Below, piece after piece: positions 1 through 64,000 of a stretch of 64,000 nucleotides of DNA. Position numbers and translations under genes: made by a program. Every line of letters begins with the position of its first letter. Position 1 is the first letter of the stretch. The stretch is taken from the NCBI GenBank assembly GCA_013791905.1, contig VMSX01000010.1, forward strand, positions 186,001 to 250,000, given 5' to 3'. The stretch comes from Rhodocyclaceae bacterium (GTDB lineage: Bacteria; Pseudomonadota; Gammaproteobacteria; Burkholderiales; Rhodocyclaceae). The notes beneath the pieces are model-generated. The model searched no databases. It saw nothing but the letters and a program-made list of their open reading frames with translations, and was not told where the DNA came from.

Positions 1-1
1 C

Positions 2-511
2 ATCAGCCGTGCTCGCAAGGCCGCGCAATGGTCGCGCGACTGGGCGATCTATCGGCACGACCTCGATGTCGATGAAATCATCGTTGCGACACTGCTCTAC
101 GATTTCACCGAGATTCTCATGTGGTGCTTCGCGCCAAATCTCGCCTTGCAGTTCGCTGAAAAACAGAAGGCTGACCGCACGCTGCGCTCAATCGCCGTGC
201 AGGCCGATGTTTTCAACCTTCCCCTACACCAGATCAAGATGGCGTTGACCCAGGCTTGGCGCCTGCCTGAATTGCTCACCACCCTGATGAATCAGGACAA
301 CGCCGACAATCCGCGCGTCAGGAACGTCAAACTCGCGGTTGACTTGGCGCGCCATTCAGCCAATGGCTGGGACGATGCCGCCTTGCCGGATGACTACAAG
401 GCAATCGGCGAACTACTGCATCTGAGCGAGGAAGCCGTGATGCGCAGGTTGGGACTGGAGATTCCCGTCGCGGCACCCGAAGCCACGTCCACCGACAGTC
501 AGCCGCAGTAG
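2..511 (+). CDS. HDOD-domain protein, C-terminal part (start lies before the window)
   Basis: The frame is open from base 2 to the TAG at 509-511 and gives the last 169 residues of a protein that begins upstream. The visible segment (SRDWA, then DEIIVATLLYDFTEILMWC, then a helical stretch ending near LAVDLARHSANGWDD) has the pattern of an HDOD domain. This is a degenerate HD-type output module that lacks the catalytic His-Asp pair and occurs in signalling and chemotaxis-linked proteins. No partner domain is visible, so the role stays open. The tail after about residue 155 is low-complexity and ends SQPQ. The 3' end overlaps the opposite-strand small ORF by 13 bp. Confidence 0.75.
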   Translation: MSRARKAAQWSRDWAIYRHDLDVDEIIVATLLYDFTEILMWCFAPNLALQFAEKQKADRTLRSIAVQADVFNLPLHQIKMALTQAWRLPELLTTLMNQDNADNPRVRNVKLAVDLARHSANGWDDAALPDDYKAIGELLHLSEEAVMRRLGLEIPVAAPEATSTDSQPQ

Positions 512-675
512 CGCAGGTTCAGCTGCTCCAGCAGCAGTTCCGGCTGGCCGTAGGCCAGGAAGGCCGCCACCAAAGCTGCCCCGAGTAAAACACCCAGCAG
601 CACCCAGCCGACAACACGCCACCCGCGTTGGGTGGTCTGAGATTGCGGTGATATTTGCACAGACTTGTCACTCAT
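499..675 (-). CDS. Small single-pass membrane protein, hypothetical
   Basis: A 58-residue ORF starting at ATG 675; an in-frame TTG lies six codons earlier. It has a polar N-terminus (MSDKSVQ), one clear membrane helix at about residues 20-42 (WVLLGVLLGAALVAAFLAYG) and a short C-terminal tail ending NLRYCG. It converges on and overlaps the HDOD gene end. The ribosome-binding site is weak and I do not recognise the family. The hydrophobic profile is the only support, so this may be a real short protein or a chance ORF. Confidence 0.4.
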   Translation of the reverse strand: MSDKSVQISPQSQTTQRGWRVVGWVLLGVLLGAALVAAFLAYGQPELLLEQLNLRYCG

Positions 676-716
676 GACCGGAAATCGAATCAAGTAATCG
701 ATAAAATACGCATTCT

Positions 717-792
717 GCCCCCATAGCTCAGTGGATAGAGCACCTTCCTCCTAAGAAGGGGGTCGCACGTTCGATTCGTGCTGGGGGCGCCA
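717..792 (+). tRNA. tRNA-Arg (anticodon CCT)
   Basis: A 76-nt cloverleaf including an encoded CCA end. The acceptor strands GCCCCCA (717-723) and TGGGGGC (782-788) pair perfectly and are followed by discriminator G and CCA. The anticodon stem CCTTC/GAAGG encloses loop CTCCTAA, so the anticodon CCT is at 750-752 and reads AGG codons. The T-arm contains TTCGATT. A TAAAAT box at 702-707 could be its -10 element, but I see no good -35. Confidence 0.97.
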
Positions 793-830
793 CACAACAC
801 GGATGGGTGCCGGAGCTGACCGGTTTTGGC

Positions 831-1256
831 TTACTTTACGCGTGTCAGGTGACCGCCGCGACGGGTCGGCGAATCCGGCTTGTCGGTTTCCGTTTCCGCT
901 TCCACATGCGCCGTCTCGCCAGCGCCGACTGCTTCGCCATCCACATGCTCTGGGATGGCCTCGAATGCCATTCCTTGTCCGTTCTCGCGCGCGTAGATGG
1001 CCAGCACGGCGGATACTGGCACGGCTACCGAGAAAGATGCACCGCTGAAGCGGGCCTGAAAAGTGATCTCGTCGTTGCCGATTTGCAGTTGGTGAGTGGC
1101 TTCGGCACCGACGTTGAGGACGATTTGCCCGTCCTTGACGAACTCGCGTGGCACGCGAGTTCGCTCATCGACCTGTACGGCAATGTGGGGAGAAAAACCC
1201 TCGTCCGTGCACCATTCATGGATTGCACGGATAAGGTATGGCTTGGTGGACACCAT
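831..1256 (-). CDS. sspB: ClpXP protease specificity factor SspB
   Basis: A 141-residue protein. SspB tethers ssrA-tagged polypeptides, and some other substrates, to ClpX for degradation by ClpXP in the cytoplasm. The conserved N-terminal core is present (STKPYLIRAIHEWC, later IVLNVGAEATHQL and FSVAVPVSAVLAIYARENG), followed by the usual disordered, acidic tail that carries the ClpX-docking end. ATG 1256 fits the family start; a TTG five codons upstream is possible. It lies 28 bp behind sspA, the normal sspAB operon order. The tail contains a copy of the dispersed 24-bp motif (909-932), read as AVGAGETA. Confidence 0.95.
   Translation of the reverse strand: MVSTKPYLIRAIHEWCTDEGFSPHIAVQVDERTRVPREFVKDGQIVLNVGAEATHQLQIGNDEITFQARFSGASFSVAVPVSAVLAIYARENGQGMAFEAIPEHVDGEAVGAGETAHVEAETETDKPDSPTRRGGHLTRVK
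909..932 (-). repeat. Dispersed 24-bp motif, copy 1
   Basis: Minus-strand copy of the core GTCGGCGCTGGCGAGACGG in the disordered tail of sspB. The core is an exact match; only the leading AAA differs (GCA). It is read in frame as AVGAGETA. Confidence 0.8.
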
Positions 1257-1284
1257 CAGGGAAACAGGCAATGCACCGCCGCAA

Positions 1285-1881
1285 TCAGCGGCGCATCACC
1301 TTTTCAGACGGCGTCAGCGCATCGATGAAGCCCTGCCGAGAGAAAATGCGTTCGGCGAACTTCATTACCCCCGCCGCCGATTTCGGCAGTTCGATGCCAT
1401 AGTGATCAAGGCGCCACAGCAGGGGCGCGATAGCCACGTCGAGCATTGAAAAGTCATCGCCGAGCAGGAATTTCTGCTTTGCGAACAGAGGAACCAGTTC
1501 GACCAGGCGATCGCGGATATGCGCCCGCGACTTGTCCGCCGACTTCAGGTTGCGCTCAAGCGTATCGATATGGCTGAACAACTCGTGTTCCATCGTATGC
1601 AGCAGCTGGCGCGCCTTTGCCCGCGTTTGCGGATCAGGCGGCATCAACTGCGGATGTGGAAACCGTTCATCAATATATTCATTGATGATATTCGACTCGT
1701 AAAGAACGAGGTCGCGATCCACCAGCACCGGGACCCGGTTATACGGGTTGATGACGGCGATGTCCTCAGGCTTGTTGAAGAGGTCAACGTCAATCACCTG
1801 AAAGTCCATCTGCTTTTCGTAGAGAACGATACGGCAGCGATGGCTGAACGGGCAGGTGGTGCCCGAGTACAGGTTCATCAT
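1285..1881 (-). CDS. sspA: Stringent starvation protein A (GST-fold RNA polymerase-associated factor)
   Basis: 198 residues from ATG 1881, with GGGGAACGAG ahead of the double ATG. SspA has a glutathione S-transferase fold but acts as an RNA polymerase-binding regulator in starvation and acid stress. Visible are the thioredoxin-like N-domain (MNLYSGTTCPFSHRCRIVL, NPYNRVPVLVDRDLVLYES) and the all-helical C-domain ending near LTPSEKVMRR. The NRVPVL cis-proline segment is intact. The reading frame is open for 25 codons upstream, but the family start is MMNLYSG. It is followed by sspB and preceded by the bc1 genes, a common betaproteobacterial arrangement. Confidence 0.95.
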   Translation of the reverse strand: MMNLYSGTTCPFSHRCRIVLYEKQMDFQVIDVDLFNKPEDIAVINPYNRVPVLVDRDLVLYESNIINEYIDERFPHPQLMPPDPQTRAKARQLLHTMEHELFSHIDTLERNLKSADKSRAHIRDRLVELVPLFAKQKFLLGDDFSMLDVAIAPLLWRLDHYGIELPKSAAGVMKFAERIFSRQGFIDALTPSEKVMRR

Positions 1882-1979
1882 GGCACTCGTTCCCCAAGAA
1901 TAGTCGGAATCACGCACCACGCGACGGACGGGTGGATTCATATCTCGATGCCCCATGTCAGTATGGTCACGCTATTGAG

Positions 1980-2690
1980 TTAATGGATATCTTTCCAGTA
2001 TTCACGCTTGAGCGCATACGAGAAGATAAACAGGACGAAAAGAAAAATGAGCACGACAACTCCAAGTTCCTTGCGGAAATTGGCCATCGGCTCGGCGATG
2101 TAAGTCAAAAAGCCTACCAGGTCAGCAACCATTGCATCAAACTCTGCCGGCTGCAGTACTCCTGGCTTGGCTAGCACGAGTTTATGATCAGGGCTGAGCT
2201 CCTGCTCACCCTGAAGTTCCCACAGGATGTGCGGCATGCCGACATTGGGGAACACCAGATTATTCCAGCCGGTCGGGCGCGAGTCGTCTCGATGGTAGGA
2301 ACGCAGATAGGTGTACAGCCAATCGGCCCCTGAACCGGATCCAGAAGTGCGGGCACGGGCAATCAGTGTCAGATCGGGAGGCGGAACACCAAACCACTCT
2401 TTCGCTTCGGCGCGCCGCATCGCGATCGTCATGGGCTCGCCAATCTTGTCAGCGGTAAATAACAGGTTGTCCTTGATTTGCCCTTCGGTCAAACCAAGAT
2501 CAGTGAGCCGGTTGTAGCGGTAGTAAGACGCCGAATGACAGTTCAGGCAATAATTGACGAAGACTTTCGCGCCGTTTTGCAGGGCAGCCAAATCGCGCGA
2601 ACGGTCAGGTGCCTTGTCCAGATGAACTTCCGTGCCGGCGGCAAAAGCGAGCAGCGGCACAAACAGCAGGGCGAGGAACAGTTTTTTCAT
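1980..2690 (-). CDS. petC: Ubiquinol-cytochrome c reductase, cytochrome c1 subunit
   Basis: A 236-residue cytochrome c1 that passes electrons from the Rieske protein to soluble cytochrome c at the periplasmic face of the bc1 complex. It has a signal peptide (MKKLFLALLFVPLLAFA), a CLNCH heme-c attachment motif at residues 48-52, the conserved region around MRRAEAKEWFGVPPPDL that carries the axial-ligand segment, and one C-terminal membrane anchor (ELGVVVLIFLFVLFIFSYAL). Its ATG overlaps the petB stop in ATGA, so translation is probably coupled. It is the last gene of petA-petB-petC. Confidence 0.97.
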   Translation of the reverse strand: MKKLFLALLFVPLLAFAAGTEVHLDKAPDRSRDLAALQNGAKVFVNYCLNCHSASYYRYNRLTDLGLTEGQIKDNLLFTADKIGEPMTIAMRRAEAKEWFGVPPPDLTLIARARTSGSGSGADWLYTYLRSYHRDDSRPTGWNNLVFPNVGMPHILWELQGEQELSPDHKLVLAKPGVLQPAEFDAMVADLVGFLTYIAEPMANFRKELGVVVLIFLFVLFIFSYALKREYWKDIH

Positions 2691-3988
2691 TTTCCCGTCA
2701 CCCTTTCCGGCTCGGCCTTGCATCTATCGAGCGAAGTATAAATTGGCATCAACAGGAAAAATGCGAAGTAGATGATGGAGCAAACCTGCGCAATCATCGT
2801 CAGACCCGGGGTTGCCGGCATAGTGCCCAGAACGCCCAGAATGATGAAGCAGGCGACGAAGATCGCCAGCGCGCCTTTGAACAAGGGGCCACGGTAACGG
2901 ATCGACTTCACGGGGCTGCGGTCGAGCCAAGGCAGGAAGAAGAAGATCATTACACCCAGACCCATGAAAATAACCCCCCACAACTTGGCGTCGATCCAGA
3001 AGAAGTTCACCGTATTGGCGCGCAGAATCGAGTAGTAAGGCGAGAAATACCACAGCGGCGCAATATGCGACGGCGTCACCAGTGGATCGGCTGGAAAGAA
3101 ATTGTTGTATTCGAGGAAATAACCGCCACCTTCCGGCATGAAGAAAATAACGATCGCGAAGACCATCAAAAAGACCACCGCACCAACGAGATCCTTCACC
3201 GAGTAGTAGGGATGAAACGGGATGCCGTCGAGGGGGATGCCGTCAGGGCCTTTTTTCTTCTTGATCTCGATACCATCCGGATTGTTCGAGCCAACTTCGT
3301 GCAGCGCCATGATGTGCGCGGCGACCAAACCGATCAGCGCCAGGGGGATCGCAACGACGTGCAAGGCGAAGAAGCGATTCAGCGTGGCATCGGAAACGAC
3401 ATAGTCACCACGAAGCAAGAGGGCGAAATCCGGGCCGATGACGGGGATGGCGGTGAACATGTTCACGATCACTTGCGCCCCCCAGTAGGACAACTGGCCC
3501 CACGGCAGCAGATAGCCGAGGAAGGCTTCTGCCATCAACAGGAGGAAAATTAGCACACCAAAAATCCAGATCAGCTCGCGCGGATTACGGTAGGAACCGT
3601 AGAGCATGCCGCGGAACATGTGCAGATAGACGACGATAAAGAAGGCCGAGGCACCCGTGGAATGCATGTAGCGGATCAACCAGCCCCACGGAACGTCGCG
3701 CATGATGTACTCGACGCTGGCAAAGGCCGCCGGGATACCTGAAGCATTGAGCGCCGCATCCGGCTTGTAGTGCATCGTCAGAAAGATGCCGGTGACGATC
3801 TGGAGTACCAGCACCAAGATCGCCAGAGAGCCGAAAAAGTACCAGAAGTTGAAATTTTTCGGTGCGTAGTACTTGGCCAGATGGTCGTTCCACAATGACA
3901 ACAAGGGGAAGCGGGCATCGACCCATTCCAGCAGACCACCGGCGGCTGAACCATCGGATTTGTATTTGTCAGTATTGGCGGCGCCCAT
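2687..3988 (-). CDS. petB: Ubiquinol-cytochrome c reductase, cytochrome b subunit
   Basis: A 433-residue polytopic protein that holds both b hemes and the Qo and Qi quinone sites. The four heme-ligand histidines are present as two pairs, H109/H123 (YMHSTG, YLHMFRG) and H210/H225 (FALHVVA, AAHIMALHE). About eight to nine membrane helices are evident. The Qo-loop motif that is PEWY in mitochondria reads PLWY here (near residue 311). A non-acidic residue at this point is known in several beta- and gammaproteobacteria. It starts 2 bp after petA ends and overlaps petC by 4 bp. Confidence 0.98.
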   Translation of the reverse strand: MGAANTDKYKSDGSAAGGLLEWVDARFPLLSLWNDHLAKYYAPKNFNFWYFFGSLAILVLVLQIVTGIFLTMHYKPDAALNASGIPAAFASVEYIMRDVPWGWLIRYMHSTGASAFFIVVYLHMFRGMLYGSYRNPRELIWIFGVLIFLLLMAEAFLGYLLPWGQLSYWGAQVIVNMFTAIPVIGPDFALLLRGDYVVSDATLNRFFALHVVAIPLALIGLVAAHIMALHEVGSNNPDGIEIKKKKGPDGIPLDGIPFHPYYSVKDLVGAVVFLMVFAIVIFFMPEGGGYFLEYNNFFPADPLVTPSHIAPLWYFSPYYSILRANTVNFFWIDAKLWGVIFMGLGVMIFFFLPWLDRSPVKSIRYRGPLFKGALAIFVACFIILGVLGTMPATPGLTMIAQVCSIIYFAFFLLMPIYTSLDRCKAEPERVTGK

Positions 3989-3990
3989 GC

Positions 3991-4587
3991 TCAGGCTCCC
4001 TTCTTGTCTTCGCCAATCAGAATCTTGGCGTCGGACAGGTAAACGTGCGGGGGAATCTCGAGATTGTCCGGTGCAGGCATGCTCTTATAGACGCGGCCGG
4101 CCAAATCGAAGATTGAGCCATGGCAGGGACAGAAGAACCCGCCTTGCCAATCGGCAGTGACGCCAGACTCGGCGCCGGTCGTGAATTTTTCTGTTGGCGA
4201 GCAGCCGAGGTGGGTGCAGATGCCGATGGCGACGAGATATTCGGGCTTGATCGAACGGTACTCGTTCTTGGCGTAACCGGGCTGCATCAACCGGTTCGAC
4301 TTGGGATCGGCCATCTTGTCGTCCAGCTTGGTCAGATTGTCGAGCATTTCCTTGGTGCGGTGAATGATCCACACTGGCTTGCCGCGCCACTCGACAGTCA
4401 TCATCTGGCCTGGCGCCAGCTTGCTGATGTCGGCCTCAACGGGAGCACCAGCGGACTTGGCGCGCTCGGAAGGGGCGAAGGTGCTGACAAACGGAATGGC
4501 TGTTGCCACGCCGGCCACACCACCCACGGTTGCGGTCGCGACCAGCAAGCGCCGCCTGCCGCAATCCACTTTATCGTCACAGCTCAT
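3991..4587 (-). CDS. petA: Rieske iron-sulfur subunit of the bc1 complex
   Basis: A 198-residue protein carrying the [2Fe-2S] cluster that takes the first electron from ubiquinol. The cluster-binding boxes are intact: CTHLGC (C124, H126, C129) and CPCH (C153, C155, H156), with the disulfide cysteines C129 and C155. The N-terminus GRRRLLVATATVGGVAGVA is a twin-arginine signal-anchor with its membrane helix. It is the first gene of the pet operon, with a sigma70-like promoter and a duplicated 14-bp sequence upstream. Confidence 0.98.
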   Translation of the reverse strand: MSCDDKVDCGRRRLLVATATVGGVAGVATAIPFVSTFAPSERAKSAGAPVEADISKLAPGQMMTVEWRGKPVWIIHRTKEMLDNLTKLDDKMADPKSNRLMQPGYAKNEYRSIKPEYLVAIGICTHLGCSPTEKFTTGAESGVTADWQGGFFCPCHGSIFDLAGRVYKSMPAPDNLEIPPHVYLSDAKILIGEDKKGA

Positions 4588-4609
4588 GAAGGGGGATTCC
4601 TAAATTATT

Positions 4610-4637
4610 TTGTGTACAGATGCTTGTGTACAGATGC
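4610..4637. repeat. Perfect 14-bp tandem duplication in the petA leader
   Basis: TTGTGTACAGATGC occurs twice back to back (4610-4623 and 4624-4637), between the probable petA promoter and start codon. Each copy contains TGTACA, which is palindromic. It could be an operator pair or an mRNA leader element; the function is inferred only. Confidence 0.85.
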
Positions 4638-4650
4638 GGAAAACCTGCAG

Positions 4651-4679
4651 ATTATACCGAAGCGCGTACCGCGATTAAA
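4651..4679 (-). promoter_or_regulatory. Probable sigma70 promoter of petABC
   Basis: On the minus strand TTTAAT (4674-4679) and a perfect TATAAT (4651-4656) are 17 bp apart. They lie about 65 bp upstream of the petA ATG, with the 14-bp tandem repeat inside the expected leader. The -10 box is canonical and the -35 is weak. Confidence 0.6.
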
Positions 4680-4713
4680 GGGCTAAATGGACTTGGATAA
4701 CAGTACAACAGGG

Positions 4714-5916
4714 TCAAATAGCACCATTTTGGTGCATTTCTTCAATCTCATCACCCGCATACCCCAATTCTGTCAGTACTGCATCGGTATGCTCCCCCAA
4801 GGCCGGCCCCAGCCATTCCGTGCTTCCCGGGGTTTGGCTAAGTTTGGGTACCACTCCGGGGATTCGCAGTCGTTTGCCATCCGGCAGCGTTGCCCACTCC
4901 AGCATGGCGCGTGCCGCGTATTGCGGATCGGCAAACATATCGCTTACCGAGAATATGCGGCTGGCCGGCACGCCTGCCGCAGCCGCGAGCTTGAGGACAT
5001 CCTCGGCATCCTGCGTTGCGGCCCAGGAATCAATCACGTTGTATATCTCGGCGGCTCGTGCATCTCGACCGGCATTGTTGGCTAGGCTTGGATCATCGGC
5101 CAGATCCTGGCGGCCGATGGCCTGCATGAAGCGCCGAAAAATGGCATCGCCGTTGGCCCCGATGATCAAGTGCTTGCCATCGCGAGTAGTGTGGGTATTT
5201 GAGGGCGTGATACCCGGCATAACGTTGCCAGTGCGCTCACGCACAAAACCGAAAACATCGAATTCCGGCACCAGGCTTTCCATCATGGCGAACACGGCTT
5301 CATACAGGGCGACATCAACCATCTGCCCGGTGCCGCCATTCACCTCGCGATGGCGCAGCGCCATCAACGCGCCAATCGCACCCCACAACGAAGCGATGCC
5401 GTCACCGATCGAAACGCCGGTCTTTACCGGCGGGCGATCGGGAAAACCCGTCACAAAACGCAGCCCGCCCATCGACTCGCCAATCGCCCCGAAACCGGGC
5501 AACTGCGCCATCGGCCCGGTCTGGCCAAAACCCGACAGCCGCACCATCACGAGCCCCGGGTTCAGCGCCGACAGCACATCCCAGCCCAAGCCAAGCTTTT
5601 CCAGCACGCCGGGACGAAAGTTCTCGACGACGATATCGGCACGGGCAATCAGCCGCTTCACCATGGCAAGGCCATCCGGATGCTTCAGATTGGCAGTCAC
5701 CGATTTCTTGTTGCGCGCCTGAATCAGCCACCACAGTGATGTACCGGTCTGTGCATCCGGGTAAAGTTTGCGCCACTTGCGCAACGGGTCGCCCTCCCCC
5801 GGTGCTTCGACCTTGATCACCTCGGCACCGAATTCGGCCAGGATGCGGCTGCAAAACGGTCCCGCAATCAGGGTGCCCAACTCGACAACGCGCACACCTT
5901 GGAGTGGTTTATTCAT
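4714..5916 (-). CDS. CaiB/BaiF family (class III) CoA-transferase
   Basis: A 400-residue class III acyl-CoA:carboxylate CoA-transferase, a family that moves CoA between carboxylic acids through an aspartyl-CoA intermediate. Visible are the N-terminal Rossmann-like start (LQGVRVVELGTLIAGPFCSRILAEFGAEVIKVE), NLKHPDG, IVVENFRPGVLEKLGLG, and the probable catalytic Asp at about residue 172 (TGVSIGDG). The start at 5916 has GGAGG six bases ahead. The substrate cannot be read from the sequence; relatives act on oxalate, carnitine, succinate/benzylsuccinate, malate and others. It stands alone between recR and the pet operon, without an acyl-CoA dehydrogenase neighbour. Confidence 0.9.
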   Translation of the reverse strand: MNKPLQGVRVVELGTLIAGPFCSRILAEFGAEVIKVEAPGEGDPLRKWRKLYPDAQTGTSLWWLIQARNKKSVTANLKHPDGLAMVKRLIARADIVVENFRPGVLEKLGLGWDVLSALNPGLVMVRLSGFGQTGPMAQLPGFGAIGESMGGLRFVTGFPDRPPVKTGVSIGDGIASLWGAIGALMALRHREVNGGTGQMVDVALYEAVFAMMESLVPEFDVFGFVRERTGNVMPGITPSNTHTTRDGKHLIIGANGDAIFRRFMQAIGRQDLADDPSLANNAGRDARAAEIYNVIDSWAATQDAEDVLKLAAAAGVPASRIFSVSDMFADPQYAARAMLEWATLPDGKRLRIPGVVPKLSQTPGSTEWLGPALGEHTDAVLTELGYAGDEIEEMHQNGAI

Positions 5917-5936
5917 GGTTCCTCCCGCTGGCAACA

Positions 5937-6533
5937 TCAGTAATCCCGTCGTTCCAGCAACGCCTGCGCCACACTGGCAGCATCCGAGTATTCAAGTTCG
6001 CTACCAAGCGGCAAGCCGCGCGCTATGCGGCTGACCTTGACACCACGGACATGCAGCATTTCGGAAAGGTAATGCGCCGTTGCCTCCCCCTCATGCGTCA
6101 GGTTGGTAGCGAGAATCACCTCTTTCACTACGCCGTCGCTGGCACGCGCCAGCAGGCGATCGAAAGCCAGTTCGCGCGGACCGACGCCGTCGAGCGGGCT
6201 CAAGCGCCCCATCAGCACGTAATAGAGGCCGCGATAGGCGTGTGTCTGCTCCATCGTATTCAGATCGGCCGGCATTTCGACCACGCACAACTGTGACGGA
6301 TCACGCTTGGAGGACAGGCAACGATCGCAGATCGCCGCTTCGGTAAAGCCATTGCAGCGGTCGCAGCGGCGCAAGGTTTTCAGGGCCACTTCCAGCGCCC
6401 GCCCCAGCCGTTCAGCGCCTTGCGGGTTGTGCTGCAACAGGTGGTAAGCCATGCGCTGGGCAGATTTCGGCCCAACGCCGGGCAGGCAGCGCAAGGCCCC
6501 GATCAGTTCATCGAGGCTCGAAAGCGCGGTCAC
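5937..6533 (-). CDS. recR: Recombination mediator RecR
   Basis: A 198-residue RecR, which with RecF/RecO loads RecA onto SSB-coated gaps. Domains in order: helix-hairpin-helix ([17 protein letters not shown]), a four-cysteine zinc finger (C57, C60, C69, C72: RCDRCNGF and CDRCLSS), the Toprim domain ([28 protein letters not shown] split around residues 80-110) and the C-terminal Walker-B-like tail. The length is standard. In many betaproteobacteria recR follows dnaX and ybaB; here the upstream gene is a DUF2863 gene. Confidence 0.98.
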
Positions 6534-6542
6534 GTTTAAGTC

Positions 6543-7724
6543 TCAGTGCAGATGACGGGGCGCTGTTTCTTCTTCCTGCTCCGGAAGTTCGGCATGAACC
6601 GGTTCACCTTCCGGGTTCGGATAAAGGGGCGCGCCGCAATCGTCGCAATATTCGAGCGGGAAGCGATGATCAAGCACCAGCACCTCCGCCACACCGGCCT
6701 CGCGCAATACTGCCTCGATCTGGCCGGGCGTTTCAGCGGCTTCGTCCTCGTTTTCGAGCAGGGGCCAGACCACACCATGCACCACGTCGACTGCCTCGCC
6801 CACGGTGAAGCCGATGCGAAACTCTTCTAGTTGCCGGTCGTAGTAGGGCGCAACTACCGCATGCAGGTTGGCGGCGTTGATATTGAGCGACGTCTGCAGG
6901 AAGGCAACAGCCGAGCGTAGCGAGTACGGGCGTGAAGCGCGATCGGCTTCACGCACGGCCGCATGGAAAGACTGTGGCAACAAGGGCTCAACTGCACAGG
7001 CCGGCAAGAGCGGACGCAAGGCTTCACCGCCCTGCCCGCGCCACTGCTTGTGCGCCTCGGTGCGGTTGCCATCCTCTTCCTGCCAGCGGAACAACGGCGC
7101 GCCTGGCGGCGCGCAGAGCACGCCGATCAGATATCGGGTATCCGACAGGAAATTTATCGTTTCGGCCATCTGCGCCGGATCGAGATTGAGATCGCGACCG
7201 TGCAAGGCTGACTTGGTCAGTTTTTCTGTCAGCGCCGCCGTATCGCAATAGCTCTGTGGTAACTGATCCGGGCTGTAAAAGAAGTCGGCAAGACCAAAGC
7301 GTACATTGGTAGCCAGCACATGGGCCTGCAACTGAACGCGCAAGGTGGCCAGTACTTCCGGCGCGATTTGCCCGGATGGAATTGCGTAGCGTGACCAGGC
7401 CAGCACCGGGGCGGCAAACAGCAGCACATCCTGGTCAGCACCCGCGCTCTCAATCATGTAGTGGCGGCACTCGGCACAGGATTCGACCATATCGGCCAAT
7501 TCATCATAGGCGCGACCGCCGGCACCGTAGAGGTGATCCAGGGCGGCATTCAAAGCCGCCTCGTCATTGCTGGCGAGCAGACGCTCAACCAGCCCGCCAA
7601 GTTTTCTCTCCCAGAATTCATCTTCCAGGCGGCTGCCTGACAGACTCAGTTGCGTGGTAAGGCGAATCAACTCTTCGGTATCGGGAGTCTGTCTGGTACG
7701 ACGAGTAAAGCGGGAACGTTTCAT
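6543..7724 (-). CDS. DUF2863 family protein
   Basis: A 393-residue protein starting MKRSRFTRRTRQTPDTEELI, matching as far as I recall the betaproteobacterial DUF2863 family of unknown function. The frame stays open 61 codons upstream, but that part looks non-coding. It is soluble, with no signal peptide. Cysteine pairs occur at AECRHYM and near the C-terminus in YCDDCGAPLYP (C360, C363), followed by an acidic tail ending EEETAPRHLH. The CxxC could bind a metal or act in redox chemistry, but this is a guess. It ends 10 bp before recR. Confidence 0.8.
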   Translation of the reverse strand: MKRSRFTRRTRQTPDTEELIRLTTQLSLSGSRLEDEFWERKLGGLVERLLASNDEAALNAALDHLYGAGGRAYDELADMVESCAECRHYMIESAGADQDVLLFAAPVLAWSRYAIPSGQIAPEVLATLRVQLQAHVLATNVRFGLADFFYSPDQLPQSYCDTAALTEKLTKSALHGRDLNLDPAQMAETINFLSDTRYLIGVLCAPPGAPLFRWQEEDGNRTEAHKQWRGQGGEALRPLLPACAVEPLLPQSFHAAVREADRASRPYSLRSAVAFLQTSLNINAANLHAVVAPYYDRQLEEFRIGFTVGEAVDVVHGVVWPLLENEDEAAETPGQIEAVLREAGVAEVLVLDHRFPLEYCDDCGAPLYPNPEGEPVHAELPEQEEETAPRHLH

Positions 7725-7903
7725 GGCAATCGGCAAAGAAAATAACGGGTCTGCACCAAGCAGACAAGTGTGGATTCTAGCAGCGGAAGAATTTCGTCGC
7801 CCCGGAGATAATCGGCGTGACCAAAGGGAATCCCCGTGGGACTGGCGCGACGACGATCGACCAAAAAAGAAATGATGAATAATCTGTTGCCTGCCTGCCA
7901 AAC

Positions 7904-9076
7904 TCACAGGCCGCGAAGCAAATCCGCCTCGATATCATCCACTGCTTCAAGTCCGACGGCAACGCGCAGCAGGCTTTCCGTGATGCCGGATTCGGCACGC
8001 GCCTCGGGCGAAATGCGGCCATGGGTCGTGGAAGCCGGGTGCGTCAAGGTGGTTTTCACATCACCCAGATTGGCCGTGATCGAGAGCATGCGGCAGGCAT
8101 CGATGACGCGCCATGCCTCGGCTCTCCCGCCTTTAACTTCAAAAGCAACAATAGCGCCACCCGTAGCCTGCTGGCGCATGGCCAGCGTATGCTGTGGATG
8201 CGAAGGCAAACCCGGATAAAACACGCGCGCGACAGAAGGGTTGGCCTCAAGGCGGCGCGCCAGGTCAAGTGCGCCGGCAGACTGGGCCTGCATGCGGATC
8301 TTGAGCGTTTCAAGACCCTTCAAAATGACCCAGGCATTGAAAGGCGAGAGTGTCGGACCGGCTGTACGCATGAACTTGAAGACTTCTTCGACCAGGACCT
8401 TGCCACCACATACCGCACCACCCAGCACACGTCCCTGACCATCGAGATATTTGGTGGCCGAATGAATGATGAGATCGGCGCCCAGGTCGAGTGGGCGCTG
8501 CAGTGCCGGCGTACAGAAACAGTTATCGACCACGAGCAGCGCACCCACCTCATGGGCAATGTCCGCCAGTGCGGCGATGTCGAATACTTCGGTCAGCGGA
8601 TTCGAGGGTGTTTCCACGAAAACGAGTTTGGTATTGGGTTGCAGAGCAGCCCGGAATGAAACCGGCGCACTGCCGGTGACAAAACTCGTGGTGACGCCGA
8701 AACGCGGCATGATGTTGCTGAACATCTGCTGACTGGCGCCGAAAATACCGCGCGCAGCGACGATGTGGTCACCGGACTTGAGCAAGGACAGGAGGGTTGA
8801 CAGGATCGCCGCCATGCCACTGGCAGTGGCTATGCAGGCTTCTGCGCCCTCGAGAGCGGCCAACCGCTCCTGGAACATGGTGACGGTAGGGTTGGTGAAA
8901 CGCGAATAGACATTGCCTTCCTCTTCACCGGAAAAGCGCGCCGCCGCCTGGGCCGCACTGTCGAAGACGAAACTGGAAGTGAGGTAAAGCGCCTCGCTAT
9001 GCTCACCAAACTGGCTGCGCTCCTGCCCGGCGCGCACGGCCAGGGTATCGATCTGATATTGTGGTTTTTCGTTCAT
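7904..9076 (-). CDS. metZ: O-succinylhomoserine sulfhydrylase
   Basis: A 390-residue PLP enzyme of the Cys/Met-metabolism family. MetZ makes homocysteine directly from O-succinylhomoserine and sulfide, bypassing cystathionine. The Schiff-base lysine is K209 in [24 protein letters not shown] and [19 protein letters not shown] are typical of MetZ. The annotation is reinforced by its position: its ATG overlaps the purF stop by 4 bp, the usual purF-metZ order in beta- and gammaproteobacteria. It could be labelled cystathionine gamma-synthase in automatic pipelines. Confidence 0.93.
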
Positions 9077-10596
9077 GCGGAGGTCACCAGGTTAAGGTCA
9101 AGTTGGCCACCCTCGTCATCGCCATCGAGGTGAAGACTCGGCTTGCCGCGCGCGCTCTCGACGCTGGCCAGATAGTCCGCGCTGATGTCGCCAGTGATGT
9201 ATTGACCGTCGAAGCAGGAAGTATCGAAGTTCGTCAGCGCCGGATTGATCGAACTCACGGCATGCTTCAGCGCATCGAGATCCTGATAGATCAGGGCATC
9301 GGCGCCGATCTCGCGGCAGATTTCCTCATCGCTGCGATGGGAGGCAATCAGTTCAGCGCGCGTTGGCATGTCGATGCCATAGACATTGGCAAAGCGCACT
9401 GGCGGACTGGCCGAGGCAAAATAGACCTTCTTCGCACCGGCCTCGCGCGCCATCATGATGATCTCGCGGCTGGTGGTGCCCCGCACGATGGAATCGTCGA
9501 CCAGCAACACGTTCTTGCCGCGAAATTCCTGCGCCATGGCATTGAGCTTCTGGCGTACCGATTTGCGCCGCGAAGCCTGCCCCGGCATGATGAAGGTGCG
9601 GCCGATGTAGCGGTTCTTGACGAAGCCCTCGCGGTACGGCACGTCAAGCCGCCGAGCCAGTTCAAGTGCGGAGGGACGACTCGAATCAGGAATCGGGATC
9701 ACCGCGTCAATGGCCAGATGCGGCATGGTGTGGCGAATCTTGTCGGCGAGAAACTCACCCATCTTGACGCGTGCGCCATACACCGAAACACCGTCGATCA
9801 GCGAATCGGGCCGCGCCAGATAGACATACTCGAACATGCAAGGGGCATGCATGGTCTTTTCGGCACACTGGCGACTGATGAATTGGCCGCGCGTGTCGAT
9901 CAGTACCGCCTCGCCAGGCTCGACATCGCGCAGAAACTGGAAACCGAGCGTATCGATCGCCACACTTTCCGAGGCAACGAGATATTCCATGCCCAGCGAT
10001 GTCTCATTCCGGCCGATCACCAGCGGGCGGATGCCATAAGGATCGCGAAAGGCCAGCAGACCATAGCCGGCAATCATCGCCACCACGGCATAAGCGCCTT
10101 TGACGCGCCGATGCACGCCGGCCACCGCCTTGAAGATAGTCTCGGCATCGACCTGATATTTTGTCGACGCCACCTGCAACTCGTGTGCGAATACGTTAAG
10201 CAACACCTCGGAATCCGAGTTGGTGTTCATGTGCCGCAAGTCTTGCAGGAACATGTCGCGCTTCAACATCTCGGAATTAGTGAGGTTGCCGTTGTGCGCC
10301 AGCATCAGACCAAAGGGCGAATTAACGTAGAAGGGCTGCGCCTCGGCGGCGTTTTCGGCTGAACCGGCCGTCGGGTAGCGACAGTGGCCGATGCCCCAGT
10401 TGCCGATCAGTCCGCGCATGTTGCGCGTACGGAACACGTCGCGCACCAATCCCGAACCTTTGTGCATATGGAAACGCCCACCTTCGGCCGTGGTGATGCC
10501 GGCAGCATCCTGACCACGATGCTGCAGGACCTGCAAACCGTCATAGAGCAACTGATTAACCGGTGTAGTGGCTACCACACCCAATATGCCGCACAT
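9073..10596 (-). CDS. purF: Amidophosphoribosyltransferase
   Basis: A 507-residue enzyme that catalyses the first committed step of purine synthesis: glutamine plus PRPP gives 5-phosphoribosylamine. The N-terminal nucleophile Cys2 (MCGILGVV) defines the Ntn glutaminase domain, with HNGNLTN near residue 101 binding glutamine. The C-terminal phosphoribosyltransferase domain carries the PRPP loop [16 protein letters not shown] at 363-378. There is no propeptide, as in the E. coli-type enzyme. It lies downstream of cvpA and is coupled to metZ. Confidence 0.98.
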
Positions 10597-10605
10597 CGTC
10601 TCACC

Positions 10606-11109
10606 CTATCGGTATCGAATCCGTTTTGCCAATTCCGGCGGCAACCAGGGCTTGGCCGCAAGCACCGCCGTTTCAAGTAGCGGCGAAAATACCGCCTGCC
10701 GCCACCACTGCTGTTGCGGCAGGGCGGTCAGCCCGGCCAGCAACACCACCACCCACACCACCAAAACTCCCCGTGCAATGCCGAACAGCGAACCCAGCAC
10801 CCGATCCAGCGGCGCCAACCCGACCGCCCGCAACAACAACGAAACCATCCAGCGCGCCAGAGCGAACAGTATCAGGACGACGACAAAGATCGCAACAAAC
10901 CCCGTCACCTGCTGAATCAACGGCTCCGCAAACGGATCGGCCAGCCCAGCCGCCACCAGTTCCCCCACCGGCGTCGCCCAGGTGCGCGCCGCCAGAAACG
11001 CCACCACCCAGGCCGCCAGCGCCAGGATTTCACTCACCACGCCACGCCATGCGCCAACTAGCAGGGACAGCACCACCACGCCAAGCACTACATAATCAAA
11101 TACCGTCAC
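10606..11109 (-). CDS. cvpA: CvpA family membrane protein (colicin V production protein homologue)
   Basis: About 167 residues from a GTG at 11109 (VTVFDYVVLGVVVLSLLVGAWRG). The frame is open further upstream, but that part overlaps the end of dedD and is not membrane-like. Four membrane helices are visible. CvpA is an inner-membrane protein of unclear function, linked to colicin V export and envelope stress tolerance, and is usually cotranscribed with purF, as here (10 bp gap). GTG codons at 11115 and 11118 are alternative starts. Confidence 0.9.
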   Translation of the reverse strand: MTVFDYVVLGVVVLSLLVGAWRGVVSEILALAAWVVAFLAARTWATPVGELVAAGLADPFAEPLIQQVTGFVAIFVVVLILFALARWMVSLLLRAVGLAPLDRVLGSLFGIARGVLVVWVVVLLAGLTALPQQQWWRQAVFSPLLETAVLAAKPWLPPELAKRIRYR

Positions 11110-11137
11110 TGCCACCACTGCCAGACAGGCACTCTCG

Positions 11138-11818
11138 TCATGGTTTCCTGGCCACCGGGCCATCGACGCCGATGATCTTGACACGCACACGGGCCTTCTC
11201 GGCAGCCTCCTGCGTGGGGAATGGCCCGGCGCGCACGCGCGTGCGCGGCCCGTTCGGTGTATCAACTTTTTCCGTGTAGGTCGGCAAATCCAATTGTTTC
11301 AATTTTCCGACCAGGATGGTGACACTGGCTGGATTCTGATAGGCCCCCAGTTGCACTTCCCAGGACTCGCCGGCTTCTTTCTTGTCGGCTGCGGGCTTGG
11401 GTTCGGCCTTCGTTTCGGGTTTTGTCTCGGCCTTGGCAATGGGCTTGGCTTCGGCTTTTTCGGCGGATTTGGCGGGCAGCGCGGACGCATCTTCCTTGCT
11501 GATCGGCTTGACGGGCGACACCGCTTCAGCAGTGGGCGCCGCCACCTTTTCCATCTTGGACTGCTGTGCGGCAAGCTTCCCGGTTACGCGCTGCGTCACA
11601 CCTTCGTCCGGACTGGGAATGCGTACCTGAATGTCTTTCAGGAGCGGCGCCGGCTGGTGATCCATCACCATCGGCAAAACTATGGCGGCCAGCAGCGCCA
11701 GGGCCACTGCGCCGATCAGGCGCCGCCGTGCACGCTTTTTCAGCAGCGTCGCATCATCCGCTGGTGTGCTGCCAGCGGATTCACCACCATATTCGCTACG
11801 CTTGCTTTCTTGTGCCAT
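11138..11818 (-). CDS. dedD: SPOR-domain cell-division protein (DedD-like)
   Basis: A 226-residue type II membrane protein: cytoplasmic N-terminus, one helix (LIGAVALALLAAIVLPMVMD, about residues 34-53), a long Lys/Ala/Pro/Glu-rich linker, and a C-terminal SPOR domain (WEVQLGAYQNPASVTILVGKL onward) that binds denuded septal peptidoglycan. ATG 11818 begins just after the folC stop; an ATG three codons earlier overlaps folC. The folC-dedD-cvpA-purF order is the classic one. Confidence 0.9.
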   Translation of the reverse strand: MAQESKRSEYGGESAGSTPADDATLLKKRARRRLIGAVALALLAAIVLPMVMDHQPAPLLKDIQVRIPSPDEGVTQRVTGKLAAQQSKMEKVAAPTAEAVSPVKPISKEDASALPAKSAEKAEAKPIAKAETKPETKAEPKPAADKKEAGESWEVQLGAYQNPASVTILVGKLKQLDLPTYTEKVDTPNGPRTRVRAGPFPTQEAAEKARVRVKIIGVDGPVARKP

Positions 11819-11819
11819 G

Positions 11820-13145
11820 TCACGCATTGCGGCCAGGAGGTTGGACTGGATCCGGGCGCATCACACCCGCCACCGTCAGGAACGATCCGAAGACGAGAAT
11901 TCTATCATCGTCGCCCGCATTCTCTTGCGCGTAGGCAAGTGCTGCTGCGGGTGACGGGAATTGCCCCACCGGCACATTGCTGGAAGCTGCGGCACCAACT
12001 TTTGCAATGACCGCCGCCAGGTTGGCGGCAGTGGCGGCACGCGGCACCGGCAGGTCGCAGGGCAGCCAGTAGTCGACCCGCTGCCGGAGCGCCTCGATCA
12101 CGCCGGCAATGTCCTTGTCCGCCATCATGCCGAATACAGCCCAAGTGGTGCGTGCAAAACCCATCCCGCCCAGACTCGCCGCGAGGGCTGCGGCAGCCTG
12201 CGGGTTGTGGGCGACATCGAGGACCACTTGCGGCCGCCCCGGCAATACCTGGCAGCGGCCCGCGACCTCGACTTCCGACAGGCCGCGCCGGATATCCTGC
12301 GCCGTCACCGGCAACCGGTCATGCAAGGCATACAGTGCGGCAATGGCACAACTGGCGTTGTGCAACTGGCTATCACCCCGCAAGGCCGGGAAAGCCAGGC
12401 CGCCAAGTTTTCTTTCATGCCCCCCGCAACGCCCCCAGTATTGCCACTGGCCCTCCTGTCGAAGAAACCCGAAGTCGCGGCCGATCTGACAAAAGTCGGC
12501 GCCGGCCAGACGGCAGGTTTCGAGCAGGCTCTGCGGCGGTTCGGCATCGCCGCAGATCAGCGGCCGACCGGAACGGCAGATGCCGGCCTTCTCGCGACCG
12601 ATTGCCTCACGCGTCGGCCCAAGATAATCCATGTGGTCAAGCGCCACGGTAGCAACAATGGCGCAGTCGGCAGCGTAGATGTTGGTGGCGTCGAGCCGCC
12701 CCCCCAGGCCGACTTCCAGGATGATCGCGTCAAGCGGCGCGGCGGCAAACATTTCCCAGGCGGCCAGCGTGCCGAACTCGAAATAGGTGAGCGAGACCCC
12801 GCGTCGCGCGGCCTCGACCCGCGCAAACGCCGCACAGAAATCGGCATCAGCCGCCGGCACGCCATTTAGCCGTACCCGTTCGTTGTAACGCTGCAGGTGG
12901 GGCGAGGTGTATACACCGACGCGATAGCCGGCGGCAAGGAGAATGCATTCGAGCATGGCGCAGGTCGAGCCTTTGCCATTGGTGCCGCCGACGGTGATGA
13001 CCGGGCAGTGCTGGCGCTGCTGCAGGACATCGCTGACCTGCCGAACGCGTTCCAGCCCGAGTTCGATACCCGCCTGACCGCGCGGGTGCAAGTGCTCAAG
13101 GTGAACCAGCCACTCTGCCAGACTGCGCGCTACAGCTACCGCCAT
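11820..13145 (-). CDS. folC: Bifunctional folylpolyglutamate / dihydrofolate synthase
   Basis: A 441-residue Mur-ligase-like enzyme that adds glutamate to dihydropteroate and to folates. The ATP-binding loop GTNGKGS is at 54-60 and the SPHLQRYNERVRLNG segment follows. LEVGLGGRLDATN is the family signature. Start ATG 13145 overlaps the accD stop by one base (TGATG); the 127 open codons further upstream run antiparallel through accD and are not part of the protein. A plus-strand copy of the 24-bp motif at 12492-12515 falls in the CRLAGADF segment. Confidence 0.96.
   Translation of the reverse strand: MAVAVARSLAEWLVHLEHLHPRGQAGIELGLERVRQVSDVLQQRQHCPVITVGGTNGKGSTCAMLECILLAAGYRVGVYTSPHLQRYNERVRLNGVPAADADFCAAFARVEAARRGVSLTYFEFGTLAAWEMFAAAPLDAIILEVGLGGRLDATNIYAADCAIVATVALDHMDYLGPTREAIGREKAGICRSGRPLICGDAEPPQSLLETCRLAGADFCQIGRDFGFLRQEGQWQYWGRCGGHERKLGGLAFPALRGDSQLHNASCAIAALYALHDRLPVTAQDIRRGLSEVEVAGRCQVLPGRPQVVLDVAHNPQAAAALAASLGGMGFARTTWAVFGMMADKDIAGVIEALRQRVDYWLPCDLPVPRAATAANLAAVIAKVGAAASSNVPVGQFPSPAAALAYAQENAGDDDRILVFGSFLTVAGVMRPDPVQPPGRNA
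12492..12515 (+). repeat. Dispersed 24-bp motif, copy 2
   Basis: Plus-strand copy, antisense to folC, with the core read as GTCGGCGCCGGCCAGACGG (two differences from consensus). On the folC strand it encodes CRLAGADF. Confidence 0.65.
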
Positions 13146-14005
13146 CAAACAGCAGGAATGCGCTGCAACAGGGTCAGCACGGCCGCCAATCGGTCGCGCA
13201 TTTCGCGACGATCGACGATCATGTCGATGGCGCCTTTTTCGAGCAGGAATTCTGAGCGCTGAAACCCTTCCGGCAGGGTTTCCCGGACCGTCTGTTCGAT
13301 CACGCGCGGCCCGGCAAAGCCGATCAGTGCACCCGGTTCGGCCATGACAATGTCGCCGACAAAAGCGAAGGAAGCCGAGACCCCGCCCATGGTCGGGTCG
13401 GTCAGCACGGTGATGAAAGGCAGTTTGTGACGTGCCAACCGGGTAACGGCCGCCGTCGTCTTGCTCATCTGCATCAGGGAAAACAGCCCCTCCTGCATGC
13501 GCGCGCCGCCCGAAGCCGTCACACAAATGAAGGGCAACTGATTCTCGATGGCGGCATTCACGCCGCGCACGAAGCGCTCGCCGACCACCGAACCCATCGA
13601 GCCGCCCATGAATTCAAACTCGAAGCAGGCGACGACCACCGGCAGCGTCTTGATGGCGCCCTGCATCACCACCATGGCATCGGATTCGCCGGTATCCTCG
13701 TGGGCCGCCGCCAGGCGATCCGGATAGCGCTTGCTGTCCTTGAATTTGAGCGTATCGAGTGGCAATATTTCGGCGCCGATCTCGAACTGGCCTTCGGCAT
13801 CGAGCAACTGATCAAGCCGTTCGCGCGCCTTCAGGCGATGATGATGACCGCACTTGGGGCAGACGCTGAGGTTCTGCGCCAGGTCGGTGGCATACAGCAC
13901 CGCCTCACAGGCGGGACATTTGCTCCACAGACCCTCGGGAATGGATTTCCGCACGCCGATGGCGCGCTTGATCTTCGGCGGCAGCAGTTTCTGGAGCCAA
14001 CTCAT
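13145..14005 (-). CDS. accD: Acetyl-CoA carboxylase carboxyltransferase, beta subunit
   Basis: A 286-residue beta subunit that, with AccA, transfers CO2 from carboxybiotin to acetyl-CoA and so commits carbon to fatty acid synthesis. The N-terminal zinc ribbon is complete (C30, C33, C49, C52: KCPACEA and VCPKCGHH). The crotonase-like body shows [26 protein letters not shown] and [12 protein letters not shown]. The start [10 protein letters not shown] follows GGGAGGGGAGGG, which belongs to the end of a dispersed repeat in front of the gene. It lies between trpA and folC, typical for proteobacteria. Confidence 0.98.
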
Positions 14006-14192
14006 ATTTCCCTCCCCTCCCAACCGCTGCGCGGCCCACGGCTGGCTTTGCACAGCCAACCGGCTGCGGCGGCGCGACGCATGCGTCGCGAATTCCCGCC
14101 TCGCCCCCTCACGGGGAGGTGACGGGTGTTCGCCGCTACGCGGCTCCGGTTCATTGGCTGCGCCGCCCTTCGGGCGGCCCTGCGGGCGGCGC
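14006..14192 (-). repeat. Dispersed intergenic repeat, copy a (between trpA and accD)
   Basis: A 187-bp GC-rich spacer. On the minus strand it begins right after the trpA stop with GCGCCGCCC, contains inverted repeats (GGGCCGCCCGAAGGGCGGC, AGCCGCGTAGCGGC, ATTCGCGACGCATGCGTCGCG) and ends in GGGAGGGGAGGG just before the accD ATG. Its first 100 bp align with the spacer at 48955-49069 through GGGCCGCCC, AACCGG-AGCCGCG-AGCGGC-GAACA and CCGTCACC. Confidence 0.75.
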
Positions 14193-15014
14193 TCATGCTT
14201 GCACCCCTTTGTCCATCGCCGTGCGCACTTCGCGCAAGAAGGCAGTCACCAACTGCGGGGCTGAGCCAGCCGGCGCTTGCTCTATAGTTTCGATGATTTT
14301 GCTGCCAATTACCACCGCGTCGGCAACACTGGCAATCCGGGCCGCGCTGACAGCATCGCGGATACCGAAGCCGACACCGACCGGCATGCCGACCTTGGCG
14401 CGGATGGCCGGGATGCGCAGCGCCACTTCGTCCAGATCGATGGTCGCCGCTCCCGTCACGCCCTTGAGCGAGACGTAGTAAATATAGCCGCTGCCCAGTT
14501 TGGCAACGTCGGCAAAGCGCGCTTCGACCGAGGTCGGCGCCAGCAGAAAAATCGGATCGATGGCAGCCTGCTTCAGCAGGCGCGAAAACTCGCCGCACTC
14601 TTCCGGCGGGTAATCAACCACCAACACGCCATCGACACCGGCGGCATGGGCATCTTGGGCAAAGGCCGCGGCACCGTAAGCTTCGATCGGATTGGCGTAT
14701 CCCATCAGCACCACCGGCGTGGTCGCGTCCGTCTTGCGAAACTCATGCACCATGCCCAGCACGACGCGCAGGCTGACGCCGAAAGACAACGCACGCTCGG
14801 AAGCCCGCTGAATCGTCGGCCCATCGGCCATCGGATCGGAAAACGGCACACCGAGCTCGATGATGTCGGCGCCACCCGCGACCAGCGCCCGCATCAGGGG
14901 TACGGTCTGCCCAGGCTCTGGATCTCCGGCGGTGATGAAGGGAATCAGCGCCGCTCTTTTTCCATGAGGGCCGCTCGACGCTAGTTCAGCAAATTTGGCG
15001 GATATGCGCGACAT
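14193..15014 (-). CDS. trpA: Tryptophan synthase alpha subunit
   Basis: A 273-residue TIM barrel that splits indole-3-glycerol phosphate to indole, which is channelled to TrpB. The catalytic acids are E53 ([11 protein letters not shown]) and D64 (MADGPTIQ), and the phosphate-binding region GVGFGIRDA is intact. It is 36 bp downstream of trpB and is followed by a long GC-rich repeat before accD. The trpF-trpB-trpA-accD order is standard in betaproteobacteria. Confidence 0.98.
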
Positions 15015-15050
15015 TATTGGCGAATAAGTGAAAAACGATTGATAAGCGAG

Positions 15051-16256
15051 TCAAAACTGAATCCCGGATTTTTCGGCTACGGTATGCATGTCCTTGTCAC
15101 CCCGGCCGGACAGATTGACGAGAAGGATTTTGTCGCGCGGCAGCGTCGGCGCCAGCCGCGTTGCGTAGGCCAGCGCGTGACTCGATTCAAGCGCCGGGAT
15201 GATCCCCTCGTCACGACATAAATCATGGAAGGCAGCCAGCGCCTCGTCGTCAGTCACGGTGACATATTCTGCCCGACCGGTGTCCTTCAACCAGGCATGT
15301 TCGGGACCAACGCCGGGATAGTCAAGCCCGGCGGAAATCGAATGGGTCTCGATGATCTGGCCATTGGCATCCTGCAGCAGATAGGTGCGGTTGCCATGCA
15401 GAACACCCGGACGACCCGCAGTCAGCGAGGCGGCATGCTTGCCGGTGGCCATGCCGTATCCAGCCGCCTCGACGCCAATCAGCTTGACTGCCGCATGCGG
15501 AATATAGTCGTAAAAGATGCCCATGGCGTTGGAACCGCCGCCGACGCAGGCAATTACTGCATCAGGATGCCGTCCCGCCAGCGCCGACATTTGGCCGAGG
15601 CATTCCCGGCCGATCACCGCCTGGAAATCACGCACCATCATCGGGTACGGATGTGGCCCTGCCACCGTACCGATAATGTAAAAAGTGTTGGCAACGTTGG
15701 TCACCCAATCGCGCATAGCCTCGTTGAGGGCATCCTTGAGGGTTTTCGAACCAGACTCGACAGGCACCACCTTGGCACCCAGCAATTTCATGCGGTAAAC
15801 GTTGGCGGCCTGGCGCTTGATGTCCTCGCTACCCATGTAAACCACGCATTCCATGCCATAACGCGCGGCAACTGTAGCGGAGGCGACGCCATGCTGCCCC
15901 GCTCCGGTCTCGGCGATCACGCGCGGCTTGCCCATGCGCCGCGCCAGCATGGCCTGGCCGATACAGTTATTTATCTTGTGGGCACCGGTATGGTTGAGGT
16001 CTTCGCGCTTTAGATAGATCTGCGCACCGCCCAGCCGCTCGGACCAGCGTCTGGCATGGTAGATCGGACTGGGGCGTCCGACGTAATGCGCCAGTTCATT
16101 CTCAAATTCAGCCCGGAAGGCCGGGTCGGCTTTGGCAGCCTGATAGGCGGAATTGAGTTCGGCCAGGGCCGGCATCAGCGTTTCCGCGACAAATATTCCG
16201 CCATATTTACCGAAATGACCATGAACGTCCGGCATTTCGTATTTATTATCTGACAT
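15051..16256 (-). CDS. trpB: Tryptophan synthase beta subunit
   Basis: A 401-residue PLP enzyme that joins indole and serine to make tryptophan. The PLP lysine is K94 in HTGAHKINN, followed by AETGAGQHG and the phosphate-binding GGGSNAMG. The length and the N-terminal [20 protein letters not shown] are those of the TrpB1 type that pairs with TrpA. It starts 5 bp after trpF, so the two are probably on one message. Confidence 0.98.
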
Positions 16257-16261
16257 TTTTG

Positions 16262-16891
16262 TTATCTAGAAGAATTTTCTGTTCTCACTGCCGCAACGAA
16301 AGCGGCGATCTTGTCGGCATCCTTGATACCCTTGGCAACCTCGACTCCGCTGCTGACATCTACCGCCCAAGGACGAATTTTAGCTACAGCTTCTGCGACG
16401 TTATCCGCATGAAGCCCACCAGATAACACCAATGGCAATGGCAACTCCTGCGGGATCAGGGTCCAGTCAAAAGACTGCCCAACTCCACCATATGCTTCGA
16501 CCCAAGCGTCGACCAGCAAACCCTGAGCCGATGGATAAGCGCGGGCGAATTCTAGCAGATCAAGTTCCGGGCGAACCCGCGCCGCCTTGAGGTAGGGCAA
16601 GCCGAACTGCTCGCAGTATTTCGCATCTTCTTCACCATGAAACTGCAAGAGATCCACTGGTACTACCGCCAATGTCTCCCGCACGCTGGCGGGTTCTGCA
16701 TTGACGAACAGACCAACGCGCGTCACGAAGGGGGGTACGCGCCGCACCAGATCGGCGGCAAGCTCCAGCGACAGGGCACGCGGACTGGGCGGGTAAAATA
16801 CAAAGCCCAGGGCGTCGACACCCGCTCTCAGGGCGATATCGAGGTCAATGGCGCGGGTGATGCCACAAATCTTGATGCGGGTTCGATGCAT
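16262..16891 (-). CDS. trpF: Phosphoribosylanthranilate isomerase
   Basis: A 209-residue TIM barrel that converts phosphoribosylanthranilate into its carboxyphenylamino-deoxyribulose phosphate isomer. The catalytic Cys is C9 (RIKICGITR) and the catalytic Asp lies in [17 protein letters not shown] and [11 protein letters not shown] are family motifs. It ends 5 bp before trpB and starts 3 bp after truA, so truA-trpF-trpB-trpA likely form one operon. Confidence 0.97.
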
Positions 16892-16894
16892 GAC

Positions 16895-17689
16895 TCAGGA
16901 ACCGGGCAAACGTAAATGCGCCATGATACTTCCCTGCTGCGGCAATCCCCACTCATCACCATAATCCACCCCAGTCAGATATAGCCCATCGGGAGCGTAG
17001 GTAGGCGCACCTTCGCGCCGATCGCATGTCGCCAGCAAATCGCCCAGCCAATGCGGTGGGTGGCGGTGCATGCCGACATAAATCAAGGCGCCCACCAGGT
17101 TCCTGACCATATGGTGCAAAAACGCATTTGCACAGCAGTCGAATATGATCTGATCACCCTCGCTGGCAATCGCGAAGCGATACAGTGTCTTGACCGGTGA
17201 CTTGGCCTGACAGCCGGAGGCGCGAAACGCGGAAAAATCATGCTCGCCGATCAGACAGCCCGCCGCTGCCTGCATCGCCGCCACATCCAGCGGACGATGA
17301 CACCAACCCACTTTCCCCCCAAGCACACCGGGACGTTCGGGACGATTCAACAGCACATAACGGTAGGCACGGGCACGCGCGGAAAAGCGGGCATGAAAAT
17401 CATCGATAACCGGCACGGCCCAGCGTACCGCGACCGTCGCCGGCAAAAAAGTGTTGGTACCACGCACCCATGCCGTGAGCGGACGCTCCATCTCGGCATC
17501 AAAGTGCACAACCTGGGCCAGGGCATGAACACCGGCATCGGTGCGTCCAGCACAAACGACGCGCAACGGCGCGCCGGCAATCCGTGACAGCGCACCCTCC
17601 AGCACGTCTTGCACGGTATTGCCACAGGGTTGCGACTGCCAGCCGGAAAACCCTGCGCCATCATATTCAAGTCCGAGAGCGATTCTCAT
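16895..17689 (-). CDS. truA: tRNA pseudouridine(38-40) synthase
   Basis: A 264-residue TruA, which modifies U38, U39 and U40 in the anticodon stem of many tRNAs. The catalytic Asp is D51 in CAGRTDAGVHALAQVVHF, and MVRNLVGALIYVG is conserved. ATG 17689 (MRIALGLEYDG) overlaps the stop of the upstream membrane gene as ATGA; the longer open frame is not part of the protein. It sits between the fimV region and trpF as in other betaproteobacteria. Confidence 0.97.
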   Translation of the reverse strand: MRIALGLEYDGAGFSGWQSQPCGNTVQDVLEGALSRIAGAPLRVVCAGRTDAGVHALAQVVHFDAEMERPLTAWVRGTNTFLPATVAVRWAVPVIDDFHARFSARARAYRYVLLNRPERPGVLGGKVGWCHRPLDVAAMQAAAGCLIGEHDFSAFRASGCQAKSPVKTLYRFAIASEGDQIIFDCCANAFLHHMVRNLVGALIYVGMHRHPPHWLGDLLATCDRREGAPTYAPDGLYLTGVDYGDEWGLPQQGSIMAHLRLPGS

Positions 17690-18336
17690 AAGCACATCGC
17701 CATACATAACGTCGCCACCAGCAGGCCACCGATCAGTAGTTTGTCCCACCAATGCCACGCTGGCATAGGCAGATGGTAGCTGTTGGTGGAGGCCACCGGT
17801 GATTTCTCGACCATCAGCCATTCGCGCCAACCGACTTGCTGTTTTTGTTCAATAAATTCGAGCACCAGCAGCAGCCGCACGACTGTAGTCTCGCGCCAGG
17901 CAAACGGCCCCAGCAGGCAATACAGTCCAGTCAGCAAGCCCGATGTTCCGACTTGTTGATGCAGCAAAGCCAGGCTAGCCAGCAGTGCCAGCAAACGGCT
18001 CAACTGTTCCCCGGCATGCCACAAACCCTCGTAGGTCAGCCCCAGATCACCGCCGATACCCGGCAGGTATTCGCCAGGGGTAAGAAACAGGAACAGTATG
18101 GCCAGCGACAACAGCAACCAGCGCGAACGCTTTAGCAGATTACGGGTGCGTTCAACTGCCAGCAGCATCGCCAACACAAGGCTTAGCATGGCAATCCCTA
18201 TCAGCAGATGGGGTGGCAGCCATTGCATGGTCAAAGCAAAGGCAAGCCATGAAAGCAACAGCGATACTGGATGCCACATCGGGGAAATTGGCCACGGCGC
18301 CGGACGACGCCATGGCCACAGTGACCTGAAGGTCAA
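17686..18336 (-). CDS. Integral membrane protein, possibly EcfT/CbiQ-like
   Basis: A 216-residue hydrophobic protein with about five membrane helices. Candidate starts are a TTG at 18336, which overlaps the fimV stop as TTGA, and ATG 18279 (MWHPVSLLLSW); the overlap favours the TTG. The middle (HAGEQLSRLLALLASLALL, then GLYCLLGPFAWRETTVVRL) faintly resembles the transmembrane component of ECF transporters (EcfT/CbiQ), but I cannot confirm the coupling helices and no ATPase or substrate subunit is nearby. It is coupled to fimV upstream and truA downstream (ATGA), so it is clearly translated with them. Function unknown. Confidence 0.6.
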   Translation of the reverse strand: MTFRSLWPWRRPAPWPISPMWHPVSLLLSWLAFALTMQWLPPHLLIGIAMLSLVLAMLLAVERTRNLLKRSRWLLLSLAILFLFLTPGEYLPGIGGDLGLTYEGLWHAGEQLSRLLALLASLALLHQQVGTSGLLTGLYCLLGPFAWRETTVVRLLLVLEFIEQKQQVGWREWLMVEKSPVASTNSYHLPMPAWHWWDKLLIGGLLVATLCMAMCL

Positions 18337-21272
18337 AGATCCAGCTGATCGAGTCGTGCGCGCGCCTGTCCTTGTTGGGCGGGGCTACCCTCGTTGAGAA
18401 CCTCGTTCAGCAACTCGCGCGCACCTTCCCGATCACCCATTTCCTCATAGGCGAGGGCAAGTTCCAGTTTGGTCGCCACTTCCGAATCTTCAGTCTCGGT
18501 GGCGACCGCATCAGGGGGTGTGTCCGGTGCTACCGCTGACATCGCCGCGTCGGCAACCGGTGCCGCAACCTGGGCTTCAACCACCTCATCAGCAGCTGGA
18601 ATGTCGATTACAGACAAGAGGGATTCCGCAGACATGCTTTGCTCTGACGCGGAGTCAGCCGGCGTCGGCTCACCCAAATCGAAACTGATTTCAGAAAGAT
18701 CAAGCGCGGCAGGAGACTCTTCAGTTATTGTGGCAGAGGGTGCAGCAACATCCGCGCCGGTCACTATTGGTTCTTCGGCACCCAACTCAAGGTCGAAATT
18801 GAAATCAAGCTCACCAGCGCCACTTTCGGCAACCGGTGCATCAGATTCAGTGACTGCCGGCGCTAGCTGGGCAGAACCCAAATCGAGATCGAAGTCGATC
18901 TCGTTACTGGCGACAGGCATGGCGTCTACTGCCAGTGGTTCAGCCGAACTGCCCGCATCTAGCGAAAAGTCGATGGCATTACTGTCGACTGAGACAGCAG
19001 CGGCCGTTTCGTCTGGCGGCGGATTTTGTGTCGGCGAACCTAGATCAAAATCAAAATCGAGTCCAGCAGCCTCTTCAGCAACAGATTGTTTAGCAAGCGG
19101 TTCTGCAGCAACAGGCGGGCCGCTTGAGGTGCCAAGATCGAGATCAAAATCGAATGAACCGGCATCCTCCTCGGTCGGCGCTTGCACTTTGGATGTGATG
19201 GCCGGCGCGGCGTCCAGCGCGGCGACAGCCGCCTGATCTACCATGGCTGCCCCTGCCGCTGCGGCAGCAAACAGTCCACCAGTCACGCCGAGAGCCGCGG
19301 CCATCTGGGCAGCTCTGTCCCAGTCAGACCCCTTGCCACCATTCAGACCATGCAACTCCTTTGCCACCGATTCAAACTGGGGCACACTCTTGCGATTTGC
19401 ATAGAGCTCGAGCAATTTGAGATGAATGGCGGTCCGGGTTGGGTCGGTCCTGAGGCCTTCCAGCAAAATTTCCTCGGCCTGACTGTCGCGACCGTAAGCC
19501 ATGTAGACGTCCGCCTCAGCGACCGGATCGACGCTCTCCGCGGTAGTCAGCACGCCACCTTCGCTGAAATCACCCTGGATGGAAACTTCTCCACTGTCGA
19601 CGCTTTCGCTCGCTGCACCAATCACTGCACCGGACCTGGCCGCCTGAGCACCGGTGAAAGCACCTGGTTCATCACGCTGCGCAGACATTTCCTGTGCCTG
19701 CTTTTTCCTGCGGTAGGCCGAGAAGCCAAGATATCCCAGCAGGAGTGCAATCAAACCACCACCGCCAAAGACAAGCTCTGGATTTTCCTCGATAAAGCTG
19801 GGTTCCGGCGGGGGCGGCGGGGAAGCCGGCTGTTTCACGGCAGGCTTGGCTGGTGCGGGCGGCACAGCCGGGGCGGGTACCGCTTCAACCGGTTTGGCCG
19901 GTTCAAGCAGCGACGGGGTAGTCGGTGCGGCGTCCACTGCCTTCTCTACTGCAGGAGTGGTACTGGCAGCAGACGGTGCGATCTCGTCCGGCTTCACAGC
20001 GGCTACTGGCACCGGCTCAGGCTTCTTCACTTCTGCCGGCTTGGCCAAGGTCGCCTGCGCCTGTTGCTGGACCTGCGCACCAGGCTGACTCTTCAGTTCA
20101 ACCAGATGCTTGAGATTTTCGAGATTTTTTTCGAGTTCTGCGATACGACCGGAAGCCTCGCGCAAGGCCTTGTCACGGGCAATCAGATCCTCTTCCAGTG
20201 CACCCTTGCTCATTGAGCTGGAAGTCTTGGCAGACTTGGCGGCTTCAGTAGGCGAAACCTCCAGCTTGTCCTTAGTTACGGCAGGTGGCGCCTTGCTCTC
20301 GACCTGCGGTTTGATTTTGCCGGCAGCGCGCTGTTGCGGCTGAGTTTCAGTGGCTGGCGCCATGGCGGCCGCATCGGCAAGGCTGCGCCGATAAGCGTTG
20401 AAATCGGCAGTCTGAGCAACAATCAACTTGCGCGCCTCACCAGCATCGACGTTAGCCACATCGACGGGGTCAGGCAAACGCAGAATCTTGCCAGCACGCA
20501 AGCGGTTCATGTTGTTGCCGTCAAAAACATCACGGTTGCTGTTGAACAGGGCCACCAACATCTGATCGAGGCTGACGGTCGCAGGCTTGTTCTCCCGTGC
20601 AATTTTGCTCAGGGTGTCCCCGAGCTTGACTTGGCGCTCGCCAGTGCTGGGCACGGCTGACTGAGCAATGCGCGGCTTGGGCGAGGGAGCAACGGCCGGT
20701 TCAGCTTCGACGACACGCGGAGGACGGGGTTCTGCCTTCGCCTTTGCTGGCGCGGCAGCCATGGCGGGTGCCTTGGGTGTAACAGCAGCCGCTGGTGTTG
20801 TCAGCATCGGTAATGCTTGCGGGACAACAGGAGTTACAACGGAGGCAGGCTTGGCAACCTGAAGCATTTCGGGTGGGTCAAGCAGGAAGGTGTACTCCCG
20901 CACCAGACGTCCCGCAGTCCAGTTCAATTCAACAAGAAAATGCAGGAAAGGTTCATTGAGTGGCCGGTCGGTCGTCAGCTTCAGCACCGACTGGCCATCC
21001 GGCTGTTTCGCCACACTGAAACGCAGGCCACTCAGCGCAGACATGAACTCGATGCCCGCTCTTTTGAAGTCATCATGCGAAGCCAGCCTGGCCGACAGTG
21101 CTGACAATTCCTCGGGTGTCGCGGTCAGCGCTACCTCGGCGTTGAGCGGCTGGCCAATGGCCGAATACACCGTAAGCTTACCCAGACCCGCTGCCTGCGC
21201 GCTTAGTGAGGTTGTCAGCAATGCCGCCAGCAGCGATGCCTTGAATAACTTTGATTTACCAGGTTTATTCAC
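18333..21272 (-). CDS. fimV: FimV/HubP-type polar peptidoglycan-binding protein
   Basis: 979 residues from GTG 21272, which has GGGGAGG at ideal distance. FimV organises cell-pole assembly and type IV pilus function. In order: signal peptide (to about residue 27, ending SLSAQA), the conserved FimV N-domain (GLGKLTVYSAIGQPLNAEV), a LysM domain at about 215-285 (VKLGDTLSKIARENKPATVSLDQM split), coiled coil, Pro/Ala linker, one membrane helix near 500 (FGGGGLIALLLGYLGFSA), then a cytoplasmic acidic region with about six IDFDLDLG-like repeats, and the C-terminal FimV TPR (LELALAYEEMGDREGARELL). The pilus gene pilW lies 15 kb away. Confidence 0.95.
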   Translation of the reverse strand: MNKPGKSKLFKASLLAALLTTSLSAQAAGLGKLTVYSAIGQPLNAEVALTATPEELSALSARLASHDDFKRAGIEFMSALSGLRFSVAKQPDGQSVLKLTTDRPLNEPFLHFLVELNWTAGRLVREYTFLLDPPEMLQVAKPASVVTPVVPQALPMLTTPAAAVTPKAPAMAAAPAKAKAEPRPPRVVEAEPAVAPSPKPRIAQSAVPSTGERQVKLGDTLSKIARENKPATVSLDQMLVALFNSNRDVFDGNNMNRLRAGKILRLPDPVDVANVDAGEARKLIVAQTADFNAYRRSLADAAAMAPATETQPQQRAAGKIKPQVESKAPPAVTKDKLEVSPTEAAKSAKTSSSMSKGALEEDLIARDKALREASGRIAELEKNLENLKHLVELKSQPGAQVQQQAQATLAKPAEVKKPEPVPVAAVKPDEIAPSAASTTPAVEKAVDAAPTTPSLLEPAKPVEAVPAPAVPPAPAKPAVKQPASPPPPPEPSFIEENPELVFGGGGLIALLLGYLGFSAYRRKKQAQEMSAQRDEPGAFTGAQAARSGAVIGAASESVDSGEVSIQGDFSEGGVLTTAESVDPVAEADVYMAYGRDSQAEEILLEGLRTDPTRTAIHLKLLELYANRKSVPQFESVAKELHGLNGGKGSDWDRAAQMAAALGVTGGLFAAAAAGAAMVDQAAVAALDAAPAITSKVQAPTEEDAGSFDFDLDLGTSSGPPVAAEPLAKQSVAEEAAGLDFDFDLGSPTQNPPPDETAAAVSVDSNAIDFSLDAGSSAEPLAVDAMPVASNEIDFDLDLGSAQLAPAVTESDAPVAESGAGELDFNFDLELGAEEPIVTGADVAAPSATITEESPAALDLSEISFDLGEPTPADSASEQSMSAESLLSVIDIPAADEVVEAQVAAPVADAAMSAVAPDTPPDAVATETEDSEVATKLELALAYEEMGDREGARELLNEVLNEGSPAQQGQARARLDQLDL

Positions 21273-21482
21273 AATGCCTCCCCGCTGGGGAATTGTTGAA
21301 CCACATTCAAAACGAAGTTTCAGAACAGGCTTGTCACCCAAATCAGCGGGCGGCACACCGGAACTAAAACAATTCTCTCAGAGCAGGCTAACCCCGCGTC
21401 TGCAGGCGTTATGCCGAAACTAAAATAACATCATGACCTTAACGGCGCAAGCTCAACCTTTGCATTACCTTGCCATCTTCAT

Positions 21483-22604
21483 TCAAGCGAGCAAAATACG
21501 CAACATTCGCCGCAAGGGTTCCGCTGCACCCCACAATAACTGGTCGCCGCAGGTGAACGCACCCAGATACTCATTACCCATTGCCAATTTGTGCAAACGC
21601 CCCACTGGCACGGTGAGCGTACCGGTGACTGCTGAGGGCGTCAATTCTCGCTCGGAAAGCTCGCGCTCGTTAGGAACAACCTTCACCCAGTCGTTGCCCT
21701 TGGCAATGATATCGGTAAGCTCATCGAGGGGTACATCCTTCCTGAGCTTGATAGTCAGGCCCTGTGAATGGCAGCGCATGGCGCCGACACGTACACACAG
21801 GCCATCAATGGGGATGCTACCGGCAGTGCGAAACGCCGGCCGGCCGAGAATCTTGTTGCATTCGGCGCCGCCCTTCCATTCCTCCTTTGACTGCCCACCT
21901 TCGACCGACGCGTCGATCCACGGGATCACGCTGCCGGCCAGTGGCATGCCGCGGAAGTTTTTGGTCGGAAACTCGGCGGAGCGCATCGTTGCGGCGACCT
22001 TGCGGTCGATGTCGAGAATGGCCGAGGCGGGATCGGCCAGTTCGGCTTTGACCGCATCGTGCAGCATGCCCATCTGGGCAATCAACTCGCGCATGTTCTG
22101 CGCGCCGGCACCGGAGGCCGCCTGATACGTCATGGCGGAGACCCATTCGACGAGGTCGCTGCGGAACAGGCCGCCCAGTCCCATCAGCATCAGCGATACG
22201 GTGCAATTCCCGCCGATGTAATTTTTCACGCCCTTGGCCAGCCCGGCCTTGATGACATCGAGGTTCACCGGGTCAAGGATGATGATCGCATCATCGGCCA
22301 TGCGTAACGTGGACGCCGCGTCGATCCACATGCCATCCCAGCCGCTCGCCCGCAACGGGCCGAACACCGCCTTGGTGTAGTCACCACCCTGGCAGGTGAT
22401 GATGATGTCCATCTGCCGCAGCGCGGCGATATCCGACCCATCCTGCAATGGCGCGCCACCGGCTTCTGCCGGGCCCCGGCCGCCGACATTCGAGGTCGTG
22501 AAGAACACCGGCTCGATCAGGGCAAAATCATTTTCCTCGCGCATGCGCTGCAACAGCACCGAGCCGACCATGCCGCGCCAGCCCACCAGACCCACTTTCT
22601 TCAT
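21483..22604 (-). CDS. asd: Aspartate-semialdehyde dehydrogenase
   Basis: A 373-residue NADP-dependent enzyme that reduces aspartyl phosphate to aspartate semialdehyde, the branch point to lysine/diaminopimelate, threonine and methionine. It has the N-terminal NADP motif [15 protein letters not shown], catalytic Cys C134 ([10 protein letters not shown]) and the catalytic His region [12 protein letters not shown]. The E. coli-type longer form fits. ATG 22604 follows GAGGTGAG; an ATG three codons upstream is possible. It is downstream of leuB. A 210-bp spacer separates it from fimV, in which I see no clear terminator. Confidence 0.98.
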
Positions 22605-22626
22605 GACACTCACCTCTTATGATCAA

Positions 22627-23679
22627 TCACAGCGCCGCCAGCACGGCGTCGCCCATTTCCCGTGTGCCGACGCGTTTTGTGCCGGACTCATAAATGTCGC
22701 CAGTACGAAAACCCTGCGCCAGCACCTTTTTCACCGCGCCCTCGATACGACACGCGGTCGCTTCGTTGGCAAAGGTGTACCGTAACATCATCGCGGCTGA
22801 CAGGATCGTTGCCAGCGGGTTTGCCAGGCCCTTGCCGGCAATATCCGGTGCCGATCCGTGGCTCGGCTCGTAAAGACCCTTGTTGTTTGCGTCCAGCGAA
22901 GCCGAGGGCAGCATGCCGATCGAGCCCGTCAGCATCGACGCTTCGTCCGAGAGAATGTCGCCGAACATATTGCCCGTCACCATCACGTCGAACTGCTTGG
23001 GTGCCTTCACCAGTTGCATGGCGGCGTTGTCGACCAGCATGTGGGAAAGCTCGACCTCCGGATATTCCTTGCTGACCTCGATGGCGACGTCGCGCCATAA
23101 CTGCGTGCATTCGAGCACATTCATCTTGTCGACCGAACAAACCTTCTTGTTGCGTTTCATGGCGGCAGCGAAAGCCACGTGCAAAATGCGGCGAATTTCG
23201 CTTTCCGAGTAGATCATGGTGTTGAAGCCGACGCGCTCGCCGTTCCTGACTTCAATGCCGCGCGGCTGGCCGAAATAGATGTCGCCCGTCAGTTCGCGCA
23301 CGATCAGGATGTCGAGGCCGGCCACCACTTCGGCTTTGAGCGTCGAGGCATTGGCCAACTCCGGATACAGAATCGCCGGACGCAGGTTGGCGAACAGCCC
23401 GAGTTCCTTGCGGATGCGCAGCAAGCCCCGCTCGGGACGCAGCTCGCGCGGATTGCTGTCCCATTGCGGGCCGCCGACGGCACCCAGCAGGACGGCATCG
23501 GCCGCCTTGGCGAGTTTCTGCGTCGCCTCGGGAAAAGGATCCTTGGCCACATCGATGGCACAGCCACCCAGCAGGGCTTCCTCCAGCTCGATTTTCAGAT
23601 CGAGCGCCTTGAGGACACGCACCGCCTCGGCAGTAATTTCCGGGCCGATGCCGTCGCCCGGGAGTACGCAAATTTTCAT
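22627..23679 (-). CDS. leuB: 3-isopropylmalate dehydrogenase
   Basis: A 350-residue NAD-dependent oxidative decarboxylase, third step of leucine synthesis. [24 protein letters not shown] carries the conserved substrate-binding arginines, and [14 protein letters not shown] is the metal/substrate region of the family. Its ATG directly follows the leuD stop with no gap, so it is cotranslated in leuC-(entericidin)-leuD-leuB. Confidence 0.98.
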
Positions 23680-24327
23680 CTAGGCCACCTTCGAGAAAAG
23701 CCAGGGTTGTTCGATTTGACGCTTTGCCTCGAAAGCGCGAATTTCATCGGCGTGGCGCAGGGTGAGGCCGATGTCGTCCCAGCCATTCAGCAGGCATTCC
23801 TTGCGGAAGGGATCGACGTCGAAACTAAGCACCGTGCCATCAGGTCGCGTGACGGTTTGTGCGGCCAAGTCGATTTTCAACCGATAGCCTGACGTCGCCG
23901 CGACTTGCGCGAACAGTTCATCCACCGCGGCGGTCGGCAGCCGGATCGGCAGCAAGCCGTTCTTGAAGCTGTTGTTGAAAAAAATATCGGCAAAACTGGT
24001 GCCGACCAGCGCACGAAAACCGTAATCCTCCAGTGCCCACGGCGCATGCTCGCGTGACGAGCCGCAGCCGAAGTTGTCGCGCGTCAGCAGAATCGATGCG
24101 CCCTGGTAGCGCGGCTGATTCAGGACAAAGTCGGCGTTGATGGGACGGCGGCTGCAGTCCTGACCCGGCTCGCCGCGGTCGAGATAGCGCCATTCATCGA
24201 AGGCGTTGGGGCCGAACCCGGCACGCTTGATCGACTTCAGGAATTGCTTGGGAATGATGGCATCGGTATCGACATTGGCGCGATCGAGCGGCGCCACCAA
24301 ACCATCGAAAGGGGTGAATGCACGCAT
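23680..24327 (-). CDS. leuD: 3-isopropylmalate dehydratase small subunit
   Basis: A 215-residue swivelling domain that pairs with LeuC to isomerise 2- to 3-isopropylmalate. It has [36 protein letters not shown] and [17 protein letters not shown], all hallmark LeuD motifs. The ATG follows the TAG of the small lipoprotein gene without a gap (TAGATG). Confidence 0.98.
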
Positions 24328-24453
24328 CTACTTGGCCGCCTTCTTCTGGATCGCTTCGCCGCCCTTTTCGATGTCTTTTCCAAGGCCTTGCACGGTGTTG
24401 CAGCCGGCCAGCACGAAAGCGGCGGCGGCGAGAATAAGCATCAATGTTTTCAT
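24328..24453 (-). CDS. Entericidin EcnA/B-family small lipoprotein
   Basis: A 41-residue ORF between leuC and leuD. It has a lipoprotein signal (MKTLMLILAAAAFVLAGC, lipobox LAGC with Cys18), then NTVQGLGKDIEKGGEAIQ, the entericidin signature, ending KKAAK. GAGGCG lies 3 bp before the ATG. Entericidins are antidote/toxin-like cell-envelope lipoproteins in enterobacteria; in betaproteobacteria a homologue often sits in the leu operon and its role there is unknown. Its stop touches the leuD start. Confidence 0.88.
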   Translation of the reverse strand: MKTLMLILAAAAFVLAGCNTVQGLGKDIEKGGEAIQKKAAK

Positions 24454-24484
24454 GATCGCCTCAGTAAAATATAGTCAAACTCGA

Positions 24485-25906
24485 TTAAACAAGCTCACGC
24501 ACGTCGGTAAAGTGTCCGGCAATGGCGGCCGCGGCCGCCATTGCCGGACTGACGAGATGGGTGCGTCCGCCGGCGCCCTGGCGGCCCTCGAAATTACGGT
24601 TGGAAGTGGACGCGCAACGCTCGCCCGGCTCCAAGCGGTCCGCGTTCATGGCGAGACACATCGAACAGCCTGGCTCGCGCCACTCGAAACCGGCAGACAG
24701 GAAGATCTGGTCGAGGCCTTCCGCCTCGGCCTGGCGCTTGACCAGCCCGGAACCGGGCACCACGAGCACGCGTTTCACGCTGGCTGCCTTGCCGCGTCCC
24801 TTGGCAGCCGCGACAACGGCCGCCGCCGCACGCAAATCTTCGATGCGCGAGTTGGTGCAGGAGCCGATGAAAACCTGATCGACGCGAATCTCCTTGATCG
24901 GTGTGCGTGCCACCAGCCCCATGTATTCCAGCGCCCGGACAATGCCTTCGCGCTTGACCGGATCGGCGAAATCTTCCGGAGCGGGCACGCTGCCGCCAAC
25001 CGCCACGACCATCTCGGGCGAGGTGCCCCAGGTCACCTGCGGCTGGATCGTCGCCGCATCGAGTTCCACCACCGTATCGAAAGACGCATGTGGATCGGAC
25101 ACCAGCGTACGCCAATAGGTCACCGCCCGTGCCCACTCCTCACCCGTCGGCGCAAAGGCGCGTCCCTTGAGATAGTCAATCGTCGTGTCGTCGACCGCGA
25201 CAAAGCCGACCCGCGCGCCAGCCTCGATCGCCATGTTGCACACCGTCATGCGGCCTTCCAGCGACAGGGCGCGAATCGCGCTGCCGGCGAACTCCACCGC
25301 ATGGCCGGTGCCACCCGCCGTGCCGATCTTGCCGATGATGGCCAGCACGATATCTTTCGCCGTCACGCCTGCGCCGACTTTGCCCTCGACCTTGATCTGC
25401 ATCGCCTTCATCTTCTTTTGCAGCAGGCACTGGGTGGCGAGGACATGCTCGACCTCGGAAGTGCCGATGCCATGCGCGAGGCAGGCGAAGGCGCCGTGCG
25501 TCGAAGTATGCGAATCACCACAGACCACGGTCATGCCGGGAAGGATGGCGCCGTTCTCCGGGCCAATGACATGGATGATGCCCTGGCGGGCATCCTTGAA
25601 CGGAAAGAAGGCCAGCGCCCCGACCTCATGGATATTGGCGTCGAGCGTCTCGACCTGCTGGCGCGAGACCGGATCCTCGATACCGCGCTCCCAGTGGTCG
25701 GTCGGCGTATTGTGGTCGGCCGTTGCCACAATGGACGAGACGCGCCACGGCTTGCGCCCGGCGAGTTTCAATCCCTCGAAGGCCTGCGGGCTGGTGACTT
25801 CATGCACCAGGTGGCGGTCGATATACAGAAGTGCCGTGCCGTCCGCTTCGGTGCGGACGACATGGTTCTCCCAAAGCTTGTCGTAGAGCGTTTTTGGCAT
25901 GGCCAT
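24485..25906 (-). CDS. leuC: 3-isopropylmalate dehydratase large subunit
   Basis: A 473-residue aconitase-family protein with the [4Fe-4S] ligands C350 (IGSCTNSR), C414 and C417 (CSMCLAMN). [26 protein letters not shown] is the substrate/cluster region. Start ATG 25906 has AGGA seven to four bases upstream; an ATG two codons later is possible. A minus-strand copy of the 24-bp motif (25358-25381) encodes KVGAGVTA at 176-183, exactly where the family has a conserved G-x-TAKD segment of fixed length. Confidence 0.98.
25358..25381 (-). repeat. Dispersed 24-bp motif, copy 3
   Basis: Minus-strand copy within leuC, with the core read as GTCGGCGCAGGCGTGACGG. It encodes KVGAGVTA in frame. The segment is a normal part of LeuC, so this copy arose by substitution or is coincidental, not by insertion. 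Confidence 0.55.
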
Positions 25907-25928
25907 GATTCCTGCGGGAAGTCGGAAA

Positions 25929-26696
25929 TTATCGCACAGGCCGATAGTAGTTGAGCGCCTCGGGCAGCCAACGCTCAAGCTCATTGATGCGCGTCGCATC
26001 CGTCGGGTGAGTGGAGAGAAATTCCGGTGGCTTCGACTTCCCCTTGCCCGCCTCGGCCATGCGTTGCCACAGGCCGATGGCCGCGCGCGGGTCGTAACCC
26101 GCCTTGGCCATGTAGATCAGCCCCATGCGATCCGCCTCGGATTCATGCAAACGTGAATAAGGCAGCAGATACCCGACCGCCGCGCCGGCACCCAGCAGGC
26201 CGACATACAGGTCGCGATTCGGCGAATCCTGGGTGGCCACGACAGTGGCGACCGACAGTCCGGCGACCAGGATTTCCTGGCTCAGGCGCTCGCCGCCGTG
26301 ACGGGCAATCGCATGCGCCACTTCGTGGCCAATCACGGCCGCCAGCCCGGCATCGTCCTGCGCTACCGGCAACAGGCCAGTGTAGACCGCCACCTTACCG
26401 CCCGGCAGACAGAAGGCGTTAAGCGTCTTGTCGTTGTCGATGAGCTTGAATTCCCACTGGTAATCGCTGCGCCCGGTGGCTGCGGCAATGCGCATGCCAA
26501 TGCGCTGCAAGCGTGCATTCGCAGCCGTGTCATGGCTTAGTTTTTCCTTTTCAAGAATTTCCTGAAAACTGGCCAGTCCCATGCGGGTTTCCTCCCGCTC
26601 GGAAATCACCTGCAACTGGCTGCGGCCAGTCAACGGCACGTTCTGACATCCTGCCAGGAATGCCGCCAGCAATATCAATATGAATGCTTTATTCAT
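25929..26696 (-). CDS. M48-family metallopeptidase lipoprotein (LoiP/YcaL-like)
   Basis: A 255-residue outer-membrane-type lipoprotein: signal [17 protein letters not shown] with lipobox Cys17, then a periplasmic zinc-protease domain with HEVAH at 124-128 and the third ligand Glu in HESEAD (about 185). Relatives degrade misfolded outer-membrane proteins. The start at 26696 has AGGTGG upstream. It lies 8 bp behind the MFS gene and 22 bp ahead of leuC, so it may be cotranscribed with the leu genes, though there is no functional link. Confidence 0.9.
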
Positions 26697-26704
26697 AATC
26701 CACC

Positions 26705-27895
26705 TCAACGTAAAATAACCGACTCTGTTGACAGGCCACGCCAGATCAGCACCCAGCCACACGCGGAAAACAGGGCGGCCAGCGTGAAAGTGATGCCCGG
26801 ACCCAGACTACCCCAGGCCGCGCCGCTGATCAATCCGCCGACCATGCCGCCGGCACCGAACGAGATACTGCCGTAGATACCCTGAATGCGTGCCTGCTGC
26901 TGCGAGACAAACCAGCGCGTCAGCACTGCCATTGCAGCTGCATGGTAGGCGCCAAAGGTCGCGCCGTGCAAGACCTGGGCAATCAGCAACAATACTGGCG
27001 AATCGGCACCCCAGCCAATCAGGAGGAAACGCAACACGCCCAAGGCAAAGCTCGCCAGCAGGATATGGCGCAACGACACCCAGCGCACCAGGCGCGGCAT
27101 GGCCATGAATACGCCAATCTCGGCCAGCACGCCCAGCGACCAGAACAGCCCGATCGCCAGCTTGTCGTAGCCGTGGTTATCCAGATGGACCGAGTAAAAG
27201 ACGTAGAGCGGACCATGGGCCACCGACATGAAAAAGCACGCCGCCAGCAATGCCACGACTGCTGGACGCTTGAGCAGGGCACCCAACGGTGGCGCCGTCC
27301 CGTCAGCGCCGACTTTTGGATCGGGCAGGGTCATGGCGGTCGCCAGCACGCTCGCCAGAATGGCCATGATCGCCCAGAGCAGCGCGGCAATCGGCAGGTA
27401 ATCGAGCAGCGCGCCGATGGCCATGACACTGACGATGAAGCCGACCGAACCCCAGAGGCGGACACGTCCGTAGCGGTCGGGATGCTCCGCCAGGTGATCG
27501 AGGGTCATGGCCTCGACCAGCGGCAGGGCGGCACTCCAGAAAAACCAGACCAGTGCCATCGCCGCCAGCATGGGAACGTAATCCTGGGTGAAAAAGAAGC
27601 CGGCGAAACCCAGCGCGGAAAACAGGGCGGCCAGGCGGACAATCGCGACACGGTGGCCCAGGTGGTCGGCCAACCAGCCCCACAGGTTGGGCGCCACCAT
27701 GCGCATCACCTGCGGTACCGACATCATCACCCCCATCTCCCAGGCGGACAGGCCGACATCATTGAGATACAGGGTGAAAAACGGTGCGAAGGCACCGACG
27801 AAAGCGAAGTAGAAAAAGTACCAGGCGGCTAAGCGGCCGAGTGGACTGAAACCCAAAGGGCTTAAACCCGCGGGGCGTTGAGGGGAAACCGACAT
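26705..27895 (-). CDS. MFS transporter of the MFS_1-like / 3-phenylpropionate permease type
   Basis: A 396-residue permease with twelve predicted membrane helices in two halves (WYFFYFAFVGAFAPFFTLYLND at the start; a large cytoplasmic loop in the middle). The overall pattern is that of the HcaT/LacY-like MFS_1-like family; the substrate is unknown. Start ATG 27895 is chosen because upstream codons are Pro/Arg-rich and unlike the family. The central loop contains a minus-strand copy of the 24-bp motif, read as KVGADGTA, right after TLPDP. Confidence 0.85.
   Translation of the reverse strand: MSVSPQRPAGLSPLGFSPLGRLAAWYFFYFAFVGAFAPFFTLYLNDVGLSAWEMGVMMSVPQVMRMVAPNLWGWLADHLGHRVAIVRLAALFSALGFAGFFFTQDYVPMLAAMALVWFFWSAALPLVEAMTLDHLAEHPDRYGRVRLWGSVGFIVSVMAIGALLDYLPIAALLWAIMAILASVLATAMTLPDPKVGADGTAPPLGALLKRPAVVALLAACFFMSVAHGPLYVFYSVHLDNHGYDKLAIGLFWSLGVLAEIGVFMAMPRLVRWVSLRHILLASFALGVLRFLLIGWGADSPVLLLIAQVLHGATFGAYHAAAMAVLTRWFVSQQQARIQGIYGSISFGAGGMVGGLISGAAWGSLGPGITFTLAALFSACGWVLIWRGLSTESVILR
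27293..27316 (-). repeat. Dispersed 24-bp motif, copy 4
   Basis: Minus-strand copy in the MFS gene, with core GTCGGCGCTGACGGGACGG. It encodes KVGADGTA in the central cytoplasmic loop. Confidence 0.75.
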
Positions 27896-27958
27896 GTGAC
27901 GCCCAGGCAGATGAAGATCAGCCGGACGCTGCGGCCCCCGGAAAGACAATATGAATGA

Positions 27959-28222
27959 TCAGGCGCAATGCTTCTGGCCGATCCGGAAGACCAGCAACAA
28001 TTGATAGATCTCGTCCTTCAGCTTGACACGCATCTTTTTCATGTCTTCGAGCGTGAAATCGGCCACGGGCATGTCATGCACTTCAAGATTCTCGACCTTG
28101 CCGGTCAGCCGGTCGTAGCGGGCGCACATACTGGCGAAATGACCACTCTCCGCCCTGAGAGTGTCAATGGCGTCGCGCATTTCCGGAAGTTCGCTATAAA
28201 GGTCGTGGTGCTCAACGTGCAT
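27959..28222 (-). CDS. YdcH / DUF465 family small protein
   Basis: An 87-residue, highly helical, charged protein matching the DUF465 (YdcH) pattern: HHDLYSELPEMRDAIDTLRAESGHFASMCARYDRLTGKVENLE, then a basic KKMRVKLKDEIYQLL tail. These small proteins form antiparallel helical hairpins and have no settled function. It is 51 bp downstream of aroC and 63 bp before the MFS gene. Confidence 0.85.
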   Translation of the reverse strand: MHVEHHDLYSELPEMRDAIDTLRAESGHFASMCARYDRLTGKVENLEVHDMPVADFTLEDMKKMRVKLKDEIYQLLLVFRIGQKHCA

Positions 28223-28273
28223 GGTTCCCTCCCAAGTTTGGCATGCTTCTGAAGATGTTTGACGCGAATTCTA

Positions 28274-29395
28274 TCAGGCGAGATCGGACGGTTTGGCTGC
28301 GCATTTTCCAGGGATGGCCGGGGTCGGGCAGCGTACATCGGCACACTGCGCCCGATACAGCAGTGCCGCATCCATCAGCACCAGCGCCAGCATGGCCTCG
28401 GCAATCGGCGTGGCGCGGATGCCGACACAAGGGTCGTGGCGACCGTGGGTTTCCACCGTGGTCGGCTGGCCGGCCAGGTCGATCGAACGGCGCGGCAGAC
28501 GAATGCTCGAAGTCGGCTTGATGGCGATGCTGACGGTGACATCCTGCCCCGAGGAAATGCCCCCGAGAATGCCACCGGCATGATTGCTCAAGAAGCCTTG
28601 CGGCGTCAGCTCGTCGCCGTGCTCGCTGCCGCGCTGGGCGACTGAAGCGAAACCGGCACCGACCTCGACACCCTTGACGGCATTGATACCCATCATGGCA
28701 TAGGCGATCTGGGCATCGAGCCGGCCATAGACGGGATCGCCCCAGCCCGGCGGGACGTTGGTCGCCGCCACTTCGATGCGCGCTCCCACCGAGTCGCCAT
28801 CCTTGCGCAACTGATCCATGTAGGCTTCGAGTTCAGGCACGATAGTGGCGTTGGGGACGAAGAACGGATTGCTTTCTATGGCCGCCGCGTCGACGAACGG
28901 GATGACGATCGGACCCAGTTCACTCATCCAGCCACGTACCGTAATGGCGAAACGCTCCTGCAACCATTTTCTGGCGATGGCGCCAGCGGCGACGCGCACG
29001 GCCGTCTCGCGCGCCGAGGAACGGCCACCGCCGCGATAGTCGCGGATGCCGAATTTTTGCCAGTAGGTGTAATCGGCGTGACCAGGCCGAAAACTCTGGG
29101 CGATGTTGCCGTAGTCCTTGCTGCGCTGGTCGGTGTTACGGATCAGCAGGGCAATCGGCGTGCCGGTGGTCTTGCCCTCGAATACGCCGGAGAGAATCTC
29201 GACCTTGTCGGCCTCGCGTCGCTGAGTCACATGGCGCGAGGTGCCCGGTTTGCGGCGGTCAAGCTCAATCTGGATGTCGGCCTCGCATAGCGCAAGGCCG
29301 GGCGGACAGCCATCCACCACACAACCGATGGCCGGACCATGTGATTCGCCGAATGAGGTCACGCTGAACAACGTGCCAATGGTGTTACCGGACAT
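28274..29395 (-). CDS. aroC: Chorismate synthase
   Basis: A 373-residue FMN-dependent lyase, last step of the shikimate pathway, making chorismate from EPSP. The three family signatures are present: [33 protein letters not shown] with [10 protein letters not shown], and [11 protein letters not shown]. It has the usual bacterial monofunctional length. It feeds the tryptophan genes of this window among others, but is not in an operon with them. Confidence 0.98.
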
Positions 29396-29512
29396 CAGGT
29401 ATCAGGAAACTGGTGATGATGACTGGAGTCTATCACGCCAACTTTGCCGATGTTGGGGTAGCGCCTGCTGTGGGATCGCATTGGCAAACCGGTGTCGCGA
29501 CAAGCCCGGCAA

Positions 29513-29839
29513 CTAGCCGCATTTCAGGAATTTCCGCTTGTCCGGGCGCCCCAACCATTCGTCCGCATCCGCCGGCGGGTCCTTGCGCTCGATGATGGCC
29601 GGCCATTGTTTGGCCAGTTCGGCATTCAAGGCGATCATGTCCTGCTGATCCTCCGGCACGTCCTCTTCGGCAAAAATCGCCTCGGCCGGACACTCGGGGA
29701 TGCACAGGGTGCAGTCGATGCACTCGTCGGGATCGATCACCAAGAACTCCGGTCCTTCGCGAAAACAGTCGACCGGACAGACATCCACGCAATCGGTGTA
29801 TTTGCACTTGATGCAGTTTTCCGTCACCACATAAGTCAT
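29513..29839 (-). CDS. fdxA: FdxA-type 7Fe ferredoxin
   Basis: A 108-residue ferredoxin with one [3Fe-4S] and one [4Fe-4S] cluster. The ligands can be read as C9, C17 and C50 for the first and C21, C40, C43, C46 for the second ([26 protein letters not shown]). The acidic C-terminal extension after residue 60 is typical of proteobacterial FdxA. It is a soluble electron carrier; the partner is unknown. It lies between aroC and der. Confidence 0.95.
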
Positions 29840-29858
29840 CGTTGCACCTTATTCCTCG

Positions 29859-31184
29859 TCACTTCTTGTTGACATAGGGATTCTTGGTAACCTTGAACTG
29901 AATGCGCAGCGGCGTGCCTTGCAGTTTGAAGGTCTCGACGAAAACATGTTCAAGATAGCGCACATAAGCAGATGGTACGTGTTCGAGCGCATTGCCGTGG
30001 ATAACAACAATCGGCGGGTTACTGCCCCCTTGGTGCGCATAGCGCAGCTTGGGGCGAACATTGCCGTGACGCGGCGGCGCCTGTTTTTGCACGGCGTCGA
30101 GCAACACGCGGGTCAGTTTCGGCGTGGTCAACTTGGCCATCGCGGCAGCGTAGGCGCGGTCGACCGATTGCAGCACGCCTGCCACGCCCTGCCCTTTCAA
30201 CGCGGAGATGTAATGCACGCGCGCGAAACCCATAAAATTCAGCTTGCGGGCAATGTCCAACTTGACCTGTTCACGACGATATTGGTCGATGGCGTCCCAT
30301 TTATTCACCGCCAGCACCAGAGCGCGACCAGCCTCGATGCAGAAGCCGGCGATATGCGCATCCTGATCGGAAATGTCCTCGCTGGCATCGACCATCAGTA
30401 CGGCGACGTTGGCGGCCTCAATGGCCCGCAGGGTTTTGACCACCGAGAATTTCTCGATGGTTTCAAAAACACGTCCCTTGCGCCGCAGGCCGGCGGTGTC
30501 GATCAGCGTATAGCACTTGCCATTCCGCTCGAAAGGCGTGGCAATGGCATCGCGCGTGGTGCCCGGCATGTCGAAGGCGATCATGCGCTCTTCGCCGAGC
30601 AGGGTATTGACCAGCGTGCTCTTGCCGACGTTGGGGCGCCCGACGATGGCAACACGCGGTCCGCTGGCGTCGTCCGCAGCGGGTTCCTCGGCGACGAAAT
30701 TCGCCAGCGCCAGTTCGAGCAATTCACGCACGCCCTCACCGTGGGCCGATGAGATGACGCGCGGTTCACCGCAGCCGAGTTCGTGGAATTCAGCGGCGAC
30801 CACATCGCGGTTCATGCCCTCGGCCTTGTTAACGACAAGGTGCAGTGGCCGGCCGCTCTTGCGCAGCCGCTCGGCAATCATCCTGTCCTGCGGGGTAAGG
30901 CCAGCGCGGCAATCGACAATGAACAGCAGCACATCGGCCTCGGCAATCGCCGCCTCGGCCTGGAGCGCCATCTCATGAACGATGCCATCCTTCGCCTGCG
31001 GCTCGAAACCACCGGTATCGATGACGAGAAATGGACGATCGCCAAGCCGACCGTGGCCGTAATTACGGTCGCGCGTCAGGCCAGGCTGATCGGCCACCAG
31101 TGCGTCACGCGTCTTGGTCAGACGATTGAACAGCGTGGATTTGCCGACGTTGGGACGGCCAACCAAGGCCAAGGTGGGTAGCAT
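29859..31184 (-). CDS. der: Ribosome assembly GTPase Der (EngA)
   Basis: A 441-residue tandem GTPase essential for 50S subunit assembly. It has two G domains, each with its P-loop ([12 protein letters not shown] at 8-19 and [12 protein letters not shown] near 181), switch DTGG/DTAG and NKAEG/NKWD base motifs, followed by the C-terminal KH-like domain ([19 protein letters not shown] split). It is the last gene of the ndk-to-der run, one base after bamB. Confidence 0.98.
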
Positions 31185-32369
31185 TTATTTTATGACCATC
31201 GCATGTAAGGCGCCATTCTTCGTCTGAACGACGAAGCTGACGTCCGCGCTACCCAGGCGCCGGGGCGCGGCGGCAATCGCCGAACCGTCGGTGGCAAGTC
31301 GTGCGGCAAAGGCGCCATCCTCCGCGGAAAGCAGGTGCACCACGCCCTGGAAATCGGCGATGGCGACACCGCGACCAACGGCCAACGGGCGCGACACACT
31401 GCGCATGAAGAGCTTGTCCTGTTTCCAGAGGCTTGCGCCGCTATTGCGGTCAAAAGCATGCACTACGCCCTTTTCGTCGGTGACATAGAGGACACCACTG
31501 CCGATGTCGAGGCCGTTGATGGAAGATATGTCACGTGCCCATTGCAGACTGCCATTACTGGCGTCAAAACAGGCGGCCCGCCCCTGATAGGCGACGGCGC
31601 AGACGCTGCGCCCTTCCACTACGGGATCGCTCGCAACGTCGGCAATCCGTTCCAGTTCGGTGACGCCGCGCGGCAGGGCGACGGCACTCTCCCACAGCGC
31701 CGCGCCGTTGTTGAGGGCCACGGCAACCAGCTTGCCGCCGGGGAAACCGGCATACAGCGCATTGTCGGTAAGCGTGACACCGACCGGAGAACGCAGGGCC
31801 AGCGCGGGAGTGCTGCGCTGATAGACCCAACGCCGCTTGCCATCGGCCACTTCAAAACCAAAGATGCGCGCGTCACCGCTTCTGACGGCGACGAGATCTC
31901 CGGCGACGGCCGGTGCAGCAAGAATCTCGGAACTCGCCCGCGCCTGCCAGGCCGGGCGACCATCTGCCGCATGAAAAGCCAGCACCACGCCTTTGGCGGT
32001 GCCGACCACAACCAGCTTGTCGCTGGCGCCAACGCCACCCGAGATCGCCTGGCCGACATTGATGCGCCAGACCTGGCGACCGTCATCGAAGCGCGCCAGC
32101 GTGCCGTCCTTTGCCGCGGCATAGACACTGTTGCCGACCACGGCAGGTGTAAAGACAAACTCGCCGGAATTGCCGACGCTGGCCTGCCAGAGCTTCGTAA
32201 TCTCGACGCTGGGCTTGATCGCCGCCAGTTCAGCGGGCTTGACCTTCGGGGTGGATGAAGAAAATGGGTTGAGCTTGTCAACGGTGGAACTGATTGTCGA
32301 GCAACCCCCTGCGCCTAGCAGCGCGGCAGAAACCAACACTGCACGCCATTTTATGGAGTTCGCCTTCAC
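31185..32369 (-). CDS. bamB: Outer membrane assembly lipoprotein BamB
   Basis: A 394-residue PQQ-repeat beta-propeller lipoprotein of the BAM complex, which folds outer-membrane beta-barrels. It starts at GTG 32369, overlapping the yfgM-like stop as GTGA. Lipobox LGAGGC gives Cys23. Repeated blades read like VYAAAKDGTLARFD, VVVGTAKGVVLAFHAADG, LYVTDEKGVVHAFDRNSG and GVVHLLSAEDG. The hisS-yfgM-bamB-der order is conserved across beta- and gammaproteobacteria. Confidence 0.96.
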   Translation of the reverse strand: MKANSIKWRAVLVSAALLGAGGCSTISSTVDKLNPFSSSTPKVKPAELAAIKPSVEITKLWQASVGNSGEFVFTPAVVGNSVYAAAKDGTLARFDDGRQVWRINVGQAISGGVGASDKLVVVGTAKGVVLAFHAADGRPAWQARASSEILAAPAVAGDLVAVRSGDARIFGFEVADGKRRWVYQRSTPALALRSPVGVTLTDNALYAGFPGGKLVAVALNNGAALWESAVALPRGVTELERIADVASDPVVEGRSVCAVAYQGRAACFDASNGSLQWARDISSINGLDIGSGVLYVTDEKGVVHAFDRNSGASLWKQDKLFMRSVSRPLAVGRGVAIADFQGVVHLLSAEDGAFAARLATDGSAIAAAPRRLGSADVSFVVQTKNGALHAMVIK

Positions 32370-33013
32370 GCTGCGCCTCCAGAGTCCCGCTTGGTTTCCA
32401 GAATTTCACGATAGGGCGCACCTGCGCCAGCATTGGCCGGCAGCAACTTGATCGCTTCGTCATAAGCGGTGCGCGCCTCGGCTACCTTGCCCTGCGCTGC
32501 CAGGATATCGCCCTGCACTTCAAGGTAGCGCGGCTTGAAAGTCGGCGCTGGCGGAACGGCGAGTCGCTTCAGCGCTTCGTCATAGGACTTGTCCTCGGCC
32601 AGCACAATGGCCTGCCGCAGGCGCGCCAGATCGCGCAGGCCGGGATCCTTGGCATTCTCGGCAGCCCAGCCAAACTGGGCCTGAGCCGATTTGAAATCGC
32701 CTGAGTCAACCAACACCTTGCCCGACAGCATGGCCGCCATGCCGGCGTAGGCGGTTCTTGAGTACTTGTCGATCAGTTCGCCGGCCAGCAAGCGTACGCG
32801 CTTGGCATCCTGTTGCACCAGCGAGCGCTGCAACTCGCCATACAGTTGCGAGGCCTGTGTGGACTGCGTGCGGTCCCACCACTGCCAGCCCTGCCAGCCG
32901 ACCACACCAACGGAGAGTGCCACGATCACCGCTGAAATCAGCGCGCCGTGCATCTTCCACCAGGTCTTGAGCTCTTCGATTTGTTCCTGTTCTTCGAGAT
33001 CGTAGGTTGCCAT
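32366..33013 (-). CDS. yfgM: YfgM-like membrane-anchored tetratricopeptide protein
   Basis: A 215-residue type II membrane protein with a short cytoplasmic N-terminus (YDLEEQEQIEELKTWWKMHG), a helix at about 22-40 and a periplasmic TPR domain (GDFKSAQAQFGWAAENAKD, LRDLARLRQAIVLAEDKSYDEAL). In E. coli YfgM is an ancillary SecYEG/PpiD chaperone and modulates RcsB stability. It lies between hisS and bamB as usual. A plus-strand copy of the 24-bp motif (32538-32561) makes the LAVPPAPTF segment. Confidence 0.9.
   Translation of the reverse strand: MATYDLEEQEQIEELKTWWKMHGALISAVIVALSVGVVGWQGWQWWDRTQSTQASQLYGELQRSLVQQDAKRVRLLAGELIDKYSRTAYAGMAAMLSGKVLVDSGDFKSAQAQFGWAAENAKDPGLRDLARLRQAIVLAEDKSYDEALKRLAVPPAPTFKPRYLEVQGDILAAQGKVAEARTAYDEAIKLLPANAGAGAPYREILETKRDSGGAA
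32538..32561 (+). repeat. Dispersed 24-bp motif, copy 5
   Basis: Plus-strand copy antisense to the yfgM-like gene, with core GTCGGCGCTGGCGGAACGG. The gene strand reads AVPPAPTF, nearly the same peptide as from copy 8. Confidence 0.75.
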
Positions 33014-33018
33014 GTTCT

Positions 33019-34332
33019 TTATTCCTCTGAGTTATCTTCGTCGGCGCCATACAACCAGTCGCCGACACGGTCTGCCAGTTCATCGAGCGCTACGCGCTGC
33101 TGCTCCGCTGCCGCACGCAAGGGCTTGAGCGTCACAGCGTTGGCGATGGCTTCATCATCGCCAATAATCACCGCCAGTTGGGCGCCGGAAGCATCGGCGC
33201 GCTTGAATTGCGACTTGAAACTGCCACCGCCCATATGCGTAAGCACGCTGAAGCCGTTATTGCGCAGCAATTCGGCCGCCCGGAAAGCCAGCCGCTGCGC
33301 GCCATCGTTACCATGACCCTGATGAACCACATAGACATCAGGAGCAAACTCATCCGGAACGTCACCTTGCGCCTCGAGCAGGGCCATCAGTCGTTCGATG
33401 CCCATGGCAAAACCGCAAGCTGGCGCGGGTTTGCCACCGAGTTGCTCGACCAGACCATCGTAACGGCCACCCGCGCACACCGTACCCTGTGCGCCAAGGT
33501 GCTCGGTCACCCATTCGAACACGGTGAGGTTGTAATAGTCGAGCCCGCGCACCAGTCGCGGATTGATGCGGTAGGGAATCACAGCATCCTTGAGAAGTTG
33601 CTGGACACCTGCAAAATGTTTGAGCGACAGCTCGCCCAGATAATCCATCAGTTTGGGTGCGCCCTCGACCAGTGCCTGCATCGCCGGGTTCTTGGTATCC
33701 AGGATCCGCAGGGGGTTGGTGTGCAGGCGGCGGCGCGCTTCTTCGTCTAACTGGTCGGCGTGGCTTTCCAGGTAGGTGATCAGCGCGCTGCGGTGCTGGG
33801 CGCGCTCCTCGGGCTGGCCGAGCGAGTTGATTTCGAGCTTGATGCTGCCATCGGCATTCAGGCCGAGATCGTCCCACAACCGCGCGCACATGATGATCTG
33901 CTCGGCGTCGATATCCGGGCCCGGCAATCCCAATGCTTCGATACCGAACTGGTGGAACTGGCGATAGCGGCCCTTCTGCGGGCGCTCGTGGCGGAACATC
34001 GGGCCCATGTACCAGAGCCGCTTAGGGCCGTCGTACAGCAAATTGTGCTGCAGCACGGCGCGCACGCAGGAGGCCGTCCCTTCGGGGCGCAGCGTCAGTT
34101 GCTCGCCGTTCAGGCTGTCGGTAAAGGAGTACATCTCCTTTTCAACGATGTCGGTGACCGCACCAATGGCGCGCGCAAACAGCGGCGTCGGCTCGACCAG
34201 CGGCATGCGGATCGGCCGGTAGCCATAGGCCGTCAGCCAGTCGCGTACCAGTTCTTCAAAGGCTTCCCAGCGTTCGGCGTCAGCCGGCAGGATGTCGTTC
34301 ATCCCGCGGATGGCTTGCAATGTCTGGCTCAT
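33019..34332 (-). CDS. hisS: Histidyl-tRNA synthetase
   Basis: A 437-residue class II aminoacyl-tRNA synthetase. Class II motif 2 is [18 protein letters not shown]; the histidine-specific motifs are [15 protein letters not shown] and [14 protein letters not shown]; motif 3 is GFAMGIERL. The C-terminal anticodon-binding domain follows ([15 protein letters not shown] onward). It overlaps ispG by 4 bp (ATGA) and is 5 bp ahead of the yfgM-like gene. Confidence 0.98.
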
Positions 34333-35603
34333 GAATGCAGTGGGTATTTTTTCTCGACGTAGTTGTCGATGATGGTTCTGAATTCGGCGGCGATGTTCTC
34401 GCCGCGCAGGGTAGTAATGCGCTCGCCATCGGAATAGACCGGTGCAACCGGCTCTTCCCCGGTGCCGGGCAGCGAAATACCGAGGTTGGCATGCTTGCTT
34501 TCACCGGGGCCATTGACGACGCAACCCATCACGGCAAGCGTCATGTTCTCCACACCGCGATGACGCAATTGCCATGCCGGCATGCGTTCACGCACATAGG
34601 TCTGAATGTCCTGGGCGAGTTCCTGAAACACGGTACTGGTAGTGCGCCCACAACCGGGGCAGGCCACCACCATCGGCACAAAGGCACGCAGGCCCATGGT
34701 CTGCAATATTTCCTGCGCCACCAAGACTTCGCGCGTGCGATCGCCGCCCGGTTCGGGGGTCAGGGAGATACGGATGGTGTCGCCGATGCCCTCCTGCAGC
34801 AGCACCGCCAACGCCGCCGTCGAGGCAACGATACCCTTGCTGCCCAGTCCGGCCTCGGTCAGCCCGAGGTGGAGCGGATAGTCGCAACGCGCGGCCAGGT
34901 CGCGGTAGATGGCAATAAGATCCTGCACGCCCGAGACCTTGCACGACAGAATAATGGCATTGCCTGGCAAACCGAACGCCTCGGCCTGAGCGGCGGATTC
35001 GAGTGCCGAGGCAACCATGGCCTCGTGCATCAGACCCGTGGCATCTTTTGGCTCCGCGCGGCGCGCATTTTCATCCATCAGACGAGCCAGCAAGGCTTGA
35101 TCGAGGCTGCCCCAGTTGACCCCAATGCGCACCGGCTTGTCGTAACGGCAGGCGCATTCGATCATCTTCGCGAACTGCTCATCGCGCCGCGCGCCCTTGC
35201 CGACATTGCCCGGATTGATGCGCAATTTGGCCAGCGCCGCGGCGCATTCCGGCACTTCGGCGAGCAATTTGTGGCCGTTAAAATGAAAATCCCCCACCAG
35301 CGGCACGTCCAGGTTCAACTGCGCCAGTCGCTCACGGATTTTCGGTACGGCAGCGGCCGCCTCGCGGGTATTCACGGTAACGCGCACCACCTCCGAGCCG
35401 GCGCGGTAGAGTTCCGCTACTTGCTGAGCAGTCGCGAATACGTCGGCAGTATCGGTATTCGTCATCGACTGAACGACGACCGGTGCAGGGGTGCTGAGCG
35501 CATCGCCAGTGAGCGTGCCGCTACCGCCACCAATGGCAACCTTACCGACCATGACACGGCGCGTTAACCGGCGCACCGGCGCTGCGGAGAGAACAGCGTT
35601 CAT
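34329..35603 (-). CDS. ispG: 4-hydroxy-3-methylbut-2-enyl diphosphate synthase (flavodoxin-type)
   Basis: A 424-residue [4Fe-4S] enzyme of the MEP isoprenoid pathway (GcpE). Cluster cysteines are in [15 protein letters not shown] and [16 protein letters not shown]. The N-terminal TIM barrel shows [12 protein letters not shown] and RINPGNVG. Its start overlaps the rodZ stop by one base (TAATG). It is found in the rodZ-ispG-hisS context of most proteobacteria. Confidence 0.98.
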
Positions 35604-36508
35604 TACTCGACCGTCAGCCGCGCTACTTCGGCACGTGTGTGGGGTGTCAGATCGATCAAACGCTCACCATAGCTCAAGGAAACCCTGCTGGCATTGCCGA
35701 TCACGATATCGAAGGGTGGGCGACCGTTGACTGTCAGACGGCTACCCGCGGGACTCTCGCCTGAAAGCAGTTTTTGCCTGGTGACATCACTGACCTCAAC
35801 CCAGGAGCGTCCATGAAAGACAAAATGCAGGGCCGCGTCACTTGTGGCAACTGGTGAAACTGGCACGGCAGGCGCTGCTGCGGGAGTGATTTCCGCTGGA
35901 ATTGGCGCTGCCCCCGGCGGGAGAACTGCATCTGCTGCTTGTGGTGAAGCGGCAGGAACTGCGGGAACAAGCTCGGGGTTGGGCGCGGCAGTCCATAATG
36001 TCTGCGGTGCCGACCAGAGCCGATTACCTGCTGCGACAACAGCTTCGGTTGGCAGTGGAACAAAGAAATGCCACAAACCAAGCAGTAAAGCCGCCAACGC
36101 CAAAATAATCGTCACCGACACGAGAGGGGACAACTGACGCGTCCCCGGCACGCTGGCAACTCCCATGTTGTCTGGCACGCGCACATCGGCCAGCACAATG
36201 GGGGCATCCGCGTCAAGCAAGCGCAGCAGTTCATCGCCGTCGAGCTTCAGCAAGCGGGCGTAGCCGCGCACAAAGCCACGCACAATGGTGTTGCCAGGCA
36301 AGGCAGCGTGATCGCCAGCCTCAAGCAGTTCGATCTGGCGCGGGCTGAACTTGATCGAATCGGCCACCTCGTGAACTGAAAGTTGCGCTGCCTCACGCGC
36401 GACTCGCAGGCGCTGTCCGACAGTTACCGAGGCAGCCACCACCACCACAGATCGATCCACTGCCTCTGTGTCGTCAATAGCCAAGGAAGATTGCGTTATG
36501 TCTTTCAA
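35603..36508 (-). CDS. rodZ: Cytoskeletal protein RodZ
   Basis: A 301-residue bitopic protein linking MreB to the elongation machinery. It has an N-terminal helix-turn-helix of the Xre-like RodZ type ([19 protein letters not shown], then RQIELLEAG), a basic juxtamembrane part, one helix ([20 protein letters not shown]), a Pro/Ala-rich periplasmic linker and a C-terminal DUF4115 beta domain ([16 protein letters not shown]). The start is a TTG at 36508 overlapping the pilW stop as TTGA; a later start is possible. Confidence 0.92.
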
Positions 36509-37308
36509 TCGAACTCCCCGCGCGACAGTTTTTGCTGCTCGGGCGAATCACGGTACCTGCGATGAAGAATGCCGGTAAACCGCGCCTCGGCCTCACGGTC
36601 GCCGAGCTTTCTCTCGATCCGCAGCGCCAGCCAGGCAGACTCCGGGGTGGGTTCCAGTCTGGCATGCAGATCCTTGACTATTTGCCGCGCCTCGACAAGC
36701 CGGTTGCCACGGTAGGCGATGTCGGCAAGCCAGTAAAGCGCGGTCAAGTTGGCGCGATCCATGCGCACCGCCCGGATCAAATATTCCTCGGCCTGCCGGT
36801 CGTCCTTTATCACCAGAGAGCACAATCCGGCATTGGTGAGTGCCTTGCCGTGAGCCTGATACAGCGGGTTGCCAATCGCCACCCTGAAATGGGTAATGGA
36901 GTCCTTCGCCTTGCCTGTTTGGCAAAGGAACCACCCATAGTCATTGTTTATTTCAGGGTCACCCGGAGCCAGCTGCAATGCCCGGCGGAAGCTATGCTCG
37001 GCCAATTGGTTCCGGCGCAGGGCCATGTAAACCAGGGCCATCAAGTTGTGGGCTGGCGCATAGCCACCCTCGGCGTCGATCGCCACACGCGCCCTTTCAA
37101 GCGCCACCTCGTAGCTCCCTTCCTGCAGATAGAGCCTGCCCAACTCGGTATGGACCTTGGCGCGCTTGCCCTCATCGCTCGTGGCCGTCTGGCGTGAAAC
37201 GGCCTGATCAACATTGGAGAACTCTGTATTGTCCACGGGAGAACCCGCACAGCCTGCCACAAGCAGGACCAGTGCCGCGATCGAGAGAATCGACAACTTG
37301 GCCTTCAC
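36505..37308 (-). CDS. pilW: Type IV pilus biogenesis lipoprotein PilW/PilF
   Basis: A 267-residue TPR lipoprotein that acts as pilotin for the PilQ secretin. It starts at GTG 37308, overlapping the rlmN stop as GTGA. Lipobox LVAGC gives Cys20. TPR units can be read as [40 protein letters not shown] and [18 protein letters not shown]. The rlmN-pilW-rodZ-ispG arrangement is typical and implies that this organism makes type IV pili. Confidence 0.95.
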
Positions 37309-38459
37309 GCATTTACCTCCAACGTAATGGGTATGGTCTGGTGGGTGCGGGAGCGCACCTTACCTCCCTGCGCCTCATGCCGCCTGGTGCGATCCTGAAC
37401 CTGCCCGGCCAGCTGCCCGCAGGCAGCATCGATATCGCCACCGCGCGTCTTACGCACCGTGGCAACGACATCCGCGTTCATCAATATTTCCTGAAAACGC
37501 CGCACCCGCTCTGGCGTAGGCCGACGATAGTCGGAACCGGGGAAGGGATTGAACGGAATCAGGTTGAACTTGCAAGGCACGGTGCGCGTCAGTTGCAGCA
37601 CGGCATGGGCATCGGCATCGCTGTCATTGATGCCCGCCAGCAGCACATATTCGAAAGTAATGAAATCGCGTGGCGCTTTTTCAAGATAACGCCGGCACGC
37701 CGCCATCAGTTCGCGCAGCGGATACTTGCGATTGATCGGCACCAGTTCGTCACGCAGCGCATCAGTGGGCGCGTGCAGGGACACCGCCAGCGCTACCGGC
37801 ACACTATCGCGCAGACGATCGATGGCCGGCACCAGTCCGGCCGTAGATACCGTCACCCGGCGGCGCGACAAGCCGTAGGCATTGTCGTCGAGCATCAGGC
37901 GCAGCGCAGCCGAAACATTGTCGAGGTTCGCCAGCGGCTCACCCATGCCCATCAGCACGACATTGCTGATGACACGCTCGCCCGAATCATCGACGCCCGG
38001 CTGCCTGACGGCCCCCAGCATCCGGTTGGCATGCCAGAGCTGGCCGATGATCTCGGCGGTGGAAAGATTACGATTGAAGCCCTGCTTGCCGGTCGAGCAA
38101 AACGAACACTCCAGCGCACAGCCGACCTGACTGGAAATGCACAGGGTGCCGCGATTCGCTTCCGGAATGAAGACGGTTTCTATCGCATTGCCATTGCCGA
38201 GCTGATTGCCGACCCCGAGCAGCCATTTGCGCGTTCCATCGGCGGCGGTGCTGTCACGCAACGACTGCGGGCCACGAATTTCGGCTTCTGCAGCCAACAT
38301 GGCACGCAGCGTTTTAGCCACATCGGTCATCTGCCCAACATCATCTACGCCAAAACGGTGAATCCAGCGCGACACCTGCCGCGCGCGAAAAGGCTTTTCG
38401 CCCCGTTGCGCGAACCAGTCTGTCAGGCCTTCAACATCGAAATCGAGCAGATTGACCAT
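37305..38459 (-). CDS. rlmN: Dual-specificity 23S rRNA / tRNA adenine-C2 methyltransferase RlmN
   Basis: A 384-residue radical-SAM methyltransferase that makes m2A in 23S rRNA (A2503) and tRNA (A37). The radical-SAM triad is C114, C118, C121 (GCALECSFC). The methyl-carrying Cys near the C-terminus is in [13 protein letters not shown], and [13 protein letters not shown] is conserved. The C-terminus is rich in charged residues and ends [10 protein letters not shown]. It is 10 bp downstream of ndk. Confidence 0.97.
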
Positions 38460-38469
38460 TAATAAATAT

Positions 38470-38889
38470 TCAAAAAACGCTCAGTGCCGGAAAAAAGTAG
38501 GCGATTTCAACCTTGGCAGTGTCCGGAGCATCCGAACCATGTACGGCATTGGCGTCGATACTCTCGGCAAAGTCGGCCCGGATCGTGCCCTGTTCTGCCT
38601 TCTTCGGGTCAGTGGCGCCCATCAGGTCACGGTTCTTGGTGATGGCACCCTCGCCTTCCAGCACCTGAATCATCACCGGGCCGGAACTCATGAATTGCAC
38701 GAGGTCCTTGAAAAAGGGGCGCTCCTTATGCACGGCATAAAAACCACCGGCTTCGCGCTCGGACAGCCAGGCCATGCGTGAGGCGACGACCTTGAGGCCA
38801 TTGCTCTCAAAGCGGGAATAGATCTTGCCGATCACATTTTTGGCTACAGCATCGGGTTTGATGATCGACAGGGTACGTTCAACAGCCAT
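38470..38889 (-). CDS. ndk: Nucleoside diphosphate kinase
   Basis: A 139-residue enzyme that equilibrates nucleoside di- and triphosphates through a phosphohistidine. The catalytic His is H117 in [24 protein letters not shown] is the N-terminal signature. Start ATG 38889 has GGAGAAAATA ahead; the upstream 30 codons in frame are not like the family. It is the first gene of the ndk-rlmN-pilW-rodZ-ispG-hisS-yfgM-bamB-der run and lies just after a strong terminator. Confidence 0.98.
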
Positions 38890-38981
38890 TATTTTCTCCA
38901 GCGAAGGTAATGAATAAGATTTGTAAAACAAGCAACTGCGCATTTTATCGCAGATTGACCCAGCACCCGGGGCGGCCAAAG

Positions 38982-39009
38982 AAAAAAAGCCCGGCAGTGC
39001 CGGGCTTTT
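38982..39009 (-). terminator. Rho-independent terminator after dctM
   Basis: On the minus strand AAAAGCCCGGC, loop ACT and GCCGGGCTTTT form a perfect 11-bp stem followed by further Ts (seven in total). It ends dctPQM 31 bp past the dctM stop and insulates ndk. The stem is symmetrical but the opposite side lacks a T-tract as long. Confidence 0.93.
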
Positions 39010-39039
39010 GGAGAGACGGATGCCGCTACAGCATGCCCG

Positions 39040-40323
39040 CTACATCATTCCCAAGGTGCGCGGCAACCAGATAGAGATTTCCGGCACATAGGTGATCAGC
39101 ATCAGGAACACCAACATGGTCAGCAGCCAGGGCCAGACCGCTATGGTGCACTCCGTCAGACCCATCTTGCTGATGCCGCTGGCGACATACAGATTGAGGC
39201 CAACGGGTGGCGTGATCATGCCAATTTCCATGTTTACGACGATCATGATGCCGAAATGGATCGGGTCGATACCAAGGCTCATGGCGATCGGGAACAGGAT
39301 CGGCGCGGTAATCAGGATGATCGACGAAGGCTCCATGAAGTTGCCCATCAGCAGCAGCAGGATATTCACCACAATGAGGAAGCCAATCATGCCGAGGCCC
39401 GATGTCAGCAGCCACTGGGCGATATCCTGGGGAATTTGCTCGTTGGTCAGGATGAAGGAGAACAGCATCGCGTTGGTGATGATGTAGAGCAGCATCGCGC
39501 TCATGTTGGCCGAGTTGAGCAACACCCTGGGCACGTCGGAGAACTTGAGATCCTTATAGACGAACACCGCAATCACGAAAGCATAAACTGCACTCATCGC
39601 CGCCGCTTCGGTTGGAGTAAACAGCCCGCTGTAAATGCCGCCCATGACGACAATAATCAGCAACAGGCCCCACACCGACTTGCGAAAGGTCTGCCAGCGC
39701 TCCCCCCAGGAATGTGCTTGCTCGCGCGGATAATTGCCGCGCATGGCGCGATACCAGGTGGTAACACCAAGGAACAGTGCCAGCAGCAATCCGGGAATCA
39801 CCCCTGCCATGAACAGCGCTCCGATCGAAGTGTTGGTGGACACCGCATACATCACCATGACGATCGAAGGCGGGATCAGGATGCCCAAACCGCCAGAAGA
39901 GGCGATGACACCGACACCAAAGCGCTTCGGGTAGCCGGCCTTGACCATCGCCGGCAACATGATCGAGCCGATCGCCACCACCGTCGCCGGGCTGGAGCCC
40001 GACACTGCGGCAAACAGAGCGCAGGCAAACACCGAACTCAGACCCAGTCCGCCGCGCAGATGGGCGACCATCGCGGTGGCAAAATTGATCATGCGCCGCG
40101 CCACACCGCCATGGGTGAGAAAATTGCCGGCGAGGATGAAAAACGGGATCGCCATGATCTCGAACTTCTCGATGCCGGTGAACAACTTGAGTGCCACCGC
40201 CTCGAGTGGCACTTCGGTAAAACCGAAGAGAAAAATCAGCACCGTCAGGCCAAGCGAGATCGACACCGGCATGCCGGTAAGCATCAGGGTGGCAAGGAGA
40301 AAGAATATGATTGCGGCGCTCAT
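39040..40323 (-). CDS. dctM: TRAP transporter large permease (DctM type)
   Basis: A 427-residue membrane protein with about eleven to twelve helices, the Na+-driven channel unit of a TRAP transporter. Family features: ILAGNFLTHGGVARRMINFA, SGSSPATVVAIGSIMLPAM, IPPSIVMVMYA and the C-terminal NMEIGMITPPVGLNLYVASG. It overlaps dctQ by 4 bp. The substrate is set by DctP, so the symbol follows the family and not a proven C4-dicarboxylate specificity. Confidence 0.96.
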   Translation of the reverse strand: MSAAIIFFLLATLMLTGMPVSISLGLTVLIFLFGFTEVPLEAVALKLFTGIEKFEIMAIPFFILAGNFLTHGGVARRMINFATAMVAHLRGGLGLSSVFACALFAAVSGSSPATVVAIGSIMLPAMVKAGYPKRFGVGVIASSGGLGILIPPSIVMVMYAVSTNTSIGALFMAGVIPGLLLALFLGVTTWYRAMRGNYPREQAHSWGERWQTFRKSVWGLLLIIVVMGGIYSGLFTPTEAAAMSAVYAFVIAVFVYKDLKFSDVPRVLLNSANMSAMLLYIITNAMLFSFILTNEQIPQDIAQWLLTSGLGMIGFLIVVNILLLLMGNFMEPSSIILITAPILFPIAMSLGIDPIHFGIMIVVNMEIGMITPPVGLNLYVASGISKMGLTECTIAVWPWLLTMLVFLMLITYVPEISIWLPRTLGMM

Positions 40324-41021
40324 TTTTTCTTCTCCGATTGCTTGGTTGTCCCGTCCTGATAATGCTTCAAATCTAGCGGGTGAAGGTCGTCATCCATGCT
40401 ATAGGGATTGACATCCACCGGCACGCGGTCTTCCTCGATACCTTCGACGTGGCCGTGTTCGTGGTGCGGCAGTTCGCCGCTGCGCAAGAAATGCATCATG
40501 ACCTGCAGAAAGCGAAAGCACATCAGGTAGGAGCCCAGTGGAATCGCGGAATAGACGATCCAGGTCGGCCATTCAAGATCTGGAGTGATGGGACCCGCGT
40601 AAAGGTCGCCAGTGGAAATGCCCAGCGCCGTGAAAATGCTGTAATGGGCACCGTTCTCCCAGACAAAATGCGCACCCAGGGTACCGACAATGGCGGTAAA
40701 GGTCGCGCCAGCCAGCAGACCGAAGATGATGAACTTGCTGCGGCTGCTGTCGGACAACTGGTTGATCATCACATCGACGCCGACGTGGATGCCGGTGCGC
40801 ACGCCATAAGCCGCACCAAATTTGGCCATCCAGACGAACATGATGATGGTGAGTTCCTGCGCCCAGCCGAAATTCAGGGTCAGCAGCCAATCCTGCAGGA
40901 CAGGAATGCTCAAGCCGGCCAGATAGCGGTGCATGACCGCCGTGAAAATGATGACGGTGGCACCGCCAATGAGGAACGTAACCAAAAGTTCCTCAATATG
41001 ATTGAGTGCTTTATTTAACAT
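40320..41021 (-). CDS. dctQ: TRAP transporter small permease (DctQ type)
   Basis: A 233-residue four-helix membrane protein. The N-terminus MLNKALNHIEELLVTFLIGGATVIIF and the region WAQELTIIMFVWMAKFGAAYGVRTGIHVGVDVM (split here by motif) are typical. The C-terminus is unusually long and His/Asp-rich (HHEHGHVEGIEEDRVPVDVN) and ends in lysines. It lies 67 bp after dctP, separated by a GC-rich hairpin. Confidence 0.94.
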   Translation of the reverse strand: MLNKALNHIEELLVTFLIGGATVIIFTAVMHRYLAGLSIPVLQDWLLTLNFGWAQELTIIMFVWMAKFGAAYGVRTGIHVGVDVMINQLSDSSRSKFIIFGLLAGATFTAIVGTLGAHFVWENGAHYSIFTALGISTGDLYAGPITPDLEWPTWIVYSAIPLGSYLMCFRFLQVMMHFLRSGELPHHEHGHVEGIEEDRVPVDVNPYSMDDDLHPLDLKHYQDGTTKQSEKKK

Positions 41022-41041
41022 CGGGATCCCTGAGCGAACGC

Positions 41042-41071
41042 CGCCGCACGGCGCCGTGGCACCGTGCGGCG
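41042..41071 (-). promoter_or_regulatory. Intergenic hairpin between dctP and dctQ
   Basis: A perfect 10-bp inverted repeat CGCCGCACGG / CCGTGCGGCG (41042-41051 and 41062-41071) with a 10-nt loop and no T-tract. Hairpins in this position often protect the upstream binding-protein mRNA or attenuate transcription, giving more DctP than DctQM; that role is inferred. Confidence 0.7.
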
Positions 41072-41088
41072 AGAAGATTCAGACCAGA

Positions 41089-42093
41089 TCAGAGCTTGGC
41101 AGGATTGAAGCCGGTCGCCTTGTACACAAGGTCAATGGTTTCCTTGCCGACGCGCGACTCCATCTTCTTGTGCACCGGGAGCATCGCTTTCTTGAAAGCA
41201 ACAAGTTCCTCCTTGGTCGGCGTATAAATCTCCGTCTTGCCGGATTTCCGCACCATCTCCAGGGCGTTGTCGTTGTCGACCTTGGCAAACTGGTTGGCGT
41301 AGCGAGTCGACTGCTCCATCGCGTCGTCGAGCTGCTTGCGGATGTCGGCGGGCAGGCCGTCCCAGAACTTCTTGTTGACGATCACCGCATAGCCCAAATA
41401 GTTGTGGTCGGTGATGGTCATGTGCTTCTGTACTTCGTGCATTTTCTGCGTGTAGAGGTTCGAGTGCGGGTTGTCGGTGCCATCCACCACGCCGGTCTGC
41501 AAGGCCTGATAGACCTCAGAGAAGGCCATCACCTGCGGAATCGCGCCGAGCGTGCGGTACTGCTCCTCAAGCACCTTGGAGGACTGGATGCGCATTTTCT
41601 TGCCCTTGAGATCGGCCGGCGACTTGATCGGCGTGTTGGCCGACATCGACTTGAAGCCGTTGTCCCAGTAAGTCAGGCCCTTGATGCCGCGGGCATCGAG
41701 CTTGTCGAGCAACTGCCGGCCAACCGGGCCGAGCGTCACCTTGCGCAGGCTGTCGTAACCGTCGAAGATGTAGGGCAGATCGAATACCTCGAACTCCTTG
41801 ACGCCCAGCGGCCCGAACTTGGACAGTGACGGCGCCAGCATCTGCACCGCGCCGAGTTGCAACGCCTCCATCTCTTCCTTGTCCTTGTAGAGAGTGCTGT
41901 TCGCGTAAACCTCAACCTTGACCCGGCCCTTGGTCATTTCTTCCGCTTTGACCTTGAAGAACTCGGCGCCCTTGCCCTTGGGGGTGTCAGCTGCCACGAC
42001 GTGGCTGAACTTGATCACAATGGGCTGCTGGGCCAGTGCGGCCAGGGAAAAGGATGCAGCGGCAAGGCCGATGATTAGCGTACGAATCTTCAT
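41089..42093 (-). CDS. dctP: TRAP transporter solute-binding protein (DctP family)
   Basis: A 334-residue periplasmic receptor with signal peptide MKIRTLIIGLAAASFSLAALA. The body shows VIKFSHVVAADTPKGKGAEFF, LPYIFDGYDSLRKV, IRIQ-type MRIQSSKVLEEQYRTLGA with the conserved substrate-carboxylate Arg, and QTGVVDGTDNPHSNLYTQK. This is the DctP type that usually binds C4-dicarboxylates. ATG 42093 has AGAGGAG ahead. A TATACT box 32-37 bp upstream is a possible -10. Confidence 0.95.
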   Translation of the reverse strand: MKIRTLIIGLAAASFSLAALAQQPIVIKFSHVVAADTPKGKGAEFFKVKAEEMTKGRVKVEVYANSTLYKDKEEMEALQLGAVQMLAPSLSKFGPLGVKEFEVFDLPYIFDGYDSLRKVTLGPVGRQLLDKLDARGIKGLTYWDNGFKSMSANTPIKSPADLKGKKMRIQSSKVLEEQYRTLGAIPQVMAFSEVYQALQTGVVDGTDNPHSNLYTQKMHEVQKHMTITDHNYLGYAVIVNKKFWDGLPADIRKQLDDAMEQSTRYANQFAKVDNDNALEMVRKSGKTEIYTPTKEELVAFKKAMLPVHKKMESRVGKETIDLVYKATGFNPAKL

Positions 42094-42124
42094 GTGTAAC
42101 TCCTCTGTTGTTATAGGCATGGCA

Positions 42125-42130
42125 AGTATA
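42125..42130 (-). promoter_or_regulatory. Possible -10 box of the dctPQM promoter
   Basis: TATACT on the minus strand, 32-37 bp upstream of the dctP ATG. The hexamer 17 bp further upstream (GGATGT) is a poor -35, so an activator may be required. I see no good sigma54 -24/-12 pair in the spacer. Confidence 0.3.
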
Positions 42131-42307
42131 GCGCCGAGCGATTATCCACATCCGCCCCCAGCGCCGCCATTGTGGATTTCCGCAGGAAGCGTACCAGCAG
42201 ATATGACATTACCGGCTGGCATTTCATACCTGAATGCATGGGCGCTGGCTGGCTTTCAACCGCCAAGTCGCTTAAACTCGGCATCCTCTGCGTGGCCCGG
42301 TTTTCCC

Positions 42308-43660
42308 ATGTTCTTCATCACCAACATTCGACTGCTGCTGGCCATCTGTCTAGTCGCCAGCACCACAGCCAGTCATGCGGCTAAAGAACAAGTACAAGTG
42401 CCGCCAAGCGTGCAGATGATACCGCAGCCCCCCTCGTTACCCCTGCCTGTGGAAGTGATCGAGGAGCAGCCAGCCCTGCCGCCCATGATCGACCTGACAA
42501 TCTCGCCCGACGATCTTTGGCAGCGCATGCGCAATGGTTTTGGCATGGCCGACCTGAATAGCCCACTGGTGGCCGGTCGCCAGTCGTGGTATCTCAACCG
42601 CCCGGACATGCTGCGCCGCATATTCGAGCGCGGGCAGCGCTATCTTTATCACATCGTCGTTGAACTGGAAAAGCGCGGCATGCCGACCGAACTGGCGCTG
42701 CTGCCGATGGTCGAGAGTGCCTACAATCCGCTGGCCTTGTCGAGCGCACGGGCGTTGGGCATCTGGCAGTTCATTCCCTCCACCGGCAAGTCCTACAACC
42801 TCGACCAGAACTGGTGGGTGGATGAACGCCGCGACATCATCGCTTCGACCGACGCCGCGCTGAATTATCTGCAGACCATTTACGAAATGCACGGCGACTG
42901 GCATCTGGCGCTGGCATCCTACAACTGGGGTGAAAATGCCGTCGCCCGCGCCATCGCCAAGAATCAGACGAAAGGGCTGCCCACCGATTACGCCAGCCTG
43001 ACAATGCCCACCGAAACGCGCTTCTATGTACCCAAGCTGCAGGCACTGAAGAACATCGTCGCGCAGCCGGAACTGTTCGGCTTCAATCTTGCCGCCATTC
43101 CCAACGAACCCTACTTTAAAGCCGTCCTGAAGCCGAATCGCATGGATGTCGCCGTTGCTGCGCGGCTGGCCGAAATGTCGATCGAAGACTTCATTCTGCT
43201 CAATCCGGCATATCACCGGCCGGTGATGAACGGCCACCAGGCCGGTCCACTGGTGCTGCCGGTCGGCAAGGTAGACACCTTCAACGCCAACCTGGAGCGC
43301 CACACCGCGCAGGACATGCCTCTATCCAACTGGCAAACCCACACGCTGAAGCGCGGCGAGACGCTCGACAAGCTGGCGGCGCAACGCGGCATCGATGTGA
43401 CACGCCTCAAGCAGATCAATGGCATCACTGCGCGCACCAAGATCGGCCCCGGGCTCAGTCTGCTGGTGCCACGCCTGGGCAGCAAGACCAGTCACGAGCA
43501 GGTCTCGCGGGCGCTGCCGAAGTTGCCACCCGAAAAGGCAATTGCCGCTAAAGGCAAGCGAGCCAAGAAAACGAATCCGCCAGCCACGAAACCAGCAGCC
43601 AAGCCGACCCCCAGGAAAACGGCCAAGCCTTTACCGAAAAATCCGCCTACGAAAAAGTAG
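42308..43660 (+). CDS. mltD: Membrane-bound lytic murein transglycosylase D-like
   Basis: A 450-residue cell-wall lytic transglycosylase: signal peptide (MFFITNIRLLLAICLVASTTASHA), family 1 SLT domain with catalytic Glu E136 (LPMVESAYNPLALSSA) and GIWQFIPSTGKSYNL, then one recognisable LysM domain (HTLKRGETLDKLAAQRGIDV) and a Lys/Pro-rich tail. There is no lipobox Cys, unlike E. coli MltD. The frame is open about 130 codons upstream of ATG 42308, but only this start gives a signal peptide. It is divergent from dctP. Confidence 0.92.
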   Translation: MFFITNIRLLLAICLVASTTASHAAKEQVQVPPSVQMIPQPPSLPLPVEVIEEQPALPPMIDLTISPDDLWQRMRNGFGMADLNSPLVAGRQSWYLNRPDMLRRIFERGQRYLYHIVVELEKRGMPTELALLPMVESAYNPLALSSARALGIWQFIPSTGKSYNLDQNWWVDERRDIIASTDAALNYLQTIYEMHGDWHLALASYNWGENAVARAIAKNQTKGLPTDYASLTMPTETRFYVPKLQALKNIVAQPELFGFNLAAIPNEPYFKAVLKPNRMDVAVAARLAEMSIEDFILLNPAYHRPVMNGHQAGPLVLPVGKVDTFNANLERHTAQDMPLSNWQTHTLKRGETLDKLAAQRGIDVTRLKQINGITARTKIGPGLSLLVPRLGSKTSHEQVSRALPKLPPEKAIAAKGKRAKKTNPPATKPAAKPTPRKTAKPLPKNPPTKK

Positions 43661-43750
43661 CGCGAGCGGCCTCAGGCAGCAAAAAAGCAGCGCGCGCTCC
43701 GCGTCGCCGACAACCCCGAGCCGTCCAAGGTTTTTTGTTACCATCCGCAT

Positions 43751-44488
43751 ATGAGACCGATCATCCGCTGGCTGTGCGCCAGTATTTTTCTTCTGTTGCC
43801 CGTACTCGCGCTACCGCTCCATGCCGAACCGCTACGCCTCAACAGTGGCGTCGGCGCGCCGTATTTCATGCCTGACAAGAAAGGCTTCCTCGACCTGCTG
43901 GTTCCCGAGGTGTTCCGGCGCATCGGCATTGCAGCCGAGGCCGTCCGCTACCCCGCCGCCGAGCGGGCGCTAATAAATGCCAGCAATGGCCTCGACGATG
44001 GCATGGCATTGCGTATCCGCGGACTGGAAAAGCTCTACCCCAACCTGATACGCATCGACGAGAAGATCATCGACAACGAATTTGTCGCCTATGCCACTAG
44101 CGTCCGGTTTGCCACCACGGGATTCGACACCCTCAAGAAGTACCAGGTGGGCTACATCAACGGCTGGAAGATCTTCGAGTCAGGCTTGGTGCCCGACACG
44201 CCGGTCACCAAGGTGCAGGATGCCGACCAACTCTTCGCCCTCCTCGCCCAGAACCGTGCGGATGTCATTCTTTTTGAACGCTGGCAAGGCAACCATATCA
44301 TTCGCGAGCACGGCATCAAGGCAAAGATGTTGCAACCGCCGCTCGCCACCACCGAGATGTTCATGTATCTGCATACAAAACATGTCCGGCTGGTGGAGCC
44401 GGCTGCGCGGGCACTGCGCGCCATGAAAGCTGACGGCACCTACCAGCGCATCGCTGCGCAGAGCCTGCCAACCATTCCCGCCAAATGA
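43751..44488 (+). CDS. Periplasmic solute-binding protein, SBP family 3-like
   Basis: A 245-residue exported protein with signal peptide (MRPIIRWLCASIFLLLPVLALPLHA). It starts LRLNSGVGAPYFMPDKKGFLDLL and runs as an amino-acid-type periplasmic binding domain (YPAAERALINASNGLDDGMA, DTLKKYQVGYINGW, LLAQNRADVILFE). No ABC permease is adjacent. Its ATGA stop/start overlap with the GGDEF-EAL gene suggests that it delivers a ligand signal to that membrane protein instead of feeding a transporter. Ligand unknown. Confidence 0.85.
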   Translation: MRPIIRWLCASIFLLLPVLALPLHAEPLRLNSGVGAPYFMPDKKGFLDLLVPEVFRRIGIAAEAVRYPAAERALINASNGLDDGMALRIRGLEKLYPNLIRIDEKIIDNEFVAYATSVRFATTGFDTLKKYQVGYINGWKIFESGLVPDTPVTKVQDADQLFALLAQNRADVILFERWQGNHIIREHGIKAKMLQPPLATTEMFMYLHTKHVRLVEPAARALRAMKADGTYQRIAAQSLPTIPAK

Positions 44489-46935
44489 CGCCAATCGAGC
44501 CTGCCGCGCCCATGCCTGGCAGACGCCCCCTGGCCAGGCGTCTGGTGCTGCTGACGCTGCTGGCCAGCGGTTTTATCGCTACCTTCATCACCGCGGCGCA
44601 GCTGTATCTCGAATACGACCGCGAAATGCGCGACATCCAGACGCGCTTTCTCGAGATCGAATCCGCCTACCTGCCGAGCGTCCGGCAGGGGCTGTGGGTG
44701 ATGGACCGCAACGCGCTGCAGACATTGGTCAACGGCATGCAGCAATTGCCGGATTTCGAATACGCAGCGGTGCTGGCCGAAGACAAGTATGTCGCCACCA
44801 GCGGCGAGCCCCCGGAAAGCCGCCAATCCCGCCAATTGACCCGTGTTTTCGAGATCGATTATGCGTATCGCGGCGCCGACCAGCGCATCGGCACGCTCGA
44901 GGTCACCGCCAGCGATGCCGGACCACTGCGCCGCACCTGGCAGCGTCTCGGCCTGGTCATGGCGCTGAACAGCATCAAGGCCGGGGTGGTGGCCATGCTG
45001 ATCCTACTCATGGTGCAATTCATGATCACCCGGCCGATATTGCGCATCCACCACCATACGCGCCGGATGGCCGCCGGGCAGCTCGACGACCCGCTCGTCC
45101 TCGAAGCGCACTATCCCTCGAGCCCGGACGACGAAATCTACGAACTCGCCGCCGCTGTCGAAGCCATGCGCGTCAGCCTCGGGCAACGCAACACTGAGTT
45201 GCTGGAAACCAACCGGAAATTGGAAGAAACGGTCACCGCCAAGGAAACCGCCCTGATCCAGGTGCGCGCCCACGCGGATGCGCTGGAACTCGCCGCTGGC
45301 GTGTTTGCCCATACCTTCGAAGGCATCATGATCACCGATGCCGACGGCACGATCCTGTCGGTGAATCCTGCTTTCACGACGATGACCGGTTATACCCACG
45401 AAGAGGCGGTGGGCCAATCGCCGCGCCTGTTGCGTTCGCACCACCAGGGCGAGGACTTCTATCGCGATATGTGGGCAAACCTGTCCGGCAGCGGCGAATG
45501 GATCGGCGAAATCTGGAACCGCCGCAAGAGCGGCGAAGCCTATCTGCAATGGACGAGCATCACCACCATCATCGATGCCGCAGGCAAGCCGTACCGGCGC
45601 ATCGCCGTGATGACCGACATTACCGAGGCGCGCCGCAAGGATGAACATATCCGCCATCTGGCCTACCACGACGCGCTGACCAACCTGCCCAACCGCATGT
45701 TGCTGCAAAACCGTCTCGAGCATGCCATCAAGACGGCGGAACGCGAGACCGCGCAAATTGCCGTCCTGTTCATCGATCTCGACCGTTTCAAGGTCATCAA
45801 CGATAGTCTGGGATACTTTGTCGGCGACCAACTACTGCTGGAGGCGGCCCGGCGGCTGACCGATGCCGTCCGCGCCAGCGATACCGTATCGCGCCAGGGC
45901 GGCGACGAATTCGTCGTCATGGCAGCGGTCGACCGCATCACCGACGCGGTGCTCATCGCCGAAAAGATCACCGCCAGCATCGGCGTCCCCTTCGAGATTG
46001 GCGGGCAAAGCCTGCATGTCGGGGCAAGCATCGGCATCAGCGTCTACCCGCAGGATGGCGCCGACGCGACCACCCTGCTGCGTAACGCCGACGTCGCCAT
46101 GTATGCCGCAAAAGAAGCCGGGCGAGGCACCTTCTGCTTCTTTGACGACGCCATGAATGCCAAGGCACAGCAGCGGCTGCGCCTGGAAGCTGCCCTGCGC
46201 CGCGCGATAGCCAACGATGAGTTCGAATTGTTCTACCAGCCCAAGGTGTGCCTCAGCGATGCGAGCTACCGCGGGATGGAGGCATTGATTCGCTGGCGCG
46301 ATCCCGAAGTGGGGCTCGTTTCCCCGCTCGATTTCATCCCCCTGGCGGAGGAAGTCGGTCTGATCGGCCAGATCGGCGACTGGGTGCTCGACACTGCGTG
46401 CGGCCAGATGCGGCGCTGGCTGGACGTCGGCCAGATCACCGGACCAGTCGCGATCAATGTTTCGGCACGGCAACTCGACGATCCCCAGTTCGCCGACAAG
46501 GTGCAGGCCACCCTGCGGCACCACGGTCTTGAGGCGCAGTTCCTCCAGCTGGAAGTCACCGAGTCAACGGTCATGAACAAGCCCGAACAGGCCATCGAGG
46601 CGCTCGCCAAGCTCGCCTCACTCGGCATCACCATCGCGGTGGATGACTTCGGCACCGGTTATTCCAGCTTCAGCTACCTAAAGCGTCTGCCCATCCACCT
46701 GCTGAAAGTGGATCGCTCCTTCGTCTCCGATATCGGCACCTCCCGCGAGGATGAAGAGATCGTCACCGCGATCATCCAGGTGGCCAAGGCGCTCAAGCTC
46801 CAGGTCGTTGCCGAGGGTGTGGAAACCCAGGGGCAGGCCGACTTCCTGAAACAACTGGGCTGCCACTACGCCCAGGGCTACCTCTACGCCAGACCGCTGC
46901 CCGTCACCGATTTCGAACAGTTGGTCGGCACCTAA
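44485..46935 (+). CDS. Membrane PAS-GGDEF-EAL protein (c-di-GMP synthesis/degradation)
   Basis: 816 residues: helix 1 at about 18-40, a periplasmic domain of about 120 residues (LYLEYDREMRDIQTRFLEIE onward), helix 2 at about 157-180, a HAMP-like linker and coiled coil (180-260), PAS (265-380), GGDEF domain with GGDEF at 472-476 and an intact RxxD inhibitory site (RASD 463-466), and EAL domain with E599-A600-L601, NVSARQL, ESTVMN and DDFGTGYSS (D720, D721). Both catalytic sites look intact, so either activity is possible. It is translationally coupled to a solute-binding protein gene. Confidence 0.95.
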   Translation: MTPIEPAAPMPGRRPLARRLVLLTLLASGFIATFITAAQLYLEYDREMRDIQTRFLEIESAYLPSVRQGLWVMDRNALQTLVNGMQQLPDFEYAAVLAEDKYVATSGEPPESRQSRQLTRVFEIDYAYRGADQRIGTLEVTASDAGPLRRTWQRLGLVMALNSIKAGVVAMLILLMVQFMITRPILRIHHHTRRMAAGQLDDPLVLEAHYPSSPDDEIYELAAAVEAMRVSLGQRNTELLETNRKLEETVTAKETALIQVRAHADALELAAGVFAHTFEGIMITDADGTILSVNPAFTTMTGYTHEEAVGQSPRLLRSHHQGEDFYRDMWANLSGSGEWIGEIWNRRKSGEAYLQWTSITTIIDAAGKPYRRIAVMTDITEARRKDEHIRHLAYHDALTNLPNRMLLQNRLEHAIKTAERETAQIAVLFIDLDRFKVINDSLGYFVGDQLLLEAARRLTDAVRASDTVSRQGGDEFVVMAAVDRITDAVLIAEKITASIGVPFEIGGQSLHVGASIGISVYPQDGADATTLLRNADVAMYAAKEAGRGTFCFFDDAMNAKAQQRLRLEAALRRAIANDEFELFYQPKVCLSDASYRGMEALIRWRDPEVGLVSPLDFIPLAEEVGLIGQIGDWVLDTACGQMRRWLDVGQITGPVAINVSARQLDDPQFADKVQATLRHHGLEAQFLQLEVTESTVMNKPEQAIEALAKLASLGITIAVDDFGTGYSSFSYLKRLPIHLLKVDRSFVSDIGTSREDEEIVTAIIQVAKALKLQVVAEGVETQGQADFLKQLGCHYAQGYLYARPLPVTDFEQLVGT

Positions 46936-46950
46936 GACAGTCGGGGCGAA

Positions 46951-48954
46951 TCAGCTCCCGGCAAGAAAACAGCGCACCACATGGGTTGCGGACAGCATCG
47001 CCGGGGCGGGATAGGCTGCGCGGCAACGCGACTCGGCCCAGGGGCAACGCGGATGAAAATGGCACCCCGCCGGTGGATTGGCTGGCGAGGGCGGATCACC
47101 AGCCACGCGAACATACTCCCGGTTGCCGTCCCGGCCCGCTTCGATCTGCGGCGCTGCTGCCAGCAGCGCCTGCGTATAGGGGTGGCGGGAGTTGCGCAAC
47201 ACCTCATCGACCGTGCCGTACTCGACGATGCGGCCGAGGTACATCACCGCCACCTCCTGCGCCAGATAGTCGACCACCGTGATGTTGTGGGTGATGAACA
47301 GATAGGCCAAACCCAACTGCGCCTGTAGGTCGGTCAGCAGATTGAGAATTTGCGCCTGCACCGATACATCGAGCGCACTGGTCGGCTCGTCGCAGATCAG
47401 CAGTAGCGGCCGCACTGCCAGCGCACGGGCGATGGCGATGCGCTGGCGCTGGCCACCGGAAAACTCGTGCGGATAGCGCCCCACCATGTCGCCCGAGAGG
47501 CCAACCTGTTCCAGGAGTTCGGCAACGCGCAAGGCCGGATCACCGGCCACCGCCAGCGCCCGCAATCCCTCGGCAATAATTTCGCCAACCCGCAGGCGCG
47601 GATTGAGTGAGCCGAACGGATCCTGGAAGACCATCTGCATTGCTGCCGGGGCCAACCCCTGCAACAGCTTGCCCTGCAATTTCACTGTGCCGCCGGTCGG
47701 CGGCTGCAGCCCGAGGATGGCCTTGCCGACCGTCGTCTTGCCGCAGCCCGACTCACCCACCAATGCCACTGTGCGACCGGCCCGCAGGGCAATGGTTACG
47801 CCATCGACCGCGCGCACGTGGCCGACAACACGTTGCAATACGCCGCGCCGGATCGGGAAATGCACCTTGAGATCACTTGCTTCCAGCAACGCCGTCTCAC
47901 CAGCGCCGACTTTTGCGCGCGCCGCAAAATCGGCACTTTCCGCCGGCAGGGTGTGCGCTGTTTCGAGATGGCAGCGCACCTGCTGACCCGCCGTGTACTC
48001 GCGCCATGGCGGTGGCGTGGAGCGACACACCGGCAAGGCCTCGCCGCAACGTTCGACAAAGCGGCACCCGGCATGCTGCGTCCCAAGTGGCGGCACACTG
48101 CCGGGAATTGTCAAAAGTCGGCGCTGGCGGGACGGAGTGCCCCGCAGCGGGTATGCAATGCCCCGCATGGGGTACGCCGCCTTATCCGCGGACGCCGCAT
48201 CGGGCAGCGCAGCAAACAGCCGGCGCGTGTAAGGATGCCCCGGCGCAGCATAGAAGGCGGCGCGCGGTGCTACTTCAACGAGTTGGCCGGCATACATCAC
48301 GCCAATGCGATCAGCCATCTGCGCCACCACGCCGAGATCGTGGCTGATCAGCAGCATCGCCATGCGCCGTTCGCGGCGCAGGCCATCAAGCAAATCGAGC
48401 ACCTGGGCCTGAATGGTGACGTCGAGCGCGGTAGTCGGCTCGTCGGCGATCAACAGCTCGGGCTCGCCGGCCAGCGCCATCGCGGTCATCGCCCGCTGCT
48501 TCATGCCGCCCGACATCTGGAAGGGATATTCCGTGGCGCGGCGCGCCGGATCGGGAATGCCGACGGCGGCGAGCAGTTCGACGATTTTCTCGCCCTGCGC
48601 TTTGCCGGTATGAAACTTCAGTGCCTCGGCAATCTGCGCGCCGATGGTCATCACCGGGTTGAGGCTGGCCCCCGGCTCCTGAAAGATCATGCCGATTTTC
48701 CCGCCGCGCACGCTGCGCATCTGCGCTTCGGTCAATGCACAGAGCTCCTGTCCGGCAAACTGCACGCTGCCCGCGGCAATGCGCGCCGCCTCGGGCAGCA
48801 GGCGCATCAGCGCCAGCGCCGTCAGCGACTTGCCGCAACCGGATTCGCCGAGCAGCGCAAAAGTTTCGCCGGCGCCGATCTCGAACGACACGCCGTCAAC
48901 CGGCTCTGCCGCGCCAATCGCCACCGACAAATCGCGGACAGATAACAAACTCAT
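46951..48954 (-). CDS. yejF: Peptide ABC transporter ATP-binding protein, two fused ATPases (YejF-like)
   Basis: 667 residues with two complete ABC cassettes, each with GESGCGKS/T Walker A, an LSGGQ-like signature ([22 protein letters not shown]) and Walker B ([16 protein letters not shown]). Both carry the oligopeptide-type C-terminal zinc/cysteine extension ([29 protein letters not shown]). ATG 48954 is used; the open frame upstream runs through a dispersed repeat. Two 24-bp motif copies lie between the cassettes, one with hairpin units that add about 20 residues ([18 protein letters not shown]). Likely imports peptides. Confidence 0.93.
47890..47913 (-). repeat. Dispersed 24-bp motif, copy 6
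   Basis: Minus-strand copy in the linker between the two ATPases of the YejF-like gene, with core GTCGGCGCTGGTGAGACGG. It encodes KVGAGETA in frame. Confidence 0.8.
48114..48178 (+). repeat. Dispersed 24-bp motif, copy 7, with two hairpin units
   Basis: Plus-strand copy (48114-48137), core GTCGGCGCTGGCGGGACGG, followed by two 21-bp tandem units (48137-48157 and 48158-48178). Each unit has the form TGCCCCGCA, two bases, then GGGTA or GGGGTA, and can fold back on itself. It lies antisense inside the yejF-like gene and adds an in-frame stretch absent from the usual family pattern. Confidence 0.8.
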
Positions 48955-49069
48955 CGTCGCACCCCTTCCCCCCAGCCCCCTTCCCCCGGAAGGGGGTGAC
49001 GGATGTTCAGCCGCTCCGCGGCTTCCGGTTTGTTGGCTTGTCGCCTCCTTGGGGCGGCCCGGCGGAGGC
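48955..49069 (-). repeat. Dispersed intergenic repeat, copy b (between yejE- and yejF-like genes)
   Basis: A 115-bp spacer. On the minus strand it begins after the yejE stop with GCCTCCGCCGGGCCGCCCC and ends in GGGGGCTGGGGGGAAGGGG before the yejF ATG. It shares GGGCCGCCC, AACCGG-AGCCGCG-AGCGGC-GAACA and CCGTCACC with the trpA-accD spacer, and a perfect 19-bp block CCGCCGGGCCGCCCCAAGG with 55330-55348. Confidence 0.75.
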
Positions 49070-50416
49070 TCATAGCTTGACGACCCGCGGGTCGAACGCA
49101 TCACGCATGACATCCGCAAACAGGTTCGCCGCCAGCACCAGCACGAACATGAAAGCGAAGGCCGCCACCAGCGACCACCAGACCATTGGATCGCGGGCCA
49201 GTTCCATGCGCGCGGTGTTGATCATGGTGCCGAAGCTGATGGTGTTGGGATCGACGCCGATGCCGACATAGGACAGCACCGCCTCGGCCAGCACCAGCCC
49301 CGAAAAGTCCATGACGATGGCGATCATGACGATGTGCATGACATTGGGCAGCACATGCCGCCAGAGGATGCGCGCGCTCGAAACACCGAGCGCCCGGGCC
49401 GCCTGCACATATTCTAGTTCGCGCAGTTTCAGCACTTCGCCGCGCAACAGGCGGCACAATCCGGTCCAGCTGGTGATGCCGAGAATCGCGCAGAGTGCCA
49501 GAAAACGTGCGTCGGCACGTTCCGCCGTCGTCGCGAACCATTCGGGATGGGTATCGATGACCACTTGCATCATCAGCACGGAAGCTGCGATCAGCAGCAC
49601 GCCGGGAATCGAGTTGAGCGTGGTGTAGAGATACTGGATCACATCATCGATCCAGCCGCCGGCATAACCCGCCAGCAGGCCTAGAAACACGGCTGCCGGC
49701 AACATGATGAGCGTGGTCAACGTGCCGATCAGGATCGCGGTGCGAACACTTTTCAGCGTCAGATACAGCACATCCTGCCCCACCTTGTCGGTACCCAGCA
49801 CATGGTAGTCACCCGCCAGCACTGCGACAGCCCCGGCGAGCAGGCACAGCACCAGCACCGTGAGCAGTTGGGCGTTCCAGGCCAGATGCGGGGCAGCGCG
49901 GCGCAACGGCAGGCTTACCAGCCCGAACACCAGTGTGCCGAGCAGTCCCAGCCCCAGGCCCTTGACCGCCTTGGCAGCGATATCGCTATCGTGCGCCGCC
50001 AGATCGTCGCCCAGATGCGCCCCGCCATGTTTCAGGCGCGGAAAGCTGCGTCCCAGATCGGTGTCAAGTGATTCCTTGGCAAACAGGTGGGTCGCCAGCG
50101 GGGCGGAATAGGTTTTTTCAGCGCGCGTGCGCAGGCCGGTCAGTGTCGCATCGAGCGCCGAGCGCACCTCGACCGCATAGTTTTCCTGATCACCCGGCAG
50201 CCGCTCGCGGTAATGTAGCGAATCGAGCAGGGCCACCAGCACAAAGGCAATCAGCACCGTCGCCGTCGCCATGCCGACCCGGCTTTGCCCCACCTGCCGC
50301 CAGGCCAGCCGCAAGTGTTCGACCCGCCCCGCCCACACGCCGCCAACCACCACTGCGGCGATGAGCACGAAGAACAGGAGATCCGACCAGAGCAGGACGA
50401 ACTTAATTTGCAGCAT
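49070..50416 (-). CDS. yejE: Peptide ABC transporter permease (YejE/DppC type)
   Basis: A 448-residue membrane permease. It has an N-terminal extension with two early helices (LLFFVLIAAVVVGGVWAG; MATATVLIAFVLVALLD), a periplasmic insert, and the C-terminal permease domain with the EAA loop (ARALGVSSARILWRHVLPN). LGTDKVGQDVLY matches the GTDxxGRD motif of DppC-type subunits. The long N-terminal form is that of YejE-like proteins. It ends at repeat copy b and overlaps the VOC gene by 14 bp. Confidence 0.92.
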   Translation of the reverse strand: MLQIKFVLLWSDLLFFVLIAAVVVGGVWAGRVEHLRLAWRQVGQSRVGMATATVLIAFVLVALLDSLHYRERLPGDQENYAVEVRSALDATLTGLRTRAEKTYSAPLATHLFAKESLDTDLGRSFPRLKHGGAHLGDDLAAHDSDIAAKAVKGLGLGLLGTLVFGLVSLPLRRAAPHLAWNAQLLTVLVLCLLAGAVAVLAGDYHVLGTDKVGQDVLYLTLKSVRTAILIGTLTTLIMLPAAVFLGLLAGYAGGWIDDVIQYLYTTLNSIPGVLLIAASVLMMQVVIDTHPEWFATTAERADARFLALCAILGITSWTGLCRLLRGEVLKLRELEYVQAARALGVSSARILWRHVLPNVMHIVMIAIVMDFSGLVLAEAVLSYVGIGVDPNTISFGTMINTARMELARDPMVWWSLVAAFAFMFVLVLAANLFADVMRDAFDPRVVKL

Positions 50417-51059
50417 GTTGTACAGTCAGCAGTCGCAGCCCCTGCGGCGTATTGATATGCGCCACAAGGTAGGGTGTGTGGCCGGCAGACAGCGGCGAGA
50501 CAGCGAACGGCCCCTCAAGCTCAAGGGATGTCAGCAGACGGGAAACGCGTTGGGGTTCCGCATGAAACAGTTCGAATTTTGCGAGCGACAGGCCGTGATC
50601 TGCCAGCCGGGCGGCGGGGTGGCCATCCGTCTGCCATTCGATCAATGCCGGGGCGAGTCCGTGCAGCGGCGGCAGGCCATCAGCAGGTATGGTGATGCGC
50701 CAGTCGAGCGCGCCGCGCGACATCGGTTCGATGCTGCCAAGCCTTTCCGTACAAGCCGCCGCGCTGGCCTGGATATCTGGCGTGCGTACCACCCAGGAAG
50801 TCAGCGCCGCTGCCGCATCCTGCTCTAGGGTGTCGAGGGCGAACCAGCGCGGGCGCGCGGGCACCGGGGCATTCGGGTTGGTGGCGATCACTTCGAGATA
50901 CAGATCATCGCCCAACCGCAGCAACAGATTGTGCGTGCCCATGCGCGCATGCTCGCCGCCGGGCTGAGGCGCTACGCCCAGCGTGCTGCGCACATACGCG
51001 GCACCGACTTCCAGGTTCGGCGCGGTAACGACGAGGTGGTCAATGAAGCTACGCGGCAC
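50403..51059 (-). CDS. Glyoxalase-like (VOC) domain protein
   Basis: A 218-residue soluble protein of the glyoxalase-like domain 3 type: FIDHLVVTAPNLEVGAAYVRSTLGVAPQPGGEHARMGTHN, then LLRLGDDLYLEVIA. It starts at GTG 51059 with GGGAGG nine bases upstream. It sits between the two permease genes of the peptide transporter and overlaps the second, so it is translated with them. The reaction is unknown; VOC proteins include dioxygenases, isomerases and antibiotic-binding proteins. Confidence 0.8.
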   Translation of the reverse strand: MPRSFIDHLVVTAPNLEVGAAYVRSTLGVAPQPGGEHARMGTHNLLLRLGDDLYLEVIATNPNAPVPARPRWFALDTLEQDAAAALTSWVVRTPDIQASAAACTERLGSIEPMSRGALDWRITIPADGLPPLHGLAPALIEWQTDGHPAARLADHGLSLAKFELFHAEPQRVSRLLTSLELEGPFAVSPLSAGHTPYLVAHINTPQGLRLLTVQHAAN

Positions 51060-51125
51060 GGCAAAGCCTCCCGCGGGCAGACCGGCTAGTATTGGCAGCA
51101 GCGTTCATTTTTCTCTTTGCAGCCC

Positions 51126-52103
51126 TCATTGCAGCCGAATGCGCGGATCGACCAGCGTGTAGGAAATGTCGGTGAGCAGCAGCCCGACGATGTAAAGCGC
51201 CGAGCCGATGAACACCATCGCCCGCACCACGGCGAAGTCCTGAGCGTTGATGGCGTCGATGGTGTAGCTGCCCAGGCCGGGAATGCCGAAAAAGGCCTCA
51301 ATCAGCAGGCTGCCCATGAACAGCGTCGGAATCAGCACCACCGCACCCGTCAGGATCGGGATCAGGGCGTTACGCAGCACATGACGGAACAGCACCAGAC
51401 GCTCCGGCAGGCCCTTGGCACGCGCCGTGCGCACATAGTCGCGGGTGTATTCCTCAAGAAAGATCGTGCGATACCAGCGCGCCGACGAACCGATGCCGGC
51501 AATCAGGCTGATGAGCACCGGCAGGATGACGAAGCGGGCGGCCGAGAGCCCCTCGGCATAGCCGGAAATCGGCGCCAGATGCCAGATCTTCGAGACCAGC
51601 CACTGGCCGCCGATGATGTAGAACAGGCTGGAAATCGACATCATCGCCACGCACAGCACCACGCCGGCAAAATCCAGATAGGTGGCGCGAAAATACACCA
51701 GCAGCAACGCAAAGCTGATGGCGGAAAACAGGCCGAGCACGAACACCGGCACAGCCACGGCGAGACTCGGCCCCATGCGCGCCCTGATTTCGCGTGCGAT
51801 GTCGCGGCCGTCGTCGGCGCGGCCGAAGTCGAGGGCAAACATCTTCACTGACTTGCCGAAGAAAATCGTGTCGGTAAGCTTGTCGGCACCAGTAGCATCG
51901 GACCGCCAGAACAGCGGCTTGTCGTAACCGCGCTCGCCCTTCCATTTTTCGATCGCTTCCGCGGTGACGCGCTTTGCACCAAGATGCATGCGCGCCATGT
52001 CGTCGGGCGTGTTGACGACGAAAAACAGCGCGAAGGTGATGATGTTCACCCCGATCAGGATCGGCAGGGCGTAGAACAGGCGGCGGATCAGGTAGGCAAG
52101 CAT
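51126..52103 (-). CDS. yejB: Peptide ABC transporter permease (YejB/DppB type)
   Basis: A 325-residue permease with about six helices. It has the N-terminal MLAYLIRRLFYALPILIGVNIITFALFF typical of DppB/OppB subunits, a periplasmic insert (GAKRVTAEAIEKWKGERG) and the EAA loop (ARAKGLPERLVLFRHVLRNAL). With yejE- and yejF-like genes it would form a peptide importer. No binding protein gene (yejA) is visible in the window. Confidence 0.93.
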   Translation of the reverse strand: MLAYLIRRLFYALPILIGVNIITFALFFVVNTPDDMARMHLGAKRVTAEAIEKWKGERGYDKPLFWRSDATGADKLTDTIFFGKSVKMFALDFGRADDGRDIAREIRARMGPSLAVAVPVFVLGLFSAISFALLLVYFRATYLDFAGVVLCVAMMSISSLFYIIGGQWLVSKIWHLAPISGYAEGLSAARFVILPVLISLIAGIGSSARWYRTIFLEEYTRDYVRTARAKGLPERLVLFRHVLRNALIPILTGAVVLIPTLFMGSLLIEAFFGIPGLGSYTIDAINAQDFAVVRAMVFIGSALYIVGLLLTDISYTLVDPRIRLQ

Positions 52104-52138
52104 CGGGACGGACTATACCAAGCCGGCCCCTGCCGTGG

Positions 52139-52495
52139 TCAGTGTAATGGCACCGGCAAAGTGGCTGGCGGCAGGCATATTTCGTCACTGCAGGCCTGGA
52201 CGCGCAGCCGAAGTTGCGCGGGCCGCTGTTGGTCGGCAAAATCGGCATCGATGGCAACCGTGCCCGAATATACAGAGATGGCTTCGCGAGCAAAGGCCGC
52301 ACTGAATCGCTTGCCCGCCGGGTAACGAATCGTCAACGGATTGGTGCCGGTAAACTCCAGTTGCGTGGGAATCAGATAATCGAAGCTGGCGGGGTTGGCG
52401 TTCACATGCCAGCGCGCGGCAACACTCACCACCTGTGCGCTGTCAGTGGCGTCCGGCTGGTCAGGCGCTTTTGTCACCGGTTGCGGTTTATCCAT
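52139..52495 (-). CDS. DsbD N-terminal-domain-like protein
   Basis: A 118-residue protein. [22 protein letters not shown] and the end [16 protein letters not shown] resemble the immunoglobulin-like N-terminal domain of DsbD, whose paired cysteines take electrons from the membrane domain; here C103 and C108 (CSDEIC) would be that pair. No signal peptide is visible, so it may be the displaced C-terminal part of the damaged gene upstream, whose stop lies eight bases inside this ORF. Confidence 0.55.
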
Positions 52496-52998
52496 GACGG
52501 CCAGTAACGAAGGCCAGCGTTCGGGTGGCGCGATGCTGCAGCAATTCGGCGCGTGCCGGGGTCAGGAAGAGGTTGTTGGGCCAGCCGCCACTGCCCCCCC
52601 AGCAGATGCGTCGCCGCCATGTAGATCCGGTCCAGATCGGGCCGTTGTTCGCGATCCAGTTTGATATTGACGAAGCCGGCATTCATTTGCGCGGCAATGG
52701 CCGGATTGCGATAGAACGTCTCATCGGCGACACGGCACCAATAGCAGCAACTGCTGTAACCAATCGAGAGGAATACCGGCTTGTTTTCGCTGCGTGCCTT
52801 TGCAAAGGCCTCGTCGCCCCATGGATACCAGTCGACCGGGTTGTCGGCGTGCTGGCGCAGATACGGACTATCGGCCGCAGCGAGACGATTGACTGCCTGT
52901 GCGGGCAGGGTTAGCAGCAGCGCAAAGAGCAGACCGAAGAAAATCCCCTTGGTACTGGCAGGACGGCGAAACAGCTCGATCACGATAAGGCTACGCAT
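52488..52998 (-). pseudogene. DUF255/thioredoxin-like gene, frameshifted and shortened
   Basis: The start at 52998 ([18 protein letters not shown]) gives a signal peptide or anchor ([18 protein letters not shown]) and a thioredoxin-like DUF255 domain ([38 protein letters not shown] with a C-x-x-C-type site, [18 protein letters not shown]-like). At a run of seven G (minus strand, 52594-52600) the frame departs; the family continuation [12 protein letters not shown] is found in the next frame. That frame then ends after about 25 codons, far short of relatives. This looks like a decayed gene, though a programmed slip is possible. Confidence 0.65.
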
Positions 52999-53154
52999 GG
53001 ATAACACCATAAACTCTTTGAGACGAAAATCATCAACAAGCCATTGAACTACCAATATTAAACAAGGACGCACATTGGCCGGGCCATCGGGTCGGGGAGC
53101 GGCCGGGTTACAATCGCCGGCCACAAAAAACCATAACGACAATATTTCATCCCC

Positions 53155-53583
53155 ATGACCAGATATTTTCTTATTGCTTCCATGTTGCTGACCCTGCTGA
53201 GCAGCTTCGCCAGTGCACAGGAAATGACGCCCAACGAGGCTTTCGAAGCCGCCCGCAGCGGCAAGATCACCCTAATCGACATCCGCACCCCGCCCGAGTG
53301 GCAGCAGACCGGCGTCGCCCAGGGCGCCACCCTTATCAACATGATCCATCCGCAGGGCGCCGCCGGTTTCCTCAAGGAAGTGCTGGCCAAGACCGGCGGC
53401 AACATGAATGCGCCGATTGCCCTGATCTGCCGCACCGGCAACCGCACCTCGCAGGTGCAGCGCTTTCTCAAGATGCAGGGCCTGACGCAGGTCTACAACG
53501 TCCCCGAAGGCATGGCCGGCAGCATGGCCGGCCCCGGCTGGATGGCACGCAAACTGCCAGTGGAAGCCTGCAAAATCTGCTAA
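53155..53583 (+). CDS. Exported rhodanese-domain protein
   Basis: A 142-residue protein with signal peptide [21 protein letters not shown] and a single rhodanese domain: [22 protein letters not shown], active-site loop CRTGNRT with the catalytic Cys near residue 92, then [14 protein letters not shown]. These domains transfer or bind sulfane sulfur; periplasmic forms are often of unknown partner. It converges with the TonB-like gene, sharing 4 bp. Confidence 0.92.
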
Positions 53584-54131
53584 TCCAGTCGAAAGCGTAC
53601 CGGCAGTAAAACCTGGCGCTGCGCGGCGGGCAGGCCGTTGATGCCACGCACCGCCACGAGCGCTGCTGCATCAAGAATGGGGTGGCCCGAACTGGTTGCC
53701 ACCGCTGCTGCGGCGACTCCGCCGTTCGGCGTCAAGGTCAGCAACACGATGACATCGCCTTCGATGCCCCGCTCGATCGCCTCGCGCGGATAAAAATCGA
53801 GCTTTGCGATAGCCGCCAGTGCAGTGTTGAGCGCACGCCCCTGCAATTCGCGCGGCTTTGGTGCAATAGTCGGCGCTGGCGGTACGGCGCTTGGTGCGGG
53901 TTTTACCTCCGGTTCGGCTGGCGCGGGTTTGATTGGCGTTTCCTGGGTGGCCAACAAGGGAGCCAGCAGAACGGCTTCAAGTGCCGGACTGGGCTGCGGC
54001 GCGGGAGGTTGCGCGAAAAAGCCGAACGGCCAGAGCACGACGGCATGCAGCAGCACGCTCGCCAGTGTGGAGAAACCGAACCGCAACGCTGGCAGAGTGG
54101 CCCGGCGGGCTTCTTGAGAAATCGCCGTCAT
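53580..54131 (-). CDS. TonB-like energy-transducer protein
   Basis: 183 residues from ATG 54131: cytoplasmic start, one anchor helix (STLASVLLHAVVLWPFGFFA), a proline-rich spacer (about 40-95) and a C-terminal TonB-type domain (YPREAIERGIEGDVIVLLTL, then AAALVAVRGINGLPA). No ExbB/ExbD genes are next to it, so it may borrow an ExbBD pair or have a structural role. A plus-strand copy of the 24-bp motif (53866-53889) writes AVPPAPTI in the spacer. Confidence 0.85.
   Translation of the reverse strand: MTAISQEARRATLPALRFGFSTLASVLLHAVVLWPFGFFAQPPAPQPSPALEAVLLAPLLATQETPIKPAPAEPEVKPAPSAVPPAPTIAPKPRELQGRALNTALAAIAKLDFYPREAIERGIEGDVIVLLTLTPNGGVAAAAVATSSGHPILDAAALVAVRGINGLPAAQRQVLLPVRFRLD
53866..53889 (+). 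repeat. Dispersed 24-bp motif, copy 8
   Basis: Plus-strand copy antisense to the TonB-like gene, with core GTCGGCGCTGGCGGTACGG. The gene strand reads AVPPAPTI in the proline-rich spacer. Confidence 0.75.
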
Positions 54132-54184
54132 GGAGCGAATGCTACCGCAACAGGTAGACTGCACTCCTTTACTGCCGCATCCCC

Positions 54185-55279
54185 ATGAAAATGAATCGTC
54201 TGATTGTTTTGCTTTTCCTGACTGTTTGCCAGCTTCTGCCTGTCACTGCGCAAGCCGAGTTGCCCGATCCGAGCCGTTTTTCGGTGGCCATGGAACTCGG
54301 CAACGTCAGCCAGGCACGCGCCTGGCTGGATGAAGGCCTCGACCCGAATTTCGAGGGCGCACTGATCGGCACCGGCCTGATGATCGGCGCCTGGGAGGGG
54401 AACATTCCCCTCATGGAGCTGTTTGTCGAGCGCGGCGCCGACCTCAACCGCATCAACCGCCAGGGCGAAACCGCGCTGATGCTGGCGGCCTGGAAAGGCA
54501 AGCGCGCGGCGATGCAGTGGCTGCTTGAGCGCGGCGCCGCACCGAATCGGAGCAACCGTGCCGAGCGCGAGTGGACCGCCTTGCACTACGCCGTCTTTGC
54601 CGGCCACGCCGAACTCACCGAGCGCCTGCTAACTGCCGGCGCCGACGTCAACGCCCGCTCCACCAATGGCTCCACGGTGGTCATGATGGCGGCCCGCGAG
54701 GGCCATGAAGCCATCGCCCAGCGCCTCATGGCCGCCGGCGCCAACCCGGCCATGAAAAATGACTTCGAGGACGACGCCGTTGCCTGGGCGATGCGCCAGG
54801 GTAATTACCGGATCGCCCAGACCTTTACCAGCGCCGAAAACTTTGCCGAACTGGCGCGCGCAGCTGTCGCCAACCCCCTGCCCAAGCCCCAGCGCTCCAC
54901 TCCTGTGTCTGACCGGGTCGAAGAACACCTGCGCATGGCGCGCCTGGCTGAAGCGAAGGGGCAACGCGGTGCAGCGCTCGCTGCCTATCGCAAGGCGCTG
55001 ACCGAACTTAAAGCGCAACCAACGCCACCGAAAGTCGGCGCTGACAAGACGGCGAGCGGCGCGAAACCCACCGCCAAGGCCCCCAACGCGCTGGTGATCC
55101 GAGCCAAGCGTGGCCAGCCCGAGCAGCAAAGCGCCGCCCTCAGCTATACCGGCGGCGAAGAAGCCGGCATCAACCAGTTGCTCGAACAGGCGCGTGCCGC
55201 CGAAGCCGCCGGACGACGCACAGAAGCATTACAACTGTTCCGCCGCGCTTCAGAGCGCATCAAGGCAAACCAGCAATAA
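54185..55279 (+). CDS. Exported ankyrin-repeat protein
   Basis: A 364-residue protein with a signal peptide (MKMNRLIVLLFLTVCQLLPVTAQA). Four to five ankyrin repeats cover about residues 30-205 (GETALMLAAWKGKRAAMQWLLERGA; TALHYAVFAGHAELTERLLTAGAD). The C-terminal third is helical and Lys/Ala-rich, with two TPR-like stretches (RMARLAEAKGQRGAALAAY; EQARAAEAAGRRTEALQLF). The linker between them holds a sense copy of the 24-bp motif, read as KVGADKTA. The partner is unknown. Confidence 0.88.
   Translation: MKMNRLIVLLFLTVCQLLPVTAQAELPDPSRFSVAMELGNVSQARAWLDEGLDPNFEGALIGTGLMIGAWEGNIPLMELFVERGADLNRINRQGETALMLAAWKGKRAAMQWLLERGAAPNRSNRAEREWTALHYAVFAGHAELTERLLTAGADVNARSTNGSTVVMMAAREGHEAIAQRLMAAGANPAMKNDFEDDAVAWAMRQGNYRIAQTFTSAENFAELARAAVANPLPKPQRSTPVSDRVEEHLRMARLAEAKGQRGAALAAYRKALTELKAQPTPPKVGADKTASGAKPTAKAPNALVIRAKRGQPEQQSAALSYTGGEEAGINQLLEQARAAEAAGRRTEALQLFRRASERIKANQQ
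55031..55054 (+). repeat. Dispersed 24-bp motif, copy 9
   Basis: Plus-strand copy in the sense orientation of the ankyrin gene, with core GTCGGCGCTGACAAGACGG. It encodes KVGADKTA in the linker. Confidence 0.7.
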
Positions 55280-55471
55280 TTTTCCGCGCCCACTTGGAGG
55301 AAGAAGGATGCATCTCCAAAGCAGCTTTGCCGCCGGGCCGCCCCAAGGCAAAGTGGCACGCGGCGCCAGCCGCAATCCGCTCCCATGCATGAACGGGAGT
55401 TCCCCGTTATCAACGAGCAAAGCGAGTCAACAGTCACCTCCCCCGCGAGGGGGAGGCTGGGAGGGGGAGGG
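55280..55471 (+). repeat. Dispersed intergenic repeat, copy c (between the ankyrin gene and rmuC)
   Basis: A 192-bp spacer between convergent genes. It holds CCGCCGGGCCGCCCCAAGG (55330-55348), identical to the minus strand of 49047-49065, and ends in CACCTCCCCC, GCGAGGGGGAGG, CTGGGAGGGGGAGGG just before the rmuC stop, matching the purine-rich end of copies a and b. The middle part is not shared. The paired C/G runs can form a stem and may act as a terminator. Confidence 0.7.
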
Positions 55472-56779
55472 CTAACCTTCCAGCGGCAACCGCGGCGCGC
55501 CATCCACCGGCGTCAGATCGCGAATCTCCTTGTCGCCAGTTACCGCCTGCAGTTCCTTGAAGCGGCGCGCGGTGACCAGCACCCGGCTTTCGAGCGACCC
55601 GGTCGCCTTGTTGTAGGCCGCAACCGAGTCGGCGAGATTCTTGCCGACGCTGGCCCAATGCTCGGCCAGCGTACCGAGGCGTTCGTACAGTTCCTTGCCG
55701 AGTTGCGAAATCTTCTGGGCATTTTCGGTCAGTGCCTCCTGCTGCCAGCCATAGGCCGCCGCACGCAGCAGCGCGATCAGCGTGGTCGGCGTGGCCAGGA
55801 TGACGCGCTGCTCGACGCCGCTTTCAATCAGGCCGGGGTCGACTTCCAGCGCGGCGCTGTAAAACATCTCACCGGGTAAAAACAGCACGACAAAATCCGG
55901 CGCGGGCTGGAACTGCTCCCAGTAAGACTTGCGCGAGAGTTTGGTGATGTGTTCGCGCACCTGACGGGCGTGGTCGAGCAATTTCTTGCGGCGCGTTTCA
56001 TCATCTTCAGCCTCGATGGCATCGAGATAAGCCGCCAGCGGCGCCTTGGCATCAACCACCAGTTGCTTGCCGCCGGGCAGGCGCACGATCAGGTCGGGGC
56101 GCAACTTGCCCTCATCGCCATCGGCCGACTCCTGTTCATAAAAATCGCAGTGGTCGAGCATGCCGGCCATTTCGACGACGCGCTTGAGTTGCAGTTCGCC
56201 CCAGCGGCCGCGCGCATGTGGTGCGCGCAACGCGCGCACCAGATTGGCGGTTTCGCGCCGCAACTGCCCCTGCCCGTCGCCGAGCGCGCGCACTTGTTCG
56301 AACAGCGTGGCGTAGGCGTCGATGCGCGCTTTTTCGACGCCCTGCACCTGCAGCTCGAATTTTTCAAGCGAGACGCGAATCGGCGTCACCAGCTCGCCGA
56401 TGGCCTGCTGGCGTTTTTCCAGCTCGCCCTTGGCGGTTTCCTGATGTTTTTCGAGCGTGACTTTCGCCAGATCGAGAAACGCCTGGTTGTTGCGATGCAG
56501 GGCCTCGGTCGACAAAGCGCGAAAGGCATCGGCGAAAACGCCGCGCGCCTCTTCAAGGGCGGCAATTTTTTCACTCCCCACGGCCCGTTCGCGCTCAAGT
56601 TCGGCATGCAGCATCTCGGCGCGTTCGCGCAACTTGGCCAGTTCGGTTGCCTGTTGCGTCAGCGTTTCGCGTGCATCACGCACGCGCCCGGACAGCGCAC
56701 CCCACATCAGGCCGGCCCCCAGCAGGATGCCGAGAATGACAGCCAACATCAGCTCAATGTTGGGCATTACTGTAGGCAT
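55472..56779 (-). CDS. rmuC: RmuC family DNA recombination protein
   Basis: A 435-residue protein: N-terminal membrane anchor (LMLAVILGILLGAGLMWGAL), a long coiled coil (about 30-150, rich in RERAEMLHAELERE-like heptads) and the RmuC nuclease-like domain (RGRWGELQLKRVVEMAGMLDHCDF, LRPDLIVRLPGGKQLVVDAKAPL, PDFVVLFLPGEMFYSAAL). RmuC limits inversions at short repeats in E. coli. The PD-(D/E)xK-like DAKAP signature is intact. The 5' end lies just beyond a degenerate copy of the 24-bp motif. Confidence 0.96.
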   Translation of the reverse strand: MPTVMPNIELMLAVILGILLGAGLMWGALSGRVRDARETLTQQATELAKLRERAEMLHAELERERAVGSEKIAALEEARGVFADAFRALSTEALHRNNQAFLDLAKVTLEKHQETAKGELEKRQQAIGELVTPIRVSLEKFELQVQGVEKARIDAYATLFEQVRALGDGQGQLRRETANLVRALRAPHARGRWGELQLKRVVEMAGMLDHCDFYEQESADGDEGKLRPDLIVRLPGGKQLVVDAKAPLAAYLDAIEAEDDETRRKKLLDHARQVREHITKLSRKSYWEQFQPAPDFVVLFLPGEMFYSAALEVDPGLIESGVEQRVILATPTTLIALLRAAAYGWQQEALTENAQKISQLGKELYERLGTLAEHWASVGKNLADSVAAYNKATGSLESRVLVTARRFKELQAVTGDKEIRDLTPVDGAPRLPLEG

Positions 56780-56790
56780 GGAAATTCCTG

Positions 56791-56836
56791 AAAGTCGGCG
56801 CGGCTGGGATGAAATGCCCCATATAGGGTACGGCGT
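56791..56836 (+). repeat. Dispersed 24-bp motif, copy 10 (degenerate), with one hairpin unit
   Basis: The only copy lying between genes, in the 63-bp gap between rmuC and the nitroreductase gene. AAAGTCGGCGC is followed by GGCTGGGATGAA and a unit ATGCCCCATATAGGGTACGGC-like at 56814-56834 that matches the hairpin unit of copy 7 at 17 of 21 positions. It is placed in the leader of rmuC on the opposite strand. Confidence 0.65.
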
Positions 56837-56842
56837 CTGCAG

Positions 56843-57523
56843 TTATTCATGGAACTGGACGAACTCGGCGAGGGTTACGCGCTCACTGACCAGACGGTTC
56901 GCGGGTGCCGCCGGATCGGCACGGCCGAGCGCCATGCCGCACACCAGTTGCTCGTTATTCGGCAGCGCCAGTTGGGTACTGACAACGCGGTGGAACTGCA
57001 CCCAGGCGGCTTGCGGGCAGGTGTCATAGCCACAGGCGCGCGCCGCCAACATGACGTTTTGCAGGAAGCCACCGTAATCGAGCCAGCTACCCTTGCCGAG
57101 CCGCCGGTCGATGGAGAACATCAGGCCGACCGGTGCGCCGAAGAATTCATAATTGCGCCGGTGTTGGGCCTGCATGGCGGCCCGATCGCCCTTGGCGATG
57201 CCCAGCAGTCCATACAGCGCGAAGCCTACCGTGCGCCGCCGCGACAGGTAGGGTTCGAAGAACTCCGTCGGATAGTAGTCATATTCATACTCGTGATCGG
57301 CGGCCGTATGGTCATAGGCATCGCAGACCGCCCTCACCAACTGGTCGCGCCGGGTGCCGGTCATTACATGCACATGCCAGGGCTGGGTGTTGGTGCCGGA
57401 CGGCGCACGCGCCGCTGTGGCGAGTATTTGTTCGATGGTCTGGCGCGGCACGGCCTCGGGCAGGAAGGCGCGGATCGAGTGGCGCGACTCAATGAGCTTG
57501 AGAAAGGCGGTGGACTGGCTCAT
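56843..57523 (-). CDS. Nitroreductase-family FMN oxidoreductase
   Basis: A 226-residue NfsB/BluB-like flavoprotein. It starts FLKLIESRHSIRAFLPEAV, has the FMN-phosphate ARAPSGTNTQPWHVHVM segment, LDYGGFLQNVMLAARACGYDTCP and NNEQLVCGMALGRADP. Substrates of the family range from nitroaromatics to enones and cannot be assigned. It lies 12 bp behind the CBS/nucleotidyltransferase gene and may share its transcript. Confidence 0.93.
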   Translation of the reverse strand: MSQSTAFLKLIESRHSIRAFLPEAVPRQTIEQILATAARAPSGTNTQPWHVHVMTGTRRDQLVRAVCDAYDHTAADHEYEYDYYPTEFFEPYLSRRRTVGFALYGLLGIAKGDRAAMQAQHRRNYEFFGAPVGLMFSIDRRLGKGSWLDYGGFLQNVMLAARACGYDTCPQAAWVQFHRVVSTQLALPNNEQLVCGMALGRADPAAPANRLVSERVTLAEFVQFHE

Positions 57524-57535
57524 GGGTGGCGCGGC

Positions 57536-58969
57536 TCAGAGTCGATAATCCAGACGGATGCGGTTCTGCAATTTCTTGGCCTGTTTGAATGATTCCCTGA
57601 GGACAAACCGGTCAAGCTCGTTGAGTGTGTCGGGATCGACGCGGTTGGCCAGGCCCAGCGGCGTACCTTGCTGCTGCTGGCGCAGGCGCATTTGCTGCAG
57701 GAAGAAAAAAGCATCGACGAGTGCGGCGACGTCATCGCGGCCGATCTTGCCCTTTTCGGCGGCGGCGCGCAGGCGCTGCGGCGTACCGGATTCGCCAATG
57801 CCGTTGGCCAGCGCGAGAATGCGTGCCACATCGACGAACAATCGCGTACCACTGGCCTTCAAGTCAATGGTGTGGGGGAATTCCTTGCTGTTGTCGAAGG
57901 TGAAATCGCGGATGATGCCGAGCGGCGGCCGCGCGCGCAGGGCGTTCTCGGCCATGAAACGCAAAAACAGCGTGGCGCCCGGAATGTTCTTGCGCAGCCA
58001 TTCGGAAAGCTCCCCGGCCAGGGCCTCATCGCCGTAGAGCGGGCGGAAATCGAAATAAATCGACGCATCGAGCAAAGCCTGCGGCGTCGTCGTGCGCAGC
58101 CATTTGGCATAACGCTGGTGCCATTCGTCAAGAGACAGACAGAGCTCCGGATTGCTCGCCATCACATTGCCCTTGCACAAGGGGAAACCAAGGACATCCA
58201 GGCGCCGGTTGACCTCGGCGGCAAAGGGCAGCAGGGCCGCGCGCACTTCATCTGCCTGCTTGCTGGGTGCGGCAAAGACCAGGCCGTTATCCTGATCGGT
58301 GGACAGCGTCTGTTCGAAGCGCCCTTCGGAACCGAAAGACAGCCAGGTCCACGGTACTTTCGGCAGGTCGAATTCGAGCTTGGTCAGTTCGATCAGGCGC
58401 ACGACCAAATGATCGTTGAGCGTCGAAATCAGCTGGGTGAGCGCCTCGGCGGCGGTGCCCTCGGCCAACGTGCGTTCAGCGAGACGATGGATATCATCGG
58501 CGGCGGCGATCAGTCCTTCCATGTCGCGCGCACCGCGAATGGCACCGGAGATCGCCTTGCCGCCACCGCTCTGCAGTTCGTAGATGTCTTCCTGCGAAAC
58601 GATGCCCACCAGCTTGTCGGTGGCATCGACGACGATGACATGGTGCACACCGTTGCGCGCCATCATCAGCGCCGCCTGATACACGGTGGCACGCCAGTTG
58701 AGCATCAGCAGGCCCGAACCGCTCATCACCGACATCACCATCTGGTCGAGGTCGTAGTGCTTCGCGGCAACGCGGTGCAACAGGTCGCGCAAGGTGAAGA
58801 TACCGAGCGGCCGGCCACTCTCGGGCTCGACGACGATGATCGAACCGATGCGATGCTCGGACATCAACAGCACGGCCTCGCGCAACGTGCTATCGGGGGT
58901 GACAGTGATCGGCTTGCGGCGGATCATGGCCGCCAGTTGGCTATGCAGGGTGGGGCGCGAAGTGCTCAT
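57536..58969 (-). CDS. CBS-pair / DUF294 putative nucleotidyltransferase
   Basis: 477 residues: two CBS domains (about 12-70 and 80-135), a DUF294 nucleotidyltransferase domain with GSEGR (213-217) and the acidic pair D225/D227 (STDQDNG) like GlnD's catalytic site, and a DUF294 C-terminal helical domain (DAFFFLQQMRLRQQQQGTPLG). The CBS pair likely senses adenine nucleotides. In many proteobacteria this gene sits beside the DnaQ-like exonuclease gene, as here (6 bp apart), often with an acetate symporter, which is absent. Confidence 0.92.
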   Translation of the reverse strand: MSTSRPTLHSQLAAMIRRKPITVTPDSTLREAVLLMSEHRIGSIIVVEPESGRPLGIFTLRDLLHRVAAKHYDLDQMVMSVMSGSGLLMLNWRATVYQAALMMARNGVHHVIVVDATDKLVGIVSQEDIYELQSGGGKAISGAIRGARDMEGLIAAADDIHRLAERTLAEGTAAEALTQLISTLNDHLVVRLIELTKLEFDLPKVPWTWLSFGSEGRFEQTLSTDQDNGLVFAAPSKQADEVRAALLPFAAEVNRRLDVLGFPLCKGNVMASNPELCLSLDEWHQRYAKWLRTTTPQALLDASIYFDFRPLYGDEALAGELSEWLRKNIPGATLFLRFMAENALRARPPLGIIRDFTFDNSKEFPHTIDLKASGTRLFVDVARILALANGIGESGTPQRLRAAAEKGKIGRDDVAALVDAFFFLQQMRLRQQQQGTPLGLANRVDPDTLNELDRFVLRESFKQAKKLQNRIRLDYRL

Positions 58970-58975
58970 AAGGGT

Positions 58976-61153
58976 TCAGTATTTGAGGCGTGCGTAGTAG
59001 GTTTTTTCAGCCGCGGCATGCGCCTGGCCAAGCGTGTGAATGCCCATTTCGGCAAGCATCGGCAATAGGCGCAGAAATACCTCGGCGGTCACTATGGCAT
59101 CACCGAACGCGGTATGGCGGCCGATGATGGTGATGCCAAAACGTTCGGCGATGGCCTCGAGCTTGTGGCTTTCCTGATTGGGATGAACCAACGCAGACAG
59201 AAGCAGGGTATCCAGCACCGCATGATTGAAGCGGACACCGAGTTTTTCTTCCTTGAGCTGGAGAAAGCGCATGTCGAAGGCGGCATTGTGCGCCACCAGC
59301 ACGGTATCTTCGCAGAAGCTATGGAACTGCGGCAGCACGGTGGCGATGGTCGGCTGACCGCGCACCATGTCTTCGGTAATGCCGTGAATCTTGATGCTTT
59401 CCAGGCGCAGGCGGCGCTGCGGATCAACCAACTGGTCGATATTTTCGAAGCGCAACAGGCGGCCATTGACGATGCGCACCGCACCGATCTGGATGATCTC
59501 GTCACCGGCCGAGGGTTCCAGTCCCGTGGTTTCGGTATCGAACACCGTATAGGCGAGATCGGCAAGCGGCATGTCGTCGTGCGCATGATCCTCGCCGACG
59601 CGCTTGAACAGGTCGAAATCGTAGAATTCCGGTCGGCTCTCCACGTGCACCAGATTGGCGCCCTCGCCGGCAATCTGCGCTTCGGCCACCGGAATCTGCA
59701 AACGGAAGAATGATTGCTGGATCGCCGAATCGCGACCGCAGGACAACTGGCCGCCGTGGCGATCGGTCACGTCGCGCAAGGTCAGCGGCGTGGTCTCCCC
59801 CGCTACCGACATGGGTTCGATCTGCCAACCCAGCAGGGTTTCAGAGGATACGGCCGTGCCGGCCCAGCGCAATTCCAGCTGCAACATGCGGCCACTGTGC
59901 ATCAGGCGCAGCCGCACCAGCTTGACCGCAAAACTCTCTTCGAGCTTGGAGGTCAGGAAGCTCAGCGCCTGGGTGATCGAATAACTGTCGACCTTCACCC
60001 ACAGACCCTGCACCACGTCATCGATCTTGGCCTTCACGCCGAGCCGGCTTTCGATGCGCCGTCCCACCGCCATCACCAGATCGGCACCGAGCATTTCCTC
60101 GAGCGGCCAGCGATTCACCAGGGTGGTGGCATATTCCTGTGCCGACTGGTTCAGGCGTACCGTCAGAATCTGCAATTCGTCATTGATCGCATCCACCGCC
60201 GCCTTGATCCTGGCCGCATCGGGCGCCGTGCGCAAACCCTGCAAACTGCCGCGAATGCCCGCCAGCGCAGCCCGCGTATCGTCCGCCAGCACCTGCACCG
60301 TGCGGTCGCATTGCGCACCGCTTTCCAGGGCACGGGTAATGTTTTCCAGGACAAGCACGTAGCCGCCAATACTGCGCTGCGACGGTTTATCCGCCGCATC
60401 TTCCGGAGTGACGCCGGGCGCGGCGATTACCGGCGCCATCTGCACCCGGATCAACTGGCCGGCGCGCGTGGTGGTAATAAAGCTGGCCAGCGGCTGACTG
60501 CCTTCGCGTTCGAGGCGATGCTGCAGGGAATCCAGCGCATGCGAAATCAATGAGCGATCGAACACCCCGTAGATCGAACGCCCCAACCCGATCACCGTAC
60601 TCGAACTATGTAGATCGGGTAGCAGCGCACTTGCCTGCAGTCGAGCCCGATTGTTGTAGAGCAGGATCCGTCCATCCAGGTTGCAGACCATCACCGGCAA
60701 CGGCAGATCTGCCATCAGCGCGGCCAGCCGGTTCCGCTCGGCTTCCAGCGTGGCCCGCGTCTGGCCGGCCTGTACAACGGCATCCTGGCGCGCCGCATCG
60801 CGCTGATCGGCCAGGATGCCGATGGCCTCGGCCAGCGTACGCAACTCTGGCGCAACCGCCCCGACTTCGGGTCGATATGCCGGGTTGGGACCGGTTATCA
60901 CACCGATCGCCTCGCCCAATTTCAATGCCTCACCCGGGTATTCACGCCACAACATGCGCGCCATGGCAGCACCAATGAAGGCCATCGCCACCAGCACAAA
61001 AATCGCCAGATTGATCCGTGGCTCAACGAGCTGGGCAAACAACAGACGATTGTCAGCTGACATATCAGACCACAGCAGCCAGCCCGATAACAGCAACGGC
61101 GCTGCCATCATCAGAATGATGGCGACAATCAGCAGTACCAGCCGCGGTTTCAT
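58976..61153 (-). CDS. Membrane PAS-sensor protein fused to a DnaQ-like 3'-5' exonuclease
   Basis: A 725-residue protein: two helices at about 5-28 and 48-68, a HAMP-like linker (70-140), a PAS-like domain (145-270: ADLPLPVMVCNLDGRILLYNNRA), a region resembling a dimerisation and ATPase part of a histidine kinase (280-490) without an obvious phospho-accepting His or N-box, and a C-terminal DEDDh exonuclease with D539, E541 (FDTETTGL), D627 (AHNAAFD), H680 and D685 (GRHTAFGD). All five catalytic residues are present. It is coupled by position to the CBS/nucleotidyltransferase gene; substrate unknown. Confidence 0.9.
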   Translation of the reverse strand: MKPRLVLLIVAIILMMAAPLLLSGWLLWSDMSADNRLLFAQLVEPRINLAIFVLVAMAFIGAAMARMLWREYPGEALKLGEAIGVITGPNPAYRPEVGAVAPELRTLAEAIGILADQRDAARQDAVVQAGQTRATLEAERNRLAALMADLPLPVMVCNLDGRILLYNNRARLQASALLPDLHSSSTVIGLGRSIYGVFDRSLISHALDSLQHRLEREGSQPLASFITTTRAGQLIRVQMAPVIAAPGVTPEDAADKPSQRSIGGYVLVLENITRALESGAQCDRTVQVLADDTRAALAGIRGSLQGLRTAPDAARIKAAVDAINDELQILTVRLNQSAQEYATTLVNRWPLEEMLGADLVMAVGRRIESRLGVKAKIDDVVQGLWVKVDSYSITQALSFLTSKLEESFAVKLVRLRLMHSGRMLQLELRWAGTAVSSETLLGWQIEPMSVAGETTPLTLRDVTDRHGGQLSCGRDSAIQQSFFRLQIPVAEAQIAGEGANLVHVESRPEFYDFDLFKRVGEDHAHDDMPLADLAYTVFDTETTGLEPSAGDEIIQIGAVRIVNGRLLRFENIDQLVDPQRRLRLESIKIHGITEDMVRGQPTIATVLPQFHSFCEDTVLVAHNAAFDMRFLQLKEEKLGVRFNHAVLDTLLLSALVHPNQESHKLEAIAERFGITIIGRHTAFGDAIVTAEVFLRLLPMLAEMGIHTLGQAHAAAEKTYYARLKY

Positions 61154-61163
61154 TCCAGCAGCC

Positions 61164-61709
61164 TCAAAGCTTCAAGAAGTGCTCGCGGTAATACTTGAGT
61201 TCCTCGATCGACTCGTAGATGTCGGCGAGCGCCTCATGCTTGCCACCCTTCTTGACGCCCTTGGCGATTTCCGGTGTCCAGCGCTTGCACAGTTCCTTCA
61301 GCGTTGACACGTCGAGGTTGCGGTAATGGAAATAGGTTTCCAGCTTCGGCATATAGCGCGCCATGAATCGGCGGTCCTGGCAGATCGAATTGCCGCACAT
61401 CGGCGACTTGCCCGTCGGCACATGGCGCTTGAGGAAATCGAGCGCCTGCGCCTCGATCTCGGCTTCGGCCAGTGCGGACGCTTTAACCTTTTCGATCAGC
61501 CCGGACTTGCCGTGCGTCTTCTTGTTCCAGGCATCCATCGCTTCGAGTACTTCATCGGACTGATGCACCGCCCATGCGACACTTTCGGCGACCACCTCAA
61601 GCTGTGAATTGGTGATCACCATCGCCAGTTCGATGATGCGGTCGCGGTCAGGGTCGAGCCCGGTCATTTCCATGTCGAGCCAGACAAGGGCGTTTTGGTC
61701 TTGTGCCAT
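61164..61709 (-). CDS. orn: Oligoribonuclease
   Basis: A 181-residue DEDDh exonuclease that degrades di- to pentaribonucleotides and completes c-di-GMP breakdown by removing pGpG. The motifs are [25 protein letters not shown] and [14 protein letters not shown] 61709 follows AGGAGAATT. It lies 10 bp before the exonuclease fusion gene, and is divergent from the Ste24 gene. A functional link to the GGDEF-EAL protein is plausible. Confidence 0.97.
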
Positions 61710-61774
61710 AATTCTCCTGCTTTCACGCGGTTTTACAGCTTGCATTCTGGCACATTTCCCCAATCTCACTTCTC

Positions 61775-63049
61775 GTGGCTGCACTCTTCTCCCTTGTCTT
61801 TCTGACCCTGCTGGCATTGACGACCGGCATGCGCGTGTGGCTGGCCTTGCGTCAGCTGCGGCATGTTGCTGCGCATCGCGCCACGGTGCCCGCCGAATTT
61901 GCCGACCGCATCGACCTCGCCGACCATCAGAAAGCGGCCGACTACTCGCGCGCCAAGATTCGCCTCGGCATCATCGAACTGGCAGTCGACGCCGTGCTGT
62001 TGCTGCTATTCTCCTTCGGCGGCCTGCTAACTGCCTTCGACCAGTTCTGGCGCGGCATGTTTGCCGACATGGGTTACGCCCATGGTCTTGCCCTGTTCGC
62101 CAGCGTCGGCATAGCCGGCTTTTGCATCAGTCTGCCATTTTCGCTGTATCGCACCTTTTCGCTCGAAGCCCGCTTCGGCTTCAACAAGATGACACCGGGC
62201 CTCTACGTCGCCGATCTTCTCAAGCAGCTGCTGCTGACCGTGCTGATCGGCGCGCCCCTGCTGCTCGCCGTGCTGTGGCTGATGGGCGCGATGGGCGAAC
62301 GCTGGTGGCTCTACGTCTGGGCCGCCTGGCTGGGCTTCAACCTGCTGGTGCTGCTGCTCTACCCGACCTACATCGCGCCACTGTTCAACAAGTTCACTCC
62401 GCTGGCCGATGGTGAGATGAAAACCCGCATCGAAGCGCTGCTGGCGCGCTGCGGCTTCGCCAGTTCTGGCTTGTTCGTGATGGACGGCTCGAAGCGTTCG
62501 GCCCACGGCAACGCCTATTTCACCGGCTTTGGCCGCGCCAAGCGCATCGTTTTCTTCGACACCCTGCTCGACAAACTCGTACCGGGCGAGGTCGAGGCCG
62601 TGCTCGCGCACGAGTTGGGGCATTACAAACATCGCCACGTCTGGAAGCGCATCGCCGTGATGGCCGCGCTGTCGCTCGCCCTGCTCTGGCTGCTGGGCCA
62701 GATCATCGACCAAACCTGGTTTTACGACGGTCTGAAAGTCGGCGTTGGCGAGACGGCGCAAAACGCTGCAATGAGTACGGCAATGGCGCTGATTCTCTTC
62801 TCGCTGGTGTTGCCGGTTTTCACCTTCCCCTTCGCCCCGCTCATGTCATGGCTGTCGCGACGCCACGAATTCGAGGCCGACGCGTATGCAGCAAAGCAGG
62901 CCAGCAGCAACGAGCTGATCGCCGCGCTGGTCAAGCTTTACCGCGACAATGCGGCAACGCTGACACCTGACCCGCTGTTTTCGCTGTTCTACGACTCGCA
63001 CCCGCCCGCCAGTCAGCGCATCGCGCATCTGCGTTCAGTAACTTCGTGA
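61775..63049 (+). CDS. M48-family Ste24-like membrane endopeptidase
   Basis: A 424-residue membrane metalloprotease like CAAX prenyl protease 1. It starts at GTG 61775 ([18 protein letters not shown]). Seven or so helices; HELGH zinc motif ([15 protein letters not shown]) and the third ligand Glu in [11 protein letters not shown]. Bacterial members are thought to process misfolded membrane proteins. The lumenal loop before [11 protein letters not shown] contains a sense copy of the 24-bp motif, KVGVGETA. It overlaps rsgA as GTGA. Confidence 0.93.
62735..62758 (+). repeat. Dispersed 24-bp motif, copy 11
   Basis: Plus-strand sense copy in the Ste24-like gene, with core GTCGGCGTTGGCGAGACGG (one difference from consensus). 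It encodes KVGVGETA in the loop between two helices. Confidence 0.75.
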
Positions 63050-63924
63050 CGTTAAACGGCACCATCGTCGCCGCCTTTGGCCGCCACTACGAGGTTGAGT
63101 TGGATGACGGTCGCAGCGTCAATGGCATTCCGCGCGGCAAGAAAAGCCCCTACGCCTGCGGCGACCGCGTCACGCTGGGGCCGCTCCACGACACCGAAGC
63201 GCAGATTCTCAGCCATGCGCCGCGCAGTTCGCTGCTCTACCGCAGCGACCTGTGGAAGCAGAAACTGATTGCCGCCAATGCGACACAAATCGTGCTGGTG
63301 GTCGCCACCGAGCCGGGCTTCTCCACCGAATTGATCTCGCGCGCCCTCGTCGCCGCGCAGCACGAGCAGATGCGCGCTGTCATCGTGCTCAACAAGGCTG
63401 ACCTGACCGCCAGCCTGCCCGCGGCGCGTGCCCAACTCGCGCCCTTTGCCAGGCTTGATATCCCCGTGGTCGAACTCAGTGCCCTGACCGACGCCACGCC
63501 ACTGCTGCCCTGGCTCGCCGGTCAGGTTTCGGTACTGGTTGGCCAAAGCGGCATGGGCAAGTCAACCATCACCAATACCTTGATTCCCGAGGCCGGCGCG
63601 GCGACGCGCGAAATTTCCACTGCGCTCGATGCCGGCAAGCACACCACCACCCATGCGCGCCGCTACCCATTGCCCGATGGCGGCATGCTGATTGACTCTC
63701 CCGGTCTACAGGAATTTGGCCTCGCTCACTTGACACGAGGTGAAATCGAGCTGGGCTTCGCCGAGTTTCAGGCTCATCTCGGTAACTGCCGCTTTCGCGA
63801 CTGCCGTCACGAGCACGAGCCCGATTGCGCGATCAAGGCGGCTGTCGCCAGCGGGGCAATCCATGCACAGCGCCTGATCCACTTCATCACCATCGCCAAC
63901 GAAGGCAATCGGGATAAAGGGTAG
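63046..63924 (+). CDS. rsgA: Small ribosomal subunit biogenesis GTPase RsgA
   Basis: A 292-residue circularly permuted GTPase that helps mature the 30S subunit. It starts at GTG 63046 inside the Ste24 stop. N-terminal OB fold (LNGTIVAAFGRHYEVELDDG), then G4 NKADL before G1 VGQSGMGKSTITNTL and G3 DSPG, and a C-terminal zinc site (CRFRDCRHEHEPDC). It often lies next to orn and the Ste24-type gene, as here. Confidence 0.97.
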   Translation: MTLNGTIVAAFGRHYEVELDDGRSVNGIPRGKKSPYACGDRVTLGPLHDTEAQILSHAPRSSLLYRSDLWKQKLIAANATQIVLVVATEPGFSTELISRALVAAQHEQMRAVIVLNKADLTASLPAARAQLAPFARLDIPVVELSALTDATPLLPWLAGQVSVLVGQSGMGKSTITNTLIPEAGAATREISTALDAGKHTTTHARRYPLPDGGMLIDSPGLQEFGLAHLTRGEIELGFAEFQAHLGNCRFRDCRHEHEPDCAIKAAVASGAIHAQRLIHFITIANEGNRDKG

Positions 63925-63934
63925 GGGCGGGTGT

Positions 63935-63972
63935 CTTTCATGATCGGGGGCGTGGCCCTCGCATCATGAAAG
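63935..63972. terminator. Hairpin between convergent genes downstream of rsgA
   Basis: CTTTCATGAT (63935-63944) pairs perfectly with ATCATGAAAG (63963-63972), with an inner GGGC/GCCC stem. It lies 11 bp after the rsgA stop and abuts the end of the next minus-strand ORF, so it could stop transcription from both sides. It lacks a classic T-run. Confidence 0.6.
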
Positions 63973-64000
63973 TCAGTGCTTCATCTTGCTGTGATCCATG
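63973..64000 (-). CDS. C-terminal end of a minus-strand gene (Met/His-rich tail)
   Basis: Only the last eight codons and a TGA are in the window; they read MDHSKMKH. Such tails occur in copper-handling proteins, but this is too short to assign. The hairpin just beyond its stop supports a real gene end. Confidence 0.35.

Follow-up and report, generated by a model that had tools for sequence, protein, structure and literature searches.

A dispersed 24-bp motif as a candidate DNA uptake sequence of some Rhodocyclaceae

A 24-bp motif, (A)AAAGTCGGCGCTGGCnnnACGGCG, is scattered over both strands of the genome of a Rhodocyclaceae bacterium, and I propose, with a probability of roughly two in three, that it is a DNA uptake (self-recognition) sequence of some members of this family. 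The motif is conserved at 21 positions over 24 bp, and its edges are sharp, with conservation ending at positions -4 and +20 and flanks devoid of similarity. Across the 3.64-Mb genome its 19-base core occurs 554 times at ≤3 mismatches (283 forward, 271 reverse), compared with 8 times for the reversed pattern. A preliminary description of one 64,000-nucleotide stretch of this genome (hereafter the window) had held that a genomic count of several hundred would support a chromosome-wide signal, had called for a check of strand balance, and had argued that coding does not explain such conservation; the count passes that test, the totals of the two strands are nearly equal, and coding does not account for the excess. 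In 20 synonymous-codon shuffles that preserved every called protein, the R-core was matched on average 2.1 times in the window (maximum 4) against 12 observed, and 20.4 times in 864 kb of the genome (maximum 28) against 154 observed. The 24-bp motif is thus over-represented genome-wide on both strands, by the reversed-pattern and the synonymous-shuffle controls alike. The window itself holds 11 core matches at ≤3 mismatches, against 0.08 expected (100 dinucleotide shuffles, largest 1): six on the plus strand (12495, 32541, 48117, 53869, 55034 and 62738) and five on the minus strand (911, 15570, 25360, 27295 and 47892). An Rfam scan of the window at gathering scores returned tRNA only.

Ten of the eleven positions previously read by eye coincide exactly with the first base of a copy of the 24-base motif. 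With genes placed by a home-made gene caller, the minus-strand copies lie at 909..932 (GCAGTCGGCGCTGGCGAGACGGCG, 2 mismatches to AAAGTCGGCGCTGGCnnnACGGCG), at 25358..25381 inside an aconitase-family gene, at 27293..27316 inside an MFS transporter gene, and at 47890..47913 in an ABC-transporter ATPase ORF (46951-49119, minus), where the orthologue in genome G014 is perfect. On the plus strand, copies lie at 12492..12515 inside a Mur-ligase-family gene (11820-13526, minus), at 32538..32561 inside a TPR_21 protein gene (a perfect motif), at 53866..53889 (its orthologue in G014 is AAAGTCGGCGCTGGTGGAACGGCG), at 55031..55054 in an ankyrin-repeat protein gene, and at 62735..62758 in an M48 peptidase gene, in the loop KVGVGETA. 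The site at 48114..48179 (plus) is a long form, form C, in which the motif is followed by two inserted modules and then the end ACGCCG. The eleventh site, 56791..56835 (plus, AAAGTCGGCGCGGCTGGGATGAAATGCCCCATATAGGGTACGGCG), is a degenerate long form B with 6 mismatches to the core, and a degenerate long form D is found at 7808..7855 (plus, ATAATCGGCGTGACCAAAGGGAATCCCCGTGGGACTGGCGCGACGACG). The list read by eye had overlooked a minus-strand copy at 15568..15591, in a PLP-dependent enzyme gene, and a weaker plus-strand copy with 3 mismatches at 24127..24150; its tally of seven plus and four minus refers to its own sites. Likewise, the statement that all copies share AGTCGGCG holds for those sites but not for 15568, which carries TGTCGGCG, and the placement in ten genes and one leader holds only approximately, as 53866 lies outside called genes and 47890 and 48114 share one ABC-transporter ORF.

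Aligned orthologous sites diverge mostly by substitution rather than insertion, the long forms being an exception inside existing sites. Among 104 comparisons of sites inside BLAST alignments, in which a shared site enters once from each side, the motif was retained in 64, 11 were degenerate at the same length and 29 had gaps at the site; none was a clean empty site, the sole empty-like case being a local tandem duplication whose other copy is intact. The loop of trpC illustrates this at constant length, reading RIALGKPA without the motif in G010 and KIGAGQTA, KLGAGEAA and KVGAGGTA in G009, G002 and G017, respectively, and the M48 loop of a Sulfurisoma sp. (L142) reads KVGAGGTA at a length equal to that of many motif-less relatives. 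Within the window, length is unchanged in the G018 and G001 orthologues of 15568 (5 and 8 mismatches, respectively) and of 27293 (5 and 4), the motif at 12492 is present with 2 mismatches in both genomes, and the site at 55031 is perfect in G014, has 4 mismatches in G001 and is shifted with small gaps in G018. At gap-free sites (24 and 15, picked because one genome had a match there) identity is 90-94% in the motif and 84% in the flanks.

Called genes contain 103 of 139 sites, and the remaining 36 lie outside. The genic copies are unevenly distributed over frames (49, 3 and 14 on the same strand as the gene; 17, 1 and 19 on the opposite strand; chi-square p = 3e-17) and over orientations (66 same, 37 opposite; p = 0.006), while in smaller samples the orientation is reversed in G018 (11 same, 17 opposite) and stands at 10 to 7 in G001. 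In two 400-kb stretches, spacing is more even than random in one (CV 0.70, p = 0.003) and has a CV of 0.93 (p = 0.37) in the other, and close pairs are scarce in both (4 vs 9.1 and 4 vs 9.3). Motif density increases nearly, though not strictly, monotonically with local GC, from 0.38 per 5 kb to 1.38. Motif deserts are only partly mobile DNA, with one relaxase among ten proteins scanned from three of them; the desert holding the relaxase also contains dnaK and dnaJ.

In the genus of the source organism, 18 of 19 genomes carry 234-721 copies each, and the motif is nearly absent from the congener G010. At least 200 copies were found in 28 of 249 Rhodocyclaceae genomes sampled, belonging to 6 of 68 genera (five besides its own), and 291 genomes from other families of the order have ≤6 copies each (24-mer, ≤3 mismatches). 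A possible transfer of motif-bearing DNA to other families was looked into at loci of three such genomes (G339, G269 and G403), which had no close Rhodocyclaceae DNA among the sequences compared. Some contigs of a viral collection also bear the motif (84 stretches), and 80 loci from that collection, all picked for a match, hold 148 copies in 734 kb. Lineages differ in dialect, as judged from consensuses of 15-35 copies each: G001 and G018 have ...ACGGCAc with a relaxed fourth base, G086 has GatACGGCG, and G026 has TCGGtGC. Most of the G002 matches listed have GGGGCGG. A GCTTCG block variant seen at three G001 sites was rejected as a further dialect, with 3 matches in 200 kb at ≤1 mismatch. Among open-licence PMC papers, no report of a "DNA uptake sequence" in Rhodocyclaceae was found, and of the papers listed for the letters of the motif none seemed relevant as judged by title and opening of the abstract.

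Known uptake cores are 9-12 nt long and, to my knowledge, uptake words have so far been described from only two other bacterial families. The neisserial DUS, as portrayed in PMC3630211, resembles the Rhodocyclaceae motif in having many copies, also intragenic, and species or genus dialects in one betaproteobacterial family; it differs in length (10-12 bp vs 24 bp) and, by the same source, in copy number (1543-3770, vs 234-721 here in each genome of the genus that bears the motif). Terminator pairs, frequent in Neisseria and Pasteurellaceae according to PMC1852404, were not seen in 864 kb, where the only opposite-strand pair ≤110 bp apart is a self-overlapping match. The DUS word GCCGTCTGAA occurs once in the same 864 kb, as does its reversed control, in keeping with the slight weight that had been given to a neisserial likeness, and the Pasteurellaceae USS 9-mer has 7 copies vs 13 for its reversed control; with neither enriched, neisserial or Haemophilus words were rejected as a basis. 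The literature describes evolution by point mutation (PMC1939737), reading-frame orientation bias (PMC2346458) and an over-representation that is gradual over mismatch load (PMC1939737) for known uptake sequences. The motif shares the first two features with the USS (PMC1939737, PMC2346458), from which it differs in its longer conserved core, its family and its steep mismatch profile. In G000 there is an excess at 0-4 mismatches and none at ≥5, with background masking small excesses at ≥6; the gradual over-representation expected of an uptake sequence is therefore not seen in that genome, and with so steep a profile copies could conceivably be born by templated copying. Of the other properties by which an uptake sequence might be recognised, a frame and orientation bias inside genes (in the main sample), in-place substitution and competence machinery are all present, and a 9-12 nt core is not. 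The length of the motif, with 21 fixed positions in 24, exceeds that of known cores and counts against an uptake role, as do the steep profile, the lack of terminator pairs, the 29 gapped comparisons, the opposite orientation bias in G018 and the copies in viral contigs.

Were the motif an uptake sequence, a putative minor pilin on the competence type IV pilus would serve as the surface receptor and bind motif DNA preferentially, the pilus would draw the DNA in, and a single strand would enter the cell through ComEC and replace the resident allele by homologous recombination. Because better copies would be taken up more often, copies would be kept and multiplied by molecular drive, persisting where proteins tolerate the encoded peptide, and the dialect of each lineage would arise by drift. 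I infer the uptake role, the receptor and the drive from abundance, strand balance, dialects, frame bias and substitution, which together make uptake the best supported of the options offered in the preliminary description. The machinery itself does not discriminate: all 30 of the family genomes tried have ComEC and all 26 tried have pilins, and both also occur in motif-less genomes, G010 included. The source genome has 14 type IV pilin matches, and a PilE-like pilin matches 16 PDB pilin sequences, none of them named ComP. When pilins from G000, G010, G018, G086, G129 and G023 were compared among the matches listed, a lone pilin common to G000, G018 and G129 was considered as a discriminating receptor and dropped, as 61 of 67 genomes have it whether or not they carry the motif.

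The long forms retain both ends of the short form, with modules inserted between them, and since they split the motif they are hard to square with a linear recognition site, which should not tolerate splitting. They bring to mind a non-autonomous, in-frame mini mobile element of about 24 bp with longer relatives, inserted at hundreds of places and then decaying, and such an element would also account for form D, abundant in G000 (about 80 copies) and G014 (91) and numbering 0-2 in twelve congeners, for the replacement of short by long forms and vice versa at the same orthologous site between G000 and G014, and for the lack of excess at 5 mismatches. Both motif ends are present in 17 of 20 sampled form D copies, and it is chiefly certain species of the genus that have module-bearing long forms. 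However, an element of this kind is an unlikely origin of the short motif, given 104 comparisons without a clean 24-bp empty site, the equal lengths with and without the motif at trpC, M48 and several window sites, and the absence of flanking conservation. A transposase check covering the Y1_Tnp family found a single such gene in the genome, with one 2-mismatch motif about 1.3 kb off within a 3.3-kb locus and no flanking copies, and a REP/RAYT origin was rejected on these grounds. Nor do the five typed forms fold convincingly, with z-scores of -2.2 to +0.9 against shuffles; a structured single strand was likewise rejected, form E (-2.2) being the one exception. REP/RAYT elements, MITEs and in-frame palindromic elements are dispersed, as the motif is, and its long forms resemble them in carrying modules within fixed ends; unlike them, the short form lacks a clear inverted repeat (by eye), clean empty sites and a flanking transposase. 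The suggestion of a mini-element, made in the preliminary description, is thus not supported for the short motif but may fit the long forms. It is conceivable, though on balance rather doubtful, that the modules of forms B to E are selfish and invaded the uptake words of a third family, spreading via transformation and recombination between copies; the word, with its own receptor, would then be the longest known to me.

A site bound by a protein of chromosome organisation, segregation or recombination, with no role in uptake, could explain the fairly even density on both strands and the sharp, recognition-like 24-bp logo, and the dialects could track a co-evolving DNA-binding protein. Yet the near-equal forward and reverse totals over the whole genome do not point to a polar signal, and presence in some genera of the family but not in others, with almost none in G010, would be odd for an essential function; chromosome signals of such length and number are not known, and I consider this role distinctly improbable. 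Hardly credible at all is a repeat selected at the protein level, in which a loop peptide such as KVGAGGTA is useful and the likeness of the DNA a by-product. KVGAGGTA-like peptides are indeed encoded in one frame by 49 of 103 genic copies, but the peptides of the remaining 54 are unrelated and come from the five other combinations of frame and strand (of which two are rare, with 3 and 1 copies), 36 of 139 copies lie outside called genes, and shuffles that preserve the peptide leave only 20 of 154 matches.

Rhodocyclaceae are environmental bacteria of water and sludge. If the uptake reading is true, they would make up a third bacterial family with uptake words and render the origin of uptake specificity testable, with a new receptor to look for, several dialects that could be exchanged, a congener almost devoid of the motif (G010), and a word long enough to leave clear traces of turnover. 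The motif would likely act as a barrier or a channel for gene exchange in water and sludge communities, and would provide a practical tag for transforming Rhodocyclaceae.

The motif is a strong and genuine signal found in part of a single family, the Rhodocyclaceae. The preliminary description had judged it unexplained by coding and likened it to DNA uptake sequences, another chromosome-wide recognition signal or a mobile mini-element; the genome count and the codon-preserving control that it asked for bear out a genome-wide excess beyond coding. In the window there are 11 matches to the 19-base core, GTCGGCGCTGGCGAGACGG, at up to three mismatches against 0.08 expected, and the whole genome (3.64 Mb, 30 contigs) holds 554, of which 283 are on the forward strand and 271 on the reverse; the same pattern read backwards gives 8. 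Synonymous-codon shuffling, which keeps every protein and was done within genes called by a simple purpose-written caller (also behind the frame, window-site and GC-density results), left a mean of 20.4 matches (maximum 28 in 20 shuffles) against 154 real ones in an 864-kb sample (the window plus C4:1-400000 and C6:1-400000, from two contigs of this genome), and 2.1 (maximum 4) against 12 in the window. Ten of the eleven sites read by eye were exact first bases of the 24-base motif; the other, at 56791, is a degenerate copy of a longer form that differs from the core at six positions, and copies at 15568 and 24127 had been overlooked.

Alignment of 154 copies, selected by the 19-base core, gives a sharp-edged motif, (R)AAAGTCGGCGCTGGCnnnACGGCG, which is loose at three central positions and flanked by unconserved sequence. 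When the 24-mer is searched at up to three mismatches, 103 of 139 copies lie inside called genes and 36 outside, the latter an excess (p 4e-5) against an assumed 13% of non-coding DNA. Genic copies favour particular frames (same strand 49, 3 and 14; opposite strand 17, 1 and 19; chi-square p 3e-17), and the four common frames encode mainly small or flexible residues, as in KVGAGGTA, KSALAGR and RRPASADF. There is a same-strand excess (p 0.006); the orientation is reversed in a sample of the congener G018 (11 same, 17 opposite), and a sample of the congener G001 gave 10 and 7. Of two 400-kb stretches, one had copies spaced significantly more evenly than chance would give (p 0.003), while the other did not reach significance (p 0.37); in both, neighbours less than 1 kb apart were under half as frequent as expected (4 vs 9). 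Between the lowest and the highest local GC class, density goes up from 0.38 to 1.38 copies per 5 kb. A 30-kb stretch, C6:368925-398866, lacks the short motif and contains a relaxase gene, dnaK, dnaJ and a pyruvate phosphate dikinase family gene.

Across the genus, 18 of 19 genomes carry 234-721 copies each. The remaining one, G010, has a single copy, yet carries ComEC and 13 pilin hits; either the signal was lost, or it was never present, or the genome is misplaced in the genus. In a family sample of 249 genomes drawn evenly from 68 genera, 28 genomes in six genera have at least 200 copies, four (G253, G040, G062 and G073) have 20-40 and the rest at most 16, while the maximum among 291 genomes of the order outside the family is 6 (24-mer, up to three mismatches). 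Among 80 named loci (3-21 kb per locus), six (L141-L145 and L147) contain a copy at up to three mismatches, including a Sulfurisoma sp. MAG (L142) with five in 21 kb; the other 74, including Azonexus, Dechloromonas, Zoogloea, Aromatoleum, Nitrosomonas, Gallionella and Limnobacter, have none. Loci from three genomes in other families of the order (L320 in G339, L321 in G269, L322 in G403) hold a few near-perfect copies, some within a few kb of one another, possibly transferred DNA; none had a close relative among the sequences compared.

The motif also has dialects. In G001 and G018 its ending is GGCAc and the base after AAA is relaxed (28 and 35 copies); the tendency is towards GatACGGCG in G086 (20 copies) and towards TCGGtGC in G026 (15 copies), and most copies in G002, among the matches listed, read GGGGCGG. 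In a viral collection of 2.9 million contigs an exact 22-mer occurs in 84 stretches, and 80 loci, all selected for a match, hold 148 copies in 734 kb; some of these contigs may be host DNA. One, L247, contains at 629-2237 a tandem array of 4.7 copies of a 316-bp unit, with the motif four times at 316-bp intervals and once just past the array. Part of its unit, TAAC...GTTAGGC, resembles by eye an integron attC site, so the motif may be carried here on integron cassettes.

Turnover was traced at 104 site comparisons within BLAST alignments, shared sites being counted from both sides, between genomes aligning at 87% (G001/G018 and G000/G014, G000 being the source genome and G014 the genome nearest to it) or 75% identity (G000/G018 and G000/G001). 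The motif was kept gap-free in 64, and 11 had the same length with at least five mismatches; net gaps were 0-11 bp in 20 and 12-19 bp in four, and four were at least 18 bp longer. One site looked empty but reflects a tandem duplication of 25 bp, with the other copy still in place. Where G001 and G018 share a gap-free site, the set having been picked by a match in one of the two, identity is 90-94% over the motif positions and 84% in the flanks. In TrpC, 14 of 19 loci were readable at the anchor (L341, L344, L348, L352 and L358 were not), and the loop before IAEIKKASPSKG, RIALGKPA in motif-less G010, has the same length as KIGAGQTA in G009, KLGAGEAA in G002 and KVGAGGTA in G017; the other ten, G000 included, have longer loops that contain the motif or one of its forms. 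The Sulfurisoma version of a loop in the window's M48 gene, KVGAGGTA, equals in length the motif-less loops of several other genera.

Some copies retain both ends of the motif with inserts between them. Form B has 21 bases ahead of the last CGGCG, form C two such inserts, form D about 27 bases after AAAGTCGGCG, and form E is a variant 12 bases longer; predicted folding is unremarkable except for form E. Form D is frequent in G000 (80 copies), G014 (91) and G008 (38), less so in G013 (13), G003 (12), G015 (7) and G016 (6), and occurs 0-2 times in the other twelve genomes. Because short and long forms interchange at the same orthologous place between G000 and G014, and TrpC carries form D in G000 but a short or otherwise extended form in the congeners read there, at least some modules were inserted into existing copies or lost from them. 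An extra module, approximately TCAGCCGgcacGCCGCGTAAAcTGGGGACGGCG, with the same ACGGCG end, follows several copies (C6:112754, C6:317190 and C4:376970 of G000, and L347). Separately, a repeat of roughly 150 bp between genes (cagctttgccgccgggccgccccaaggc ... cacctcccccgcgagggggaggctgggagggg; window ~55299-55472) is, among the matches listed, numerous in G000, G014, G011 and G015 and present once in G008, and a copy at C4:313064 begins about 20 bases past a motif copy. A 200-kb part of G001 (L121-L130, C1:880001-1080000) contains some 15 occurrences, far over expectation, of a word around CTCTCACCCCGGATAGCTACAAT that may form a tandem array.

What could maintain such a word? Searches of open-licence PMC papers turned up no earlier description of it. 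I infer that it works like an uptake sequence, and do not file it with the neisserial DUS or the Pasteurellaceae USS because its word differs and it departs from them in two described traits that were tested, core length, at about twice that of known uptake cores, and mismatch profile. Known uptake sequences reportedly show an excess that fades gradually with mismatch load, whereas G000 has 52, 56, 19, 12 and 14 copies at 0, 1, 2, 3 and 4 mismatches, no gradual excess, and mere background at five (14 seen vs 16 expected). Some copying process may thus give rise to new copies, or there may be a threshold for recognition. Terminator-capable inverted pairs are also practically absent, with one self-overlapping pair in 864 kb. 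Competence machinery is present but not telling: ComEC (30 of 30 family genomes tried) and type IV pilins (26 of 26) are found in motif-less genomes too and therefore do not discriminate, and no cognate receptor was found among the pilins compared. PMC12616744 lists no families other than Neisseriaceae and Pasteurellaceae as discriminating in this way. The excess, edges, frames, turnover and dialects are direct observations, to which an uptake reading would add three inferred steps, namely uptake itself, a receptor and drive. Molecular drive through biased DNA uptake is described for known uptake sequences in PMC1939737, and it predicts the pattern seen here: many sites, turnover mostly by substitution, genic copies, both strands and dialects. 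In this family, biased uptake would let molecular drive keep the word at hundreds of places.
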